Positions 1-64,000 of a DNA stretch of 64,000 nucleotides are shown here, one piece after another. Position 1 is the first letter of the stretch. Each line of letters opens with the position of its first letter. Position numbers and translations under genes: made by a program. Location of the stretch: NCBI RefSeq assembly GCF_900102315.1, contig NZ_FNBL01000010.1, forward strand, positions 62,001 to 126,000, given 5' to 3'. Source of the stretch: Celeribacter baekdonensis. GTDB taxonomy: Bacteria > Pseudomonadota > Alphaproteobacteria > Rhodobacterales > Rhodobacteraceae. The notes beneath the pieces were generated by a model that was not told the DNA's origin, ran no database searches, and saw nothing but the letters and a program-made list of their open reading frames with translations.

Positions 1-4
1 TCGG

Positions 5-10
5 CCTCCT
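5..10 (-). promoter_or_regulatory. ribosome binding site of a gene starting left of the window
   Basis: On the minus strand a perfect AGGAGG lies at the window edge, just after the stop of the neighbouring dehydrogenase gene. It suggests that the leftward operon continues with another gene whose start lies beyond position 1. An ATG at 28-30 (minus) also opens a frame that runs off the edge, but it has no Shine-Dalgarno of its own. Confidence 0.4.
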
Positions 11-30
11 TTTGTTTTAGGTTGAGACAT

Positions 31-762
31 TCAGACGGCAAGAAAACCGCCATCAATTGGGAGAACGGCACCGGTCACCATTGGCGCGTCGTTAGAAAGA
101 AGCATGACGATGGATTTGGCCACGTCCTCGACCTCGGCAAAGCGGCCAATCGGGTGGCGGCCCATCATCGGGTCTTTCTTTGAAGGATCGGACCACGCGG
201 CGGCGGCGAGCTCTGTCATCGTCACTGTCGGGGCAACCGCGTTGACGCGGATACCATGGGCACCAAGCTCCTTGGCCATGACGCGGGTCGCCCCTTCAAG
301 ACCGGCCTTTGAGGCGGCATAACACATGTGTTCATTGAAACCGCGATGCCCCGCGATGGACGTGACGTTGAGGATCGACCCGCCACCCCCGGCCGCCACG
401 CGCGCACGCGCGAATTCCTGGGCACAGATGAGCGCCGCGCGCAGGTTGATGCCCATCACGGCCTCATAGCCCTCGTCCGTCATTTCGAGTACGGTTTCCA
501 GGACATTTGTCCCCGCGCAATTGATGAGGAAATCGCAGGTTCCGGCCTCTTTCATGGCACCGCGCGCTGCCGCATTGTCCATAAGGTCGACGATGATCGA
601 ACGGCAGCCGGTTTCGCTGCTCAGACTGTCCAGGTCAGACTTGGTTCTGGCCATGGCGATGACGGATGCGCCACGCTTGGCCATTTCCACAGCGCAGGCC
701 CGACCGATGCCTTTTCCGGCACCTGTGACGATGACAGTTTTTCCTTCGAATTGGGTGCTCAT
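31..762 (-). CDS. SDR oxidoreductase, L-xylulose reductase (DCXR)-like
   Basis: A 243-residue classical short-chain dehydrogenase. The cofactor motif TGAGKGIG is at residues 13-20 and the catalytic Ser135, Tyr148 and Lys152 (YAASK) are in place. The stretch NAVAPTVTMT and the ending GAVLPIDGGF resemble dicarbonyl/L-xylulose reductases, which interconvert L-xylulose and xylitol with NAD(P)H; the exact substrate is inferred. The start at 762 was chosen because the upstream extension would run into the neighbouring gene and is not SDR-like. It is the last complete gene of a leftward operon (SorC regulator, PfkB kinase, GatZ-like, SDR, this gene). A pentitol or hexitol role fits the xylulokinase in the divergent operon. 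Confidence 0.82.
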   Translation of the reverse strand: MSTQFEGKTVIVTGAGKGIGRACAVEMAKRGASVIAMARTKSDLDSLSSETGCRSIIVDLMDNAAARGAMKEAGTCDFLINCAGTNVLETVLEMTDEGYEAVMGINLRAALICAQEFARARVAAGGGGSILNVTSIAGHRGFNEHMCYAASKAGLEGATRVMAKELGAHGIRVNAVAPTVTMTELAAAAWSDPSKKDPMMGRHPIGRFAEVEDVAKSIVMLLSNDAPMVTGAVLPIDGGFLAV

Positions 763-773
763 TGGTGTGTTCC

Positions 774-1532
774 TTAATGTGTGATGTATCCGCCATCGGC
801 GACCAGAGTGGCCCCTGTGACGAAGGAGGCGGCATCCGAGGCGAGAAACAGCACACAATTGGCCATCTCTTCCGGGGTTCCAAAACGACCCATTGGCGTG
901 TTGTCCGCCCAAACCTTGCTCATATCCGGATCTTCCATCCCGTCGATTGCCATGCGGGTGCGGATGTATCCCGGTGCCAGGGCATTAACCCGGATGCCGC
1001 GGGCGGCGTATTCAAAGGCCATGACAGATGTCATCTGATGAATCGCGGCCTTAGAAGAATTGTAGGCCACCTGAAGTTGCGGCTTGTTCGCGACATAGCC
1101 CGAGATCGAGCCGATATTGACGATGGCGCCGGACGACTGCGCCAGCATTGGACGCACGGCGGACCGGGCGACCCGGAACGGCGCGATCAGGTTCGTATCC
1201 ATGATCCGGGCCAGCCGAGCGTCATCGAAATCGTGAAAATCGCCGCCATCAGCCACGCCGGCATTGTTGACCAGAATATCAAACCGGCCGAAGCGCTTGA
1301 GGGTTGCCTCGACCAATTCGTCAGGAGCGGCGGGGTCGGTTATGTCGGCGGCGTGAAAAGCGTGTTCGCCCGTTTCAGTCAGGGCACGGGAATCGTCCGT
1401 TTCGGAACGCGCCGTCAACATGCACCGCGCACCTGCTTCGGCGAAGAGTTGCGCGGTGGCAAGCCCGATGCCTCGGTTTCCACCGGTGATCAGGGCAACC
1501 TTTCCATCGAGGCGAAACTGCGAAAGCGACAT
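774..1532 (-). CDS. SDR oxidoreductase, probable polyol dehydrogenase
   Basis: A 252-residue classical SDR with nucleotide-binding TGGNRGIG (16-23), NNAG (89-92), and catalytic Tyr157 and Lys161 (YNSSK). It ends in the usual TGATLVADGGY strand. Family members oxidise secondary alcohols of sugars and polyols with NAD(P)+. It lies 3 bp downstream of the GatZ-like gene and 11 bp before the DCXR-like gene, so it is probably co-translated with them. With a tagatose-type kinase and a GatZ/KbaZ protein in the same operon, a galactitol-to-tagatose dehydrogenase is a reasonable guess, but the sequence cannot fix the substrate. Confidence 0.82.
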   Translation of the reverse strand: MSLSQFRLDGKVALITGGNRGIGLATAQLFAEAGARCMLTARSETDDSRALTETGEHAFHAADITDPAAPDELVEATLKRFGRFDILVNNAGVADGGDFHDFDDARLARIMDTNLIAPFRVARSAVRPMLAQSSGAIVNIGSISGYVANKPQLQVAYNSSKAAIHQMTSVMAFEYAARGIRVNALAPGYIRTRMAIDGMEDPDMSKVWADNTPMGRFGTPEEMANCVLFLASDAASFVTGATLVADGGYITH

Positions 1533-1535
1533 TGT

Positions 1536-2816
1536 TCAGGCCTCTTCGAGAGCGCAGGCAGCATGATATTCTGATAGGGTATCACTGACGCGCCTGATCA
1601 GGAGGGCTTCGGGGTCGAGCGGTCGTCCAGCAGCTTCAGCCGCGCGTGGCAGATGTTGCCACATCAGGGGCAGCGGTACTGTTTGATCACGAAGTGCGGC
1701 CAGAAGATCCGCAACAGCGGCCCGCGCCTTCTGCTCAGTCCAGTAGTATCTAATGCGATCCGAAAGGGAGTAATGGCGCATGACGCGTAATTCCGTGTCC
1801 GTGCCATGATAGTGGCGGGCCCAATTCTCCGGTTTGGCCTGCATCAACTCTTCCATCGCGTGGTACAGAGGTCGGTCGCCGTAGTCGGGCAGCATGTCGC
1901 TGGCAATGAGGTCCAACGCGTAGAGCGCCTCGCGAAGAACAAAGGTCAACTCCGGCCCGACCTTGAGGATCGAAAACCCGTCTCTGACCAATTCCGATAA
2001 AGGGCCGGTGCCTTGGTAATCCGTGCTATGGGCCTCGAATACGAGACCTTCATGCGGTTCCAGAACTCGGATCAAGTCACGCGCCTTTGCAGTGTCATAG
2101 GGAATGACGTTGTGGTTTCCAAATTCGACACCGGGCTGGACAACCAGCCCGATGACGCGGCCCAGCATTTCCGAAAGACCGTGTTCCGTGAAAATTTTGT
2201 GGTGGACCGCGATCGTCGCGCGGGCGGCGTCATGCGCTGTCGGCGTGATCTCGTCCAGCGCATGATCTGCGCCGCCGGGCGGAGGAACCTCGGTTCCGAT
2301 GATGTAAAGCGGCAGCGGCAGGTCGGATTTCGCGGCCGTCTCTTCGGCGCGTTTCGCAAGGCTTGCGGCACGCCGCGCTGTTGTTTCGTCATCCAGTGCC
2401 CCCGGTTCGTTTGCACATCCCATGGAGGCATCAAGGTGCAGTTTGCGAAATCCGGCACTGACATAGGCCTCCATCATTTCGCAGGCTTGCTCCATCGCTT
2501 CGTCCGCGGGCAGGTGCCGCCAAGGATTGGGTCCCAGGTGATCGCCGCCCAGCAAGATCAAATCACGTGGGCAACCTTCTTCACGGGCAAGGTCAAAGAC
2601 CAGATCGGCGAAATCGGCGGGGGTCATGCCCGTGTAGCCGCCGTTATGGTTAACTTGATTGCAGGTCGCTTCGATAAGGACGGTGCTGTTATGCTCACGC
2701 CCGTGACGAAGCGCAGCGCGCAACACAATAGGGTGGGCGGAGCAGACAGACGTGATCCCCCGCGCTTGTCCTGAACGATGTAGCCGCGCAAGGTCGGTCA
2801 ATTTAATCGCGGTCAT
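1536..2816 (-). CDS. GatZ/KbaZ family protein, probable D-tagatose 6-phosphate 4-epimerase
   Basis: A 426-residue member of the GatZ/KbaZ family (D-tagatose-bisphosphate aldolase non-catalytic subunit fold). Conserved stretches include GITSVCSAHP near the N-terminus, LIEATCNQVN, LGGDHLGP and FEAHSTDYQ. In enterobacteria GatZ assists the class II aldolase GatY, but no GatY/KbaY gene is present here. Stand-alone homologues in Agrobacterium are known to epimerise D-tagatose 6-phosphate to D-fructose 6-phosphate, and that role suits this locus. The ATG at 2816 overlaps the stop of the upstream PfkB gene by 4 bp (ATGA), which fixes the start and indicates translational coupling. A longer N-terminal extension in the same frame overlaps PfkB and is not homologous. 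Confidence 0.85.
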   Translation of the reverse strand: MTAIKLTDLARLHRSGQARGITSVCSAHPIVLRAALRHGREHNSTVLIEATCNQVNHNGGYTGMTPADFADLVFDLAREEGCPRDLILLGGDHLGPNPWRHLPADEAMEQACEMMEAYVSAGFRKLHLDASMGCANEPGALDDETTARRAASLAKRAEETAAKSDLPLPLYIIGTEVPPPGGADHALDEITPTAHDAARATIAVHHKIFTEHGLSEMLGRVIGLVVQPGVEFGNHNVIPYDTAKARDLIRVLEPHEGLVFEAHSTDYQGTGPLSELVRDGFSILKVGPELTFVLREALYALDLIASDMLPDYGDRPLYHAMEELMQAKPENWARHYHGTDTELRVMRHYSLSDRIRYYWTEQKARAAVADLLAALRDQTVPLPLMWQHLPRAAEAAGRPLDPEALLIRRVSDTLSEYHAACALEEA

Positions 2817-3793
2817 TTTGCGCGTTCCATCTGCTGAATGAATGTGTCCAGTTCCGCCCTCGTTCCCGCGCCTTCCATCGGGCCACGAAACATCACGTTG
2901 CGGGCACCGGCGGCATTGGCATAGGTCAGGGATTGTTGGGCGCTCATGCCCAGTCGGCGTGCTGCAACATAGGCGCCGCCGAAGCAATCGCCGGCGCCGG
3001 TTGGGTCTATTTCTTCAACGATGAAAGCAGGAACGCGCGTGAGGGTACCGTCGGCTTCATGACAGCTCGATCCATCTCCGCCGCGTTTGATCGCGATCTC
3101 CGAGACGCCTGTGCCAAACAGGTGCTTTAGCGCAACTTCTTCGCCCACATCCGGAGACAGGCCGGCGGCGACAAACAGCTCATCGCCGGACGGCAGCAGC
3201 AGATCGGACATGGCCACCATCGCGGCTACGCGTGCGCCGGTTTCGGTGTCGGCCTGCAATTCCTTGCGCATGTTGGGATCGAGCGAGATGCTTCCGCCAC
3301 GCCGAGATATGATTTCTGCCGCTCGCTCGATCATCGGCCAGACGGTTGAGTTTCCCAACAGGGTTCCCATGACATGCAAGTGCCCGGCACGCGATACGAT
3401 GGCGTCCATCGCGTCGGTCCACACCAGCCTTCCGGCGGCAGACGTCCACATATTGAACACGAAATCCCGGTCTCCGTCGGGGCGGTACCGAACGAACGCT
3501 GTCCCGGTGGGCAGCTCCGGATCAACGCCGATCCCGGAAACATCGACGCCATCCCGCCGCAACCGGCCGATATTCATGCGACCAAAATCATCATCGCCAA
3601 CCGCCCCGATCATTGCAGCCGATCCGCCAAAACGCCCGCACTGGTCGATGAAGATCGCGGGCGCGCCACTGGGATAGGGCCCGATCAGCGACAGCGGTTC
3701 GGAAAAGCCCGCCCCAACGGTTGTGGCGACGATTTCGGCAAGTATTTCGCCGATACAAACCGTTGGGCCAAGGCTGTCTGGGGCCAACGTCAT
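2813..3793 (-). CDS. PfkB-family sugar kinase, probable tagatose kinase
   Basis: A 326-residue ribokinase-like kinase. The N-terminal GG motif (RFGGSAAMIGAVGDD, residues 54-68) and the ATP/anion-hole signature DPTGAGDCF (263-271) with catalytic base Asp269 are intact. PfkB kinases phosphorylate ketohexoses, ribose, nucleosides or 2-keto-3-deoxy sugars. Coupling by a 4-bp overlap to a GatZ/KbaZ gene points to D-tagatose or a similar ketohexose, giving the 6-phosphate that the next enzyme would epimerise. It sits about 140 bp downstream of the SorC regulator gene in the same direction. Confidence 0.85.
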   Translation of the reverse strand: MTLAPDSLGPTVCIGEILAEIVATTVGAGFSEPLSLIGPYPSGAPAIFIDQCGRFGGSAAMIGAVGDDDFGRMNIGRLRRDGVDVSGIGVDPELPTGTAFVRYRPDGDRDFVFNMWTSAAGRLVWTDAMDAIVSRAGHLHVMGTLLGNSTVWPMIERAAEIISRRGGSISLDPNMRKELQADTETGARVAAMVAMSDLLLPSGDELFVAAGLSPDVGEEVALKHLFGTGVSEIAIKRGGDGSSCHEADGTLTRVPAFIVEEIDPTGAGDCFGGAYVAARRLGMSAQQSLTYANAAGARNVMFRGPMEGAGTRAELDTFIQQMERAK

Positions 3794-3933
3794 TGCGACA
3801 CCCTCGCATTGGTGGTGCGGCGACGCTCTGCCTCGGATGATTTCTTGAGAACAAATTCAAGCACCGCTGGGGCTTGACCTCTGGTCCAGACAAACGACTG
3901 AATTCCCAACCTTTGCATGCCGTGCTTCTCCGC

Positions 3934-4914
3934 TTATTCTGCAGCGCTGCTCTGGACGGAGTTGTCCTCAAGCAAAAGTCGTGCGGTCACGTCATCCGTG
4001 ACCAGCGTATCGACGAGGCCGCGTTTGCAGGCCGCTTTGATTATCTCGACCTTGTGCGGACCAGCGGCCGCCATGATTTTTTCCGGGACAGACAACACCT
4101 GATCAAGCGGCATTCCGACGGTTCGGTTGTCCACCGCCTCGGACACAGAACCGCCATCCCGATCCAGGAATTGACCAAGCACATCGCCGATGGCGCCTGC
4201 CTCGATCAACGCCTCTGGTGTAAGTTCGTGCGGGAGCCCATGTTCAACCAAGAACGATTTTTCTGAAACGTTTGAACAGGTCAGGAGGACTGCATCGAGG
4301 GATTTGAATTTTTCGAAGTGCTCTTTCAAAGCGTATTGTGAGAGAAAGAGTTCGCGGTCGATACCCTCGGATAGGTAGATCGGAGCAGTCAGGACCGAGA
4401 AGCTCGCGCCGAGCACATTGGCAAAACCGGACGCGATTCCAAACGAGTTCAGTGTGGACCCTTTGGCCGTACCACCGAGAATTGACACAACCTCCAGATC
4501 TGGATGCGACTGACGTGTGAGCTTTCGAATCGCGGCGTCAAGCGTCAAACCCCAGGACACACCAAGCGAGGTCCAGCCGCCGACCGTCAGACGCTCAGCA
4601 AGCAGGGCCGCGAGCGCCGCCCCGACCGACTTGTGGTAGTCGTAATTCGCCTCGTTTGCTGGCCCCACGACCACGCGCTGAAGGCCTAGCGCCTCTTTCA
4701 GGTTCTCCTGCAATTCGACACGCGGCAGGAACGGCGACTCGATCTGAATTTTTACAAATCCCAACGATTTCGCCCTTTGGATCGCCTGGTTCACACGAAG
4801 CCTTGTGACACCCATGTGACGAGCAACATCGGCTTGGGTCATTTCGTTCACATAGTAGTGCCAGCACACCTCGGTCACGAAGGCGTCGCTGTCCTCAATT
4901 GGTTCGCGTCCCAA
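3934..4914 (-). CDS. SorC/DeoR-family sugar-sensing transcriptional regulator
   Basis: A 326-residue regulator with an N-terminal helix-turn-helix (about residues 26-46, MTQADVARHMGVTRLRVNQA) and a long C-terminal SorC sugar-binding domain (GVSWGLTLDAAIR, APIYLSEG and the LTPEAL-EAGAIGDVLG region). SorC proteins bind a phosphosugar or polyol and control the adjacent catabolic operon. I place the start at a TTG (4912-4914) because GGGAGGA lies 7 nt upstream; the longer in-frame version adds a Cys-rich stretch with no homology and no ribosome site. It heads the leftward operon and faces the ABC transporter operon across a palindrome-rich region, so it probably controls both. Confidence 0.85.
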   Translation of the reverse strand: MGREPIEDSDAFVTEVCWHYYVNEMTQADVARHMGVTRLRVNQAIQRAKSLGFVKIQIESPFLPRVELQENLKEALGLQRVVVGPANEANYDYHKSVGAALAALLAERLTVGGWTSLGVSWGLTLDAAIRKLTRQSHPDLEVVSILGGTAKGSTLNSFGIASGFANVLGASFSVLTAPIYLSEGIDRELFLSQYALKEHFEKFKSLDAVLLTCSNVSEKSFLVEHGLPHELTPEALIEAGAIGDVLGQFLDRDGGSVSEAVDNRTVGMPLDQVLSVPEKIMAAAGPHKVEIIKAACKRGLVDTLVTDDVTARLLLEDNSVQSSAAE

Positions 4915-5127
4915 GTTGAAATCCTCCCAGACATGCAGGCGTCGCTCCCGACAGCACTGCAAGAAGGTTGTCACATATACATATGTTTGGCAATACATGC
5001 AGATGAAAATTTACACTTGCATGTGAGACGATGCAATTGCATTGTGGAGTTGGGAGATGGCGCGAGTTGATTCGCAAGGTACGTTCGATAGCTTGCGCTG
5101 CGCTCTGTCAAAAATGGGAGGAAAGCC
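4915..5127. promoter_or_regulatory. divergent promoter region with SorC operator candidates
   Basis: This 213-bp AT-richer gap separates the regulator from the ABC transporter operon. It holds a perfect 12-bp palindrome ATGCAATTGCAT (5031-5042), an inverted repeat ACATGCA (4995-5001) / TGCATGT (5018-5024), and an imperfect palindrome around 4973-4986. Such nested dyads are typical of operators for a tetrameric SorC regulator; binding is inferred. The GTG start at 5128 is preceded by GGGAGGA. Confidence 0.6.
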
Positions 5128-6567
5128 GTGAAATTTGCATTCAAAATGGGCGCATCCGCGCTTGCACTTACCGTCGCTGCGACGTCAGCCTATGCCGAAA
5201 TCGACGAGGCCTGGTGGAAAGCGGCCGCCGAGCCGTATCAGGGCGTCACCATCCGTGGCGTGACGGAATCGTCGCCACCGTCGCTGTACATCCGCGAAGT
5301 CCTCGCGCCGGAATTCGAAGCCCTGACTGGTATTCGGGTCGATGTCGAAACCACGTCTTGGGATCAGATGTTCGACAAGGCGATCAAGGACATGGAAGCC
5401 AGCACCGGCATCTACGACATGGCCTATATCGAACAGGACATCATCTATTCGTATCTGTCCCGCAACTTCCTGACCGATCTGACACAGTTCCTAGCCGACA
5501 ACCCGGATTTGAAGGCGGCTACCTACGACGAGAGCAACTTCACCACCTTCGCCGATTACTTCAAGGACGATGCCGGCCACCTCTACGGCGTGCCGATGGA
5601 AGCCTTCCTGAAGGTCTATCTCTACCGTACCGACCTCTTCAACGACCCGGAAATTCAGGCCGAGTTCAAGGAAAAGACCGGCCGTGACCTCGTTCCGGCG
5701 AAAACCCATGCGGAATATGCCGAAGTCGCGCAGTTCTTTACCGCGTACGGCGAAGAAAATGACCTGGATCTGTGGGGCACCACTGCGCAGGCCCACACCG
5801 GACACGTGGCGTCCTGGTACGAATACTTCGAGTCGGTCGCACCGACCTTCGGCGTTTACAACTGGGGCATCGACGCGGACAACAACTATGGCGCTTCGGT
5901 TGCAAACGGCGGCGAAATGAACGGGCCGGAAGCCGTCGAGGCGATGACATGGTGGCTGTCCATGCGTGACATCGCTCCGCCGGAAAGCCCCGCGTCGACC
6001 TGGACCGAAGTGGGAACCACCTTTGGGGCCGGCCGTGCCGCGCAGGGTCTTGTATACGGTGAAAACGCTGGCTGGATCGCTGCAGATGAGAGCAAGTCGC
6101 TGGTCGTTGGCAAGGTCGGTGTTGCCCTGCCACCGCTGAAGGACGGTGTTATGGAAGAAGTCGAAGGTGGCACGGGCTACATCGGCTACTACGACGGCGG
6201 CGCCTTTGGCATGCCGCATTCGTCTAAGAACAAGGAAGCCACCGCGCTGTTCCTTCAGTACATCGGCCAGAACGAAGTTCAGCCCGACTGGGCGGTTGCC
6301 GCCCCGCGTGTGACCAACACTGCGACCTACGACGATCCGAAGGTGCAGGAGATGAACGAGAAGCTGAGCGGCTACTACGACCTGATCAAGGACAGGGGCT
6401 ACCTGTTCGCAGGTGCGCCGGCCTATCCGTTCCACGCTCAGGTCCGCGAAGCGACCGCGCCGATCTTTTACCAGATCCTGACCGGAGACCTTGGTGTTCA
6501 GGAAGGTCTGGACCAGATGGCCGCCACAGCGGAATCCACTTTGACCGAACTGGGCTACCGCAAATAA
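5128..6567 (+). CDS. ABC transporter sugar/polyol-binding protein (family 1)
   Basis: A 479-residue periplasmic solute-binding protein. The signal peptide covers about residues 1-23 (charged start, hydrophobic core, cleavage after AYA). The mature part has the type-1 extracellular sugar-binding fold, with an FEALTGIRVDVETTSWDQM-type lobe I and ordered Tyr/Trp-rich pocket residues. It starts at GTG after a strong GGGAGGA site. It is the first gene of an operon whose order (binding protein, two permeases, dehydrogenase, ATPase, mannitol-type dehydrogenase, xylulokinase) parallels the smo/mtl polyol operon of Rhodobacter, so the ligand is probably a pentitol or hexitol. The gap after it contains hairpins, consistent with its mRNA being kept in excess. 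Confidence 0.9.
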   Translation: MKFAFKMGASALALTVAATSAYAEIDEAWWKAAAEPYQGVTIRGVTESSPPSLYIREVLAPEFEALTGIRVDVETTSWDQMFDKAIKDMEASTGIYDMAYIEQDIIYSYLSRNFLTDLTQFLADNPDLKAATYDESNFTTFADYFKDDAGHLYGVPMEAFLKVYLYRTDLFNDPEIQAEFKEKTGRDLVPAKTHAEYAEVAQFFTAYGEENDLDLWGTTAQAHTGHVASWYEYFESVAPTFGVYNWGIDADNNYGASVANGGEMNGPEAVEAMTWWLSMRDIAPPESPASTWTEVGTTFGAGRAAQGLVYGENAGWIAADESKSLVVGKVGVALPPLKDGVMEEVEGGTGYIGYYDGGAFGMPHSSKNKEATALFLQYIGQNEVQPDWAVAAPRVTNTATYDDPKVQEMNEKLSGYYDLIKDRGYLFAGAPAYPFHAQVREATAPIFYQILTGDLGVQEGLDQMAATAESTLTELGYRK

Positions 6568-6621
6568 CCTGACCTCCTACAGGTTGCCGACAGGGTCGCC
6601 GCCGCTTTCAGGTGGCGACCC
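6566..6621 (+). terminator. two intercistronic hairpins after the binding-protein gene
   Basis: AACCTG/CAGGTT (6566-6585) overlaps the stop codon, and GGGTCGCC/GGCGACCC (6593-6600 and 6614-6621) forms an 8-bp stem. Neither is followed by a T-run, so they more likely stabilise the binding-protein mRNA or act as a partial terminator than end the operon. Confidence 0.5.
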
Positions 6622-6697
6622 ACGTCGAAAGCAAGAAATACTCCTTCAAGACTTGGTCGGTGTCATAGTCGGGCATCGACAACAGCAGAGGTGCGTC

Positions 6698-7573
6698 ATG
6701 CAATCCAAAAGACTTGGCTGGATCCTTCTGGCACCGACACTGGTTATCCTTTTCTTCTTCGGCGTCCTGCCTTTCATCTACGTCGTCTACGTGTCCTTCC
6801 ATCAATGGAACCCGTTCGCAGTCAATCCCGAGATGGTGTTCAACGGCGCGGACAACTTTCGTCAGATCGTCTTCGACCCGGCCTTCCTGAACTCGATTGG
6901 TGTCACGGTGATGTTCGTCTTCTTCGCCGTTCTGTCCGAACTGATCCTTGGCTATGTCCTGGCACAGGCGTTCATGCGCGATTTCCCCGGCAAGGCGATC
7001 TTTCGCACGATTCATACGCTTCCACTGATCATGGCGCCGATCATTGTCGGCTCTGTCTGGAAACTGATGACGACGCCCTCCATCGGGATCATCCCGAAAT
7101 TCCTGGACGAATGGTTCGGGATCACCATGAACATCGGGACATCCGCCCCGGCCGCATTCGCAACCGTCGTCATCATGGATATCTGGCACTGGACGCCGCT
7201 GGTGACCTTGACGTTGATTGCGGCGCTGGTTTCGCTGCCGCCCGACCCGTTCGAACAGGCGCAGATCGACGGCGCGAACAAGCGCCAGATCTTCTGGCAC
7301 ATCACGCTGCCGATGATTGCACCCGCTGTCGTTGCGACCGTCTTCATCCGTCTCATGGACGCCTTGAGAACGGTTGACGAGGTCTGGATGCTCACAGGAG
7401 GCGGACCTGGCTCCGCGACCCGGTTCGTAGGTGTGCACATCTTCAAGGAGGTGTTTCCCAAAACAAACTACGGATACGGATCGACCATTTCCGTCATCGT
7501 TCTCTATCTCACCATCGTCGTTTGCTGGTTGCTCTACGTGACCATGCTTGCGCCCCGCAGCAAGAAGGACTGA
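6698..7573 (+). CDS. ABC transporter permease (MalF/UgpA-like)
   Basis: A 291-residue inner-membrane permease with six predicted transmembrane helices, starting with a hydrophobic segment near the N-terminus (WILLAPTLVILFFFGVLPFI). The cytoplasmic EAA loop is clear: EQAQIDGANKRQIFWHITLP, which docks the ATPase subunit. I chose the ATG at 6698; an upstream in-frame start would add residues from the hairpin gap. It pairs with the next permease to form the translocation pore of the polyol importer. Confidence 0.9.
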   Translation: MQSKRLGWILLAPTLVILFFFGVLPFIYVVYVSFHQWNPFAVNPEMVFNGADNFRQIVFDPAFLNSIGVTVMFVFFAVLSELILGYVLAQAFMRDFPGKAIFRTIHTLPLIMAPIIVGSVWKLMTTPSIGIIPKFLDEWFGITMNIGTSAPAAFATVVIMDIWHWTPLVTLTLIAALVSLPPDPFEQAQIDGANKRQIFWHITLPMIAPAVVATVFIRLMDALRTVDEVWMLTGGGPGSATRFVGVHIFKEVFPKTNYGYGSTISVIVLYLTIVVCWLLYVTMLAPRSKKD

Positions 7574-7577
7574 AGCC

Positions 7578-8414
7578 ATGAAAAAGCGAAGCCCAATCAT
7601 AGGAATTGTTTTCTGGAGCCTCATCAGCTTGCTGACCCTGTTCCCGATCTACTGGCTGTTCGTCATTTCGGTGAAGCCTGCGGTTCAACTTTTCTCAACG
7701 CCGGAGCTGATCCTGTCGGATCCATTCTGGGGCAACTACGCCAAGGTCTGGGGCGACCGCCTGTTGCGCAGCTACATGCTGAACTCGGTCATCATCTCGA
7801 CCGGAAATGCGGTGCTGTGCACGGTGCTCGGGTTCTTCGCCTGCTACGCCCTGTCGCGGTTCAACATGAGCGGCAAGGAGTCAATCTTCTTCTGGACCAT
7901 CACCAACCGCATGGCGCCACCGGCCGTGTTTCTGCTGCCGCTCTTTCTGCTGATGACACAAGTCTATGCGGTCGGCGACTGGAATCTTCTGGACACACGG
8001 ATCGGCATGATCTTGGTCTATTGCACATTCAACCTGCCCTTCGCGATCTGGACGCTCCGACCGACCGTGGACGGCATACCGAAAGAGCTGGATGAGGCGG
8101 CCTATGTCGACGGTGCCAGCGCGTGGAAGGTCATCACCGAGGTCGTCTTTCCGCTCTGCCGTCCCGGCCTTGCCGTGACCTTGATCCTGACTTGGGTCTT
8201 TGCCTGGAACGAGTACCTTCTGGCCGCGACCCTGACCAACTTCAATGCGCGCACCCTGACCACGGGTCTCTCTGAATACGTGACGTCGACCGGCACCGAA
8301 TGGGGCATCATGGCGACAATCTCGGTCTTCACGCTGATCCCGGCTCTGATCGTGTTCGGCCTTGTGCAAAAGCACATCGTCGCGGGTCTGACCTTTGGCG
8401 CGGTGAAAGGATAA
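7578..8414 (+). CDS. ABC transporter permease (MalG/UgpE-like)
   Basis: A 278-residue second permease with six membrane segments and the EAA motif DEAAYVDGASAWKVITEVVFPL. It begins 2 bp after the first permease stops, so the two are translationally linked. It belongs to the carbohydrate uptake family 1 permeases, and with its partner, the binding protein and the downstream ATPase it completes the importer. Confidence 0.9.
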   Translation: MKKRSPIIGIVFWSLISLLTLFPIYWLFVISVKPAVQLFSTPELILSDPFWGNYAKVWGDRLLRSYMLNSVIISTGNAVLCTVLGFFACYALSRFNMSGKESIFFWTITNRMAPPAVFLLPLFLLMTQVYAVGDWNLLDTRIGMILVYCTFNLPFAIWTLRPTVDGIPKELDEAAYVDGASAWKVITEVVFPLCRPGLAVTLILTWVFAWNEYLLAATLTNFNARTLTTGLSEYVTSTGTEWGIMATISVFTLIPALIVFGLVQKHIVAGLTFGAVKG

Positions 8415-8418
8415 ATAC

Positions 8419-8670
8419 ATGAGTGACCAGCACCACGCTCCGCTTGCAACGGCGCATCACGAAGAGGAACGCACGCCGACAACTCCCGAGAGGAAAGTAG
8501 GCTTCTTACCAATCGAGACGAACTGGTTCGACCGGCTTTTCATTTCTGTCGTGATATGGATCGCGCTGTCGTTGTTCTGGTTCCGCTTTCTCGAACCTGC
8601 CGGGCTTTCCATCTGGATCGCCAACGCTATCGCCCTGGTGGTGGCATTTATCATCATCAGAAAAGGCTGA
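8419..8670 (+). CDS. small two-helix membrane protein of the polyol transporter operon
   Basis: An 83-residue protein with a hydrophilic, His-rich N-terminus (about residues 1-38) and two hydrophobic helices (about 41-59 and 64-81, ending IIIRKG). It starts 2 bp after the second permease gene (stop at 8412-8414, ATG at 8419) and ends 3 bp before the dehydrogenase, so its place in the operon is firm. I do not recognise a named domain. Small integral membrane proteins recur at this position in related sugar ABC operons, and an accessory role in the transporter is possible but unproven. Confidence 0.7.
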   Translation: MSDQHHAPLATAHHEEERTPTTPERKVGFLPIETNWFDRLFISVVIWIALSLFWFRFLEPAGLSIWIANAIALVVAFIIIRKG

Positions 8671-8673
8671 GAC

Positions 8674-9726
8674 ATGAAATCTCTAGTTCTTGAAAAGAAA
8701 GAAGAAATCAACCTGCGGGACTTCCCTGCCATCGACCGGGTCGAAGAAACGCTAGGTCCGCGCGACGTCCGTATCAAGCTGCACACCGTCGGCATTTGCG
8801 GATCGGACGTCCACTACTACACGCACGGTCGTATCGGGCCGTTTGTCGTGAACGAACCGATGATCCTGGGACACGAGGCCTCTGGCATTGTGATCGAGGT
8901 CGGTGCCGAGGTGCAATCGCTGAAGACGGGCGATAGAGTCTGCATGGAGCCAGGCATTCCCGATCCCAACAGCCGGGCCACGCAACTGGGCATGTACAAC
9001 ATCGACCCGGCGGTGCGTTTCTGGGCGACGCCGCCCGTGCACGGCATCCTGCGCCCAACCTGCGTGCATCCCGAAGCGTTCACGTTCAAGCTCCCCGACA
9101 ATGTCAGCTTCGCCGAAGCTGCGATGGTCGAGCCTTTGGCCGTCGGTGTCCATGCGGTCACCAAGGCGCGGGTAAAGCCCGGCGACAACGCGATTGTCAT
9201 GGGGGCGGGCCCCATCGGCCTGGTCACTGCACTTTCGGCCTTGGCCGCGGGCTGTGCGCGGGTCTATGTGACCGACCTTGCCGAGAAGAAGCTTGAGATT
9301 GCAGGGGCGCTAAGCCCGGCCATTGTGCCTGTGAACGTCACGTCCGAGAATATTGTCGATGTCGTCAAACGCGACACGGACGGATGGGGTGTGGACCTTG
9401 TCTTTGAGGCCACCGGATCACCGCATGCGGCCAAGACCGTGTTCGAACCGCTCTGTCCTGGTGGCTGTGTCGTGATGATCGGCGGCCAGCCCGATCCGAT
9501 CCAGTACGATGCGGGCGCGGCCATGGTGCGCGAGGCGCGGGTCGAGAACATTTTCCGCTACGCCCACGTCTTTCCGCGCTGCGTCGGCATGCTCAGCTCG
9601 GGCGCTATCGACGTAAAGCCGCTCATCACCAGAACATTCGAATTTTCGGACAGCGTAAAAGCGTTCGAGATCGCCGCCTCCGCCCCTCCGGCGGACGTGA
9701 AGATGCAAATCGTACTTCCGCAATAG
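8674..9726 (+). CDS. zinc-dependent polyol dehydrogenase (xylitol/sorbitol dehydrogenase type)
   Basis: A 350-residue medium-chain dehydrogenase. Catalytic zinc residues appear as [10 protein letters not shown] and GHEASG; the Rossmann motif is [12 protein letters not shown]. The lobe that normally carries four structural-zinc cysteines reads [18 protein letters not shown] without the cysteine cluster, as in the bacterial xylitol/sorbitol dehydrogenase subgroup. It would oxidise a polyol such as xylitol to D-xylulose or sorbitol to fructose with NAD+. It lies inside the importer operon between the membrane genes and the ATPase gene, so the importer and the enzyme probably share a substrate. 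Confidence 0.88.
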
Positions 9727-9737
9727 GGGACCGCGAC

Positions 9738-10799
9738 ATGGCCACCGTAACTATAAAAGACGTCATCAAGCGCTACGGCAACGTGCAGGTCATGCATGGC
9801 GTCAGCGTCGACATTGAGGACGGCGAATTCGTCGTGCTGGTCGGTCCTTCGGGCTGCGGCAAATCTACGCTTCTCAGAATGCTTGCGGGCCTGGAAGAGA
9901 TCAGCGACGGCACGATCTCGATCGGCGAACGCGTGGTGAACAACATTCCGCCCAAGGAGCGGGACATCGCGATGGTGTTCCAGAGCTATGCGCTCTATCC
10001 GCACAAGACGGTCTACGACAATATCGGTTTCCCGTTGAAGATGGCGAAGCGATCGGCGTCCGAGATTGATGAAAAGGTCACCAAGGCGGCCGATATCCTG
10101 GACCTGACGAAGTATCTCAAGCGCTATCCCAAGGAACTTTCGGGGGGCCAACGCCAGCGCGTCGCCATGGGCCGTGCCATTGTGCGGGATCCGCAAGTCT
10201 TCCTGTTCGACGAACCGCTGTCCAACCTTGATGCAAAGCTGCGTGTCACCATGCGCGTTGAAATCAAGGAACTGCATCAGCGCCTAGGCACCACCATCGT
10301 CTATGTGACCCACGACCAGATCGAAGCCATGACCATGGCCGACAAAATCGTTGTCATGCGCGATGGACGTGTGGAACAGATCGGCTCGCCGCTGGACCTT
10401 TACGACACTCCTGACAACACCTTTGTCGCGAGCTTCATCGGCTCACCGTCGATGAACTTCGTGCAAGGCAAGATCGCGTCCGAGGGCGGGCGCCGGGTTT
10501 TCCTGTCCGACAGTGGGCTCACGCTTCCGCTGCCGGAGACAACCGCGCAGGATGGGCAGGAGGTCACCTATGGCATCCGCCCCGAGCACATCCAGATTGG
10601 CGAGGGCGGCATGCCGATGGACGTGGTCGTGGTCGAACCGACCGGGTCGGAGACCCAGATTTTCGCGAAGTCCGGCAAGGACCTGATCGACGCCCTGGTC
10701 AAGGATCGCATCAGCGCGCGCCCTGGATCGAAATTGGATTTCATCATCAACCCAGATGACGTGCATCTTTTCGACCGGAAAACCGAGCAACGCATTTGA
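9738..10799 (+). CDS. ABC transporter ATP-binding protein (SmoK/MalK/UgpC type)
   Basis: A 353-residue ATPase. Walker A GPSGCGKST (36-44), signature LSGGQRQRVAMGRAI, Walker B VFLFDEPLSNLDAK and the switch His (YVTHDQ) are all intact. The C-terminal part (after about residue 235) is the TOBE regulatory domain of carbohydrate importers (YGIRPEHIQIG). It energises the two permeases upstream. It overlaps or nearly abuts the HAD gene that follows. Confidence 0.92.
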   Translation: MATVTIKDVIKRYGNVQVMHGVSVDIEDGEFVVLVGPSGCGKSTLLRMLAGLEEISDGTISIGERVVNNIPPKERDIAMVFQSYALYPHKTVYDNIGFPLKMAKRSASEIDEKVTKAADILDLTKYLKRYPKELSGGQRQRVAMGRAIVRDPQVFLFDEPLSNLDAKLRVTMRVEIKELHQRLGTTIVYVTHDQIEAMTMADKIVVMRDGRVEQIGSPLDLYDTPDNTFVASFIGSPSMNFVQGKIASEGGRRVFLSDSGLTLPLPETTAQDGQEVTYGIRPEHIQIGEGGMPMDVVVVEPTGSETQIFAKSGKDLIDALVKDRISARPGSKLDFIINPDDVHLFDRKTEQRI

Positions 10800-10840
10800 A
10801 TATCCTTCGTCCGGAACACCCATGGAAGAAGGAACGCAAA

Positions 10841-11542
10841 ATGCAAAGAAAACGGGCCGTCATATTCGACCTCGATGGTTGCCTCGTTGACAGCGAACCC
10901 TTGTCACTCGAGGCAATCGCCATCGAAATGCGAGCGCTTGGAGTTCGAGACGCGCGCGCACGTGAGATCGGCGACCGGTTCCTCGGGGTCGCGATGCCTG
11001 TCATCGTAGACTATGTTGCCAAGCGGCTTGGCGGCCCCGTTCCCGAGGGTTTCGCCCAACAGGTTGAGAACAGATTGCTTGCTTCATACGAAAGCAAATT
11101 GTTCAAAATCCCCGGTGCCGACACGCTGCTGTCCGGCCTCCAAAAGCAAGGTACTACCATGGCGATCGCGACTGGCGGGTCGCTACGGCGCATGCGGACA
11201 ACGCTTGAATTGGCAGGGCTTGATCACTGGTTCGCGGACACGGCATGCAGCGCGGAAGAGGTCGCAAACGGAAAACCCGCTCCGGACCTGTTCTTGTTGG
11301 CGCTAGACAGGCTTGGTCGGAATGCCGCCGATTGTCTGGTCCTAGAGGATTCCCCGCATGGCATTCGTGGGGCGAATGCCGCCGGTATTCCGGCTATCGG
11401 CTTTGTCGGCGGGAAACATCTTGACGGCAAACGGGATCAGCATTCTGCTGTGCTTCGCGAGGCAGGTGCAATCGAGGTCTTTGAAGAACTCTCGTCAGTC
11501 GAACGGTTCATTCAATCGTACACGGAAGATGTGACAAAATGA
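10841..11542 (+). CDS. HAD-superfamily phosphatase (beta-phosphoglucomutase-like)
   Basis: A 233-residue HAD hydrolase with motif I DLDGCLVDSE (Asp10 nucleophile, Asp12 acid/base), motif II ATGG, Lys in NGKPAPDLF and motif IV EDSPHGIRGA. Family members act on sugar phosphates. The ATG at 10841 follows AGAAGGAA; a start at 10796 overlapping the ATPase stop is possible. Its stop overlaps the next gene's ATG (ATGA). In this operon it may remove misphosphorylated sugar phosphates or recycle polyol phosphates; that is inference. Confidence 0.85.
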   Translation: MQRKRAVIFDLDGCLVDSEPLSLEAIAIEMRALGVRDARAREIGDRFLGVAMPVIVDYVAKRLGGPVPEGFAQQVENRLLASYESKLFKIPGADTLLSGLQKQGTTMAIATGGSLRRMRTTLELAGLDHWFADTACSAEEVANGKPAPDLFLLALDRLGRNAADCLVLEDSPHGIRGANAAGIPAIGFVGGKHLDGKRDQHSAVLREAGAIEVFEELSSVERFIQSYTEDVTK

Positions 11543-13011
11543 TTGCTCTTTCGAACGAAACGCTTGGATCCCTGCCAAAAGGCATCAAAAGGCCCCGCTA
11601 TGACCGGAGCAAATTGACGGCTGGAATTGTCCACATCGGTTTGGGCAATTTTCACAGGGCGCATCAATCCTGGTATCTGCACCGTCTAATGCAAAGCGGT
11701 CTGGCGCAGGACTGGGCAATTATCGGAGCGGGTGTGCGCCCGTATGACAACCAAATGCGCGGCAAGCTGACGGCGCAGGACTATCTGACCACGCTGATCG
11801 AACTGGATCCATCGGGGATTTCAGCCGAGGTCGTGGGGTCGATGATCGGCTATGTTCCGATTGAGGACGGCAACGGCCCGTTGATCGAACAGATGGCGAA
11901 AGCCAATATCCGCATCGTATCACTCACTGTGACCGAGGGCGGGTATTATATCGATCCTGTCACAAAGGGTTTCGATGCGGCTCATGACGACGTCCAGCAC
12001 GACGCCGCCAACCCCGGCACGCCGCGGACGGCTTTCGGCGCCATCGTCGCGGCGCTGAAGCTGCGCAGGGACCAGGGGACCGGTCCCTTTACCGTTCAAA
12101 GCTGCGACAACCTGCAAGCCAATGGTGCCATTCTGCGCCAGACGGTTGTATCGCTCGCCCGATTGAGCGACCCGGACCTGGCAGACTGGATTGACCAGAA
12201 CTGCTCCTTCCCCAATGCCATGGTCGACTGCATCGTTCCGGCCACCGGGCCCAAGGAAATCGGGTTGGTCCGCGAGATGGGGATCGACGATGCCGCGCCG
12301 GTTACGCATGAGAATTTCCGGCAATGGGTCATCGAGGATGATTTCTGTGCAGGTCGGCCGGACTTGGATCAAGTGGGGGCGCAGTTCTCGGACAACGTGC
12401 ATGGGTACGAATCGCAAAAGATCCGCATCCTGAACGCTGGACACCAGGTAATCGCCAATGTGGCCGAGGTTCTGGGGATCGAAACCGTCTCTCAGGCCAT
12501 GCAGCACCCGCAGGTTGCGGCTTTCTTTCGAAAGGTCGAAATGGAAGAGATTGTACCACATGTCACGCCGGTTCCGGGGATGACGCCGGCAGCCTATCTG
12601 GACCTTATCGAAACGCGTTTCTCCAATCCCAGGATCGTCGATACCATCCGCCGCATCGCTTTCGATGGTTCGTCGCGCCACACCGGCATGGTCTTGCCCA
12701 CGGTCCGCGACGCGCTTGACGCTGACGCTTCCTTGGACGGTCTGGCGCTGGTTGAAGCTGCCTGGGCTCGCATGTGCGAAGGCACCCGCGACGATGGTTC
12801 AGAGATATCGTCAAACGACCCGTTCTGGGAAGAGCTGAACGCCGCGGCGAAGAAAGCGAAATCGTCACCAACCGCCTGGTTGGAGCAACGGAAATTCTAC
12901 GGTGACCTCGCCGATAATCCTCGCTTTGCTGACACTTTTGCCCGCTGGCTGAACCTTATGTACCGCGGCGGCATGGAAGCCACGCTGAATACCTACCTGA
13001 AGGGCGCCTAA
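11539..13011 (+). CDS. mannitol dehydrogenase family oxidoreductase (mannitol/D-arabitol)
   Basis: A 490-residue polyol-specific long-chain dehydrogenase. The N-terminal Rossmann segment (GIVHIGLGNFHRAHQ) and the catalytic lysine motif KIRILNAGHQ are present. Family enzymes oxidise D-mannitol to fructose or D-arabitol to D-xylulose with NAD+ and need no zinc. The immediate neighbour is xylulokinase (next ATG one base after this stop), so D-arabitol to D-xylulose is attractive, though mannitol is equally possible. It is only distantly similar to the second family member at 20034-21500. Confidence 0.88.
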   Translation: MIALSNETLGSLPKGIKRPRYDRSKLTAGIVHIGLGNFHRAHQSWYLHRLMQSGLAQDWAIIGAGVRPYDNQMRGKLTAQDYLTTLIELDPSGISAEVVGSMIGYVPIEDGNGPLIEQMAKANIRIVSLTVTEGGYYIDPVTKGFDAAHDDVQHDAANPGTPRTAFGAIVAALKLRRDQGTGPFTVQSCDNLQANGAILRQTVVSLARLSDPDLADWIDQNCSFPNAMVDCIVPATGPKEIGLVREMGIDDAAPVTHENFRQWVIEDDFCAGRPDLDQVGAQFSDNVHGYESQKIRILNAGHQVIANVAEVLGIETVSQAMQHPQVAAFFRKVEMEEIVPHVTPVPGMTPAAYLDLIETRFSNPRIVDTIRRIAFDGSSRHTGMVLPTVRDALDADASLDGLALVEAAWARMCEGTRDDGSEISSNDPFWEELNAAAKKAKSSPTAWLEQRKFYGDLADNPRFADTFARWLNLMYRGGMEATLNTYLKGA

Positions 13012-14463
13012 ATGACCTTTCTCGGCATTGATCTTGGAACCTCCGGCCTGCGCGCGTTGCTTGTTGACGGCGATGGAACACCCATCGGCGCGACCGAGCG
13101 TCACTATGAAGCCGTCCATCCACATCCCGGCTGGTCCGAGCAGGACCCGGCCGATTGGATCGCGGCGTTTGAGGCAGCAATCGACGAGATGCGCTACACG
13201 TATCCCGCTTTCGCACAGCTGCGTGGCATTGGCGTAGCCGGACATATGCACGGCGCGACACTACTGGATTCATCTGGCGACGTCTTGAGGCCTTGCATCC
13301 TGTGGAACGATAGCCGCTCGCATGCGGAGGCCGCACGTCTTGATGCCAGCGAGGGCGTGCGCGTGCTTTCGGGGAACATCGTTTTTCCCGGCTTTACCGC
13401 ACCCAAGCTGGAATGGGTCCGCAAGCACGAACCCGAGATTTTTTCAAAAGTCGCGAAGGTGCTGCTACCAGCGGCCTATCTGAACTACTACCTCACCGGA
13501 GACTACGTTGCGGACATGTCCGACAGCGCAGGCACCTCCTGGCTGGATGTCGGCGGGCGAACCTGGTCAGACCGTCTGCTCGAAGCCAGCCACATGGACA
13601 TCGATCAGATGCCGCGTTTGGTCGAAGGGTCGGAGGCCGCCGGAGAACTTCGGAGAGGACTGACCGAAAGATGGGGCCTCGCCGGACCGGTGACGGTCGC
13701 GGGAGGGGCGGGCGACAATGCCGCCGCCGCCTGCGGCATCGGGGCATTGGACGAAGGCCAGGGTTTCGTTTCGCTTGGTACTTCGGGCGTTTTGCTTGCC
13801 GCCCGTGACGGTTACCGGCCAGCTCCCAAAACTGCGGTACACACCTTCTGTCACGCGTTGCCGGGGCGTTGGTACCAGATGGGGGTTATGCTGTCTGCAA
13901 CCGACAGTCTCAATTGGCTGGCCCGGATAGTCGGCAAAAAACCCTCGGAATTGACCAGTGTGCTTGGGGACTCCCTCCTACCCCCGTCTCCCAGCCGGTT
14001 TCTGCCGTACCTTTCAGGTGAGCGAACGCCACACAACGATGCGGAGATCAGAGGCGGCTTTACCGGGCTTTCAACAGGCACCACGCGCGAGGAGTTGACC
14101 CGCGCCGTCTTGGAAGGGGTGGCTTTCGGGCTACGCGACAGTTTCGACGCGCTTAAGGCGACGGACGCAAAGCTGGAAAGCCTCATCGCGATCGGTGGGG
14201 GAAGCGCGTCACGATATTGGCTTCGAATTATCTCCACTGTCCTTGGCATCCCGCTTCAACTACCGGCCTCAGGTGAATTTGGTGCCGCACTTGGGGCGGC
14301 GCGATTGGGCATGATTGCGACTTCAGGCCGGGCGCCAGAAAGCATCATCACGTCACCTGAGATACGCGACGAAATCCTGCCGGACAGGAGCAGAAGCGCC
14401 GCGTTCGAAGACGCATATAAGGGTTTTCGTGCGGCCTATCCGGGGCTCAAGGCCATTCAGTAA
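13012..14463 (+). CDS. xylB: xylulokinase
   Basis: A 483-residue FGGY-family kinase. It begins TFLGIDLGTSGLRALLVDGDG (phosphate-1 loop), has the substrate-binding WSEQDPADW and GHMHGATLLD regions and ends with the adenosine motif GGGSASRYWLRI. GHMHG is characteristic of xylulokinases, which make D-xylulose 5-phosphate. It starts directly after the mannitol-type dehydrogenase and precedes transketolase, so the operon turns a pentitol into a pentose phosphate intermediate and then processes it. Confidence 0.9.
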   Translation: MTFLGIDLGTSGLRALLVDGDGTPIGATERHYEAVHPHPGWSEQDPADWIAAFEAAIDEMRYTYPAFAQLRGIGVAGHMHGATLLDSSGDVLRPCILWNDSRSHAEAARLDASEGVRVLSGNIVFPGFTAPKLEWVRKHEPEIFSKVAKVLLPAAYLNYYLTGDYVADMSDSAGTSWLDVGGRTWSDRLLEASHMDIDQMPRLVEGSEAAGELRRGLTERWGLAGPVTVAGGAGDNAAAACGIGALDEGQGFVSLGTSGVLLAARDGYRPAPKTAVHTFCHALPGRWYQMGVMLSATDSLNWLARIVGKKPSELTSVLGDSLLPPSPSRFLPYLSGERTPHNDAEIRGGFTGLSTGTTREELTRAVLEGVAFGLRDSFDALKATDAKLESLIAIGGGSASRYWLRIISTVLGIPLQLPASGEFGAALGAARLGMIATSGRAPESIITSPEIRDEILPDRSRSAAFEDAYKGFRAAYPGLKAIQ

Positions 14464-14557
14464 GTCGGCGGCGACCGTTTGCCGGAATACAGCAAATCGA
14501 CCATTGTTCGGACTGACCGACAGCGCCGGACGGCAATAATTAAGTCAGGAAAACAGC

Positions 14558-16573
14558 ATGTCCGAGAACGACCCCTCCAGCCTGAACCGCGCGCTCGCCA
14601 ACTGTATTCGTGCATTGACGATCGATGCAGTGGAAACCGCGAATTCCGGTCATCCCGGGGCGCCCATGGGCATGGCCGATGCCGCAACAGTTCTGTTCCG
14701 CAGGCATCTGAAATTCGACGCGTCAGCCCCGGACTGGCCGGATCGTGACCGGTTTGTGCTGTCCAACGGTCACGCATCGATGATGCTTTATTCTTTGCTC
14801 CATCTGACCGGGTATCAAGACATGACGATGGAACAGATCCGGAATTTCCGGCAGTTGGGCTACAAGACTGCGGGACATCCCGAATACGGGCACGCCAAAG
14901 GGATCGAGACCACAACGGGACCGCTGGGGCAAGGCCTGGCCATGGCGGTCGGCATGGCCATGGCCGAACGGAGACTGGCGGCGCAATTCGGCGATGATCT
15001 GGTGGACCATCGCACCTACGTCTTTCTTGGGGACGGCTGTCTTCAGGAAGGCATTGGCCAGGAGGCAATCAGCCTTGCCGGGCATCTTGGGCTTGGAAAG
15101 CTGATTGTTCTCTATGACGACAACAAGATCACCATCGACGGGCCAACTTCTGTTTCATTTTCCGACGACATTCAGGCGCGCCTCGCAGCTTGTGGTTGGC
15201 ATGTTCAATCCTGTGACGGCCACGATCCGGACGAAGTCGATATGGCGTTGAGCGCCGCGAAGGCGAATATGGCCCAACCATCGCTTATTGCTCTGAAAAC
15301 CGTGATCGGCTTTGGCGCACCGAACAAGGCCGGTACGCATGACGTTCACGGCGCGCCACTTGGTGCCGCGGAAGCTCAGGCTGCAAAGGACGCACTCGGC
15401 TGGACGACAGCCCCGTTCGAAATTCCCGATGCGCTGGCCTCAGAGTGGCGTCAGATTGGCGCTCGCGGGCGCGGCGAAAGGGAAGCCTGGGAATTGAGAC
15501 TATCCCAAGCGCCAGCGCGGGCCGAGTTCGAACGGCGCCATCAGCGCCTGTTGCCCGAGGACTATAATGCGGCTCTGAAAACGGCTCGCGATGCACTTTT
15601 TTCCGAACCGAAAAAGGTCGCCACCCGGAAAGGCAGCCAAATGGCTTTGGCGTCTCTGGCTCCCGTCGTTCCTGAACTTATCGGCGGCTCCGCCGATCTT
15701 ACCGGGTCGAACCTCACCAGGGTCGAGGCAGTTGATGACCAGTTCACCCGCGCGCATGGCGGCAACTACGTGGGTTACGGTGTTCGAGAATTCGGAATGG
15801 CGGCCGCCATGAACGGGATGAGCGTTCATGGCGGACTTATCCCCTATGGGGGCACCTTCCTTGTGTTCTCAGACTATGCCCGCAGCGCAATTCGTCTCTC
15901 TGCACTGATGCAAGTCGGAACGATCTATGTCATGACACACGACAGCATTGGTTTGGGCGAGGACGGCCCGACCCACCAGCCCATCGAACATCTGGCCTCG
16001 CTGCGTGCCATTCCCGGTCTGAATGTCTTCCGCCCGGCAGACACGGTCGAAACGCTTGAATGTTGGGATATCGCACTGCGTTCGCGAACATCGCCGTCGC
16101 TCCTTGCCCTGTCTCGACAGGGGGTGCCGCAATTGCGCGATGAACCGGGCGACGAGAACTTGTCCGCAAAAGGGGCCTATGTCCTGCGCAGGTTCGGCGC
16201 CGGACGCGACCTCACATTGATTGCGACGGGGACCGAGGTAGAGATGGCGGTCAATGCCGCGGAGAGATTGGATAAACAGGGCATGTCGGTTGTGGTGGTT
16301 TCTATGCCTTGCTGGGAATTGTTCGACACCCAATCAGAATCCTATCGAGACGAAGTCCTTGGCAGCGCGCCACGTATCGCCATTGAGGCCGCCGCAAAGT
16401 TCGGTTGGACCCGCTATGTTGCAAGCGAAGCGGACGTTATCGGGATGGATGGTTTCGGGGCGTCAGGACCAGCCGATCAGCTCTACGGGCATTTCGGAAT
16501 ATCGGAAGAGGCGATTGTGACCCGCGCAATCGAGCTCGTTCGCGGACAAAAAGAGAATGAGGTACAGCAATAA
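14558..16573 (+). CDS. tkt: transketolase
   Basis: A 671-residue thiamine-diphosphate enzyme of normal length. Recognisable parts are SGHPGAPMGMAD near residue 27, HGHA-type NGHAS, the thiamine motif GDGCLQEGIGQEA and the second-domain EFGMAAAMNGM, HDSIGLGEDGPTHQP and FRPAD stretches. It moves two-carbon units between xylulose 5-phosphate and aldose phosphates. It is probably a catabolic, operon-specific copy rather than the housekeeping one. Its TAA stop overlaps what seems to have been the start codon of the transaldolase pseudogene. Confidence 0.92.
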   Translation: MSENDPSSLNRALANCIRALTIDAVETANSGHPGAPMGMADAATVLFRRHLKFDASAPDWPDRDRFVLSNGHASMMLYSLLHLTGYQDMTMEQIRNFRQLGYKTAGHPEYGHAKGIETTTGPLGQGLAMAVGMAMAERRLAAQFGDDLVDHRTYVFLGDGCLQEGIGQEAISLAGHLGLGKLIVLYDDNKITIDGPTSVSFSDDIQARLAACGWHVQSCDGHDPDEVDMALSAAKANMAQPSLIALKTVIGFGAPNKAGTHDVHGAPLGAAEAQAAKDALGWTTAPFEIPDALASEWRQIGARGRGEREAWELRLSQAPARAEFERRHQRLLPEDYNAALKTARDALFSEPKKVATRKGSQMALASLAPVVPELIGGSADLTGSNLTRVEAVDDQFTRAHGGNYVGYGVREFGMAAAMNGMSVHGGLIPYGGTFLVFSDYARSAIRLSALMQVGTIYVMTHDSIGLGEDGPTHQPIEHLASLRAIPGLNVFRPADTVETLECWDIALRSRTSPSLLALSRQGVPQLRDEPGDENLSAKGAYVLRRFGAGRDLTLIATGTEVEMAVNAAERLDKQGMSVVVVSMPCWELFDTQSESYRDEVLGSAPRIAIEAAAKFGWTRYVASEADVIGMDGFGASGPADQLYGHFGISEEAIVTRAIELVRGQKENEVQQ

Positions 16574-17185
16574 CAAGCGTCTTGAATCAATTGAGAGAGA
16601 TGACCGTGGTCGTCGCTGACACCGGCGCCGTCGACGCGCGGCTTTCGTTCGACACCACCGCCTCGGTCGCACGGGCTCGTGAGATCACAGCCGATTATAA
16701 CCAAACGCGGCGTCGGGAAAGATCGCATACTGATCAAACTTGCTTCGACCTGAGAAGGCATCCGTGCGACACAAATACTTCAGGGCGAGAGCGTAGACTG
16801 CAACCTGACACTTCTGTTCTCGATGGTGCAAGCTGCCGCCAGTTCGGACGCGGGCACCTTCCTTATCTCGCTCTTCGTCGGCCGGATCACCGACTGGTAC
16901 AAGAAATCCGAGGGATATGACGGATATCTCGCCGAACAAGACCCCGGTGTTCGTTCGGTACGTGCGATCTACGACTATTACAAGTCAAACGGTATCTCGA
17001 CCGTCGTGATGGGCGCGTCCTTCAGAAACACCGATCAGATCAAGGCGCTTGCCGGGTGCGACAACCTGACGATCTCACCGGCGCTCCTCAATGAAGTCCT
17101 CCTGCCGATCGAGCGCGGCCTCCCATTCCTTCGGCACGGCCGCATCCCGTTCAAGCGTCTCGGGCTCAAGCTACGTGTCAGATAA
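16570..17185 (+). pseudogene. transaldolase pseudogene with multiple lesions
   Basis: Homology to transaldolase runs from TSVLNQLREMTVVVADTG to [14 protein letters not shown]. At least five lesions are visible. (1) The expected ATG overlapping the tkt stop reads ATA (16570-16572), as if ATGA had become ATAA. (2) About 72 codons are missing in frame between VVADTG and VDARLSFDT, removing the TTNPS loop. (3) An extra A after the ITADY codons shifts the frame. (4) The Trp codon of the LKLASTWEG-type motif is TGA (16751-16753). (5) Homology stops abruptly after LLNE near 17094. The Schiff-base Lys codon survives. An intact paralogue lies at 23818-24786. Confidence 0.9.
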
Positions 17186-17404
17186 ATATCTTGTTTTCTG
17201 ACATTTTTTAAGCGGATGCTTGATTTGCACGCAATTTGACCGGCTCCATGGTTGGAAAAATCATTTTTCACGAAACTTACCCGTCCAAACTCAATTTTCA
17301 TGTGTTAGGTACAAATTTCATGGAGGTCTGCCTCTCCAACAAAAATTCACGCCGAGGAAACGGGTTTCATGCCATCCGACCAACAGGTACATTTTTCGGG
17401 CCCG
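17186..17404. other. AT-rich non-coding stretch
   Basis: No convincing gene on either strand. The segment is clearly richer in A and T than its surroundings and contains several short runs of T, including TTTTTCA and TTTTTCGG. It separates the transaldolase remnant from transposon debris. Confidence 0.5.
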
Positions 17405-17527
17405 ATGACCATTTTTCAGGAACGTCGTCCTCCGTAGACCGCCACTCTGGCAGGCTACGGCGCACTGATAGAAGCCTACGGATTGTCTGTGCCCCTGCCC
17501 CGCAAGCTGTCGGCGACGACCGGTTGA
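17405..17527 (+). pseudogene. N-terminal fragment of a Fic-like protein
   Basis: From an ATG at 17405 the frame reads MTIFQERRPP, then a TAG (17435-17437), then TATLAGYGALIEAYGLSVPLPRKLSATTG and a stop where the IS3 piece starts. The 'TLAGYGALIEAYGL-VPLPRKLSA' pattern resembles the start of alphaproteobacterial Fic-domain proteins. The Fic catalytic core is absent. The match rests on memory of the family and is tentative. Confidence 0.35.
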
Positions 17528-17873
17528 ATCCGCCCAATACCTGTCCATCAAATACACCGAACGGCTGGTAGAAGCAGGAATCGAACCCTCGGTCGGAAGC
17601 GTCGGCGACAGCTATGACAATCCCCTGGCCGAGACGATCAACGGCATGTTCAAGGCGGAGGTCATCCACCGCCGCGGTCCTTGGCGCAGCTTCGAGGCCG
17701 TCGAATACGCAACCCTTGAATGGGTCGACTGGTTCAACAACCGTCGCCTTCTCGAGCCGATCGGAAACATCCCGCCCGCAGAAGCTGAGGCCAACTTCTA
17801 TGCAGCTCTGGAAACTGAACCCATGGCCGCGTAACTAACCGAAATCAGCCTCCGGCAAACCCGGCGCGGTTCA
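17526..17873 (+). mobile_element. 3' end of an IS3-family element (OrfB C-terminus and right end)
   Basis: The frame from 17526 to the stop at 17832-17834 gives about 100 residues of an IS3-family integrase: QYLSIKYTERL, then GDSYDNPLAETINGMFKAE, which contains the catalytic Glu of the DDE triad, and EWVDWFNNRRLLEPIG. The earlier two catalytic Asp residues and OrfA are absent. The right terminal repeat appears to end at 17873 (CCGGCAAACCCGGCGCGGTTCA-like end; 20-base core CGGCAAACCCGGCGCGGTTC). The element is truncated on its left side at the Fic-like fragment. Confidence 0.8.
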
Positions 17874-18439
17874 ATATGGCTCGCCCGAACCCTCCGATCC
17901 TGCACAAACGCGGCGGGTGCTGACCCCGCTTCTGCCTTCGGAATACTGACACCGACTCCTTTGCTGATGAGCCTTGGACCGCCCTTGCACAAAGGAGTGC
18001 TACACGGTCCCGCAAGTTCATGTCCGTGAGACGGACACGATGCGCGAAATATCACCACGCGATATATTACATTCGGAGGTGCGGAGAAAACATCTTGGAG
18101 CGGCGCGAGATTGCCAGAATGGGATGCCTGCCGATACGCAGGTCACGGGATGATCCGTCTCGCAAACATTCTGGGCCGTTCAATCGTTCTTTCGGAAAAG
18201 GGCGGCACCGGCAATGCCGGTACCGCCAGTCAGTCGTCCACAGGGAGTTAGTTTTTGTCGACCGCTTCTGATGGGCAGGTCAGTGGGTATTTCCCGGCTC
18301 AAGCGACGCTGTGGCCAAGTGTTTCTAAAGTAACGCCGAGGCAAAGCAGCCTCTGCCTCGACAAGCGAGGAGTCCAGTCTGGATTAACTGTGAGGCAATG
18401 GAGTCTGAATTTCGCCATTTCCAGACCCTATTCGACCTT
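17874..18439. other. 566-bp stretch without a recognisable gene
   Basis: Short frames on both strands show no known domain and no ribosome sites. Apart from the hairpin at 18201-18227 nothing stands out. It lies between the IS3 right end and the 3' end of the TctA/Ldh chimera, and is probably residual flanking sequence. Confidence 0.4.
18201..18227 (-). terminator. rho-independent terminator-like hairpin
   Basis: GGCGGCACCGGC, loop AAT, GCCGGTACCGCC: a 12-bp stem with one mismatch. On the minus strand it is followed by CCCTTTTCC, so it can terminate transcription coming from the Ldh chimera (stop at 18440). Confidence 0.55.
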
Positions 18440-19618
18440 TTACGTGGCCAGCCTGAGCTTCTCAACCAAGCTGGCGGGAAGATAAATTCCGTCTGAGATG
18501 GCGTTCTTCAGGTACCTCATCTCGCGCTCACCCGGCAGCATGACAGGAACCTGTGGGTCGGACGCAGGCGTTTCATGCAGGATCTTCTCAAAATCGGTCA
18601 TGCGTGACTTGAGGTCCTGAGCAGGCATCATTTTTTTTGTGTCGATCAGGATGAAGGAATGTCCCAAGTTTTGAGCGGCATCGGGCGCATCGACCCAGCT
18701 GCTAACGTGAGTCAGATAGGCTGCGTTTGAAAGTACTCCTGCCAGCAAATCGACGCAGAGTGAGAGGCCGTACCCCTTGTAGCCTCCCATAGGTAGCAAA
18801 AAACCTTGAAGAGCCGTATTTGGATCGGTTGTGGGGCGACCCTCGGCGTCAGTTGCCCATCCTTCTGGAATCGGTTCCTTCGCGGCAGCCGCGTTTCGAA
18901 TTTTGGCCCGCGCGGCGACTGACATAGCCATGTCAAGGATAACAGGGTCAGCTCCTGGCGTAGGAAACCCAAATCCGAGAGGGTTGTTGCCAAGGCGCGC
19001 TTCCTTGCCGCCGGTCGGTGCAATTGTTGTGGTCGCATTGGAGCAAATGAACGACGCGAACCCCTCTTGCGCTGCAATATAAGCGTAGGGCGCGATAGGA
19101 CCAAAATGGTTGGAGCCGCGCACGAACACTCCCGCCATGCCGGTTTCTTCTGCCATTTCCATCGCTGTCTTGAGCGCGTGCATGCCGACTGCAGGCCCGA
19201 GCCCGTTGTCGCCGTCCATCAAGGCCATTGCTGGCGCAACCCGATCAACCGTAAACAGCGCATTGGCGTTGGTGCCGCCGACTTTGATGCGATCTCCATA
19301 GGGCTCCACCCGGTTTGCGCCGTGTGTGTGGACCATAGCAATCGCAAGGCCGATGGTGGCTGCAAAGACCGACTTGGCCTGATTGCCAGCAGAGATGCCT
19401 CCGAGCGTTGCGAAAGCCATCACATAGAGCACGAAATATTCCGCAGGTCCGAACAACAGAGCGATCTTCACGAGTTGCGGAGCAAGCAGGACGAGTCCGC
19501 AGGTGGCGAAGAAGGCACCGATGAAGGATGAAATCCCCGACAGGGCGAGTGCTTCTCCGGCTCGCCCCTGCTGTGTCATCGGGTAGGTCATGCTCTTGCC
19601 ACCGCCTTCACCAAACAC
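18440..19618 (-). pseudogene. in-frame chimera: TctA permease fragment fused to malate/lactate dehydrogenase (Ldh2) fragment
   Basis: The open frame is 392 codons from a GTG. Residues 1-96 (19331-19618) match a middle part of the tripartite tricarboxylate transporter large subunit TctA: the PMTQQGRAGEALALSGISSF motif and membrane helices. Residues 97-392 (18440-19330) match the Ldh2/YlbC-type NAD(P) dehydrogenase from its HTHGANRVEPY region onward, with GDNGLG, the catalytic-region GSNHFGPIAPYA, GNNPLGFG and GGYKGYGL intact. The dehydrogenase has lost about 45 N-terminal residues and the permease both ends. It most probably arose by a deletion that joined two genes in frame. Whether it is expressed is unknown; I treat it as non-functional. 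Confidence 0.8.
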
Positions 19619-19824
19619 GTTTGTCCTGCTATCCGCTCCGGGCTCCAGCAGTATTTAAGAGATCCTTGGATGTCTTCGCGAAGGTCGAGGAGAAAGGCAA
19701 ACTTTCTGCGACGATCCCCGCAGCCGAGAGCGAGTCTCTGCACAATCTCGTGGATCAGCATTTTGGCTTAAAGCCACTTGACCAGCTTGCGCCGTTCACG
19801 CAGGTTCAGCTCTGTATGTGCCAT
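19619..19824 (-). mobile_element. decayed N-terminus of an IS30-family transposase
   Basis: From an ATG at 19824 (minus) the frame reads MAHTELNLRERRKLVKWL, a stop, then AKMLIHEIVQRLAL and, further on, KYCWSPERIAGQT. These correspond to the 'HTEL-L-ERR--E-LNAK' opening and the 'GWSPEQIAGR' motif of IS30 transposases, with the DNA-binding helix and spacing corrupted. It runs straight into the TctA fragment, so the element was cut by the same rearrangement. Confidence 0.6.
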
Positions 19825-19973
19825 CCTTCATTCTCCTTGCTTTCCAGCAAGATAGGGGAAATTTCGCAACCCAGTTTAGAATGTGCCCCCTGTTGGCGAA
19901 TTGATACTGATAAAATTTATTTATGTAAATTTAGTCGACCCTTAGTTGTTTTTGAGCCAAGCTGAAAATACTC

Positions 19974-19997
19974 TTGGCGACACTCTCTAAACGCCAA
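19974..19997 (-). terminator. weak hairpin downstream of the mannitol-type dehydrogenase
   Basis: TTGGCG (19974-19979) pairs with CGCCAA (19992-19997). It lies 37 bp beyond the end of the leftward sugar operon and is the only terminator candidate there; the stem is short. The rest of 19825-20033 is AT-rich and shows no gene. Confidence 0.3.
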
Positions 19998-20033
19998 TCT
20001 GATCAGCTGAATTACTGCGAGAACAATTCAGAC

Positions 20034-21500
20034 TCAGTACACCAGTGGAGCCACCAGCTCCGCGAATGCACTGCCAGCTCCCCGATTTTCTATGACATGG
20101 CATGCTTTTTGGAATGCCGTTACGAATTCGTCGTTCTTTTGTAGAGTCAGAGACGCGAACGGCGTAATGCCAAGAAAATCTAGGGGGGTGCCATCTCTTA
20201 CCACTGCTTCGTCCTGAACCGTCAATTTCGGCTCGATAACCTCAAACATCTCCTTTTTGTCATCCATGCCGAAGAAATAGGAGCGGAAACAAGCCAGATG
20301 ATAGGCGAGAATGGTCGGATCGCCCCCTTTCTCAAGGGTCTCTTGGGTGGTTGCCGACAGAAAAATCGGCAGTTTCGAAACGCCGTCATGGCAAATGCGC
20401 AGCACCTGGTCGCCCACAGCAGGGTTCGAGAAGCGCCGTAAGATCATGTCCCGGTATGCCTTTAGCGAGACGCCGTCGGGTGGTGCAATCAGCGGGATTG
20501 CAACGCTGTCTAGGAACGCGAGAAGCAAATCGCGGATCCTGGGATCGGCGACGGCGCGGTCTACGACACGATGGCCCATAAGGACAGAGGGGTAACACAT
20601 CATCATGTGCGATGCGTTGAGCATTCGTCCCTTGATCGCCTCGAAAGCGTGAACGTCGGATCGCAATTCCACACCGACTTTTTCAAATGCCGGTCGCCCA
20701 TCAGCGAAATCATCTTCGATCACCCATTGGATGAAATCTTCGGCAATCGCTGGGAGTTTGTCTGCCAAGCCCGAGGCCGCGTTGGCGCGCTCGGCCTCGG
20801 CGGAACCAACTTTGGGGGCAATGCGATCCACCATGGAATTCGGGAAGCGGCAGAATTCTTCCATCCAGGCGGCAGTCTCGGGATCGTAAGCTTCGGCGAA
20901 GGAGAGGAAAGCCTTGCGAGTCACCGTCCCATTACTGCGAAGGTTGTCGCACGACATCAGCGTGACCCCACCAAGCCCGGCCCTGCGGCGGCGCTTCAAA
21001 CCCTCAACGACGAAACGGAAGACGCTTTGCGGGCGGCCGCTCAGATCTGTGATGGTACCAAGCTCGAATTCGCCGGTTTCTTCGTTCAGGTTGTACCCGC
21101 CCTCGGTGATCGTAAAGGACAGGATCTTCGTCGCGGGTGCCGCGATGGCCGCCAGTACCGCTTCGGGTTCGGCCGGAGCATTCAAATAGGCCGTCATCGC
21201 TCCAATGACGCGACACGATACCCCGCTGTCGGACGCATATTCCGTTACCGTGTATAGTCCATCCTGTGCGCGGTAAGCTTCGGCCTTGGCTTCGCCGCCA
21301 GGCTTAAGACCGACGCCGATGATCGCCCAGTCCGTTTCGCCCCGCGCCAGACAACGGTCGACATAGACCGCAAGATGGGTGCGGTGGAAGTTGCCGACGC
21401 CGAAGTGGACTATGCCCGGGGTCAGTTTGGTCCGATCATATCCAGGTGCCGCTACATTCTCGGGCAAGTTCGGCAGTGTCAGGTTGGAAAGCGGAATCAT
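20034..21500 (-). CDS. mannitol dehydrogenase family protein (mannitol 2-dehydrogenase-like)
   Basis: A 488-residue polyol long-chain dehydrogenase with the Rossmann start GIVHFGVGNFHRTH and the catalytic Lys motif AIKGRMLNASHMMM. It would oxidise mannitol or a related polyol, or reduce the ketose, with NAD(H). It is the last gene of the leftward operon of the ribose-type importer, 9 bp downstream of the AGE isomerase. That isomerase could make a ketose that this enzyme interconverts with its polyol. Confidence 0.88.
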   Translation of the reverse strand: MIPLSNLTLPNLPENVAAPGYDRTKLTPGIVHFGVGNFHRTHLAVYVDRCLARGETDWAIIGVGLKPGGEAKAEAYRAQDGLYTVTEYASDSGVSCRVIGAMTAYLNAPAEPEAVLAAIAAPATKILSFTITEGGYNLNEETGEFELGTITDLSGRPQSVFRFVVEGLKRRRRAGLGGVTLMSCDNLRSNGTVTRKAFLSFAEAYDPETAAWMEEFCRFPNSMVDRIAPKVGSAEAERANAASGLADKLPAIAEDFIQWVIEDDFADGRPAFEKVGVELRSDVHAFEAIKGRMLNASHMMMCYPSVLMGHRVVDRAVADPRIRDLLLAFLDSVAIPLIAPPDGVSLKAYRDMILRRFSNPAVGDQVLRICHDGVSKLPIFLSATTQETLEKGGDPTILAYHLACFRSYFFGMDDKKEMFEVIEPKLTVQDEAVVRDGTPLDFLGITPFASLTLQKNDEFVTAFQKACHVIENRGAGSAFAELVAPLVY

Positions 21501-21509
21501 GGCGGCTCC

Positions 21510-22736
21510 TTAGGGCGTTTGCTGGATGGCGCGGGTCAGGCTGCCCGTCGCGGGGTATAGAGGGATCAGGCAAGCTTGTAGGGCGTGGTAGATGTCGCCC
21601 TTGCCTGGGAAGATGGTGAAGGATGGCTTCATGTCCTCGGTCAGCTCTTCGCGCCACCCCCCATTCGCTCGATCGACAAAGGCCGAGGAAAGCACATCCC
21701 AGACCTGGCGATATGCTGCCTCCCACTCTGGTGCGGGACAAAGTTCGTTCAGGAAATGCGCCGCGCCGACGGCCTCGCAGGCGGGCCACCAGAGCTTCAT
21801 GCATTTGTCCGGCTTGTCCTGCCAGTCAAGCGTGTAGAAGAACCCGCCGTGCTTGGCGTCCCAGCCGAGTAACATGGCTTGACGAAACAGGCCTTTAGCG
21901 GCCTCGACCATCCAGGTTTCGCGCTTTCCGTCCAGAACCCAAAGCTGCAGGATCAGTCGTGCCCATTCCAGCCAGTGGCCGGGCGTGGTGCCGGCCGGCC
22001 GGAACATCTCGTTCGGATGATAATAGCCGCGGTCAATGGACCAAACCCGGTCGAAATGTTCGGCCACACGCCATCCGACTGAGCGCGCAGCATGGCCGAT
22101 GATCCGTTCGGCGATGCGTTTTGCCTTCTGGAGGTATTCGCTCTCGCCAGTTGCCTCATAGGCTGCCATCAGCGCTTCGGTCAGGTGCATGTTCGAGTTC
22201 TGGCCACGATATGTGCCGCCTTCAAAGGGTTGCCAGTCGGGAGCGAACTCTTCAGCGATGGCACCCGGTCCTTCCTCCCAGAAGCGCGTCTGGAGGATTT
22301 CGGTGGCATCGGCCAACATCCTGTCGGCCAGCGGATGTCCGACGAGTTTTGCTGATGAGGCCGCTAGCAGAACAAAGGCATGGCCATAGCCTTGCTTTGT
22401 CCCATCGACAGGCGCGCCGTCTTTCATCGACCAGAAATAGCCGCCATTCTTCCCGTCGCGGTGTTGAGACCAGAGCATGTCCATGCCGTGATCCACCACC
22501 GCGCGCGAACCCGGGCGGCCGAGCAAGTCGCCGATTGCGAAGCAATGCACGGCACGGGCAGCGATGTGGATAGGGTGAACCTGACCCCCCAGATCAAGCG
22601 CGCGCCCTTCCGGCGTCAGGTCGAAGAAGCCACCTTTAGGATCGATAAATCCATTCTGGAAGAAGTCCCAAAGCCCGTAGGCCTCGGCCCGAAGCCAGTC
22701 GCGGTGCATATGGTTTGTACTCCAGCGGGTTGTCAT
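21510..22736 (-). CDS. AGE-family aldose-ketose isomerase (YihS/mannose isomerase-like)
   Basis: A 408-residue (alpha/alpha)6-barrel protein. The three active-site histidines of the YihS-type isomerases are in place: His184 (SNMHLTEAL), His254 (PGHWLEWA) and His384 (GDIYHALQA), close to YihS numbering (176, 248, 383). Enzymes of this group isomerise unphosphorylated mannose, lyxose or sulfoquinovose to the ketose; true N-acylglucosamine epimerases also belong here. The start overlaps the DUF4432 gene stop (ATGA). The operon partners favour isomerisation of a free imported aldose. Confidence 0.87.
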   Translation of the reverse strand: MTTRWSTNHMHRDWLRAEAYGLWDFFQNGFIDPKGGFFDLTPEGRALDLGGQVHPIHIAARAVHCFAIGDLLGRPGSRAVVDHGMDMLWSQHRDGKNGGYFWSMKDGAPVDGTKQGYGHAFVLLAASSAKLVGHPLADRMLADATEILQTRFWEEGPGAIAEEFAPDWQPFEGGTYRGQNSNMHLTEALMAAYEATGESEYLQKAKRIAERIIGHAARSVGWRVAEHFDRVWSIDRGYYHPNEMFRPAGTTPGHWLEWARLILQLWVLDGKRETWMVEAAKGLFRQAMLLGWDAKHGGFFYTLDWQDKPDKCMKLWWPACEAVGAAHFLNELCPAPEWEAAYRQVWDVLSSAFVDRANGGWREELTEDMKPSFTIFPGKGDIYHALQACLIPLYPATGSLTRAIQQTP

Positions 22737-23821
22737 GCTGTCTCCTGTCGTCCTGCAATCCGGTCGATCAGGTCGCGCCGGGTTTTGGTTTCCGCAGCGT
22801 TGAGCCTGCCGATGCGCATCTCGGTCCGCCAGATTCTTCCGGGTGTCAGTTCCGGCACACGTCCCGCCGCTCTTTCGACTGAAAACCCTCCAAGCCAGGA
22901 GGTTGCCGGTTCGACAATGGCCACGGCGTCAAGATCGGGCTGCCGTGCGATCCAGCGTAGGGCGCGGGGGCAGTCTTTCAGCCGGTGCGAAACTGCATCC
23001 GACGTGCCGTTGGGATGGATTTGCAGCGTATGTGCCCAGCCGTCGCCGTCTGCCTGATAATCGACCTCGAACACCGCCTCGGGGTCGATGGCCTGCCCCG
23101 GAACGAACCGCGAATGGCGCATTGGATCGGAAGCGAGGGCTTGCAATAGGGCGTGTTGCGTCGAACCTTCCAGAGCCGAGGACGGCGGCGTATAAAGTCG
23201 CAGTGCCTCGGCGGTATAGTCTCCGGACCAGACAAGTTCTGCGCCATCAACGGGACGGAAGTTCGGATGCCCCATATACATGAACGGCAGAGGCGCGCGA
23301 CCCAGGTTCTGCACCTTGATGCCGATGACAATCTCCGCAACGTCAGGAGAGAACCGCACGAAAGGCTCGGCACGATACCTGCCGCGGAAGGCCTTGGCAT
23401 AATCCCGTCTGCCCTTGACGGTCAAGGAACGGGAGGCTTCCTCAATCTCAATCCAAGCCTGAGACATGGTGCCGACAGGCAATTCGCCGTGTTGCGGGTG
23501 GCTGTCGCCCGGCCCGGGCGCCGACGTTCCAAAAAGCCCGCAGTGGAAGAAGAATGCCCCAAAGGAGTCCAGAAGCCCCTGCCCTGCTGCGGGCGTCTCG
23601 GTCATCCCGTGCATGCCAACGGCTGCGCCGTTAAAGGCGAGGCTCCAGACTTGCTGGCCGCGCCAGGGCAGGATGATCGCTTCGACTTGCGCTCCCGTTA
23701 CTTTCAGTGCTGCAATGCCGGACAGGTATTTGACTGCGCTCACGGTCCAATTCGGATGGCCGATCAGAACGGTTTCCGTCGGTTGGAATTGGCATGGCGA
23801 CAGCTGAACGGTGAAGGTCAT
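22733..23821 (-). CDS. aldose 1-epimerase-like protein (DUF4432 family)
   Basis: A 362-residue galactose-mutarotase-fold protein of the DUF4432 group. The WRGQQVW stretch, the GAFFFHCGLFG region and HPNFRPVDGAE carry the conserved residues, and the HGELP motif supplies a His. Members are thought to interconvert anomers of sugars or act on related substrates, but few have been assayed. It is coupled by 4-bp overlaps to the transaldolase upstream and the isomerase downstream, so it likely prepares the correct anomer for the isomerase. Confidence 0.8.
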   Translation of the reverse strand: MTFTVQLSPCQFQPTETVLIGHPNWTVSAVKYLSGIAALKVTGAQVEAIILPWRGQQVWSLAFNGAAVGMHGMTETPAAGQGLLDSFGAFFFHCGLFGTSAPGPGDSHPQHGELPVGTMSQAWIEIEEASRSLTVKGRRDYAKAFRGRYRAEPFVRFSPDVAEIVIGIKVQNLGRAPLPFMYMGHPNFRPVDGAELVWSGDYTAEALRLYTPPSSALEGSTQHALLQALASDPMRHSRFVPGQAIDPEAVFEVDYQADGDGWAHTLQIHPNGTSDAVSHRLKDCPRALRWIARQPDLDAVAIVEPATSWLGGFSVERAAGRVPELTPGRIWRTEMRIGRLNAAETKTRRDLIDRIAGRQETA

Positions 23822-24786
23822 GGCCGGGCTTCAGAACGAGCTTGGCCGGAAAGCTTCTCGCCGATCAGCTCCAGTAGCTTACGGTGGTCAAGGTCGAATG
23901 ACCGGATGCCTTCGGCTAGCTTCTCCGAAGCCATTGCATCCGCATTTATCTGCCATCGAAACTGCGCTTCACAGATCGGTTCGGGGGCATCCGCTTCCAC
24001 CGGGCACGGGCCAAGAACGCGCGGCAGGCTAGACTGATCTGCTGCCAGTTCCGAAAGCAGCTCGGGAGAGATGGTCAGCCGGTCGCACCCCGCCAAAGCC
24101 CTAATTTGGCCTGTGTTTCGGAATGATGCGCCCATGACCACGGTATTGATGCCATGTGACTTGTAATATCGGTAGATCTGACGCACCGACAACACGCCTG
24201 GGTCTTCCTCGGGCGCGAAGACCTTCCCCTCCTTGGCAGCGTGCCAATCCGTGATGCGTCCAACAAAGGGAGATATCAGAAAAACCCCGGCATCGGCACA
24301 TGCCTTGGCCTGGGCAAGGCTGAACAACAGCGTCAGATTGCAGCGAATGCCTTCGGCTTCCAGTTGCGCGGCCGCGCGAATGCCTTCCCAGGTTGCCGCC
24401 AGTTTGATCAGGATGCGCTCCGGGGCCACACCTTGAGCGGCGTAGCATGCAATGAGTGTCTTGGCCTTTCGCACCATTGCCGGGGTATCGAAGGAGAGAC
24501 GGGCATCGACTTCCGTCGAGACAACTCCAGGAACGAGGCTGGCCAACTCTGCCCCGACTCGCACGGTTAGGTCGTCGGCAATTGCCTCGATCGAGGTTCC
24601 GTCGGTTTTGGCCCGCGCAATCGCTGAATCGACCAGCGACAACATGGAAGGGCTTTGGAGCGCCTTCAGCACAATCGATGGGTTAGTCGTGCAGTCCTGC
24701 GGCCGCGCTTGTTGAACCGCCCTCAAGTCGCCTGTGTCGGCAACCACGATGGACATTGAGCGCAAGTGTTCGAGGGTTGAGAGCAT
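23818..24786 (-). CDS. tal: transaldolase
   Basis: A 322-residue transaldolase with Asp17 (VADTGD), the TTNPS loop (33-37), STEVDARLSFDT (90-101), Schiff-base Lys128 (ILIKLAATWEGI) and the C-terminal [10 protein letters not shown] and ASFRNTGQI motifs. Length and motifs match TalB. It exchanges a three-carbon unit from fructose 6-phosphate or an analogue. It lies 4 bp after the permease gene of the ribose-type importer, an uncommon position. A specialised donor, such as a modified ketose phosphate, is possible. It is the intact counterpart of the pseudogene at 16570. Confidence 0.9.
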   Translation of the reverse strand: MLSTLEHLRSMSIVVADTGDLRAVQQARPQDCTTNPSIVLKALQSPSMLSLVDSAIARAKTDGTSIEAIADDLTVRVGAELASLVPGVVSTEVDARLSFDTPAMVRKAKTLIACYAAQGVAPERILIKLAATWEGIRAAAQLEAEGIRCNLTLLFSLAQAKACADAGVFLISPFVGRITDWHAAKEGKVFAPEEDPGVLSVRQIYRYYKSHGINTVVMGASFRNTGQIRALAGCDRLTISPELLSELAADQSSLPRVLGPCPVEADAPEPICEAQFRWQINADAMASEKLAEGIRSFDLDHRKLLELIGEKLSGQARSEARP

Positions 24787-24790
24787 AGGT

Positions 24791-25786
24791 TTACCGCCGG
24801 TCTATCGCGAAGTTGACGAAGACTGCGCCGAGAATGAGCATACCCTTCACAACTTGCTGAGCATATGGGTTAAACCCCCAGAGCGTCATGGCATTTAACA
24901 GGACGCCCAGAAACAAAACCCCCACGAAGGTCCCCCAAATCGACCCCTTTCCACCGAACAAGCTAACGCCGCCGATGATGCAGGCCGAAATCACTTCCAG
25001 TTCGAGGCCACGCGCGATTGTCGAGTTGCCGGAGTTGATCAGCGACGAGTAGACAATGCCTCCGATAGCGGCAAACACGGACGTAATAATCAGACAGATT
25101 GTCTTGGTGCGCCAGACATTGATCCCTGACAACCTGGCTGCTTCGATATTCCCACCTACCGCATAAATCTCACGGCCGAGCGCGGTATACTTGGAGATGA
25201 CGAACGTTGTCGCGAAGGCGGCGGCCAGCAAATAGACCGGAACAGGTATATGAAAGAGCCTGCCACTCCCGATGACGTAGTACCAGGACGGGAAGCTTTC
25301 GATCGGAACCCCGTTGGTGATTAGGTTTGCCACACCGGCAAGCGTGGCCATCATAGCCAGAGACGAGATGAACGTCGGCACGCCGATCCGGTGCCTGAGT
25401 ATGCCATTGAACTGCCCAACGACGATTGCAAATCCGATCGCGCTGCACATGCCGAGGACGACTACGATAACCGAAGGCTCAAAGGCACCACTGGACAAAA
25501 ATTTCACCATCCATGCCGTGATGCAGGCAGAAACCGCCACCATGGAACCGACCGAGAGGTCGATCTCGCCCACGATGATCAGCAGTGTCATACCGAAGGC
25601 AATCATTCCCGGAACAGCGATGGTGCGCAGGATGTTAAGCTGGTTGTCGAGCGTCATGAACCCACGACCGGTTAGTGCGACCAACACGTAGAAGGCCATG
25701 AGAATCAAAAGCATCGAGTGGCGGCGTAGGAAGTCTGCGTAGTGGTGCGGCTGCCTGGATGTCAAAGTCGTGGAAGTGTTGGTCAT
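24791..25786 (-). CDS. ribose-type ABC transporter permease (RbsC-like)
   Basis: A 331-residue permease with eight to ten hydrophobic segments and the conserved GEIDLSVGSMVAVSAC motif of carbohydrate uptake family 2 permeases. The ATG at 25786 is followed by a short polar N-terminus; the upstream extension in the same frame overlaps the ATPase region and was rejected. It forms the membrane channel of the importer encoded with the ATPase (25819) and binding protein (27376). Confidence 0.9.
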   Translation of the reverse strand: MTNTSTTLTSRQPHHYADFLRRHSMLLILMAFYVLVALTGRGFMTLDNQLNILRTIAVPGMIAFGMTLLIIVGEIDLSVGSMVAVSACITAWMVKFLSSGAFEPSVIVVVLGMCSAIGFAIVVGQFNGILRHRIGVPTFISSLAMMATLAGVANLITNGVPIESFPSWYYVIGSGRLFHIPVPVYLLAAAFATTFVISKYTALGREIYAVGGNIEAARLSGINVWRTKTICLIITSVFAAIGGIVYSSLINSGNSTIARGLELEVISACIIGGVSLFGGKGSIWGTFVGVLFLGVLLNAMTLWGFNPYAQQVVKGMLILGAVFVNFAIDRR

Positions 25787-25818
25787 GTGCCCGATTTTTC
25801 CTGAATAATTCTTTGAAG

Positions 25819-27306
25819 TTAGGCCATTGTGGCGGCGTAGAGGCGCTTCGCGTCGATCTCGGAGCCCACAAATTCGGCAGTGACGGAGCCGTCGTGCAGG
25901 ACGATTACCCGGTCGCAGCACTCGGCCAGATCTTCAAGCTCTGTCGATACGACGATGGAGGACAGGCCACGGCTCGCCTGTTCCCAGATGATCTGATAAA
26001 TTTGGTGCTTTGCCTGTACATCGACACCGCGGCCGGGCTCATCCAGAAGGAAGATACGTGGACTGGTATTCAGCCAGTTGCCAACGACGACTTTCTGCTG
26101 ATTGCCGCCCGAAAGGGACGAGGCTGGAAGCATCGGGTCCGAGACCTTGATGTGCAGATTCCCAATTTGTCGCGCGACGTGTGGACGCTCTAATCCAACC
26201 CATGTCAATCCGCGGCGCGCGATGGATCGCAAAGGCGCCGTCACAAGATTGGCATGTATCGAGTGATCGAGCACCAGTCCGGCATGCTTCCTGTCCTCGG
26301 AGGCATAGGCCAAACCCAACGCTTTGCGCTCAGCGAGCGATTTGTCGGTGATGTCCTGGCCAGCCATAACAAGTTGTCCCGCATCGAACTTTCGTGCTCC
26401 GAAGATGCCGTGCAATAGCTCCGTGCGACCTGCCCCGAGCATGCCGGCGATTCCAAGCACCTCCCCCTTCTTCAGTTTGAAACTTACATCGGTCAGCCAT
26501 GGCGCCATCGACAGCCCCTTAGCCTCCAGGAGGACTTCGTCGTGAACTTTGCGAACTGCGTGTTCGAGCGGCGGCATGTCGCCGAACATCATGTCGAGAA
26601 TTTCGGTGGTGCCAGCCTTTTCCATGGGCAGCGAACCGGCAAAGGTACCGTCCCTGAGCGCGGTCACTGTGTCGGCAATTTCCGGCAGTTCGGCCAGACG
26701 GTGAGAGATGTAGATGATCGTGACGCCCCTAGCTTTCAGGCGGCGGATCAGCGCAAAGAGTTGCTCCACTTCGGATGCTGCGAGTGCCGACGTGGGCTCG
26801 TCCAGCAAAAGGACCTTCGGCGAAAGGCTCGACGCCTTGACGATCTCGACAACCTGTTGCCTTCCAACCGAGAGCGTTTCGACGGCCTGATGGGGGTCGA
26901 TGTCGAACGCCCCCATTTCCGACAGAAGTTCTCCCGCGCGCCTGTTCAGCAGTGTCCAGTCGATGAGGCAGCCCCCCGCACGTCGCGGCAACCGGCCCAG
27001 AAATATGTTTTCTGCCACGGAAAGGCCCGGGACCAGGCTGAGTTCCTGGTAGACGGTGACGACACCGGCCTCCATCGCCTCCTGCGGCGTCCGGAATTCC
27101 ACGTCTTGCGCGCCGACAGCGATCTTGCCGGATGTCGGCGCGGTCGCCCCCGAGAGCATGCGCACGAATGTGCTTTTCCCGGATCCGTTCTTGCCGATCA
27201 GGGCATGCACCTGGCCGCCAGCAAAACTGTGGGTGAAATTGTCCAGTGCGCGGACAGGCCCATAGTGTTTTGTCAGCCCTTCGAAATGCAAATCAATGCC
27301 AGTCAC
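25819..27306 (-). CDS. ribose-type ABC transporter ATPase (RbsA-like, two nucleotide domains)
   Basis: A 495-residue protein with two ABC domains. The first has Walker A GKNGSGKST and Walker [11 protein letters not shown]; the signature LSVGRQQ replaces LSGGQ. The second has a degenerate Walker A (GMLGAGRTEL) and the signature LSGGNQQK, as usual in this family. I start at GTG (27304-27306) because GGGGAGG lies a few bases upstream. It energises the RbsC-like permease. Confidence 0.9.
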   Translation of the reverse strand: MTGIDLHFEGLTKHYGPVRALDNFTHSFAGGQVHALIGKNGSGKSTFVRMLSGATAPTSGKIAVGAQDVEFRTPQEAMEAGVVTVYQELSLVPGLSVAENIFLGRLPRRAGGCLIDWTLLNRRAGELLSEMGAFDIDPHQAVETLSVGRQQVVEIVKASSLSPKVLLLDEPTSALAASEVEQLFALIRRLKARGVTIIYISHRLAELPEIADTVTALRDGTFAGSLPMEKAGTTEILDMMFGDMPPLEHAVRKVHDEVLLEAKGLSMAPWLTDVSFKLKKGEVLGIAGMLGAGRTELLHGIFGARKFDAGQLVMAGQDITDKSLAERKALGLAYASEDRKHAGLVLDHSIHANLVTAPLRSIARRGLTWVGLERPHVARQIGNLHIKVSDPMLPASSLSGGNQQKVVVGNWLNTSPRIFLLDEPGRGVDVQAKHQIYQIIWEQASRGLSSIVVSTELEDLAECCDRVIVLHDGSVTAEFVGSEIDAKRLYAATMA

Positions 27307-27330
27307 GCTTGCCTCCCCTAGCAAAGTCCG

Positions 27331-27355
27331 CACCGCCCGGTTTCGCCGGGCGGTG
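27331..27355 (-). terminator. intercistronic hairpin between binding-protein and ATPase genes
   Basis: A perfect 10-bp stem CACCGCCCGG / CCGGGCGGTG with a 5-nt loop. There is no T-run on the minus strand after it, so it probably protects the binding-protein mRNA or attenuates the downstream genes. Confidence 0.6.
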
Positions 27356-27375
27356 GAGTAGTCGCTTTTCCGCGC

Positions 27376-28338
27376 TCATTCCAGCGAAGCGAGGAAGGCT
27401 TCCACACCGGCCTTATCGTTCCGGTTCAAGGGAAGCGTCGGCACGATAGTCTCTGCCTCGACAGAGGCGCCCGCGATCACCTTCAGGGCTGCCTCGGCTC
27501 CCATGCGGCCCATCTCGACCGGCGACTGCGCGGTCACGGCCTGCAGCACGTTGTCGCCAGCGAGAAGGCCTTTGGCCAGCTGCGGCGAACCGTCAATACC
27601 GAAGACGAAAACCTGCCCTGCCTTGCCTGCATTGCGGACGGCCTGCATTGCGCCGATCGTGCCGCCTTCGTTGGCAGCGTAGATCACGTTTATTTCCGGG
27701 TTCGCGGTCATCATGTCGGTTGCTACGGTGACAGCTTTTTCCGGCAGCCAGGCGTCCTGTCGGGCCACGACGTTCAATTCGTTCCCGATCGCTGCAGTTT
27801 CTTCGAACCCGCCGGTGCGTTGGCCGCTCTGTTCGGGCAGAAGCGAGTCGAAGGCGAGGATGCCGACGTTCGCCTTGCCACCGAGGCGTTCGGCAATGAA
27901 GCTGGCGGCTGCTTCGCCGGTGGCTTTCCCGAGATCGATGTTCGGCGTGCTGAATGTCGCGTTCGGGATCGACTTGTCGTCCAAGCCGCCGTTCAACGCA
28001 ATCACCATGATTCCGGCGTCGCGTGCACGTTGGACCGCCCCCGCAGATCCGCTCGTCGAAAGCGGAGCAATCACGATCGCATCGACACCGCGCGCAATGT
28101 ACGTGTCGATCGCCTGTGACTCTTTGGTTTGGTCGCCGTCGATGTTGATCTCGAGCACCTCGGCGCCACCAGCTTCGGCGCCTTCTTTAATACCTTGCTG
28201 TAGCGATTTCATGAACTGGTCGCCCTGGAAAACGATGCTGGCGATGACAGGGCTGTCCTGCGCATAGGCCGGAACGGCAGCCGCCATAGCCAAGGCTGCG
28301 ATGCTGCTTTTGAGCAGGTTTCGTTTGGTGATAGTCAT
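27376..28338 (-). CDS. ribose-type sugar-binding protein (RbsB-like)
   Basis: A 320-residue periplasmic binding protein. The signal peptide is about residues 1-26 (TKRNLLKSSIAALAMAAAVPAYA). The mature protein has the type-1 periplasmic fold: IVFQGDQFMKSLQQGIKEGAE, INIDGDQTKESQAIDTYIARGVDAIVIAP and FGIDGSPQ. It begins after GGGAGG at a good distance. It is the first gene of the leftward operon and its promoter carries two copies of the palindrome also seen before the Gfo/Idh/MocA operon. The ligand is an unidentified pentose, hexose or polyol. Confidence 0.9.
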   Translation of the reverse strand: MTITKRNLLKSSIAALAMAAAVPAYAQDSPVIASIVFQGDQFMKSLQQGIKEGAEAGGAEVLEINIDGDQTKESQAIDTYIARGVDAIVIAPLSTSGSAGAVQRARDAGIMVIALNGGLDDKSIPNATFSTPNIDLGKATGEAAASFIAERLGGKANVGILAFDSLLPEQSGQRTGGFEETAAIGNELNVVARQDAWLPEKAVTVATDMMTANPEINVIYAANEGGTIGAMQAVRNAGKAGQVFVFGIDGSPQLAKGLLAGDNVLQAVTAQSPVEMGRMGAEAALKVIAGASVEAETIVPTLPLNRNDKAGVEAFLASLE

Positions 28339-28511
28339 TGGGTTCCTCCCTCGGTGATGAGTGCTTGGGCGCCACGGGTAAGTGGCTTTCCGCAAATTGC
28401 GACTCCAACCTTGCTTCGGGCGTCGGATGGAGTGATGGCCCAGAGTTTTTGGTTTCTGCGCTTGCCATCTGCGGTCCTCCCCGGCCGAGATAGTTTGGCA
28501 GTCTTTATTTA

Positions 28512-28532
28512 TTACTTTTGTAAAGTTAATAA
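28512..28532. promoter_or_regulatory. ROK-repressor operator candidate (importer promoter)
   Basis: A 21-bp site whose core ACTTT-TGT-AAAGT is a dyad followed by TAATAA. It is identical at 20 of 21 positions to the site at 30482-30502, on the other side of the ROK repressor gene. A weaker version (core ACTTT-CTT-AAAGG on the minus strand) lies at 28568-28580. Confidence 0.65.
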
Positions 28533-28567
28533 ATATATCGCTTATAATTTGTCAACTTTAATTTGTT

Positions 28568-28580
28568 CCTTTAAGAAAGT
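28568..28580. promoter_or_regulatory. second, weaker ROK operator-like site
   Basis: The minus strand reads ATTACTTTCTTAAAGGAACA around this position, sharing the ATTACTTT half-site and AAAG arm with the two strong operator candidates. A repressor dimer pair could bridge the two sites 48 bp apart. Confidence 0.4.
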
Positions 28581-28692
28581 AATGTGTCAATGGGAAGCGG
28601 TGAGGACGCTAGAACGTTCGAAAATCTCTTTCGTTACATTTAGTTAGAAACGCCCGTTGAGAGAGGCCGCGCCGTTCATGCGCGGTCAATTG

Positions 28693-29192
28693 ATGCCTCC
28701 CGCCAAAGCGAAAGCCCTGATTTCGACTGCGATGGCACGCTCGCAGTCACGCGGCACGCCCATTTTGAGGCCCTGCGTCAAGCTTTCGATGATCAAGGTG
28801 TGACATGCGATGTCGCCGAAGTTCGAAAGATGCATGTCGCGCTCTTCCCGAACCTCCTCTCACGCGTACGCCCGGTTTTTGAAATCGTCGCCGTGGCGCG
28901 CACCCATTTTGGACGGTTGCCGCTTGCCGTCGCATCGTGCGGTGATCAGCTCATCGTCGAGATGACTCTCGAGCGAGTTGGTATCCGAACGCTTTTCGAT
29001 CATGTGGTCGCGATTGGGACCGTCTGCCGTGGTAAACCCGCTCCCGACCTGTTTCTCGCCGCTTCAGAAAGGTTGGGCGTTGCGCCAGAGACCTGTCACG
29101 TCTACGAGGACAGCGACGAAGGGTTGGAGGCTGCCTCGCGGGCAGGCATGTCCGCCTTGGATGTCAGGGAAGTGCCGGGACTGACACGATAG
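28693..29192 (+). pseudogene. HAD-superfamily sugar-phosphatase pseudogene
   Basis: The reading frame starts at an ATG (28693), codes PPAKAKALI, then changes frame exactly at the catalytic motif. The expected FDCDGTL is encoded one frame over, consistent with loss of one T in the run before TCGAC. The second frame continues to the stop at 29192 with RLPLAVASCG (motif II), RGKPAPDLFLAASERLG and VYEDSDEGLEAASRAGM (motif IV). A segment of the cap domain after TCDVAEV also looks shortened. The 3' 91 bp overlap the ROK repressor gene on the other strand. Confidence 0.75.
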
Positions 29193-30388
29193 GTCTCTTC
29201 GAAAACGCCGCCGATCTCAACGTTCGAAATATCAAACGAAACGTGATGCGAGATGCAGGCCGCTCCGATGGCACATTCATAAGCGCCGAGCGGCGAGATC
29301 AGAATGTCAGGCATGCGTGTGCCGGGAATAATGCGCGTGGCAACAGATGCCTTTACCTCCGCCAGAGCCCGGCGCAGGACAGGGATCATTGCGCCGCCAA
29401 GGACGACCTGAGCTGGATTGAAGACATTGATGAGCGACACAAGGCCAGTCGCGAGATGCTGGGCGATCGAAGATGTTGCGCCGATCGCCCGCGCATCCCC
29501 CCGATCGCACGCGCTTGCAACCTCATCCGGAAGCAAATTGAGATCAACCGGGCCAGGTTCCTCGCCCGTCCATGCCCGCGACAGGGCCGCCAGATTGACC
29601 CATGTTTCGAGGCAGCCACGCTGGCCGCAGGAGCAGACCGCGCCCATTTCGCCGACATGAATGTGACCCAACTCTAGCCCGGTACCATCTACGCCGCGCA
29701 AGAGACGGCCATTGACAATGGCGGCCCCGCCACAGCCGGTGCCAAGCTTCAAAAATACGGTGTAGGGCGCAACCAGGCCTGGTTGCGTGTATACCGCACC
29801 GAACGCTGCTGCATTGGCGTTGTTCTCGATCGTCACCGGCAGGTCGGTCGCGGACATCAGATAAGATCTGAAATCCGTGTTCTTCCAGCCGAGGATCGGA
29901 AGGTTGACGATGAACCCCTCGGACGTAACCAACCCGGGCACAGTCACCCCCACCCCGACGACACGCCCGCGGTAGGACGCCTTTTCGGCAAAGCGTTTGA
30001 TTGTGGTCGCAATCGCATCAGCGGCGAGCTGTGGGGTTGGCTTCGACGCCAACTTTGTTTCTACCGCCTCAGCGACATTAGCGGAAAGGTCCAACAGAAC
30101 GATGCGTAGTGTCGACACACCGATTTCGACGCCGACAAAATAGGCTCCGACTGGGTCGACCTCCAAGGCAATCCCAGGACGCCCTGGTTCGCGTTCCTTT
30201 CCAGGCATTGCCGCCTTGACCTCGCGCAAGTGACCCCGCTTGATCATCTGAGATGTCAGGCGGCTGATAGTCGCCTGCGTCAGGCCGAGGCTACGCGAGA
30301 GTTCGGCCCGTGACAACGCTCCCCTTGTACGCAAAAGCGTCAGGATTCTGCGTTGGTTCACGAACTTCGCGAGAGTTTGATCCGCCAT
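29102..30388 (-). CDS. ROK-family transcriptional repressor (NagC/XylR-like)
   Basis: A 428-residue regulator. The N-terminal winged helix-turn-helix (about residues 9-60, RAELSRSLGLTQATISRL) is followed by a ROK domain with the sugar-binding ELGHIHVGE motif and the zinc motif CSCGQRGCLE. NagC/XylR-type ROK proteins repress sugar operons and release DNA on binding the sugar. The ATG at 30388 is preferred to a longer version. It lies between two operons that carry near-identical palindromes, so it is the likely master switch of both. Its 3' end overlaps the HAD pseudogene. Confidence 0.88.
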   Translation of the reverse strand: MADQTLAKFVNQRRILTLLRTRGALSRAELSRSLGLTQATISRLTSQMIKRGHLREVKAAMPGKEREPGRPGIALEVDPVGAYFVGVEIGVSTLRIVLLDLSANVAEAVETKLASKPTPQLAADAIATTIKRFAEKASYRGRVVGVGVTVPGLVTSEGFIVNLPILGWKNTDFRSYLMSATDLPVTIENNANAAAFGAVYTQPGLVAPYTVFLKLGTGCGGAAIVNGRLLRGVDGTGLELGHIHVGEMGAVCSCGQRGCLETWVNLAALSRAWTGEEPGPVDLNLLPDEVASACDRGDARAIGATSSIAQHLATGLVSLINVFNPAQVVLGGAMIPVLRRALAEVKASVATRIIPGTRMPDILISPLGAYECAIGAACISHHVSFDISNVEIGGVFEETYRVSPGTSLTSKADMPAREAASNPSSLSS

Positions 30389-30481
30389 AGGCCCTGCCCT
30401 GTCTGTAGAATGGTTTCTCAACAGTTAACCGAATTCCTTCCTCAACGGAAGAAACTCATTCTAATGATTCTGTTTAATTTG

Positions 30482-30502
30482 TTACTTTAGTAAAGTTAAT
30501 AA
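30482..30502. promoter_or_regulatory. ROK-repressor operator candidate (Gfo/Idh/MocA operon promoter)
   Basis: The perfect 13-bp palindrome ACTTTAGTAAAGT sits within a 21-bp block shared with 28512-28532 (one difference at the centre). It lies 70 bp before the ATG at 30572 and 94 bp before the ROK start, so it can control both directions. Confidence 0.68.
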
Positions 30503-30571
30503 TTGAAGCAGTCGCGACGCTGTGCAAAACTGCCTTAGAACGCGATTCGTTAGACGACAGAGAGCAGATAC

Positions 30572-31645
30572 ATGACAACCAACAACAGAAAGCTGAACAT
30601 AGGCATCCTCGGCTGCGGGCCGATTGCCCAAGCAGCGCATTTCGAAAGCGCGGCCAAGGCGAAGAACGCCGAGCTCTATGCAATATGCGACCTGGCAGAC
30701 GACCTGCGCGAGCGGATGGCCGCGACCCACGCGCCGAAGAACAGCTTCGCCAATTACGAGGAAATGCTGGCCGATCCTGAACTTGATGCCGTGGTCATCG
30801 CCACAACTGACGCCTTCCACGTTCAGGCCTCCATTTCCGCGCTGCGGGCGGGCAAGCATGTCCTTTGCGAAAAGCCCTTGGGCATTTCCGTCGAAGAGGT
30901 GGAAGAGCTTCGGTCCGAGGTCGAGGCGTCGGGTAAGGTTCTCCAGGTCGGCAACATGAAGCGCTTCGATCCGGGTATCCAGAGCGCCAAAGCGTTCATC
31001 GACCAGGAAATGGGCGAAATGCTGGCTTTGAAAGTCTGGTACTGTGATAGCACCCATCGCTATGCGGTTACGGATGCGGTTCAGCCGCTGATGGTGAAAT
31101 CCGCCAAAGCCAAGAAGCCACCAGTCAATCCGAAGGCCGACCTCGAACGCTACTACATGCTCGCGCATGGCAGCCATTTGTTGGATACCGCCCGGCATTT
31201 TGCGGGCGAGATCGTCGAGGTCGAGGCCCGTCTTCGCAATCGTTACGGCGCGTATTGCTGGTTCATAGATGTAGCCTTTGCCAATGGCGTCATCGGCCAT
31301 CTCGACCTTACGGTCTCGGTGCGGATGGATTGGCACGAGGGCTTCCAGGTCTATGGCGAGCACGGTTCAATCCTCGGCAAGACCTACAACCCGTGGCTGT
31401 TCAAATCGTCAGACGTCGATGTCTTCCGTGAAAAAACTGGAACGACGACACGGGTTCTCGGTGCGGACGGACATTTCTATCGACGTCAGCTCGAAGCCCT
31501 CTCGGACGTCGTTCTGAAAAACGCGCCAATGGTCGGCGCGAATATTGACGACGGGGTAGCCTCGGTGCGCGGCATGGTGGCAATCGCCCAATCGGTGGCA
31601 AGCGGGCAGGCGGTGAAGCTAGCCGATGTGTCAGGGGGGCTATGA
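30572..31645 (+). CDS. Gfo/Idh/MocA-family sugar oxidoreductase
   Basis: A 357-residue NAD(P)-dependent dehydrogenase. The nucleotide motif GILGCGPIAQ is at residues 11-20, the EKP motif (CEKPLGISVEE) carries the conserved Lys, and HGSHLLDTARH supplies the catalytic Asp/His pair. Enzymes of this family oxidise a hydroxyl of a sugar, inositol or glycoside, often at C3. It is the first gene of a rightward chain whose next genes start at 4-bp overlaps. Its promoter contains the ROK-type operator. Confidence 0.88.
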   Translation: MTTNNRKLNIGILGCGPIAQAAHFESAAKAKNAELYAICDLADDLRERMAATHAPKNSFANYEEMLADPELDAVVIATTDAFHVQASISALRAGKHVLCEKPLGISVEEVEELRSEVEASGKVLQVGNMKRFDPGIQSAKAFIDQEMGEMLALKVWYCDSTHRYAVTDAVQPLMVKSAKAKKPPVNPKADLERYYMLAHGSHLLDTARHFAGEIVEVEARLRNRYGAYCWFIDVAFANGVIGHLDLTVSVRMDWHEGFQVYGEHGSILGKTYNPWLFKSSDVDVFREKTGTTTRVLGADGHFYRRQLEALSDVVLKNAPMVGANIDDGVASVRGMVAIAQSVASGQAVKLADVSGGL

Positions 31646-32463
31646 TGCAACTCGGAATTTTTGCCAAGACATTTGCCGGGGCCACGCCGATGACTGTGTT
31701 GGAGGCCGCGCGCGGCGCTGGCTACGACTCCGTACAATACAACATGGCCTGCTCCGGCATCGGATCACTACCCCCCGAAGTACCGGATGCTGCATCTGGG
31801 GCCGTCCGGTCTGCATCGCAGGACACCGGCGTTGGCATTGCGGCTCTGTCCGCAACCTACAACATGATTCATCCCGACCTCGACAAGCGGGCTGCAGGTC
31901 GGGCAAGCTTCACGGCGATTGCAGCACAAGCGCACACCATGGGCACGCGGCTGATGACGCTCTGCACTGGCAGCGCCGACGCACAAGACCAGTGGCGGGA
32001 CCACCCCGAAAACCGCTCTGCCGCCTCCTGGAACACCATGATGTCGGAGTTCGAGGCGCTCATCGCCATCGCCGAACGCCATGATCTTCTTCTGGGTGTC
32101 GAGCCGGAATTGGCCAACGTAATTGACAGTGCCGAGGCTGCGCACCGCCTGATCCGGGAGGCGCAGAGCGACCGCATCCGTATCGTGCTCGACCCTGCCA
32201 ACCTCTGCGAGGTCGCCGCACCGGAGGAACGCCGTCGCATTACCGCCAAAGCCATTGATCTGCTGGGCGGGCACATTGTAATGGCGCACGCCAAGGATCG
32301 CCACGCCGATGGAAGTTTTGCCACCGCTGGAACGGGTGTGGTAGATTTTGCCGATTTTATCTCCCGTCTGAAGGCGGCGGGATTTGACGGGCCGCTGGTC
32401 ACCCATGGTCTGGCGGCGGCGGAAGCCCCCGGTGTCGCTACTTTCCTGCGGGGGCTGGCATGA
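31642..32463 (+). CDS. sugar phosphate isomerase/epimerase-like TIM-barrel protein
   Basis: A 273-residue xylose-isomerase-like TIM barrel. Probable metal ligands are Glu in GVEPELAN, Asp in VLDPANLCE and His in AHAKDRH; at the usual last Glu the sequence has THGL, so a His may replace it. Family members isomerise or epimerise ketoses, dehydrate inosose or cleave 3-keto-glycosides. The ATG overlaps the upstream stop (ATGA). Next to a Gfo/Idh/MocA dehydrogenase, a role on a keto-sugar product is likely. Confidence 0.82.
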   Translation: MMQLGIFAKTFAGATPMTVLEAARGAGYDSVQYNMACSGIGSLPPEVPDAASGAVRSASQDTGVGIAALSATYNMIHPDLDKRAAGRASFTAIAAQAHTMGTRLMTLCTGSADAQDQWRDHPENRSAASWNTMMSEFEALIAIAERHDLLLGVEPELANVIDSAEAAHRLIREAQSDRIRIVLDPANLCEVAAPEERRRITAKAIDLLGGHIVMAHAKDRHADGSFATAGTGVVDFADFISRLKAAGFDGPLVTHGLAAAEAPGVATFLRGLA

Positions 32464-33239
32464 CTTTCATCACCGCAGATGGCGTACGACTGAACCTCGA
32501 TATCGGCGGTGACGGGCCGGATCTGATCTTTCAGCACGGGCTCTGCGGAGATCGCACCCAGGCGGCACAGGTGGTGCCCGATGGCGTGCGTCGTCTGACG
32601 CTGGAATGTCGCGGCCACGGACTTTCCGAGGCCGGGCCGCTCGAACGGCTGTCACTGGCACAGTTCACCGATGACCTTGCCAACGTGATCTTGCGAAAGG
32701 GCATCCGGCCGGTCGTTGGCGGCATCTCCATGGGGGCGGCGATTTCGCTCCGGCTCGCTGTAAGGCGCCCCGACCTGATGCACGCGCTGGTCCTGGCTCG
32801 CCCCGCCTGGGGAACTGAGGCCGCGCCAGCCAATATGGCTCCCAACGCCGAGGTGGGCGAGATGCTTGCGCGCGGCGAGTCGGTGGGCGAGTTCGACGAA
32901 ACAAATACGGCGCGGATGCTGGCCTCATCTGCGCCGGACAACCTCGCCTCGCTGCGTGGATTCTTCTCCCGTGAACCGAGGCGTGTCACCTCTGCGCTGC
33001 TGCGGCAGATTTCAATGGATGGACCGGGGGTCAACGAATCCGATCTTTCGGCCCTGAACCTGCCAGTCCTGGTGATTGGCCATGAGCGAGATCACGTGCA
33101 CCCTCTCGGCCTGGCAGAGGACCTGGTCCGCGCCATCCCGGGCGCGAGGCTCGCCCGAATCACGCCCAAGGCCGACCACCCCGAAGTCTATCGCAACGAT
33201 TTCCGTGCGGCACTGGCCGCCTTCCTGAAAGGTCTCTGA
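32460..33239 (+). CDS. alpha/beta-fold hydrolase
   Basis: A 259-residue alpha/beta hydrolase with the nucleophile elbow GGISMGAA (Ser), an oxyanion-loop FQHGLCGDRTQ, an Asp-containing VIGHERDHVHP and a late His (KADHPEVY). Substrates of the family range from lactones to esters. It is coupled by a 4-bp overlap to the TIM-barrel gene, so lactone or ester opening of the oxidised sugar is the simplest proposal. No lipase-type signal peptide is present; it is cytoplasmic. Confidence 0.82.
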   Translation: MTFITADGVRLNLDIGGDGPDLIFQHGLCGDRTQAAQVVPDGVRRLTLECRGHGLSEAGPLERLSLAQFTDDLANVILRKGIRPVVGGISMGAAISLRLAVRRPDLMHALVLARPAWGTEAAPANMAPNAEVGEMLARGESVGEFDETNTARMLASSAPDNLASLRGFFSREPRRVTSALLRQISMDGPGVNESDLSALNLPVLVIGHERDHVHPLGLAEDLVRAIPGARLARITPKADHPEVYRNDFRAALAAFLKGL

Positions 33240-33240
33240 C

Positions 33241-33936
33241 ATGACGCCCGCTGCCAACTGGCTTGACACCCTGCCCCGCCATCGACTGATGGCCGAATAC
33301 TCGCTCTGGTCGGCCGATCTTCTGAATATCGGCGCCGAGATCGACCGAGTCGATCCATATGTCGACCTCTACCACATCGATGTCGCCGATGGGCATTTCT
33401 CACCCGCCCTGCTCTATTTCCCCGACCTCGTAGCGGCCTGCCGCAAGCGGACTGCGAGGCCGTTCCATGTCCATCTGATGGCGACAGATGATATCCTGCT
33501 CAACCAGATCGACCAGTTTGCCGAAGCTGGTGCCGACCTTATCTCGGTCCATGCCGAAAACGGCGATCCCGAAGCCGCATTGGCGCGGATCGAGAGCCAT
33601 GGAGTCAAGGCCGGGATCGTTCTACAGCTGTTCACGCCCGTATCCGAAGCGGCCCAATGGCTCGACAGGATCGCGATGCTGACGCTTCTGGGGACGCGGA
33701 TCGGGGTCAAGGGCCAGGGGCTCGACCCAGAAGCCGAACCGCGCCTGGCCGAAGCGCGCGCGTTGATCGCCGGACGCAATGTGGTCCTCGCGGCAGACGG
33801 TGCCATTCGCGATCACACCGTTCCGGGTCTTGCGGCGCACGGAGCCGAAACCATCGTCATGGGATCGCTCGCCTTCAATGCACCAGACCTTGCGGCGCGG
33901 ATGGCCTGGGTCCACGGCCAAAAGATTGGCGGCTGA
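33241..33936 (+). CDS. ribulose-phosphate 3-epimerase family protein (AlsE-like)
   Basis: A 231-residue Rpe-family TIM barrel. Metal-binding pieces are LYHIDVADGHFSP, FHVHLMATDD and a C-terminal AADGAIRDH in place of the usual VDGGI. The phosphate site is GSLAF. It is shorter on conserved Rpe sequence than the housekeeping enzyme, so it may act on another ketose phosphate, as AlsE does on allulose 6-phosphate. It begins 1 bp after the hydrolase stop and precedes the ROK kinase by 1 bp. Confidence 0.82.
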   Translation: MTPAANWLDTLPRHRLMAEYSLWSADLLNIGAEIDRVDPYVDLYHIDVADGHFSPALLYFPDLVAACRKRTARPFHVHLMATDDILLNQIDQFAEAGADLISVHAENGDPEAALARIESHGVKAGIVLQLFTPVSEAAQWLDRIAMLTLLGTRIGVKGQGLDPEAEPRLAEARALIAGRNVVLAADGAIRDHTVPGLAAHGAETIVMGSLAFNAPDLAARMAWVHGQKIGG

Positions 33937-33937
33937 G

Positions 33938-34879
33938 ATGCCAGCGGCACTCGGTTTCGACCTTGGCGGGACGCAGGTCCGGGCCGCGCTGGTGCAGGAT
34001 GGCGCGGTGGTCCGCCGAGAAGCCCTTCGCACCGACGTGGCTGGCGGACCTGAGGCGGTCATGCGTCAATTCGTGAATCTTGCCAACAAGGTAACGGGCG
34101 GCATCGCACCCGCGGCAGTCGGGCTTGCGGCGCCCGGGCCTCTCGATACTGATGCCGGCGTCGTCGATCATATTCCGACGCTTCCCGGCTGGGACGGTTT
34201 TCCTTTGCGTACTCGCTTGGGAGAGACGTTCGGTTTGCCTGCCGCAGTCGAAAACGATGGTATCGCAGCGGCTCAAGGTGAATGGCAGCATGGCGCGGGC
34301 CGCGGGCTGCGCCACCTCGTCTATGTCACCGTGTCGACCGGCGTGGGGGGCGGCGTTGTCATGGACGGGCGGCTTGTGCATGGCCGTCGTGGTATGGGCG
34401 CGCATGTCGGACACTTCCGTATCGCAGAGAACGGTCCGACATGCTCGTGTGGTCGAACCGGTTGTTTTGAAGCCTTCGTCGCCGGTACGGCCCTTGGCCG
34501 CCGCGCCCGCGTGCAGGCCAATACCGAGACGTCCGGCCATCTGGGCCGGATTACCGGTCGTGAGGTCGAGGCCCGCGATGCCGTCGAAGGCGCGCTGCAG
34601 GGCGACGCGAGCTGCCTCGCGCTTCTTGCTGAAGAGGCCCGCCTGCTGGGCCAAGGCTTCGCCAGCCTGGCTCATCTTTATGGGCCAGAGCGGATCATTA
34701 TGGGCGGCGGGGTCAGCCATGCCTTCGAACTCTTGGAGGACGAAATTCTGCGCGCATACCGCGCCGAGGCCATGCCTCCGTACAGAGATGTCGTTATCGT
34801 GCCCGCTCTATTGGGCGACAATGCCGGGCTGATCGGAGCTGCCGCTCTGGCCCTGAATGCAAGCGGAGGAAACCCATGA
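33938..34879 (+). CDS. ROK-family sugar kinase
   Basis: A 313-residue cytoplasmic ROK kinase without a DNA-binding domain. ATP motif DLGGTQVR (8-15), catalytic Asp107 (VENDG) and zinc motif CSCGRTGCFE (169-178) are intact. The sugar-recognition motif, usually GExGH, reads AHVGH (His156 where Glu is normal), a substitution also seen in N-acetylmannosamine kinases such as NanK. That points to an unusual hexose derivative. The gene is followed by a 4-bp overlap with the SDR gene. Confidence 0.88.
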   Translation: MPAALGFDLGGTQVRAALVQDGAVVRREALRTDVAGGPEAVMRQFVNLANKVTGGIAPAAVGLAAPGPLDTDAGVVDHIPTLPGWDGFPLRTRLGETFGLPAAVENDGIAAAQGEWQHGAGRGLRHLVYVTVSTGVGGGVVMDGRLVHGRRGMGAHVGHFRIAENGPTCSCGRTGCFEAFVAGTALGRRARVQANTETSGHLGRITGREVEARDAVEGALQGDASCLALLAEEARLLGQGFASLAHLYGPERIIMGGGVSHAFELLEDEILRAYRAEAMPPYRDVVIVPALLGDNAGLIGAAALALNASGGNP

Positions 34880-35634
34880 GTTATCTACAGAACTTTCGAC
34901 TGGACGGACGGCGCGCCGTGGTCACGGGCGGGGCTGGCGGGATCGGAGCCGCCTGCGTCGATGCGCTTTTGGAAGCTGGCGCCGAAGTCGTCATCGTCGA
35001 TTTCGCCGAGGACAGTCTAACCGCAGCGCAGGAGCGCCTTGCCGGGCAACCGGTCAGCTTCGAAAAGGTCGATCTGACCGATTGCAAGGCGGTGAACGCC
35101 CTGGCAGACCGGCTGGGCGCGATTGATATCCTTGTGAACAATGCTGGAATCGGTCGACAGACTGCCGCCGAGGACATCTCGGAAGAGGAATGGAACCAGG
35201 TCATTGCGATCAACCTCAACGCGGTTTTCTGGTGTGCCCAGGCTTTCGGGCGTGGAATGGTGTCACGAGGCAAGGGAGCGATAGTCAATATGGGCTCAAT
35301 GGCAGGGGAAATTGCAGTCCGGCCGCAGAAGAACGTGCACTACAACGCCTCGAAAGCGGCAGTTCATCACGCGACAAAGTCGCTTGCCGCCGAATGGGCT
35401 CCGAATGGCGTACGGGTCAATGCCGTTGCCCCCGGTTTCATTGAAACGCCAATGAACGCCTTTGCATTGAAAAACGACAAGGTGACGTCCGGCATCTGGC
35501 TCGGAAATATCCCGATGGCGCGCTTTGGCAATCCGTCTGAAATCGCCTCGGTCGTTCTATTCCTTGCCTCTGATGCCTCCAGTCTGATGACGGGATCGAT
35601 TGTGCTGGCCGACGGAGGCTACACTGTCTGGTGA
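34876..35634 (+). CDS. SDR-family oxidoreductase
   Basis: A 252-residue classical SDR: VTGGAGGIG (16-24), NNAGIG and catalytic YNASK are present, as is the terminal LADGGYTVW. It resembles gluconate 5-dehydrogenase/polyol dehydrogenase SDRs. The gene is coupled to the ROK kinase and overlaps the following SDR by about 11-35 bp depending on the latter's start. Its role is oxidation or reduction of a pathway sugar; the substrate is unknown. Confidence 0.85.
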   Translation: MSYLQNFRLDGRRAVVTGGAGGIGAACVDALLEAGAEVVIVDFAEDSLTAAQERLAGQPVSFEKVDLTDCKAVNALADRLGAIDILVNNAGIGRQTAAEDISEEEWNQVIAINLNAVFWCAQAFGRGMVSRGKGAIVNMGSMAGEIAVRPQKNVHYNASKAAVHHATKSLAAEWAPNGVRVNAVAPGFIETPMNAFALKNDKVTSGIWLGNIPMARFGNPSEIASVVLFLASDASSLMTGSIVLADGGYTVW

Positions 35635-36397
35635 TCTCGCGGGCAAGCGGGTCCTCGTTGCCGGCGGCGCTAGCGGTATTGGGGCAGTCATCGCCCGGTG
35701 CGCGGCATTGAACGGGGCTTTCGTTATTGTGGCGGACCGTGATCTTGGCGGGGCGCAGGCCGTGGCAGGGGAGTTGCCCCACGCCTCGGCGCTCGAACTG
35801 GACGTGACCGATCCCACTTCTATCGAGTCACTGGTTGATTGCCTCGAAACCGATGGCCTGGTTCCCGACGCGCTGGTTCAGTCCGCTGGAATTTGGGAGA
35901 TGGGGGGCGTTCTCGAAGCGGACAGGGCTTCCTTTGCACGGCTTTTCGCGGTCAACGTCGAAGGATGCTTCTTTACCCTTCAGGCCACCGCGCGCCTGAT
36001 GATTAGGCACGGCAGGCCGGGCGCCATCGTCACTCTTGCCTCGCAGGCCGGACGCCGGGGCGAGGCGGCATCGCCATTTTACGCGGCGACCAAGGCCTCG
36101 GTGATCAGCCTTACCCAATCGGCGGCGCTGGACCTGATCGGCCGCGGTATCCGGGTCAACGCCGTGGCCCCAGGAAACATTGATACGCCCATGTGGACGC
36201 AAGTTGACGCAAGCTTCGCCGCGCGAGACGGGCAATCGCTTGGGGACAAGACCCGCTCGGTTGCCGCGATGATCCCGATTGCCCGCTTCGCTACCCCCGA
36301 AGAAGTAGCCGAAGTCGTCGTATTCCTCATATCCGACCGAGCGAGCTATGTCGTTGGTCAGACTTGGAACGTCGACGGCGGCAACTTCCTGAGTTGA
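35600..36397 (+). CDS. SDR-family polyol dehydrogenase (SmoS sorbitol dehydrogenase-like)
   Basis: An SDR of about 257-265 residues with VAGGASGIGAVIA and catalytic YAATK; the ending QTWNVDGGNFLS and the LASQAGRRGEA block are very like Rhodobacter SmoS, which oxidises sorbitol, galactitol and L-iditol. The start is uncertain: a TTG at 35600 has no ribosome site, while a CTG at 35624 sits 5 nt after GGAGG. Either start overlaps the previous gene. It closes the tightly coupled chain. Confidence 0.82.
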   Translation: MCWPTEATLSGDLAGKRVLVAGGASGIGAVIARCAALNGAFVIVADRDLGGAQAVAGELPHASALELDVTDPTSIESLVDCLETDGLVPDALVQSAGIWEMGGVLEADRASFARLFAVNVEGCFFTLQATARLMIRHGRPGAIVTLASQAGRRGEAASPFYAATKASVISLTQSAALDLIGRGIRVNAVAPGNIDTPMWTQVDASFAARDGQSLGDKTRSVAAMIPIARFATPEEVAEVVVFLISDRASYVVGQTWNVDGGNFLS

Positions 36398-36423
36398 CCG
36401 TCCCAAAGGAGAACATAGCCCCG

Positions 36424-36987
36424 ATGTCCATCCAAATTTGTGCCTTCGACGAAGTCGAGACTTTCCTCGTACACGCGCCCGTTCATGTGCTGTCGATCCG
36501 CGATCCTGCAACCGCTCGGCCGCTGCCACTGAACGGGCGGAACGATGTCTCGGAACTAGAGTTTCATGACAGGATCGCCCTCGAGCCGGGAATCGATTTG
36601 CCAAGAATGGAACACGTTGACGCGATCATCGCGCTTGGTCGCCGCCACCTGCCCCGTGGCACGGTGCTCGTTCACTGTACAATGGGCATCTCGCGTTCGG
36701 CAGCCGCCGCTGCCATCATGCTGGCAGCGCATGAGCCTGCGCGCTCGGAGACCGCGATCTTCGATCAAATCCTCTCAATCCGCCCGATAGCGTGGCCCAG
36801 TTCCCTCTTGATCACACTTGCTGACCAGCGACTGAATAGGGGCGGACGACTTATTGAAGCGCTCGAGGCCTTTCATACTCGGCAGGTGCAAGCTGCACCG
36901 GAAACCGCCGCCATCATTGCGAGGTCCGGACGCGCCGCCGAAGTGGCCGCCGCCAAAACCCGCGCCGGGGTTAGAAACGTCCCATGA
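36424..36987 (+). CDS. dual-specificity/tyrosine phosphatase-like protein
   Basis: A 187-residue protein with the Cys-phosphatase P-loop HCTMGISRS (Cys nucleophile, Arg) and an upstream region that may give the general acid Asp. It starts 26 bp after the SDR, in the same direction, and the sugar operon may extend to it. Bacterial members dephosphorylate proteins, phospholipids, inositol phosphates or polysaccharide-related substrates. A sugar- or inositol-phosphate role is possible here but not shown. Confidence 0.75.
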   Translation: MSIQICAFDEVETFLVHAPVHVLSIRDPATARPLPLNGRNDVSELEFHDRIALEPGIDLPRMEHVDAIIALGRRHLPRGTVLVHCTMGISRSAAAAAIMLAAHEPARSETAIFDQILSIRPIAWPSSLLITLADQRLNRGGRLIEALEAFHTRQVQAAPETAAIIARSGRAAEVAAAKTRAGVRNVP

Positions 36988-37012
36988 TGTCACCAAGAGC
37001 CGCGAAATCAGC

Positions 37013-37471
37013 CTACCGAAGGCGGGCGGCCTGCTCCTTTACACGACGGATCGGCACCGACGATTCGATCGACGCCACGCCAGGCATCCGGGTTAGCCGG
37101 CGGGTCAGGAACTGTTCATACTCGGCAAGGTCACTTACGAGCACGAGCATGAGATAGTCGAAACTTCCCGTCATCAGCCAGCAATCCACAATTTCGGGGC
37201 AATCCCGGATCGTCTTTTCGAACTCGACGAGGCGATTTTCCACCTGCTGGTCCAGTTTCACGGAAACAAAAACACTAAAGCCGAAGCCTAGCTTCCCAGC
37301 ATCGATCCGCGCGCCGTAGCCCGTGATGATCTGATCCGCCTCGAGTTTGCGAATACGCCGTGCACAGGGAGTGGGCGACAAGCCCACCCGCTCTGCCAGA
37401 TCTTGGTGCGACACTCGGGCGTCCACACTAAGGACGCGCAGAATCTTTCTGTCTAGCTCATCGATCGCCAA
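37013..37471 (-). CDS. Lrp/AsnC-family regulator
   Basis: A 152-residue regulator: N-terminal helix-turn-helix (ELDRKILRVLSVDARVSHQDLAERVGLSPTPC) and C-terminal RAM effector domain (DCWLMTGSFDYLMLV). Lrp proteins sense amino acids or their keto acids. It is divergent from the E1-like gene at 37598, an arrangement like mdeR and mdeB of Pseudomonas putida, where the regulator controls methionine degradation. It probably controls that neighbour. Confidence 0.86.
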   Translation of the reverse strand: MAIDELDRKILRVLSVDARVSHQDLAERVGLSPTPCARRIRKLEADQIITGYGARIDAGKLGFGFSVFVSVKLDQQVENRLVEFEKTIRDCPEIVDCWLMTGSFDYLMLVLVSDLAEYEQFLTRRLTRMPGVASIESSVPIRRVKEQAARLR

Positions 37472-37597
37472 CGCCGTTTTCCTTCACTATTTCCAAGTTA
37501 TGCGCCGGATTTCTGCGAATACCTCGATTAAAGTTGAAGATATCGCAGGCAATTCGCACGATCAATGGTGTAATCTATGGAAACCTAGGAGGAGCGG

Positions 37598-39970
37598 ATG
37601 ACCATCGATTCACATCACCTCAAAATAGTCGAACAGCGGCTGCTTTGGCTGTCGCACTGGATGGTCCACCATGCGAACCACGTTCGGCCTAAGATCGACG
37701 GGATCAAGACCGGGGGTCACCAAGCCAGCTCAGCTTCGATGGTTTCGATCATGACGGCGCTCTACTTCCATACACTGCGCCCCCAAGACCGCGTTGCGGT
37801 CAAACCTCACGCCGCCCCGGTATATCATGCAATCCAGTACCTCATGGGCAACCAGACGCAGGAGCAAATGGCCGCGTTTCGCGGAATCGGCGGGGTTCAG
37901 AGCTATCCCTCGCGGACAAAAGACACTGACGACGTGGATTTTTCCACGGGTTCGGTCGGTCTTGGCGTGGCGATCACGGCCTTTGCTTCGTTGGTCCAGG
38001 ACTACGTTGCTGCCCGAACCTGGGCTAAGACTGCCCCTCTGGGACGTATGGTAGCGCTGGTAGGCGACGCGGAGCTGGACGAGGGAAACATCTACGAAGC
38101 CCTGCAAGAGGGATGGAAGAACAACCTCCGCAATTGCTGGTGGATCATCGACTATAACCGTCAGTCGCTGGACGGAATCGTGCGCGAAGGTCTGTTCGCC
38201 CGGATCGAGAAGATATTTGATGCCTTCGGCTGGGACGTCGTGCGAGTCAAACATGGCGCCTTGCAGCGGGCGGCCTTCGCGGAACCGGGCGGGCTACGGC
38301 TGCGCGACTGGATAGACGCTTGCCCCAATCAGGAATACGCCGCGCTCACTTATATGGGCGGCGCAGTCTGGCGCAGGCGGTTGATGGACGATATGGGCGA
38401 TCAGGGGGACGTGACAGCGCTGATTGAAAAGCGCAACGACGCGGAACTGGCCACGCTAATGGAGAACCTCGGCGGAAACTGCGTGCACACGATGGCTGAG
38501 GTTTACGACGGCATCGACCATGACCGGCCGACCTGCATCCTGGCCTATACCGTGAAGGGCTGGGGCACGCCGATCGCCGGCCACAAGGACAACCACGGCG
38601 GGCTAATGACTTCTGCACAATTTGCCGCGTGGCGGGAACACATGGGCATCCAGCCGGGGCAGGAGTGGGACCCGATGGCTGCGGTGCCGGATCGCGCCGC
38701 AATGCGGGATTTTCTCGCGACCGTTCCCTTCTTCGCCCAAGGACCGAGGCGGTTGTCTGATGACAGGCTCCCGGTGCCCGAAATAGCCGTTGACAGCGAC
38801 CGGGAAATCTCCACCCAGATGGCCTTCGGCAAGATCCTTGATGGCATCGGCAAATCGGGGGGGCCTCTCGCAGACCGTATTCTGACGACTTCGCCCGACG
38901 TGACCGGTACCACCAGCCTTGGCCCTTGGGTCAATCGTCGCAAGCTGTTCGCACGGCAGGTGCAGAAAGATGCTTTCATCGAGCATCGGATACCTTCGAC
39001 CGCGCGGTGGGAATTCACCCCGGAAGGCCAGCATCTGGAACTGGGCATTGCCGAGATGAACCTGTTCTTGCTGCTCGGTGCGGCAGGTCTTTCGCACAGC
39101 CTGTTTGGCAAGCGGCTGATACCCATCGGTACGGTCTACGATCCATTCGTGCATCGCGGTCTGGATGCCCTGAACTACGCCTGTTACCAGGATGCGCGGT
39201 TCATGATTGTGGGTACGCCCTCCGGCGTCACCCTTGCTCCAGAGGGCGGCGCCCACCAGTCCATCGGCACGCCGCTCACGGGCATGGCGCAGGATGGACT
39301 GGCCAGTTTTGAGCCCGCATTTGCCGATGAACTGGCCGTGATCATGAGTTGGGCCTTCGACTACATGCAACGCGACGGCGGCGGCGATCCGGACGAACGC
39401 ACCTGGCTGCGCGACGAAACCGGCGGGTCGGTCTACCTGCGGCTCACGACGAAGCCGCTTGAACAACCGGGACGCCGCGTCGACGAGGACTTTCGGCAGG
39501 GGGCCGTCGACGGCGCGTACTGGCTGCGCAAGCCCGGGCCGAATTGTTCTGTCGTAATCGCCTACCAGGGCGCGGTGGCTGATGAGGCGATTGCAGCCGC
39601 GGGCGCCGTGGCAGAACATCGCCGTGACATCGGCGTTCTCGCGGTCACGTCAGCCGACAGGCTGAACGCAAGCTGGACCGCTGCGCAACGTGCTCGGGCG
39701 CGCGGGCGGACCGATGCCCGCAGCCATGTTGAGCGTCTGATGGAGGTTCTGCCGCGTGACTGCACGCTGGTGACGGTGATAGACGGACATCCCGCCACCC
39801 TGTCCTGGCTTGGCTCCGTTGCAGGTCATCGCACCATCGCGCATGGCGTGGAGCACTTCGGCCAATCCGGCAATATAGACGACCTCTACCGTCATTTCGG
39901 GATAGACAGGCATGCCTTGATCAACTCTATTAGCGCTCTGACCGCGGGGTGTCACATCTCAGTCAGCTGA
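37598..39970 (+). CDS. AceE/MdeB-like 2-oxoacid dehydrogenase E1 / transketolase-like enzyme
   Basis: A 790-residue thiamine-diphosphate enzyme of the homodimeric pyruvate dehydrogenase E1 type. Recognisable parts are HQASSASMVSIMTALYF, the thiamine motif GDAELDEGNIYEAL with NRQSLDG, KGWGTPIAGHKDNHGG and ELGIAEMNLFLLL. It is about 100 residues shorter than AceE. No E2 or E3 gene is nearby, and it faces an Lrp regulator as MdeB does, so 2-oxobutyrate or a similar branched or amino-acid derived 2-oxoacid is a likely substrate. GGAGG precedes the ATG. Confidence 0.84.
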   Translation: MTIDSHHLKIVEQRLLWLSHWMVHHANHVRPKIDGIKTGGHQASSASMVSIMTALYFHTLRPQDRVAVKPHAAPVYHAIQYLMGNQTQEQMAAFRGIGGVQSYPSRTKDTDDVDFSTGSVGLGVAITAFASLVQDYVAARTWAKTAPLGRMVALVGDAELDEGNIYEALQEGWKNNLRNCWWIIDYNRQSLDGIVREGLFARIEKIFDAFGWDVVRVKHGALQRAAFAEPGGLRLRDWIDACPNQEYAALTYMGGAVWRRRLMDDMGDQGDVTALIEKRNDAELATLMENLGGNCVHTMAEVYDGIDHDRPTCILAYTVKGWGTPIAGHKDNHGGLMTSAQFAAWREHMGIQPGQEWDPMAAVPDRAAMRDFLATVPFFAQGPRRLSDDRLPVPEIAVDSDREISTQMAFGKILDGIGKSGGPLADRILTTSPDVTGTTSLGPWVNRRKLFARQVQKDAFIEHRIPSTARWEFTPEGQHLELGIAEMNLFLLLGAAGLSHSLFGKRLIPIGTVYDPFVHRGLDALNYACYQDARFMIVGTPSGVTLAPEGGAHQSIGTPLTGMAQDGLASFEPAFADELAVIMSWAFDYMQRDGGGDPDERTWLRDETGGSVYLRLTTKPLEQPGRRVDEDFRQGAVDGAYWLRKPGPNCSVVIAYQGAVADEAIAAAGAVAEHRRDIGVLAVTSADRLNASWTAAQRARARGRTDARSHVERLMEVLPRDCTLVTVIDGHPATLSWLGSVAGHRTIAHGVEHFGQSGNIDDLYRHFGIDRHALINSISALTAGCHISVS

Positions 39971-39986
39971 TGTTGCAGCCAAGCAA

Positions 39987-40620
39987 TCAAGCCACGCCCC
40001 GGGCACTGCTGGCATAGCCCAAATCGCGGGAAATGCCCTGAGCTGCCAGATGGATTTCATGGGCGAGCTTTCTCAAACCCTCATCATCGATTCGGCTGGC
40101 AATAGAGGAGGCGCTGATAGCGGCGACTGGATGACCAGTATGATCGAAAACTGGAGCAGCCGCGCAGCGTATTCCGATTTCGCATTCCTCATCGTCGATC
40201 GCCCAGCCTTGCCGTTTCACTCGGTCCAGTTCCGCGCGAAATTGCACGGGATCGGTGATTGAGTTGGGGGTCGCCGCCACAAGTCCCTGTCCAACCAACG
40301 CTTCGACACGTTCGGGCGCGGACAACGCGAGGATGGCTTTGCCCAATGCGGTGGAAACTGCCTGCCGCCGCAGCCCGACAGAAGAAGCCAACCGGGCCCC
40401 TTTCAACGTTTCGTACTTGTCGATGTAGACGACCATATCGCCATCGACGACACCAAGATGTGCAGTCAGAGCAGTCCGCTCTACGAGGTCGGAAACTACC
40501 GGCTGAGCAACGCGGCGCAGATCCAAACCGCCAAAGCACTGCGCTGAAAGAAGCAAGATGCGTGGCCCTGGATTGTATTGCCCCGAAGCGTCGTCTTGCT
40601 CGGCAAAACCGGCGGCTGAG
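39987..40620 (-). pseudogene. truncated IclR-family regulator (effector domain without HTH)
   Basis: IclR homology reads from SAAGFAEQDDASGQYNPGPR through LLLSAQCFGGLDLRRVAQPVV to the C-terminal effector domain (HLGVVDGDMVVYIDKYET, SALG-type VSTALGKAILAL, CAAAPVFDHTGHPVAAIS). The N-terminal recognition helices are missing: homology ends near 40620, where the AraC fragment begins on the other strand. A TTG at 40556 is the only plausible remaining start, giving an effector-only protein. It lies convergent to the E1-like gene. Confidence 0.75.
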
Positions 40621-40819
40621 CACCGAAAACACGTCTTTTCAAACGATCAAAGACGGGCTGCGGCGGGATCTGGCGATCCGTGATCTCGCTGCAGGCAAAA
40701 GCATCAACGCGATTGCGCAGGATACGGGCTTTGCCTCAACTGCGAATTTTCACCGTGCTTTCAAGCAGTGGGCAGGCACGACGCCTGTCACCTATCGCCG
40801 AACCCTTGCTCGCCCATAG
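40609..40819 (+). pseudogene. C-terminal fragment of an AraC-family regulator
   Basis: The frame from about 40609 encodes RRLSTENTSFQTIKDGLRRD, then the second helix-turn-helix of AraC proteins (NAIAQDTGFASTANFHRAFKQWAGTTP) and stops. The effector domain and first HTH half are absent. It is joined head to head to the IclR remnant, so one deletion probably removed the 5' parts of both regulators. No start codon with a ribosome site is evident. Confidence 0.75.
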
Positions 40820-40826
40820 CAGCAAA

Positions 40827-40857
40827 ACACTGCCTGATGCACAGCAACGGGCAGTGT
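40827..40857 (-). terminator. rho-independent terminator of the iol operon
   Basis: ACACTGCC (40827-40834) pairs with GGCAGTGT (40850-40857). On the minus strand the stem is followed directly by TTTTGC, 15 bp after the iolB stop. It may also stop transcripts from the plus strand. Confidence 0.65.
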
Positions 40858-40871
40858 CGGGCGCTCTCCAC

Positions 40872-41699
40872 TCATGGTGCATCGCGCCTTGCGATCCAGT
40901 CGTGATCGGGATGGTTCTTGAACCGCCAGTTGCGGCGTGGGCCGGCCATGACGTTGAGATAATACATCTCGTAGCCGTAAGGCGCGCCGCAGGGATGATG
41001 GCCCTTGGGCACAAGTGTCACATCATGGCTGGAGACCGACATCGTTTCATCCAGCGATCCATCTTCCGTCCAGACGCGCTGGTGGCCATAACCCTGATCA
41101 GGGTTCAACCGGTGATAATAGGTCTCCTCGAGATAGGTCATATTCGGGAAGTCATCCTCATCATGCCGATGCGGCGGATAGGAGGACCAATGGCCCGAAG
41201 GGGTGAAGACCTCCGTCACCAGAAGGCTATCGGCGACATCCCGATCTTCCATCGCGATATTGTTGATATAGCGCGTGTTGGTCCCCTTGCCGCGCTCGGT
41301 CAGGCTGATCCCCTCCGGCCCCAAGCGCCGCGCTCTATGGCCCGAATGACCCGGCGCAGTGCAGACGGCAAGAGTACAATCGCTGGTGGCTTTTGCAGAC
41401 CAATCCGAGCCATTGGGGATATAGGCGCAATGTGGCGGTGTCTTCTCGAACACGCTCATCCGCTCGCCCATCTCGCCAAAATCCTTGCCGCCGCCCGCGA
41501 TCTCGGCCTTGCCCTCGACAAGCACCAAGATCACTTCGCGGTCACCGGTTTCCTCGGCCACGTTCTCACCCGCTTTCAGGCGGTAGAGACCAAAGCCGAC
41601 ATAGCCCCAATCAGGGCTTTTCGGCCCCTTGGCACTGGCAACGGTGATGTCATGCACCTTTCCTGCGGTGCCACTCGGGCGCCTGAGCAAATCCGACAT
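40872..41699 (-). CDS. iolB: 5-deoxy-glucuronate isomerase
   Basis: A 275-residue double cupin (KduI/IolB family). Metal-binding His/Glu residues lie in the SSYPPHRHDEDDFPNMTYLEETYYH block and near GHHPCGAPYGYEMYYLNVMAG. It converts 5-deoxy-glucuronate to 2-deoxy-5-keto-gluconate in myo-inositol breakdown. It is the last gene of the leftward iol operon, 28 bp after iolE, and ends at a terminator. Confidence 0.93.
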   Translation of the reverse strand: MSDLLRRPSGTAGKVHDITVASAKGPKSPDWGYVGFGLYRLKAGENVAEETGDREVILVLVEGKAEIAGGGKDFGEMGERMSVFEKTPPHCAYIPNGSDWSAKATSDCTLAVCTAPGHSGHRARRLGPEGISLTERGKGTNTRYINNIAMEDRDVADSLLVTEVFTPSGHWSSYPPHRHDEDDFPNMTYLEETYYHRLNPDQGYGHQRVWTEDGSLDETMSVSSHDVTLVPKGHHPCGAPYGYEMYYLNVMAGPRRNWRFKNHPDHDWIARRDAP

Positions 41700-41727
41700 G
41701 AAATCTCTCCTTCCTTGAGCCTGCCGA

Positions 41728-42630
41728 TCAACCGATCAGGCCGACCTCTTTCGCGAGGGTTTTAAGGGTTTTGAGGCCCAGCGATTGATAGGTGAGCGGG
41801 TTGCGCTGATCGGGATCTTGCTCGGCTTCGATCACGATCCAGCCATCATAGCCATGCTCTGCCAGAACCCCGAGGCAGTCGCGGAAATCGACCGCGCCCT
41901 CGGTATCCCCTGGAACAGTAAAGACGCCGCGCCGCACACCCTCCAAAAAGCTGAGATGCTGCGCGCGGACCTCTGCCATCATCGCGCCGCGGATGTTCTT
42001 GGCGTGGAAATGGCTCACGCGGTCAATGTGCTTGCGCAGGTAAGGCGCAGGATCGGCCCCGTTCGAGCCAAAGTAGAAATGCCCCGCATCGAACAGCAGC
42101 CGCGTCTCAGGGCCGGTGGCGTCCATGAACAGGTCGATCTCGGCAGGGGTTTCGACGACGGTGCCCATGTGATGGTGATAGGTCAGCGGCAAGCCCTCTG
42201 CGGCACAATGCGCGGCGACGGCCTCGACCTTCGCGCCGAATGCGGCCCATTGCTCTGGGGCCAGCGCGGGGCTGTCCCGCAGAGGCGCATTATCATTGCC
42301 GTGGATCGCGTTCGAGGTCTCGCAGGCGATGCAAACCGTGCAGCCCATCGCCTTGAGCCGATCGAGATGCGGTTGGATCATCGCGATCTCTTCCTCGACA
42401 GAGCGCTCCAGCAGGTTGAGCGAATACCAAGCAGAGATGAAGGCGAGCCCGTGCGGCGCGAGCACCGCTTTCAGCTCTTGCGCATCCCATGGCATCTTAT
42501 GGCCGTTCTCGATGCCGTCGAAGCCGATCTGGCCCGCCTCCGTGAGGCATTGCTCCAGCGAGATATGTGCGCCGAGGGTCTGGTCATCATCATTGGACCA
42601 CGCGATGGGGTTTGTTCCGAAACGGATCAT
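41728..42630 (-). CDS. iolE: inosose dehydratase
   Basis: A 300-residue TIM-barrel dehydratase of the xylose-isomerase-like family. Start [16 protein letters not shown], metal-binding [24 protein letters not shown] and VIEAEQDP are typical of IolE. It removes water from scyllo-inosose to give the trihydroxycyclohexane-1,2-dione. The ATG at 42630 matches the usual N-terminus; the longer frame is not homologous. It lies 111 bp after iolD. Confidence 0.93.
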
Positions 42631-42741
42631 GGACTTTGTCCTAGTGTTAAGGGTCTGTGTGCGAAAATCTGGTTGGCAGGATCGGGTTGGGTGGGAGGGC
42701 AATGCTTCGCACCGCCGCAACCCGTTCTTTTGGAAAAGGCC

Positions 42742-44577
42742 TCAGCCCATCGCGCGGGCGCGCAACCGTGCCGCGTAGGCCGCGCGCTTTTCGCGCACCG
42801 CGTCCCGCTCGGAGACTTCCGGCACCGCGACATCCCACCACCAGCCGCCCTCTGCGGTATTGGGATAGGGATCGGTGTCGATCACCACGACATAGGGGCC
42901 GTTGATCTCAGGCGCCTTGGCCAGCGCGGCTTCCAGCTCCGCGATGGTTGTCACATGCAGGCTTGTCGCCCCCATCGCCGTCGCATGCGCTGCAAAATCA
43001 ATCTTGGAATTTGCCCCCATATGCGAATGGGCCAAGAGGTTGTTGAACTCCGCCCCGCCCGTCCCCATTTGCAGCCGGTTGATGCAGCCATAGCCCCGGT
43101 TGTCCGTGAGGACGATGGTGAAGGAAATCCCCATCATCGCCGCCGTCGCCAGCTCGGAATTGGCCATCATATAGCTGCCGTCACCGACCATACAGATCAC
43201 ATCGCGCTCGGGCTGCGCCATCTTGATCCCCATCGCGCCTGCGACCTCATAGCCCATGCAGCTAAAGCCGTATTCCATATGGTAGCCGCCCGCGCGCGGC
43301 GCTTTCCACAGCTTGTGCAACTCGCCCGGCATGGTGCCCGCCGCGGACATCACCACTGTATCCTTGCCAGAGGCCCGTTGCACCGCGCCGATCACCTGTT
43401 GGTCGGTGGGCAAAGCATTCGCGTCCTTGCCCTGCGGCGCCGCAGTCAGCGGATCAACCGAGGCAAACCATTTCCCGCGCAGCGTCCAGTCCGCCTCAGG
43501 CGCTTTGAAGCCCCCGAGCGCCTGCGTCAGCTCGCCCAAGCCCCGCAGCGCATCGCATTGCAAAGGGGTCGCACCATGTTTCACCGCGTCATAGGCGGCA
43601 ACATTAAGGCTGACGAGTTTACGCGCAGGGTTCTGGAACAGATGCCACGAGCCCGTCGTGAAATCCTGAAATCGGGTGCCAACACCCAGCACCAGATCGG
43701 CGGTCTCGCAGATCGCATTTGCGCTTGCGGCCCCCGTCACGCCCACCGGCCCGAAGTTCAGCGGATGATCCCATGCCAGCGCGGATTTGCCCGCCTGGCT
43801 CTCGACAACCGGAATTCCATGCCTCTCGGCGAAGGCTTGCAACGCCGCCGCAGCGCCCGAGAAATGCACCCCGCCGCCCGCGATGATCACAGGCGCTTTC
43901 GCCGCGCGGATCAGCTCCGCCACTTCGGCAAGTTCGGTTGCATCCGCGCCGATCCGGCGCTGACGCCAGATCTTCGGCGCGAAGAAGGCCTTGGGGTAGT
44001 CATAGGCCTCGGCCTGTACATCCTGACAGAAGGCAAGACACACCGGCCCGCACTCGGCAGGATCTGTCATCGTCGCAAAAGCGCGCGGCAAGGCGGTCAG
44101 CAAATGTTCGGGCCGCAGGATTCTATCAAAATACCGCACGACAGGTTTGAAGCAATCATTGGCGCTGATCGTGCCGTCGGTCCAATCCTCGATCTGTTGC
44201 AACACCGGATCCGGTCCGCGATTGGCAAACACATCACCGGGCAGCAGCAGGAGCGGCAAGCGGTTCACATGCGCCAAGGCGGCGGCGGTGACCATATTTG
44301 TCGCACCCGGCCCGATGGAAGAGGTCACCGCCATCGCGCGGCGGCGGCCCTGCTGTTTGGCATAGGCAATGGCGGCGTGGCACATCGTCTGCTCGTTATG
44401 GCCGCGATAGGTCTGGATTGCATCGCGCGACGCATAGAGCGCCTCACCCAAGCCTGCCACGTTTCCATGACCGAAGATCGCCCAAACACCGCCCAAGAAC
44501 GGCACCCCGTCTTCGTTCAACTGGACCGAGATATATTTGACCAGCGCCTGTGCGGCGGTCAGCCGGATCGTGCTCAT
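42742..44577 (-). CDS. iolD: 3D-(3,5/4)-trihydroxycyclohexane-1,2-dione acylhydrolase
   Basis: A 611-residue thiamine-diphosphate enzyme of the acetolactate-synthase fold. Thiamine motif GDGSYMMANSELATA (with NRGYGCINRLQMGTGG), catalytic-Glu region and GGGVHFSGA in the middle domain are visible. It opens the inositol-derived ring to 5-deoxy-glucuronate. The ATG at 44577 overlaps the iolC stop (ATGA). A long antisense frame covers most of this gene but is an artefact of GC-rich codon use. Confidence 0.93.
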   Translation of the reverse strand: MSTIRLTAAQALVKYISVQLNEDGVPFLGGVWAIFGHGNVAGLGEALYASRDAIQTYRGHNEQTMCHAAIAYAKQQGRRRAMAVTSSIGPGATNMVTAAALAHVNRLPLLLLPGDVFANRGPDPVLQQIEDWTDGTISANDCFKPVVRYFDRILRPEHLLTALPRAFATMTDPAECGPVCLAFCQDVQAEAYDYPKAFFAPKIWRQRRIGADATELAEVAELIRAAKAPVIIAGGGVHFSGAAAALQAFAERHGIPVVESQAGKSALAWDHPLNFGPVGVTGAASANAICETADLVLGVGTRFQDFTTGSWHLFQNPARKLVSLNVAAYDAVKHGATPLQCDALRGLGELTQALGGFKAPEADWTLRGKWFASVDPLTAAPQGKDANALPTDQQVIGAVQRASGKDTVVMSAAGTMPGELHKLWKAPRAGGYHMEYGFSCMGYEVAGAMGIKMAQPERDVICMVGDGSYMMANSELATAAMMGISFTIVLTDNRGYGCINRLQMGTGGAEFNNLLAHSHMGANSKIDFAAHATAMGATSLHVTTIAELEAALAKAPEINGPYVVVIDTDPYPNTAEGGWWWDVAVPEVSERDAVREKRAAYAARLRARAMG

Positions 44578-46490
44578 GCGGCTTTCTCCTGTGCAATCGC
44601 GCGCGCTTCGTCCCAATGGGCGCAGAGCCGCGCATAGGTTTGTGCCATTTGTGCTATGGCCACATCAGCAGCAATATCTCCGGTCATATAGGCTGCCGCC
44701 GCCTCCGCGAAAATAGTGCGGCCAACGGCAAACCCTTTGACAAGCGGGTAGCGCGCGGCCACTTTGAAACTGGCCACAAGTTCGGCCTCTTCTGCCGCCA
44801 ACCCCAGCACGACGATGCCCCTGACATGGGGATCATTTTCCTTGATGGCAGCGCAGGCAAGCTGCCATGCCGCATCCGATGTCATCGGCTCGAGCTTCCA
44901 CCAATCGGGATAGATGCCCAATTCATAGAACCGCCGGATGATCGCAGCATTGGTTCCATCCTTCACCTGTGCAACTTTGGAGGGGATCACTTCGAGGAGA
45001 AATTCCAAACGGTTGCGCCGCGCCGCCGTGAACAGCCGCAAGACGGTGGCTTCCTGTTGGGCTTTCATCTCGGCCGTGTCATCAGTGTGATAGAAGCACA
45101 GGCATTTGACCACGTGATCCAAAGGCCATTCCGACAGCCCTCCAAAATCGGGGCCCAGTTCCGGCTCCAGTTCCAGCGGCCGCGATCCGGGCCATTCCAC
45201 CGGACGACCGATCCAAAGCCCCTGCCCCGCCGCTTTATAAAGCGCATCGCGACCCAAACGGTGATCGCACAATAGCCCGTAGCCCTGACGGCCTTTGGCC
45301 ACGCGCGCGCAGGCGTCCAGACACAGCTCCTTGAACGCGCCGATCTTTTCAGGCGTGGCGCCATCCAACGCTTCCAACTGCATCCGGTGATCAAAGGCGA
45401 ACACCCGCATCGTTGACCAATCGCCACTGCGGTTCGTGGCCCAATGGATCTGCTCCAAAGCCGCATCCTTGCGCAGGGCCTTCTCTTTCACGCCCCGTTT
45501 GAGGAAGAACTCCAGCTCCGTCCAAGACGGGTAAGCCGGCGCGCAGCCATGGCGCGAGACGGCGAACGCGCCACAGGCATTGGCATATTTCAACGCGGTC
45601 GGCCAATCCTCATCGTCCAGCCAGCCTTTCAGCAGGCCCGACATGAAGCCATCTCCCGCGCCCAGCACATTGAAGACCTCAATCGGGAAACCCTCGCCCC
45701 CCAGCCCGTCCTCGAGGTGATCGGGGATCGCACCCTCAAACGCCACCGCGCCATCCGCGCCGCGTTTGCACACCAGTGTGGCCTTGGATACGGCCCGCAC
45801 CGCGCGCAGCGCCTTGATCGTATCGGTGGTGCCGCCCGCGATGTGGAACTCTTCCTCCGTGCCCACGATCAGATCGAAATGATGCAGCGTCGCTTGCAGC
45901 TTTGCCGTTACCGCCTCGGAGGCGATAAAGCGGTTCTCGCCATCGCCATGGCCGGAAAGCCCCCAGAGATTGGGGCGGTAATCAATATCGAGCGCGGTGC
46001 GCGCACCGTGTTTGCGCGCCAGCTCCAGCGTTTTGAGCACGGCCACTTCGGTGCGCGGGTGACTCAAATGCGTGCCGGTGGCGACAACCGAGCGCGATTG
46101 CGCCACAAAATCTTCCTCAATATCGTCTTCGCAAAGCGCCATATCGGCGCAGTTTTCGCGGTAGAAAATCAGCGGAAACTGTTCTTGATCGCGGATCCCC
46201 AGCAGCACCAGCGCTGTCAGGCGCTCCGGATCGGTTTTGATCCCGCGCGGGTCCACGCCTTCGCGCACCAACTGCTCGCGGATGAAACGGCCCATATGCT
46301 CATCGCCCACACGGGTAATCAGCGCCGATTTCAGCCCCAAGCGCGCCGTGCCCGCCGCCATATTGGTGGGGGAGCCACCGATATATTTCTGGAAGCTCCC
46401 CATATCTTCCAAACGGCCACCGATTTGCGCGCCGTAAAGATCCACGGAGGAGCGCCCGATCGTAATCAGATCCAGCGTCTTTTGCATCAA
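44574..46490 (-). CDS. iolC: bifunctional 5-dehydro-2-deoxygluconokinase / DUF2090 aldolase-like fusion
   Basis: A 638-residue fusion. Residues 1 to about 325 form a PfkB kinase ([14 protein letters not shown], the GGSPTNMA motif and the [11 protein letters not shown] catalytic Asp), which phosphorylates 2-deoxy-5-keto-gluconate. The remaining ~310 residues are a DUF2090 domain ([26 protein letters not shown]), proposed to carry out the following aldol cleavage, the job of IolJ elsewhere. The arrangement is common in alphaproteobacteria. It is coupled at both ends by ATGA overlaps. Confidence 0.92.
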
Positions 46491-47308
46491 ACCGTCCCTC
46501 CCAGAGACCCTTCGAGCTGGGCGAGCTCTTGCCCGCCTGCCATGAGATCTTGCAACTGTTCGGGCGTGATCTCGCCGCGTGCTGCCGTGCCCAAAGTCTG
46601 GCCGCGATTGAGAACGGTAAACCGATCCCCCACCGCCAAAGCATGGCGCACGTTATGGCTGATGAACACCACGCCCACGCCTTGCTTGCGCACGCGGTCA
46701 ATCGTCGCCAGCACATTGGAGGTTTGCCGCACGCCGAGCGCCGATGTCGGCTCGTCCAAAATCAGCACTTTCGCACCGAAATGCACCGCCCGTGCAATCG
46801 CGACCGTCTGCCGCTCGCCGCCAGACAGCGTGCCAACCGCCTGATCCGGTCCGCGCAGATTGATCCCCATCTCGCGCATCGCGTTGACGGTGATCTCGTT
46901 CATCTTCTTGATGTCCATCCGCTTGAACGGCCCACGGCCCGTTGTCGGTTCGCGACCCATGAAGAAGTTCCGCGTGACACTCATCAGCGGGATCATCGCG
47001 AGATCCTGGAACACGGTGGCAATCCCCGCCTCCATCGCATCGCGCGGGCTGGAGAAATCCATCGCCTTGCCGTTGATGGTGATCTCGCCCTTGGTGGGCT
47101 TATGCACGCCCGACATGGTTTTGATAAAGGTCGATTTGCCTGCGCCATTGTCGCCCAAAAGGCAATGGCATTCGCCCGGCCGCACATCGAAGCTGACGCC
47201 TGCGAGTGCAATAATATTGCCGAAATGCTTTTCGATATTCTTCATCTCGATAATCGGCTTGGCGGATGCCACAGCAGAGCCGTGATGGAATGTGGTATCG
47301 TCCGTCAT
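46487..47308 (-). CDS. ABC transporter ATP-binding protein of the inositol importer
   Basis: A 273-residue single-domain ribose-type ATPase: Walker [10 protein letters not shown], signature [14 protein letters not shown], Walker [12 protein letters not shown] and switch His (FISHN). Unlike RbsA it has one ATPase domain, so it probably works as a dimer. It overlaps the iolC start by 4 bp and lies 1 bp after the permease. Confidence 0.92.
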
Positions 47309-47309
47309 A

Positions 47310-48416
47310 TCAACGCTCCCCCGTCACACGCTTGCGGATGTAATTGTTGAACAGAACCGCGATCAGCAGCATCCCGCCCAAGAAGACCTGAAACCAGTCC
47401 TGATCGAAGCTGGTGTAGCTCAATCCGATGACCACCATGCCGAAGATGATCGAGCCGAAGAAGGCCCCGATCGCCGAGCCGTAGCCCCCCGTGAGCAGAC
47501 AGCCGCCGATCACCGCCGCGATAATCGCCTCGAATTCCTTCATGAATCCGCGCCGCGCATCGGTGGAGCCCGCATCCATCACCGTGATGATGGCGACAAG
47601 CGCCGCGCAGCAGGCGGTGAACATGAAGAGCGAGATTTTGATCTTGCGCACCGGAACACCGGAATTGGAGGCCGCATTGCGATCCCCGCCCGCCGCAAAG
47701 ATCCAGTTGCCATAGGGCGTGCGCAGCAAAACGAAAGTGGCGACCAGCGTCAGCCCGATGAACCATAGAATCTCGACCGGAATACCGGGCACTTTCGGCG
47801 CGCCATTGTTGAATGTCTCGACAACGCCAATGCTTGCCAACCATGTAAACAGCCCGCCAAACGCATCGCCCGAAAACAGCGGGATCAGGAAATCCCCTTC
47901 AATCGCATCGCGCACGCCGCGCAGCTGCGTCGAGCCGCCCGTGGCCAGCTTCAGTCCGACGAGAGAGATCCCGCGCAGCACGAAGAGGAAGGCCAGTGTA
48001 ACGATAAAGGATGGCAGACCGGTTTTGAGCACAATGGAGCCATTCACCGCGCCAACCAGTGCCGCAAAAACGAAGGTGAGCGGGATTGCGATGATCAGCG
48101 GCAGGCCAAATGTCACAACACAAGCGCCGAAGATCAGCCCCGCAAAGGCAACCATCGACCCGATGGACAGATCAAACTCGCCACCGATCATCAAAAGCGC
48201 CGCGCCAATCGCGAGGATACCCAGCTGCGAGGCTGGCGTCATGAAATTCATGATGCCGGACAGGGTGAACATCGCGCTATCGGCGGTGAACAGAAAGAAA
48301 ATCGTGACAAGGATAACGCCAGCGATGGCCCCAAGCTCTGGGCGCTTCATCAAACGGGCACTGAAGGACTCACGCTTGAGCCGTTCGTCGGAATTGATTT
48401 GGGCTGTGTCGGCCAT
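47310..48416 (-). CDS. ABC transporter permease of the inositol importer
   Basis: A 368-residue permease of the ribose/inositol type with [17 protein letters not shown] (the conserved loop) and about nine hydrophobic helices. The ATG at 48416 gives a polar N-terminal tail of about 30 residues; the longer frame begins in the hairpin gap. It forms the channel for the binding protein at 48516. Confidence 0.9.
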
Positions 48417-48453
48417 TGCCGGTCTCCCTCCCGGATGAGGTATGGATATAACA

Positions 48454-48482
48454 AGGCCGCGACGCGGAGCGCACCGCGGCCT
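48454..48482 (-). terminator. hairpin between inositol-binding protein and permease genes
   Basis: AGGCCGCG pairs with CGCGGCCT over a 13-nt loop. It follows the binding-protein stop on the minus strand and has no T-run, like the hairpins after the two other binding-protein genes in this window. Confidence 0.5.
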
Positions 48483-48515
48483 CAATGCATTCAAGACCTG
48501 TCAGTCAGGTTTGGA

Positions 48516-49442
48516 TCAGCGAATACCCTTGGCCGAGAGATCAACCACCTGCGCCGCTTTTTCCTGCGTGATCAAGTTCGGGCCGGAGGGCACGTTACCG
48601 CCCGGGATCAAACCATATTCCGCATTGAGCGCGAGGAAGATCACCGGAAGATACCCTTGCAGGAATTGCTGCTGATCGATGCCGAAAGAGGCGCGGCCAT
48701 CGGCAACAGCTTCCAGAAAGCCCGCCGAAAGATCGAAGGTCGCGACATTGACCTCACCCGTGCGGCCAACCGCTTCCACGGCGGCAATTGACGGCTCGCC
48801 AACCAGCGATGCGCCAAGGCCCATGATTGTATCGATATCAGGGTTGGATTCGAGCGCGGCTTTCACCTTCGCTTGCACCTCAGCCGGATCATTCTGCGTC
48901 GGGATCACGTCAACCTTGCCGCCGAACCCTTCGGAGAAGCCCGCACAGCGCTGGTCAAGCGAGACGTTGCCCACTTCCTGATTCACACAGATGCCGGTTT
49001 TGCCGCCCATCGAGGCCAGTTTCTCGCCCGCAGCTTTACCCGCATCGAACTCATCCTGACCAACATGAAGCAGCGCACCCAGCGACTTGGAGACGTCAGA
49101 GCCGGAGTTCATTGAGATCACCGGAATGCCTGCGGCCACAGCGCGCTGGATCGACGGGGACAGCGCATCCGCATCGGGGATCGAAACCACAAGGCCGTCA
49201 GGCTCTTGGTTCACGGCCGCGTCAATCAGCTGGCTCATCGCCACCATGTCGAAGGTTTCGGGCGCACGGTAGTCCACCGTTGCGCCGGAGTCTTTTGCCG
49301 CCTTGTCGACGCCGTTTTTCACGACGGACCAGAACGGATCATTCGCCTGCCCATGCGACACGACGATGATATCTTGCGCGAAAGCTGGCGCGGCAAGTGC
49401 CAGAGCCATAGCGGTCGCAGTCACTTTAACGAATTTGGTCAT
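48516..49442 (-). CDS. inositol-type sugar-binding protein
   Basis: A 308-residue periplasmic protein. The signal peptide is residues 1-22 (VTATAMALALAAPAFA). The mature fold is type-1 periplasmic: VSHGQANDPFWSVVKNGVDKAA, GLVVSIPDADA, and an AGKAAGEKL-CVNQE region. It heads the leftward iol operon, with a palindromic GGAA-N6-TTCC site upstream. The ligand is very probably myo-inositol given the operon. Confidence 0.92.
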   Translation of the reverse strand: MTKFVKVTATAMALALAAPAFAQDIIVVSHGQANDPFWSVVKNGVDKAAKDSGATVDYRAPETFDMVAMSQLIDAAVNQEPDGLVVSIPDADALSPSIQRAVAAGIPVISMNSGSDVSKSLGALLHVGQDEFDAGKAAGEKLASMGGKTGICVNQEVGNVSLDQRCAGFSEGFGGKVDVIPTQNDPAEVQAKVKAALESNPDIDTIMGLGASLVGEPSIAAVEAVGRTGEVNVATFDLSAGFLEAVADGRASFGIDQQQFLQGYLPVIFLALNAEYGLIPGGNVPSGPNLITQEKAAQVVDLSAKGIR

Positions 49443-49572
49443 GTTTCCTCCCTAGACCGTTTTGGGGCGTTCCTCTTCGCCCGACGACCAGCGTGATGCT
49501 GGAGCGCATCACCTCGCGGCATCAGCCGCTCAGCGCCTTTCAGCGGGATGATTCCCCCTCCCGCCTCGGTAA

Positions 49573-49588
49573 TGGAATTAATATTCCA
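49573..49588. promoter_or_regulatory. IolR-type operator before the iol operon
   Basis: TGGAATTAATATTCCA: perfect 6-bp arms around TAAT, fitting the GGAA-N6-TTCC motif described for rhizobial IolR. It lies 131 bp before the binding-protein ATG. Confidence 0.7.
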
Positions 49589-49625
49589 TTTTTTTGAGAA
49601 AGGCAACCGTTCTATTCTTGAAGTT

Positions 49626-50462
49626 TCACGCGCCCGTTCCAAGCAGGCTGCCCGCGCCCACCGCGATCGTCGTCGCCAAAGTCATTGAGGCGATCGGCAC
49701 CCGAAACGCACCGGAATCCACCTCCCGTGCAATCAGCTGGGCCGCTGCGAGCTTCGCCAAGGGGCAATCCGCCGAATCTGTCAGCAGAATCACGGGCACC
49801 CCTTTTACATGGGCGGCCTCTGCAATGCCCCGCGTTTCCTGTGCGAAAGGCGCGAAAGTCACTGCAAAAAGCACATCCCCTGATTGGATCGAGGCTGTAT
49901 ATTCAACGCCCGCTATGCCCGTATGCACAATGCAGGGGATCTCCATTTTTTGCAGCATATACCCCATATAACTCACTACCGGATAGGAACGCCGCACCCC
50001 GACCAGATGCACGACGCGCGCCCGCGCGATCTGCTCAATTGCGGCTGTCAACTGCTCCACGCCATCGTTATTCGATAGAGAAATAAGGGATTTGTGGCCC
50101 GCTTCAATGAAATCGGCCAGAAGTCGTGCGCCGCCATGCCCACCGCGTGCGCGCAGATCGCTTAGCCGTTCGGGATAGTCCGGACGCGATTGCGCATACT
50201 CCGCGCGAAACAGCGCCTGCATCTCGGAATAGCCAGAGAAACCAAGTGCCTGACAAAACCGCATGAAAGCCGAAGGGGCAACGCCCGCAGCGGCGGAAAT
50301 CTCCGCCACCGTAGAGACGGCAATCAGGTTGATATTCGCGCGCAGATATTCCGCGCACTGCCGCAAGCGCTTGGGAAGCGAGCCGCCAATCCGATCCAGC
50401 CGCGCCATAAGCTGCGTGATCGTCTCTGGCGGGTCCTGCGGGCCGTCCGATATGCTTTCCAT
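49626..50462 (-). CDS. iolR: RpiR/MurR-family regulator (IolR-like)
   Basis: A 278-residue regulator with an N-terminal RpiR helix-turn-helix (about residues 37-80, VAEISAAAGVAPSAFMRFCQALGFSG) and a SIS sugar-phosphate-binding domain (IARARVVHLVGVRRSYPV, SGDVLFAVTFAPFAQETRG). Alphaproteobacterial iol clusters use RpiR-type IolR repressors released by an inositol-pathway intermediate, and the operators on both sides support this. It lies between the two iol operons. Confidence 0.85.
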   Translation of the reverse strand: MESISDGPQDPPETITQLMARLDRIGGSLPKRLRQCAEYLRANINLIAVSTVAEISAAAGVAPSAFMRFCQALGFSGYSEMQALFRAEYAQSRPDYPERLSDLRARGGHGGARLLADFIEAGHKSLISLSNNDGVEQLTAAIEQIARARVVHLVGVRRSYPVVSYMGYMLQKMEIPCIVHTGIAGVEYTASIQSGDVLFAVTFAPFAQETRGIAEAAHVKGVPVILLTDSADCPLAKLAAAQLIAREVDSGAFRVPIASMTLATTIAVGAGSLLGTGA

Positions 50463-50510
50463 CTGTATACTCCCCCTTGACAGATATTAGTAATATAGCG
50501 AATAGAGAAT

Positions 50511-50526
50511 TGGAATAAAAATTCTG
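50511..50526. promoter_or_regulatory. IolR-type operator candidate before the dehydrogenase operon
   Basis: TGGAATAAAAATTCTG keeps GGAA-N6-TTC with one mismatch in the right arm. It lies between the RpiR gene and the dehydrogenase start at 50614 and can serve both. Confidence 0.5.
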
Positions 50527-50613
50527 ATTTTTTCAAAATCCAAACGAGATCAGGATCTATTCGGGACGAATGGCAAGACGGTAAGCTAGGCCGTGCTCGG
50601 GGGAGGAGCAATC

Positions 50614-51732
50614 ATGAAAACTCTAGGGCTTGCCCTAATCGGAACGGGTTACATGGGCAAGGCCCATGCGCTCGCGTATCGTGCGGCGCGGGCGGTCTTC
50701 GGCGATCTGCCAGAGGTGCGGTTGATGTGGCTTTGCGATCAGACGGACGATCTTGCGCACAAGATGGCAGATCAGTTTGGCTTTCAACATGCCACAACCG
50801 ATTGGCGCGCAATGGTCCGCGCTGAGGAGGTCGATATCGTCTCGATCACCAGCCCCAACGCGTTTCACTATGAGATGGCGCTGGCGGCAATTGAGGCGGG
50901 CAAACATGTGCATTGCGAAAAGCCGCTCTCGCTGACGCTGGATCAGGCGCGCGCGATGGAAGAGGCCGCGCGCAAGCACGGCGTGAAAACCATGGTCGGC
51001 TATAATTACACGCATAACCCTGCCTTCCGGCATGCGCAGCGGTTGATTGCGGAGGGCGCGATTGGTGATCTTGTGCATTTCCGTGGCTGGGTCGATGAGG
51101 ATTATCAGGCCGATCCCGATCTGCCATGGAGCTGGCGCGCCACCCGCACGCAGGCGGGGCTAGGGACGCTGGGTGATCTCGGCTGCCATCTGGTTTCGCT
51201 CGCCTACGGGTTGATGGGGCCAATCGACAGCCTGATCGCGGATACGCAGATCATCCATACCACCCGCCCCGTGGCCAATTCCGATACCCGCGCCGCGGTG
51301 GAGAACGAAGACACCGCCTCCGCCATCGTGCGTTTTGCCAGCGGGGCACAAGGCACTTTGTGCACCTCCCGCTCGGCTTGGGGGCGCAAGAACCGTCTGG
51401 ATTGGGAAGTTCACGGCACCAAAGGCATGATTACCTTCGCGCAGGAACGCCTCAACGAATTGCAGATCTACCAGAACGAGGGGCCTGTCGCGCAGCAGGG
51501 CTTCCGCACGATCCTGACCGGCCCCGCCCACGCGCCCTACGGGGATTTCTGCCCTGCTGCCGGCCATCAACTCGGCTTTGGGGATCTCAAAACCATCGAA
51601 GTTGCCGCCTTCCTGCGCTGGATCGCGGGCGGGCCGCAAAGCGCCCCCAGCTTTACCGACGCCCTCCCGTTCGAGGCCGTCATCCACGCAATTGACGCCA
51701 GCGCCCGCAGCGGCCAGCGCATCACCCTCTAA
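50614..51732 (+). CDS. Gfo/Idh/MocA-family oxidoreductase (inositol dehydrogenase-like)
   Basis: A 372-residue NAD(P) oxidoreductase: GTGYMGKAHA nucleotide motif, CEKPLSLTLDQA with conserved Lys, and GDLGCHLVSLA with the catalytic Asp/His pair. Start at 50614 follows GGGGGAGGAG. It may oxidise a second inositol isomer or act on scyllo-inositol alongside IolG. It is the first gene of the rightward iol operon, 20 bp before iolG. Confidence 0.87.
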   Translation: MKTLGLALIGTGYMGKAHALAYRAARAVFGDLPEVRLMWLCDQTDDLAHKMADQFGFQHATTDWRAMVRAEEVDIVSITSPNAFHYEMALAAIEAGKHVHCEKPLSLTLDQARAMEEAARKHGVKTMVGYNYTHNPAFRHAQRLIAEGAIGDLVHFRGWVDEDYQADPDLPWSWRATRTQAGLGTLGDLGCHLVSLAYGLMGPIDSLIADTQIIHTTRPVANSDTRAAVENEDTASAIVRFASGAQGTLCTSRSAWGRKNRLDWEVHGTKGMITFAQERLNELQIYQNEGPVAQQGFRTILTGPAHAPYGDFCPAAGHQLGFGDLKTIEVAAFLRWIAGGPQSAPSFTDALPFEAVIHAIDASARSGQRITL

Positions 51733-51752
51733 CTGTTCCCGAAAGGACCGTC

Positions 51753-52766
51753 ATGACACTCAACGTCGCTCTCTTCGGCGCAGGCCGGATCGGCAAAGTT
51801 CACGCCGCCTCGATCAAATCCGATCCCCGCGCCCGTCTCGTCGCTGTCACCGATGTGATGGAAGAGGCCGCGCAAGCCCTCGCCACCGAGCACGGGATTG
51901 CCGTGCGCAGCGCGGAGGACATCCTCAACGACAGCAGCATCGACGCGATCCTGATTGCCTCCTCCACCAATACCCATGCCGATCTGATCGAGCGTGGCGT
52001 GGCGGCGGGCAAGGCGGTGTTCTGTGAAAAGCCGATTGATCTGGATCTGGCGCGCGCGCTCAAGGTTCGCACCTCTGTCGCGGCCAGCGGCAAGCCGGTG
52101 ATGATGGGCTTCAACCGCCGGTTTGATCCAAATTTCGCCGCCCTCAAAGCCGCGTTTGCGGCGGGCGAGATTGGCAAGGGTGAGTTGCTTTCCGTCACCT
52201 CCTACGATCCGGCCCCACCGCCTGTGAGCTATGTGAAGGTCTCGGGCGGGCTGTTCCGCGATATGATGATCCATGATTTCGATATGTGCTGCTGGCTGTT
52301 CGGCCTACCCGAAAAAGTCACCGCGACAGGCTCGTGTCTTGTCGATCCGGCGATTGGAGCGGCGGGCGATGTGGATACCGCCGTCGTCATCCTGCATTAC
52401 GCAGACGGGCGTATTGCCACGATCCGCAACTCCCGCCGCGCGGTCTTTGGCTATGATCAACGGCTTGAACTCCTCGGCTCTGAGGGCCTCCTCTCGGTCG
52501 AGAACCAGCTTGAGAGCACGCTGAGCAAATCCACCGCGTCGGGCGTCAGCTCGGCCAAGCCGCAGCTGTTCTTCCTTGAGCGCTACATGCGCGCCTATGA
52601 AACGGAATGGGCGGGCTTCCTTGACGCGCTTACTTCCGGCACGGCAACGCCCGCGACCGTGCAAGATGGCGTCAACGCTCTGGCGCTCGCCGAGGCGGCC
52701 AATATCTCGCATCGCGAGGGCCGCACTGTGACAATCACCGCTGAGATGGTCGGAGCCACGTCATGA
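51753..52766 (+). CDS. iolG: myo-inositol 2-dehydrogenase
   Basis: A 337-residue Gfo/Idh/MocA protein: FGAGRIGKVHAASI, CEKPIDLDLA, GFNRRFDPNFAAL and HDFDMCCWLFG with catalytic Asp/His match IolG. It oxidises myo-inositol to scyllo-inosose with NAD+, the first step after import. Its stop overlaps the start of a truncated TIM-barrel gene (ATGA). Confidence 0.92.
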   Translation: MTLNVALFGAGRIGKVHAASIKSDPRARLVAVTDVMEEAAQALATEHGIAVRSAEDILNDSSIDAILIASSTNTHADLIERGVAAGKAVFCEKPIDLDLARALKVRTSVAASGKPVMMGFNRRFDPNFAALKAAFAAGEIGKGELLSVTSYDPAPPPVSYVKVSGGLFRDMMIHDFDMCCWLFGLPEKVTATGSCLVDPAIGAAGDVDTAVVILHYADGRIATIRNSRRAVFGYDQRLELLGSEGLLSVENQLESTLSKSTASGVSSAKPQLFFLERYMRAYETEWAGFLDALTSGTATPATVQDGVNALALAEAANISHREGRTVTITAEMVGATS

Positions 52767-52865
52767 AGATCGGCTGCTGCAGATGGATCTTCGGCGGTGA
52801 ACCCCTCGCCCTGAGTGCCGCGCAGATGCAGCGCGCGGGGCTCGACGGGATGGAACTGTTCGGAG
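52763..52865 (+). pseudogene. 5' fragment of a sugar phosphate isomerase/epimerase-like gene
   Basis: The first ~33 codons read MKIGCCRWIFGGEPLALSAA then MQRAGLDGMELFG, the usual opening of an IolE/IolH-type TIM barrel. After this the sequence belongs to an IS6 element and the frame ends in unrelated residues at 52981. It was co-translated with iolG before the insertion. Confidence 0.7.
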
Positions 52866-53336
52866 GGGATCGTCAAGTTATCGGCATTCTTGGCAGCGAA
52901 AGCCGGGACACGAGATATCAAGCAGCCTTTAGCTCACGTGTGATGTCGTCCCGGATCCAATGTGCGTCGGCTCTGGATTGACGGCAGCAAGCGGCAGACA
53001 GGGTGTGGCGGCGCGGGCGGAAGATATTTTGGACTTGATCATGAATGGAGAGAAATTGTTGCGCTTGGCCAGGCGATTTGAAACAGGCCATACATTTTTC
53101 TCGCCTTCAGGTCGGCCTGTGCGACCCTTCGGATCGATTGTTGAGACCTTTATGACTGCAATGCTCGATTCCCGGAGCAAGCTTCTTCAGGGCGGCTCCG
53201 TCACTTCGAAGTTTATCAGCGACAATCACCCGCGGCTCACCAAATGCCTTGAATAGCTTGCGGAAAAATCGACTTGCGGCCTGTTTGCTGCGCCGCGATT
53301 GGACAAGTATGTCGAGCACGTCGCCACGACTATCGA
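52865..53336 (-). mobile_element. IS6-family transposase remnant (C-terminal half)
   Basis: Minus-strand frames together encode VDSRGDVLDILVQSRRSKQA, FFRKLFKAFGEPRVIVADKL, HCSHKGLNNRSEGSHRPT, then after a shift KSPGQAQQFLSIHDQVQNIF, RPRRHTLSA and after another shift DITRELKAA and stop at 52918-52920. These are successive blocks of IS6 transposases. The N-terminal half is missing where the next element begins. It caused the truncation of the isomerase gene. Confidence 0.75.
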
Positions 53337-53876
53337 CAGTGTTGTCACGTTAATGCCCTGGACATCGCTGGCTCATTGATCTGGGCGTAGGCGGTGTCGA
53401 TGCAGACATTGAAAATCAACGACAAGCGCCACCGGTTTCCGCCCCAGATCATTGCTCATGTTGTCTGGCTCTACGTCCGGTTCAACTTGAGCCTGCGCGA
53501 GGTCGAGGAGTTGATGCTGAAACGTGGTGTGGACGTTTCGTATGAAACGGTCCGGCGCTGGACCGTCAAGTCTGGCCCCTTGATCGCCCATGGTCTACGG
53601 CGACGGCAGCCGCGCCCCGGGGATGTCGGACACCTGGACGAAGTCCTCGTGAAGATCGCGGGCCGATCATACTGGCTGGCGGGCGGTTGATCAACAGGGC
53701 GTCGTTCTTGAGGAAATCCTGCAATCGAAGCGAGACAAGCGCGCCGCCGTGCCGCCCTCACCATCCGCTACAATAGGCTCGAAGCACTCGAGGCCTGGAA
53801 CTATGCGGAAAATGTCGCCTGAGCATCGACCACTACGCCCACTCACAAGCCGGTCGAGTTAATGTGACAACACTCT
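53337..53876 (+). mobile_element. degenerate IS6-family element with terminal repeats
   Basis: Bases 53394-53690 encode an IS6 transposase N-terminus (RHRFPPQIIAHVVWLYVRFN, VDVSYETVRRWTVKSGP, RPGDVGHLDEVLVKIAG); the frame then shifts and continues as AVDQQGVVLEEILQSKRDKRAA. The catalytic core beyond this is lost. AGTGTTGTCACGTTAA at 53337-53352 is inverted near 53860-53876 (AGTGTTGTCACATTAA on the other strand), marking both ends. The element is about 540 bp, so it has a large internal deletion. Confidence 0.7.
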
Positions 53877-54224
53877 TAAAACCTCAGACAATCACAGAAA
53901 AGACGGCACCAATGAGGTGGTTACGTTGTTGTCATGGAATTGGGCGCCCCGTCTCGAGCACTGACTCTCAAGCCACATAAGCCGCGGCATCAATGGCCCG
54001 GTTACGGATCACGCAAAGCGGTGATGGTATCTCTCGTCATGTGACATATCCCTTTCTCTGCGAGAATTGACGGCGTCTTCAACACCGCCATGATATGCCA
54101 CCCCTCAGGGGCCATCACCAACTTTTAGCTATAGCTCAGCATTCCCGCAGGCCCCTGCCGGAACGTATCCTTGCCCGCACCTGAGCTGCGATCCGCGGAG
54201 AGAATTTCACCTCCCTGCGGCTTC
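53877..54224. other. intergenic stretch without a recognised gene
   Basis: About 350 bp between the IS6 element and the hypothetical gene. I see no domain, RNA or clear repeat in it. Confidence 0.4.
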
Positions 54225-54572
54225 TCAGTCCGCCGCAGACATTTTTTGAACTTCCCTGTAAACACTGTACCAAAATGACACGCGTCGGCGAAGTTCTGCC
54301 GCATTCTTTTCGATCTCAACCAGCATGGTTCGAAGTGGTTCGTCGTAAACGTCAAAAATGTCATTTCGATATTTGAAATTTCGCCGTCCCGGAACAACCG
54401 TTGTAATCCATCCTTTTCCAGATATTTTGTTATATTTTCTACCTGTCATGCGCGACCAGACTATTCGGCCTTGGAACGGTGTGCTTGCGCCCTTAACTTG
54501 TAAAAAAATCGGTGGGCGCCTTTTGTTTACTTGGTCATGATCTTTTATGAATTCCCTTACGATGACCTGCAA
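54225..54572 (-). CDS. hypothetical protein
   Basis: A 115-codon open frame with a basic, Lys/Arg-rich composition and an amphipathic C-terminal helix (EPLRTMLVEIEKNAAELRRR). I recognise no family. Its base composition is more AT-rich than the catabolic genes and it lies among IS debris, so it is either a recently acquired gene or a chance frame. No strong ribosome site precedes the ATG at 54572. Confidence 0.4.
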   Translation of the reverse strand: MQVIVREFIKDHDQVNKRRPPIFLQVKGASTPFQGRIVWSRMTGRKYNKISGKGWITTVVPGRRNFKYRNDIFDVYDEPLRTMLVEIEKNAAELRRRVSFWYSVYREVQKMSAAD

Positions 54573-54798
54573 TTCGCGAGCTTGCTACATAAGCTCGATC
54601 TCTATCTCGGGAAGATTTTCGGTTAGCCCTACGTACATGTGAGCTTCAGCGGGCAAAGCTGTCGCATATATAAGTTCCCTAGCTGGCATATTGCCCGTCC
54701 TCAGATGATGAAGTTTCACACCAATAGATCATTTTGACGACCATAGTGAGAGGATGCGTTAACATTTTATTTGTGTTTTTTCTTAACTTAGGGGGGCG
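54573..54798. other. AT-rich non-coding stretch
   Basis: No gene is recognised. The composition is distinctly AT-rich, with runs such as TTTATTTGTG followed by a T-run at 54760-54781. Together with the repeats that follow it marks a compositional break from the rest of the window. Confidence 0.4.
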
Positions 54799-54886
54799 TT
54801 TTCGTACATACAGAGATCCCATAATTATGTTAATATAGGATGTTAAAGTGTACAAAATGACTATGGGATGTTAGGGTGTACGAAAA
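54799..54886. repeat. 25-bp inverted repeat with an overlapping direct repeat
   Basis: 54799-54823 and 54862-54886 are inverted copies matching at 20 of 25 positions (TATGGGAT ... GTACGAAAA). A direct repeat, GGATGTTA-purines-GTGTAC, occurs at 54838-54858 and 54866-54887. They flank the start of the IS6 fragment and may be IS ends or binding iterons. Confidence 0.55.
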
Positions 54887-55056
54887 TACTGCTGAAAGGT
54901 TACCGTTTCCCACGCGAGATCATCGCCTATGATGCCGTCTGGGCCTACAGTCGTTTTGCCCTCAGCCCAGCTGATGCCGGTGTTCTGCTCGCCAAGCGAG
55001 GCGTGACCGTGAGCCGAGAGACGGTTCGAAAATTTGGGCTCAAGATTGATACCTAA
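54868..55056 (+). mobile_element. IS6-family transposase N-terminal fragment
   Basis: About 50 residues, YRFPREIIAYDAVWAYSRFA and LLAKRGVTVSRETVRKFGLK, match the N-terminus of IS6 transposases but differ from the copy at 53394, so it is a separate element. The frame stops after KIDT and IS110 homology follows. Confidence 0.7.
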
Positions 55057-55062
55057 ACAAGA

Positions 55063-55455
55063 CACTAGCGACCAGCGCGATTGCCGATATCCTGCGTTCC
55101 GTTCCCGGGATATGCCCAGTTTCCAGCACGATGCCGATCGCAGAAATGCCGGAACTCGGTCAGATCTCTGGCGAGCAAGCTGCTGCTCTCACAGGCTTGG
55201 CCCCATTGCACATGGCAGAGGCGCGATGCGCGGTAAGCGCGCTATTGGCGACGGATGGCGGCTGCTACGGCATGCCTTGTTCCAGGCTGCTCTTGTCGCA
55301 AGACATCACAATCCAGTCCTAAAAACCTGAGCCGCTCGTCTGCGAGACGCTGGAAAGCCACACAAGGTCGTCACGACAGCCATGCCCGAATGCTCGTCAC
55401 AATCGTCAACGCCCTCTACAAACCAAGACAGAAATGGGCTGTTCCAGAAAGTTGA
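55063..55455 (+). mobile_element. IS110-family transposase C-terminal remnant
   Basis: In one frame: LATSAIADILRSVPGICPVS, then IAEMPELGQISGEQAAALTG; after a shift: RGKRAIGDGWRLLRHALFQA, ARHHNPVLKT; then AGKPHKVVTTAMP and VTIVNALYKPRQKWAV. This is the helix-hairpin-like C-terminal domain of IS110 transposases with at least two frameshifts. The N-terminal RuvC-like DEDD domain is absent. Confidence 0.7.
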
Positions 55456-55465
55456 AGTACAGCCC

Positions 55466-56737
55466 CTAGTTCAAGTCCACCGCAGCCCAAAGCGTACTGA
55501 GCGGCAGTGCGAAGTTGCCCTCTCCCATGGTCAGCTTTTCCTGCCCGAGGTAGAATACGATCCCTATGGTGCTACGCCCTTTTCCCGGCCCATCGTGGGC
55601 GAACCATTTCAGGTGCTTGAAATCGTCGGCGGCAACCGTGGTCGCGGCCTTGACTTCGACCCCAACCAGCCGATGTCCGCCATCGATCACCACGTCGATC
55701 TCTCGACGGTCAGCGCTGCGCCAATGATATAGTCGATAGTCTTCGTCCTGCATCGGCAAAGCACGCTGCAGCTCGCCGACAACGAAGCTCTCCAACAAAC
55801 CACCCAAGGCTTCAGGACTATGGCCGATGTCAAACGATCTGTCATTCAGCCGGCGAAGCGCACTGGAAATTCCGGTATCCACGAAATGGAACTTCGGTTG
55901 CTTGATATTCCGTTTGCTCTCCCCTGGCATCCAAGCGCTCAGCTTGGTAACCAGTGAGAGACGCATGAGAATATCGAGGTACTGATCAACTGTCTCGCGT
56001 TTGAGCTTTGCCAGTTTGCCAATTCGGACGTGTTGATCTCTTGCGCAGTCCGTGCCGCCATTTGATCGATCAAAAATCGAAATGCATCGGGCTTCCGAAC
56101 CGGCATGACGTCTGCGACGTCTCGATCCACCACTGCATCAATGTAGTCGCGATACTGCCGCTGCCGTGGTTGGGGAGGTAGCGCGCGGAGTTCGGGGTAC
56201 CCGCCCATGAGAATGAGGTCTACATAGCCTTTGCGTTCCAAGTGTGCGGGATCAGATATCTGAGACAACGTTGGAGCGGACTGCATCGCCCAATCAATCA
56301 AACGGCTCGCCGACGCGCGATTGACCTCCGCGGTCGTCAGCGGCCAGAGTTTGAGCGTCTGCATCCGGCCCGCCAGCGAGTCCGCGACCTCCGCCGTTGT
56401 GAAGACATTGGATGACCCGGTAAAGACAAACTGCCCTTTCCGGCGGTTACGATCGACGATTTTCTTGATGGCCAAAGCGAGCTTCGGAGACCTTTGAGCC
56501 TCATCGATGATAATCGGCGCATCAGGCTGTTCTTTCACAAGACTTGTCAGCCTCCATCGCCGCCAGGATCGCTGTATCGTCCAGCGTGATGAAGCGGCCT
56601 TGCTTAAACAAGTCACGGACACGGGTCGTCTTATCGACCTGTCTTGGTCCGACAAGGTTGACAACTCGTGCAATTGTCAACGCTTCCTGCAGTTCAGGCG
56701 TCAGATGGCGCGGGAGGTATTCATCAATTTCGCTCAT
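55466..56737 (-). pseudogene. AAA ATPase with DUF4143 domain, frameshifted
   Basis: Three consecutive frames rebuild one ~400-residue protein of the COG1373 type. The first (56522-56737) has the AAA opening VVNLVGPRQVDKTTRVRDLF; the Walker A Gly before Lys is Asp. The second (from about 56560 to 55970) has IIIDEAQRSPKLALAIKKIV, FVFTGSSN, LWPLTTAEVNR and MGGYPELRA. The third (to 55466) has FHFVDTGISSALRR and YHWRSADRREIDVVID of DUF4143. Two frameshifts separate them. Confidence 0.8.
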
Positions 56738-56812
56738 TTCACGAGATGCCCATTAGAACTTTCACTATCTGCTCCATACAGACCTCACCAAACAATCATC
56801 AGTCTCATCACT

Positions 56813-57394
56813 CTACGCTGCGCCAACCCCCGCATCCTGTAGCCCTTCGCGATCTGGGAGGTCGTGCAGGCTTTCCAACCCGAAGGCGACAAGAAACTGC
56901 TCAGTCGTGACGAAGGAATAGGGAGCGCCGCGCCGAGGCGACCGTGGCCCGGTTCCAATCAGATCGCGGGCATGCAGCCGCCCGATCAGATCGCGGCTGA
57001 TCTCCTTGCCGAAGATGTCCTTGAGCCCGTCGCGCGTGATCGGCTGGTGATAGGCGATGGCCGCCAGGACCGCGACGTCGAATTCACTCAGGTCCAGCAG
57101 TTGATCCCCGACATCCGCCGCGGCGCGGATCGCGGGGGCGTAGGCGGGCCGGGTCCGAAACATCCACCCACCGGCAACCTTCGCCATTTCGAACGCCCGC
57201 CCCTCCAGATCGGCGGCAAGGTCCTCGACCAGCAGGTCCACCGAGGCCCCCTGCCCCACCACGCGGGCCAGATCCTCGCGCGGCACGGGTGAGGCGGATG
57301 CAAACAGCACCGCCTCGATCCGCCGCATCCATTCGCGCCAGCGCAGCTCGGGCGGCAGGTCGGCCAATTCGCGATCAAACCCTGACTCTGCCAT
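56813..57394 (-). CDS. ScpB-like SMC-Scp complex subunit (accessory copy)
   Basis: A 193-residue protein with ScpB winged-helix features: RIEAVLFASASPVPREDLARVVG, GGWMFRTRPAYAP, LSEFDVAVLAAIAYHQPITR, DLIGRLHARDLI and PYSFVTTEQFLVAFGLESL. ScpB bridges SMC and ScpA in chromosome condensation. There is no scpA or smc here, and the gene lies in a mobile-element region, so it is probably a plasmid- or island-type paralogue. The ATG at 57394 directly follows the stop of an upstream gene now cut by the Tn3 element. Confidence 0.78.
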   Translation of the reverse strand: MAESGFDRELADLPPELRWREWMRRIEAVLFASASPVPREDLARVVGQGASVDLLVEDLAADLEGRAFEMAKVAGGWMFRTRPAYAPAIRAAADVGDQLLDLSEFDVAVLAAIAYHQPITRDGLKDIFGKEISRDLIGRLHARDLIGTGPRSPRRGAPYSFVTTEQFLVAFGLESLHDLPDREGLQDAGVGAA

Positions 57395-57454
57395 TTTACA
57401 CCCCGTACAGCCGGAAGGTGTCACGCCCGGTCAACTCGCGCACCGCGCCCAATT
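57395..57454 (-). pseudogene. 3' remnant of the gene upstream of scpB
   Basis: The minus frame QLGAVRELTGRDTFRLYGV ends in TAA one base before the scpB ATG, as in a tightly packed operon. The 5' part is replaced by the Tn3-family element. I cannot name the family from 19 residues. Confidence 0.4.
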
Positions 57455-57485
57455 GGGGCCGCTTTGGGTAGGAGGCCAGATCGTA

Positions 57486-60075
57486 TCATAAGGCGTTCTC
57501 CCTGATCTTTGCCCATCGATATTCGCCTGTGAGAAGGATGTGAGCCCATCCGAGTGGTGAGATGTGCGCGAGGAGGTCTGGTGGGCAGCCGAGCCGGGCC
57601 CTGCGGCGGGCGGCGACGGCGACGGCGTGGCCGAGATGCTTGGTATTCCAGTAGATGACGATGGCGACGAGCAGGTTGAAACCAGCCATACGGCAATGCT
57701 GCCTCTCGGCAGTACGGTCGAGGATTTCACCCTGCCGCCCGATACGCAGGGCGTTCTTGAGGGCGTGGTGCGCCTCGCCCTTGTTCAACCCGATTTGAGC
57801 GCGGCGCTGCATATCGGTGTCGAGCAGCCATTCGATGATGAAGAGCGTGCGCTTGATGCGTCCGATTTCGTGCAAGGCGATGGCCAGATCATGCTGCTGG
57901 GGATAGGCTGCGAACTTTCGTAGAAGCTGGCTTGGCGACATGATCTCGGCGACCATCGTGGCGGCACTACGCAGGATATCGAGCCAGTTGGCGATGATGG
58001 TTCCTTCCCTGACCTTGCCGCCGATGAGGGATTTCAGCTCTTTGGGCATGATGTTCGGATCGAAGACATTGAGCCGCTTTGACTGCAGGTCTCGAATGCA
58101 AGGAATGAACCGATAGTCGAGCAAGGCCGTCACGGCGAAGACGTGGTCGGTGAAGCCACCGGTATCAGCATACTGTTCCCTAATTTTCTTTCCCGTCTCG
58201 TTCATCAGCAACCCGCCGAGAATGTAGGGCGCTTCGTTCACCGTGGCCGGGATGGTCTGGGTGGCAAAAGGTCCAAACCGGTCGGAGACGTGAGTGTACG
58301 CCTTCAATCCGGGGTCATTGCCGTATTTCGCATTCACGAGGTTCATCGCCTCACCCTGCCGCCCGGCGGGAAAGAGCTGGCCATCGCTGGATGCGGTATC
58401 CCCTGCTCCCCAGAACTGCGCCATGGGCAATTTCGCCTGTCCTTCGATCATTGTCGCCAGCGCCCGGTTGATGGGTTCGCTTTCAACATGCCAGCGCGAC
58501 AGGCGAGAGAGCTGGAAATAATCGTGGGTGTTTGCTGCTTCGGCCATTTTGCTCAAACCGAGATTGACCCCGTCGCCGAGAAGGACGTTCAGCAATCCGA
58601 TCTTGTCCTTGCAGGGCGCGTCGGTTCGCAGGTGGGCGAAGGCATCGGCAAAGCCCGTATCCGCTTCGACTTCCAGCATGATGTCGGTGATCCGCGCATC
58701 CGGCATGCGGCGATAAAGATCCAGTACTAACTCATCGGCCTCGTCCGGGACGTTGGCGGCCAACCGCTCGGTTTTCAGGATGCCGTCGATAATGGGGCCG
58801 CCGGGGATTGCACCAGCCTTGGCGGCCTTTGCCAACCGGTCCAGCCCCGTGCTCATGCATGCCTTACGGTCTTCCAACCAATCCACCGCAGGGTTGAAAG
58901 GGGCGGTCAGTTTCGGCATGGCCTGCACCGCTGCAATAGGCACCGGTGCTTCCTTCAGATCGCCATGGCGCCGGGACTGGGCCAACCAGATATCCCCAGA
59001 CCGGAAGGCATTGCGCAGGTGGGACAACTCCGCAACTTCCCAGAGCTTTTGATCACCGGCCTCCTGCATCTTCAGATGACGGTGCCATTTTGAGCGTGGG
59101 CCAAGAAAGCCCGTCGGGCGGTCCGCCCGCCTCGATCAACGGTCTCGCCACCGGTGCAGCGCTGATCTGAAGCTCTTCGAGCATACGTGGCGCATAGCGA
59201 CGGAAACGATGATAGCCCTGTGCAACATGAGTGAGCGGATTTGCCTCCATGGTGTCGGTCAGGCGGGCAGAATGCGCCAGCCTTTCGAGGTCTTTCCAGC
59301 CACAGCTATCCGCGACCGCCTCTTCCAACGGTGCTTCATCATCTCGCACCCAATCAGGGCCGCACCCAGAGTGAAAAATGCCTGTAAAGCGTCCTGTACG
59401 GATGCTCTTGCATCGGTGATCTTGACGTCGCAAAGGCGTTTCGCCTCGCGCCAAGTCTTTCCCAAGATCCGGTCATGGGTTTCTCGACCGTGTCGGCGAT
59501 GGCGGAACGCCACTCCACCGCACACACCGCAAGAATGGCATGACGGCGGTCACCGGATATATCCTGCAGCCCGTCCGTGAGGTAGCGCTCACCCCGACGG
59601 CGAAGCTGGGTAATTCTATGGGGTGCAATGTCGGCCAGGCAATCGGCATTTACGCCTATCTTCTGCAGGCATTCCAGCCGCTCCAGCAGACGGTTCATAT
59701 CGGCAGAATTATTACCGACCTCGAACCGGCGCGACCAGATGAACCGGCTCACTCTTCCCTCTACAGAATCCGCCAGTAATTCGTCGAGGCGAGCGCGCGC
59801 GTCTCAATCCGGCGCTCAGCGGCGGCCAAAGTATCTGCACATAGCCGCTCAATGCGCGAGATGCCGGGAAGGATGGTTTGTGTCCGGCGGCATTGCTTGG
59901 CGAACTGGCGCACCAAGTCTGCACTCGATACCGCTGCTTCCGCTTCATCATCCAACCAGGCCTTCAAGTCGTGGACCCGTCGTCCGGAGAGCATCCGGTA
60001 TCCGTCGTCGCCATTAGCGGCATGACTTTCGAACTCGAAACGCCGCATGGTCGCATGCTGGCAGGCATCGTCCAA
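57486..60075 (-). pseudogene. Tn3-family transposase pseudogene
   Basis: Homology in successive frames covers much of a Tn3 transposase. 59761-60075 has RTQTILPGISRIERLCADTL; 59535-59752 has RLECLQKIGVNADCLADIAP; 59259-59535 has ETHDRILGKTWREAKRLCDV; 59053-59454 has NPLTHVAQGYHRFRRYAPRM; and the long frame 57486-59069 holds the catalytic part (TASSDGQLFPAG, YTHVSDRFGPFATQ, ALHEIGRIKRTLFI, YWNTKHLG). At least three frameshifts separate them and the first ~180 residues are gone. The stop lies inside the left terminal repeat, as in intact Tn3 elements. Confidence 0.85.
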
Positions 60076-60192
60076 TTCGAGCGCGACCTCATCAGCGAGC
60101 GCACGAAGCTACCGCTGGATCGCACGGGATCTCGCCATCAGAAAAATACAATCCTCGACATCATGAAGCGATCCCGCGAAAAATCCTTATGA
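60022..60192 (+). pseudogene. serine resolvase fragment
   Basis: The frame encodes MTFELETPHGRMLAGIVQFE and RDLISERTK, the conserved end of the catalytic domain of Tn3-type resolvases and invertases. The active-site Ser region and the DNA-binding tail are absent. It overlaps the transposase remnant and right terminal repeat. Confidence 0.65.
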
Positions 60193-60429
60193 TACGATCT
60201 GGCCCCCTATCCAAAGCGACCCCTCAAGGCCTCGGGCTATGACAGGTTTGGTGGCAAGATTGGGATTCCCCTATGTTGGCCCCCCGCTGATATAGAGGCA
60301 GCTTGCACGCTTTGGGGTGTGATCAATTGAGCACAAAGACCATACCCACGAGACTGCAACAGCGTTCTAAGGCGCTTTATCTCATCTCCTGTATGCTTTG
60401 AAAGCTCTCGCACAGCTTAAAATGCGGGC

Positions 60430-61539
60430 TTAGTTTTGTGCATGAAAGCGAATGATCGGCTTGATCGTCGCGCCAGATTTACTGTCGGCCAACGCCTGTT
60501 CCAATTGATCTATTTCGTAAAACTGGCAGATCTTATCAAAAGGAAATCGCCCCTCCATGTAAAGATCAACAAGTTTTGAGATAAACGCCTGTGCGTCGTG
60601 GCTTTCGCCTTCGATGATGCCTTTGACACTACGCCCGGCTAACAGAAAGGTCGGATTGATTGGCACTTCAAGAGCCGGATCAACGCCCGCAAGCCAACCG
60701 CAGGAACCACGCGGAGCCGTGGCGGCCAGCGCCTGTTGCATGACGGTGGGAACGCCGCTTGTGTCCAGCGAGCGCAACACACCGCCCTCGGTCACACTTT
60801 GAATAAAGGCGACGGGATCTCCCGTGCGGCTATTGAACACATGGGTCGCGCCAAAATCGCGGGCCATCTCAAGCCGCTCTTCGGAAATGTCGACCGCAAT
60901 GATCGTGGGCGCGCCCGCCACATGCGCCGCCATGACGGCACTCAGCCCCACGGCCCCTGCCCCGAAGACGGCAAAATCCGTTTGCTCCGTGACCCCCAGC
61001 GCATTGAACACAGCCCCTGCCCCGGTCTGAATGCCGCAAGCGAGTGGCCCGAGCAGCTCAAGCGGCGCGTCTTTGCGCACCTTGATCACATTGCGATCAT
61101 AACACAGCGCATAGGTGGCCAGAGAGGATTGGCCAAAGAAACTACCATGAACGATCTCATTTTTCGCGTCATGCAGCGTCGAACTTCCATCAGGTCGATC
61201 ACCGAGGAAACACCGCTCCACCGCGTGATGACAATAGGTGTGATCGTGATCCCGACAGGCCCGGCAGTCATCGCAATAATCATAGGTCAGCACCACATGA
61301 TCACCCGGTGCGACCTTGGTCACGCCCGCACCCACCGCCGCGACAATGCCCGCCCCTTCGTGCCCGGGCACCATCGGCAGGCGCGCCGGCAGGAGTTGCG
61401 TGATGGCGGACAGGTCCGTGTGACAAATCCCGGTCGCGACCACACGCACAAGGATTTCATTGTCGCGCGGCGTGTCGAGATCAAGGATTTCGTAGACGAG
61501 CTTTCCGGACTCGCGCGCGACAGCAGCTTGAATTTTCAT
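60430..61539 (-). CDS. zinc-dependent alcohol dehydrogenase (aryl-alcohol dehydrogenase type)
   Basis: A 369-residue medium-chain dehydrogenase. Catalytic zinc ligands lie in GICHTD and GHEGAG and near LACGIQTGAGAV; the structural zinc lobe YDYCDDCRACRDHDHTYC is complete; the Rossmann motif is FGAGAVGLSAV. It resembles benzyl/aryl alcohol dehydrogenases (XylB/AreB type). The ATG overlaps the LivM stop by 4 bp, so a substrate brought in by the Liv-type importer is probably oxidised here. Confidence 0.87.
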   Translation of the reverse strand: MKIQAAVARESGKLVYEILDLDTPRDNEILVRVVATGICHTDLSAITQLLPARLPMVPGHEGAGIVAAVGAGVTKVAPGDHVVLTYDYCDDCRACRDHDHTYCHHAVERCFLGDRPDGSSTLHDAKNEIVHGSFFGQSSLATYALCYDRNVIKVRKDAPLELLGPLACGIQTGAGAVFNALGVTEQTDFAVFGAGAVGLSAVMAAHVAGAPTIIAVDISEERLEMARDFGATHVFNSRTGDPVAFIQSVTEGGVLRSLDTSGVPTVMQQALAATAPRGSCGWLAGVDPALEVPINPTFLLAGRSVKGIIEGESHDAQAFISKLVDLYMEGRFPFDKICQFYEIDQLEQALADSKSGATIKPIIRFHAQN

Positions 61540-62528
61540 CGCAGGTCTCCGGTTTTGGGATCATGTGTCAAAGGAATAAGATCGCACCCAAGTTTGCGCC
61601 GCGCCAATCCCCACAGACCTTTGGGGGCAAAGAGGACAACAACAATGGAAATCGCCCCGAGTGTGATCAGGTAGAGCGTGCCGTAGTCCTGAAGCACTTC
61701 GCGCAGAAGAAAGAACACTAGGGTGCCGATGATCGGCCCTTCGAGGCTCCCCAACCCGCCGATCACGACGATGAACAACACATAGATGGTCCAATCGAGC
61801 ATCGAAAACGAGGCGACATGGGAAATCCGTCCCTTTTGCAGCGTGATGAGCACACCAACGAGACCAACCATCGGAGCCGCGAGGATAAAGCTCGCCGCAC
61901 GCACAAGGCGGGTGTTCACTCCCGCAACGGCGGCACCCTCTTCGCTGTCACGCAACGCGGCAAGGCCAAGGCCGATCCGCGAGCGCATTAAGGCCCAAAT
62001 CAAACCAAAAGCCAGAACCGCCATGCCCAGGACGAGAATGTAGATCGTCGAAAGCCGCTCCGGCGCGCGCACGCCCAAACTGCGCAACAGGCTCGTCGGG
62101 AGGCTCGCCCCCGACCCGCCGCCAAAGCCCGGAAGGCGGCTCGCGATCAGCATCAAAGTTTCGGCAACAACCCAGCTCCCAACCGCAAGATATGCGGTGC
62201 GCAGCCGGTAAAGCATGGCGTAAACCGCAATACCACACACCAAGGTCACCGCCATTGCGGCGGACAAAGCCACGGCCATGTGCCACCCTGCCAGCATGGC
62301 AAAGCCATAAAACGCATAGGCTCCGATCCCAACAAAAGCATGTTGGCCGATCACCATCACGTTGCCATAGCCGGCCACGAGATTCCAAAGCATCGCCAAG
62401 GTCAGCATGGTCAGCGCCTGTGTCAAAAGCACAAGCATCGCCGGAGAAAAAAGGACGGGCGCGGCACAGAGGCCAATCAGCCCGAGAGCCAATGCGATAC
62501 GGCCGAAAAGAACGAGTCCGGATGTCAT
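61536..62528 (-). CDS. livM: branched-chain-type ABC transporter permease
   Basis: A 330-residue permease with about nine helices and the LivM family motifs GYGNVMVIGQHAFVGIGAY and GGLGSLEGPIIGTLVFFLL. Liv-type importers carry branched-chain amino acids but also amides, urea and aromatic or C4 compounds. It lies 9 bp after the LivH stop and is coupled to the dehydrogenase downstream. Confidence 0.9.
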   Translation of the reverse strand: MTSGLVLFGRIALALGLIGLCAAPVLFSPAMLVLLTQALTMLTLAMLWNLVAGYGNVMVIGQHAFVGIGAYAFYGFAMLAGWHMAVALSAAMAVTLVCGIAVYAMLYRLRTAYLAVGSWVVAETLMLIASRLPGFGGGSGASLPTSLLRSLGVRAPERLSTIYILVLGMAVLAFGLIWALMRSRIGLGLAALRDSEEGAAVAGVNTRLVRAASFILAAPMVGLVGVLITLQKGRISHVASFSMLDWTIYVLFIVVIGGLGSLEGPIIGTLVFFLLREVLQDYGTLYLITLGAISIVVVLFAPKGLWGLARRKLGCDLIPLTHDPKTGDLR

Positions 62529-62537
62529 GGTGTCACC

Positions 62538-63401
62538 TTACGTCTTCGGGAAAAGGCCCTGAGGGCGGGCGAGGAAAAGGATGAGAAAGACGATGTGACC
62601 GGCAAGCACCTGATAGGCGCTGTCGACCATACCGCCGAAGGTTTGCGCCAAGGCGATGATGATCCCGCCCACGAGCACGCCCCAGAAACTGCCAAGCCCG
62701 GCCAACACGACGACCTCGAAGGCGATCAAAAGCCGGCTTGACCCAGAGGAGGGATCAAAGTTGGTCCAGATCGACATCAAGCCGCCGGAGACCGCTTCGG
62801 TGATCCCGACCAGCGCCATAGCGATGGCCATCAGACCCGCAACTTTGAGACCAACAAGACGCGCCGCTTCGGGGGCATCCGCGATGGCGCGGATTTTGAC
62901 ACCCAGACCGGTGCGATACAAAAGCTGTTCAAGCCCCGCAATCAACACACAGGCCGTGGCAAAAATGATCAGGGGGAGAACCCCGATATTGATATTGCCG
63001 AAGAGATGCAGCGAGGCGAGTTCGATGCCGCCCGCCGTCACCTTGCGCGTATCGGCGCCATAAATCCCCAAAAGCCCGTTTTGCAGGATAACCGACAGCC
63101 CGAAAGTGATCAGGATGATCTGTAGCTCGTTCTGACTGGCCGCACGTTGAAACAGCCCATATTGCAAAAGCCACCCCATCCCCGCCCCGATCGGGATCAA
63201 AAGTGCAAAGGCAATCGGCGCAGGCAAACCGAGACTTTCGGTCAGTGTCAGCATCAAGAACGACATAGCCACGATGAGGTCGCCATGGGCGACGTTGATG
63301 AATTTCAAAACACCAACAGAAATCGCCAGGCCAAGGGCGAAAATAGCGTAAAGACCGCCTAAGAGGCTGGCCTGAATGATCTGGTCGAGAAGGCCTGTCA
63401 T
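62538..63401 (-). CDS. livH: branched-chain-type ABC transporter permease
   Basis: A 287-residue permease: GGLYAIFALGLAISVGVLKF and INVAHGDLIVAMSF at the N-terminus and VVVLAGLGSFWGVLVGGIII near the C-terminus are typical of LivH. The ATG at 63401 was chosen; the longer frame adds 46 residues overlapping LivF. It pairs with LivM. Confidence 0.9.
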   Translation of the reverse strand: MTGLLDQIIQASLLGGLYAIFALGLAISVGVLKFINVAHGDLIVAMSFLMLTLTESLGLPAPIAFALLIPIGAGMGWLLQYGLFQRAASQNELQIILITFGLSVILQNGLLGIYGADTRKVTAGGIELASLHLFGNINIGVLPLIIFATACVLIAGLEQLLYRTGLGVKIRAIADAPEAARLVGLKVAGLMAIAMALVGITEAVSGGLMSIWTNFDPSSGSSRLLIAFEVVVLAGLGSFWGVLVGGIIIALAQTFGGMVDSAYQVLAGHIVFLILFLARPQGLFPKT

Positions 63402-63402
63402 A

Positions 63403-64000
63403 TCAGTCTCCGAAATAGCTGGCGGCGATTTGTGCGCGGGTGACATCGGCCGGACGCCCAGCCAGCGAAATGCGGCCTTCGAGCATACAGACAAAATGAT
63501 CTGCCATCGCGAGAGAGCGGGAGATGTCCTGTTCGACAAGGATCATACTGAGTCCGCGATCCCGAATGCGGGGCAAAACCTCGTAAATATCGCCGATGAT
63601 CTTTGGCGATAGCCCAAGGCTGATTTCATCGAACAACACCAAACGCGGGTTCATCATCAGGGCGCGACCGATGGCAACCATCTGTTGCTGACCACCGGAG
63701 AGTTGCCGGGCGAACTGCTTGCGCCGCTCCAAGAGCACGGGGAAAATCGCGTACACATCTTTGAGGCCAATCGGCCCCGGACGCCCCGTATAGGCTCCGA
63801 TCATTAGGTTTTCTTCGACCGTCAAATTGGGAAACAGGCGACGTCCCTCTGGCACCAAGGCAATGCCGGAGGCAATCCGGTCGGGGGTCGAACATTTTGA
63901 CATATCCTCTCCGTCAAAACGCATCTCGCCGGTGATCCGCGGCACCTGTCCGATGATCGCGCGCAGGGTCGAACTTTTGCCCGCCCCATTCGCCCCGATC
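63403..64000 (-). CDS. livF: branched-chain-type ABC transporter ATPase, partial
   Basis: About 199 residues to the window edge. The Walker A (IGANGAGKSSTLRAIIG) lies next to the edge, followed by ALVPEGRRLFPNLTVEENL, signature LSGGQQQMVAIGRAL and Walker B LVLFDEISLGLSP. It lacks only about the first 30-35 residues. The LivG and LivK genes must lie beyond the window or be absent. Confidence 0.9.
   Translation of the reverse strand, partial: IGANGAGKSSTLRAIIGQVPRITGEMRFDGEDMSKCSTPDRIASGIALVPEGRRLFPNLTVEENLMIGAYTGRPGPIGLKDVYAIFPVLLERRKQFARQLSGGQQQMVAIGRALMMNPRLVLFDEISLGLSPKIIGDIYEVLPRIRDRGLSMILVEQDISRSLAMADHFVCMLEGRISLAGRPADVTRAQIAASYFGD

Follow-up and report, generated by a model that had tools for sequence, protein, structure and literature searches.

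Sugar genes on either side of a ROK-family regulator

We analyzed a 64,000-nt window of the Celeribacter baekdonensis genome (NZ_FNBL01000010.1, positions 62,001-126,000, forward strand; GCF_900102315.1), in which two outward-running sets of sugar genes flank a gene encoding a ROK-family repressor. The gene calls of the first-pass annotation held overall, with small corrections to the binding-protein start (ATG at 28338) and the ROK coding sequence (29102-30388) after the ATG codons were checked.

20034-21500, minus strand: mannitol/sorbitol-type long-chain polyol dehydrogenase (PF01232, PF08125)
21510-22736, minus strand: AGE-family aldose-ketose isomerase (PF07221; D-mannose isomerase model below cut-off)
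22733-23821, minus strand: DUF4432 protein, presumed sugar mutarotase (PF14486)
23818-24786, minus strand: transaldolase (TIGR00874 talAB, 419.9 bits, above the cut-off of 396.2)
24791-25786, minus strand: importer permease (profile matches)
25819-27333, minus strand: importer ATPase (profile matches)
27376-28338, minus strand: ABC importer sugar-binding protein, ribose/allose type (NCBIfam models for allose- and ribose-binding proteins, scores under their cut-offs)
29102-30388, minus strand: ROK-family repressor, N-terminal winged HTH and ROK domain (PF00480, MarR-type HTH matches)
30572-31645, plus strand: Gfo/Idh/MocA sugar dehydrogenase, first gene of its operon (profile matches)
31642-32463, plus strand: xylose-isomerase-like TIM barrel, presumed keto-sugar epimerase (PF01261)
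32460-33239, plus strand: alpha/beta hydrolase (profile matches)
33241-33936, plus strand: ribulose/allulose-phosphate 3-epimerase family (PF00834; scores under the cut-offs of the rpe and allulose-6-phosphate 3-epimerase models)
33935-34879, plus strand: ROK-family sugar kinase with a DLGGT motif (profile matches)
34876-35634, plus strand: GolD/DthD-like SDR dehydrogenase (profile matches)
35600-36397, plus strand: iditol-dehydrogenase-like SDR dehydrogenase (profile matches)
36364-36987, plus strand: dual-specificity-phosphatase-like protein, last gene of its operon (weak PF00782 match below cut-off)

Ribose- and allose-binding proteins in the PDB were among the matches of the importer binding protein, YihS/sulfoquinovose isomerase was among the nearest solved structures for the AGE isomerase, and the nearest for the polyol dehydrogenase was a sorbitol dehydrogenase (5itg); a sequence search of solved structures returned no relative of the DUF4432 protein. 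In the rightward operon, the Gfo/Idh/MocA protein was closest by sequence to DgpA among solved proteins, with 1,5-anhydrofructose reductase as its top fold match, while the AlphaFold model of the TIM-barrel protein (pLDDT 92.7) matched UlaE, D-psicose 3-epimerase and YcjR. Relatives of the Gfo/Idh/MocA gene were also present in 119 plasmid records.

Sugar kinases carry the ATP motif DxGxT, and the zinc motif of ROK proteins is CxCGxxGC. By eye, the ROK regulator lacks the kinase ATP motif, with VEIGVSTLR replacing DxGGT, and has CSCGQRGC, which fits the zinc motif. Its ROK domain scored 176.3 bits against the PF00480 cut-off of 22.9, and residues 12-54 scored just above the cut-offs for MarR (25.9 vs 24.6) and HTH_24 (22.6 vs 21.9). 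Like NagC and Mlc of E. coli, it combines a winged HTH with a ROK domain, and the models for these proteins cover most of its length; because it scored far below the NCBIfam equivalog cut-offs (133.5 of 650 bits for NagC, 132.8 of 530 bits for Mlc), we consider it neither of the two. Among the 16 scanned genes of 20034-36987, it was the only transcription factor seen.

Near-identical sequence blocks at the two promoters

Direct reading of the sequence confirmed the first-pass observation that the blocks at 28512-28532 (TTACTTTTGTAAAGTTAATAA) and 30482-30502 (TTACTTTAGTAAAGTTAATAA) are identical at 20 of 21 positions. In an all-against-all scan of the window, no other same-strand pair of 21-mers matched at 20 or more positions; the scan also gave 14 inverted pair entries, and none of the ten listed fell at the two blocks. 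Allowing up to three mismatches, the 21-mer matched twice in the window, compared with 0.00 matches expected from 100 dinucleotide shuffles, and ACTTTNGTAAAGT with up to two mismatches matched seven times, compared with 1.06 expected. Five of these seven matches correspond to site A, site B and a third copy, two of the sites being counted on both strands. The weaker third copy at 28568-28580, which had also been proposed previously, differs from ACTTTNGTAAAGT by two mismatches, and its standing was supported when we ranked sites in the window using a matrix built without window sequence.

28508-28528, plus strand: site A, putative operator of the importer operon (block 28512-28532; rank 1 in the window with the matrix from other genomes)
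28562-28582, plus strand: third, weaker putative operator, 54 bp from site A (rank 3, same matrix)
30478-30498, plus strand: site B, putative operator in the gap separating the ROK gene from the Gfo/Idh operon (block 30482-30502; rank 2, same matrix)

The core of the third copy, CTTTAAGAAAG, is identical to the Shinella operator core. In an alignment of the intergenic region with its counterpart from the closest orthologue, L029, site B is the longest conserved block. Although 9 of 12 arm positions are paired in the dyads of both site A and site B, we discarded dyad symmetry as evidence, since 93 centres in the window equal or exceed it. What sets the two copies apart is how nearly identical they are, together with their conservation elsewhere.

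Across the 4.44 Mb genome, the exact 13-mer core occurs twice, both times at this locus. One-mismatch matches were found in seven further places, six of them within an ORF of at least 100 aa, and at the same laxity the reversed-pattern control gave 24 matches compared to 10 for the true pattern.

The motif alongside ROK orthologues

When the ROK protein was used as a single query, a search of genome contigs found no relative. A DNA-level search of plasmids gave no match. Orthologues were retrieved using an alignment of the ROK protein and two Shinella orthologues as the query, which yielded twelve loci with 45-65% identity. The ROK protein was found only in its own genome in a 394-genome family sample (E 1e-60) and a 385-genome class sample (E 1e-50), and, when the 297 genomes sampled from the Shinella family were searched (E 1e-60), in two, one being the Shinella used as the centre; these counts are lower bounds because only the best four or five candidates were scored per genome. 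At 1e-30, matches came from 16 of the 19 congeners and none from the other three; we rejected these matches as paralogues, those listed having 28-32% identity.

The first-pass annotation had proposed scanning orthologous promoters, and the motif was present when we did so. Using a matrix built from the two window sites only, we found the top match to lie in front of either the ROK gene or an orthologous operon at 11 of the 12 ROK loci, a number reached by none of 400 column-shuffled matrices. In L039, the top match within its own locus was not a promoter site, and the top matches in L031, L032, L035 and L037 were weak (8.6-12.5 bits). At a threshold of at least 15 bits, 11 matches were found in seven of the 12 loci, all in promoters of ROK genes or orthologous operons and none elsewhere, compared with shuffled-matrix means of 0.81 in promoters and 0.76 elsewhere (0/300 reached 11); six of the 11 sit in three Shinella loci. 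Within-locus word pairs were mostly noise among the matches listed.

Scanning five genomes with the consensus gave 1 to 5 matches each, the ROK region being included every time. For loose matches, the reversed-pattern control compared with the pattern gave 5 vs 5, 3 vs 1 and 4 vs 1 in three of these genomes, and such controls were similar in number in some genomes of the scan covering Rhizobium. In two Rhizobium genomes, the motif pointed to a mannitol-dehydrogenase/Gfo-Idh operon just outside the fetched loci. A thirteenth ROK orthologue, used for scoring only, had four sites, namely at ROK/importer, at the Gfo/Idh gene, before an ABC ATPase gene, and before another gene of the TIM-barrel sugar-isomerase family. 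The importer, DUF4432, AGE, transaldolase and mannitol-dehydrogenase genes and the Gfo/Idh operon also recur near the same ROK gene in other genera, in rearranged order.

Since we infer ROK binding to the palindrome from sequence, we considered whether another regulator encoded elsewhere might bind it while ROK controls something else. A similar word does precede sugar-binding-protein genes in rhizobia, beside a LacI gene in three of five cases; however, the motif accompanies this ROK in both Rhodobacterales and Hyphomicrobiales, nine Gfo/Idh loci without this ROK nearby had no strong site at the Gfo/Idh gene, and ROK is the sole regulator seen in 20034-36987, which makes a different binding protein unlikely. 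Five of these nine control loci contain a 17.2-bit lookalike elsewhere in the locus, and the matrix therefore does not pick out this ROK exclusively.

ROK might instead control only itself and the Gfo/Idh operon, with site A being bound without relevance to the importer. In the closest relative (3.8 Mb genome), the consensus scan found the ROK-Gfo/Idh site only, and of seven genomes with this ROK, two were found to have a close relative of the importer binding protein and five lacked one; thus, neither the two-operon layout nor ROK control of this importer is universal. In the window, however, one arm of site A overlaps the presumed -10 region of the importer promoter, and a TTGACA on the minus strand (28550-28555) has its end 29 nt away from the base at the centre of the site A core. 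The same distance recurs in five Shinella loci, and the spacing is that of the Shinella importer promoter. Sites are also present at importer promoters in Shinella, in the Mesorhizobium MAG L030 and at the scoring-only orthologue, and R. mongolense has a weak one there (12.0 bits); we regard an irrelevant site A as very unlikely. That the two blocks are functionless AT-rich sequence, arisen by chance or by recent duplication, is scarcely credible, common as the dyad alone is, given the shuffle expectation and the retention of the block in L029 amid a diverged background.

A proposed two-operon ROK regulon

Comparative genomics lends good support to the earlier proposal that one ROK repressor controls two divergent operons through a shared palindrome, and we are confident in predicting that a single sugar-catabolic regulon, composed of two outward-running operons, has ROK (29102-30388) as its local repressor. 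Because the signature follows ROK into related bacteria, both clusters very probably switch on together. We infer binding by this ROK, repression, autoregulation and induction by a sugar as follows. Without the inducing sugar, ROK would cover the importer promoter by occupying site A and an auxiliary site that lies 54 bp upstream of it, and by occupying site B it would cover the Gfo/Idh promoter together with the region upstream of its own gene. Once the sugar or an early intermediate was bound, ROK would be released and both operons would turn on, such that uptake, isomerisation and carbon rearrangement would start simultaneously.

A hexose or hexitol is the probable substrate, with a keto-sugar epimerisation on its way to fructose 6-phosphate. 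We do not assign the pathway to allose or mannose because both models scored below their cut-offs, nor to sulfoquinovose because that link consists of a near solved isomerase only. More tentatively, ROK may act as the master switch for a so far undescribed route in Alphaproteobacteria, whereby the Gfo/Idh enzyme oxidises a hexose or hexoside, the TIM-barrel protein epimerises the keto sugar, and an allulose-type phosphate is converted to fructose 6-phosphate; under this possible scheme, the recognition helix and operator core would have co-changed in four or more groups (window/L029, Shinella, Rhizobium-Mesorhizobium and Devosia), and the regulon would have been reshuffled between different importers.

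ManR of Thermotoga maritima, also a ROK protein, has experimentally tested sites and a regulon of two operons, which comprise mannan/mannoside hydrolases and an ABC transporter (PMC3750489). In regulator type and operon make-up, the proposed regulon resembles it in having one ROK regulator and two operons that encode an ABC importer and catabolic enzymes, although the phylum, genes and sugar differ. RokB of Streptomyces coelicolor is described (PMC4856308) as having several genomic sites and an operator with a T-rich left end and an A-rich right end; by eye, the window sites have the T-rich left and A-rich right arms described there for known ROK operators, and they share with RokB the presence of several sites in the genome. 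Their spacing and sequence differ from those of RokB, whose context is amino acids rather than sugar.

The putative operator is conserved with the ROK regulator in related genomes, which by sequence would place this locus among multi-operon local sugar regulons. The control principle is of an ordinary, already known kind, and searches of open-licence literature listed no description of this particular regulon. Our analysis brings together, as one testable regulon, ~16 kb of sugar genes whose annotation had been loose, and it draws attention to a Gfo/Idh-epimerase-kinase gene set. The proposed operator can be used to find missing pathway genes in other genomes, as was the case in the two Rhizobium genomes.

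The sugar locus and its predicted operators

The first-pass annotation had tentatively placed two divergent sugar operons under one ROK repressor acting through a shared palindrome. The features of this locus are the following (L numbers below denote fetched loci).

18440-19618 (-): one ORF joining a TctA transporter fragment and an Ldh_2 malate/lactate dehydrogenase
28508-28528: site A, on the importer operon side
28550-28555 (-): TTGACA
28562-28582: third, weaker copy of the site
28722-29174 (+): remnant of a HAD/beta-phosphoglucomutase-like gene
29102-30388 (-): predicted ROK repressor gene
29102-29210 (-): ROK C-terminal extension past residue ~393
30478-30498: site B, between the ROK gene and the Gfo/Idh operon
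37598-39970 (+): transketolase-like protein, immediately 3' of the rightward operon

The leftward operon encodes a ribose/allose-type ABC importer, a transaldolase, a DUF4432 protein, and two further enzymes, an AGE-family isomerase and a mannitol/sorbitol-type dehydrogenase; the score of the transaldolase exceeds the talAB cut-off. The predicted ROK repressor, with a winged HTH, is encoded leftward in the middle. The rightward operon opens with a Gfo/Idh dehydrogenase, a TIM-barrel epimerase-like protein, an alpha/beta hydrolase, and a member of the ribulose/allulose-phosphate epimerase family, followed by a ROK kinase, two SDRs, and a phosphatase-like protein. The predicted structure of the TIM-barrel protein (pLDDT 92.7) resembles UlaE, D-psicose 3-epimerase, and the 3-keto-glucoside 4-epimerase YcjR. 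Among solved structures, DgpA is nearest by sequence to the Gfo/Idh protein, and the nearest fold matches of its model (pLDDT 80.3) include 1,5-anhydrofructose reductase, glucose-fructose oxidoreductase, and levoglucosan dehydrogenase.

The HAD remnant shares 37-39% identity with genes in ROK loci L030, L031, and L039, lacks a stretch of the cap region, and is absent from the list of window ORFs of at least 150 aa. It overlaps the 3' end of the ROK gene, whose C-terminal extension lies antisense to it; measured orthologues end at 392-407. The joined TctA/Ldh_2 ORF may be the scar of a rearrangement at the boundary of this locus. Before the transketolase-like gene, no operator-like site was found among the top window matches of the matrix scan.

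Rarity and conservation of the sites

Read directly, the sequence bore out the placement of the two 21-base blocks named in the first-pass annotation (28512-28532 and 30482-30502), which differ at a single position. They are the sole same-strand 21-mer pair with at least 20/21 identity within the 64 kb. Shuffled sequence gives an expectation of 0.00 for the 21-mer, and the exact core ACTTTNGTAAAGT occurs twice in the 4.44 Mb assembly, both times at the window's sites. Since the reversed-pattern control exceeded the pattern at one mismatch across the whole assembly (24 matches versus 10), words of this type show no general excess. Taken alone, the dyad symmetry of the blocks is unremarkable.

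An alignment search recovered twelve loci carrying the ROK at 45-65% identity, from Mesorhizobium, Rhizobium, Devosia, Shinella, Rhodobacteraceae, and two less precisely named genomes. Since three of them are Shinella and three Devosia-type loci, they do not count as twelve independent cases; two further Shinella sequences, L025 and L026, were excluded from locus counts. In L029, the locus of the closest orthologue, the ROK-Gfo/Idh intergenic region has diverged from that of the window apart from TTTnTTACTTTnGTAAAGnTAATA. Upstream of the importer, Shinella carries TTTCTTACTTTAAGAAAGATA, with an A after the first T-run in L038 and one base off in L026, and its core is that of the third window copy. 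A matrix built without window sequence, from L029 and three Shinella loci, ranked the three window sites 1, 2, and 3 (29.8, 28.6, and 22.7 bits); the next two, at 18.4 and 17.0 bits, overlap site A, and the highest score anywhere else was 14.1 bits.

A matrix made from sites A and B only had its best match in an orthologous promoter in 11 of the 12 ROK loci (L039 fails); 400 column-shuffled matrices managed this in 4.8 loci on average and never in more than 10. All 11 of its matches of at least 15 bits fell in orthologous promoters and none elsewhere, spread over seven of the 12 loci with six from the three Shinella loci; shuffled matrices averaged 0.81 in promoters (maximum 6) and 0.76 elsewhere.

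Nine control loci with a Gfo/Idh operon but lacking a close orthologue of the ROK in the same stretch, chosen from 122 plasmid records, gave best matches of 8.6-17.2 bits. The sole best match adjoining a Gfo/Idh start scored 8.6 bits (L054), and L027 had 12.1-bit matches next to a distant ROK. The 17.2-bit lookalike, present in five of the nine, is a conserved word, TTCTTTACTTTCGTAAACAAA (L028 5952, L052 1240, L053 952, L055 295, and L058 40), which in the rhizobial L028, L052, and L053 is flanked by a sugar-binding-protein gene on one side and a LacI-family regulator gene on the other. The matrix by itself is thus not specific to the ROK. A search at 1e-40, covering plasmid records only, found the ROK in none besides Shinella.

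At up to three mismatches, the consensus of all these sites matched the window's own genome five times (the three window sites, one on both strands, and one place on contig C34), the L029 genome once, at the ROK-Gfo/Idh site, and the three Shinella genomes 1, 3, and 1 times. The ROK region was among the matches every time. Since reversed controls gave 5, 0, 3, 0, and 4 matches, respectively, loose matching alone is not discriminating; exact matches are, with the caveat that by construction these sites are part of the consensus. Loose matches elsewhere in the own genome lie at C26:43236 (L007) and C34:142635 (L050), one between a LysR-type and an MFS transporter gene and the other upstream of a GntR-type gene, within a 381-aa ORF on the opposite strand.

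Six further genomes were scanned at up to two mismatches with a pattern picked after the L030 and L033 sites were known (reversed controls 2, 0, 1, 2, 1, and 1). There were two matches in R. mongolense and four in R. leguminosarum Vaf-46, two of the latter on other contigs. In each, one match lies just beyond the fetched locus and immediately precedes the mannitol-dehydrogenase/Gfo-Idh operon, scoring 21.9 and 22.3 bits, respectively, with the window-only matrix. The Mesorhizobium MAG had two and Mesorhizobium AR07 one, all in the ROK locus, and neither the L035 nor the L037 genome had a match. A thirteenth orthologue (L076), found later and contributing to no matrix, had four separate sites as best matches (19.3, 19.3, 15.0, and 12.9 bits), located before a second xylose-isomerase-like TIM-barrel gene, before an ABC ATPase gene, in the ROK/importer gap, and upstream of Gfo/Idh. 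The predicted 21-base operators at L076 1563 and 5138 are identical, the first lying 36 bp before the second xylose-isomerase-like gene.

Distribution of the ROK and its neighbours

The ROK is rare: in a 394-genome family sample it was found in the own genome only, and of 19 congeners 16 had a match, those listed at 28-32% identity, and three had none. This pattern suggests that the gene arrived horizontally or was lost repeatedly. The ROK is also present, at ~47% identity, in six Shinella plasmid records, and the window protein clusters with L029 and L037 (support 98/96).

A complete or partial Gfo/Idh operon shares the locus with the ROK in nine of the 12 (L029, L030, L033-L038, and L040). 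A piece of its first gene is visible at the contig end in L032, and it lies just beyond the fetched locus in L031 and L039, where importer orthologues (47-52% identity) and DUF4432 are close to the ROK. The AGE gene is close to the ROK in L030, L032, and L039, and L030 also has the transaldolase and mannitol dehydrogenase near it; mannitol dehydrogenase heads the Gfo/Idh operon in R. mongolense and Vaf-46. These recurrent neighbours indicate, independently of the window, that the gene sets flanking its ROK belong together.

Promoter layout and predicted mode of control

The distance from the end of the TTGACA to the central base of the site A core is 29 nt, identical to that in five Shinella loci (30 and 28 if the centre is defined less evenly). 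An arm of site A overlaps the expected position of the -10 box, which fits a mechanism in which the ROK would repress the importer operon by blocking polymerase; a simple promoter scan did not list an importer promoter near site A. The third copy is 54 bp from site A, and this spacing of ~5 helical turns would suit a second bound dimer. Because site B precedes the start of Gfo/Idh by ~82 bp and that of the ROK gene by ~100 bp, autoregulation through this predicted operator is likely.

The ROK recognition helix carries Arg-Leu in the window protein, in those of L029 and L037, and in Shinella and Rhizobium-type proteins; the thirteenth orthologue has Lys-Leu and the Devosia types Ser/Gly-Met. 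From group to group these sequences change along with the operator core, an anecdotal correspondence that fits direct contact between helix and operator.

Taken together, the conservation of the predicted sites with the ROK and the recurrence of the neighbouring genes in ROK loci indicate that the proposal of one ROK and two operons was right in substance. The window is thus predicted to hold a normal ROK regulon on an alphaproteobacterial sugar pathway, of a known kind exemplified by the Thermotoga ManR regulon (PMC3750489).
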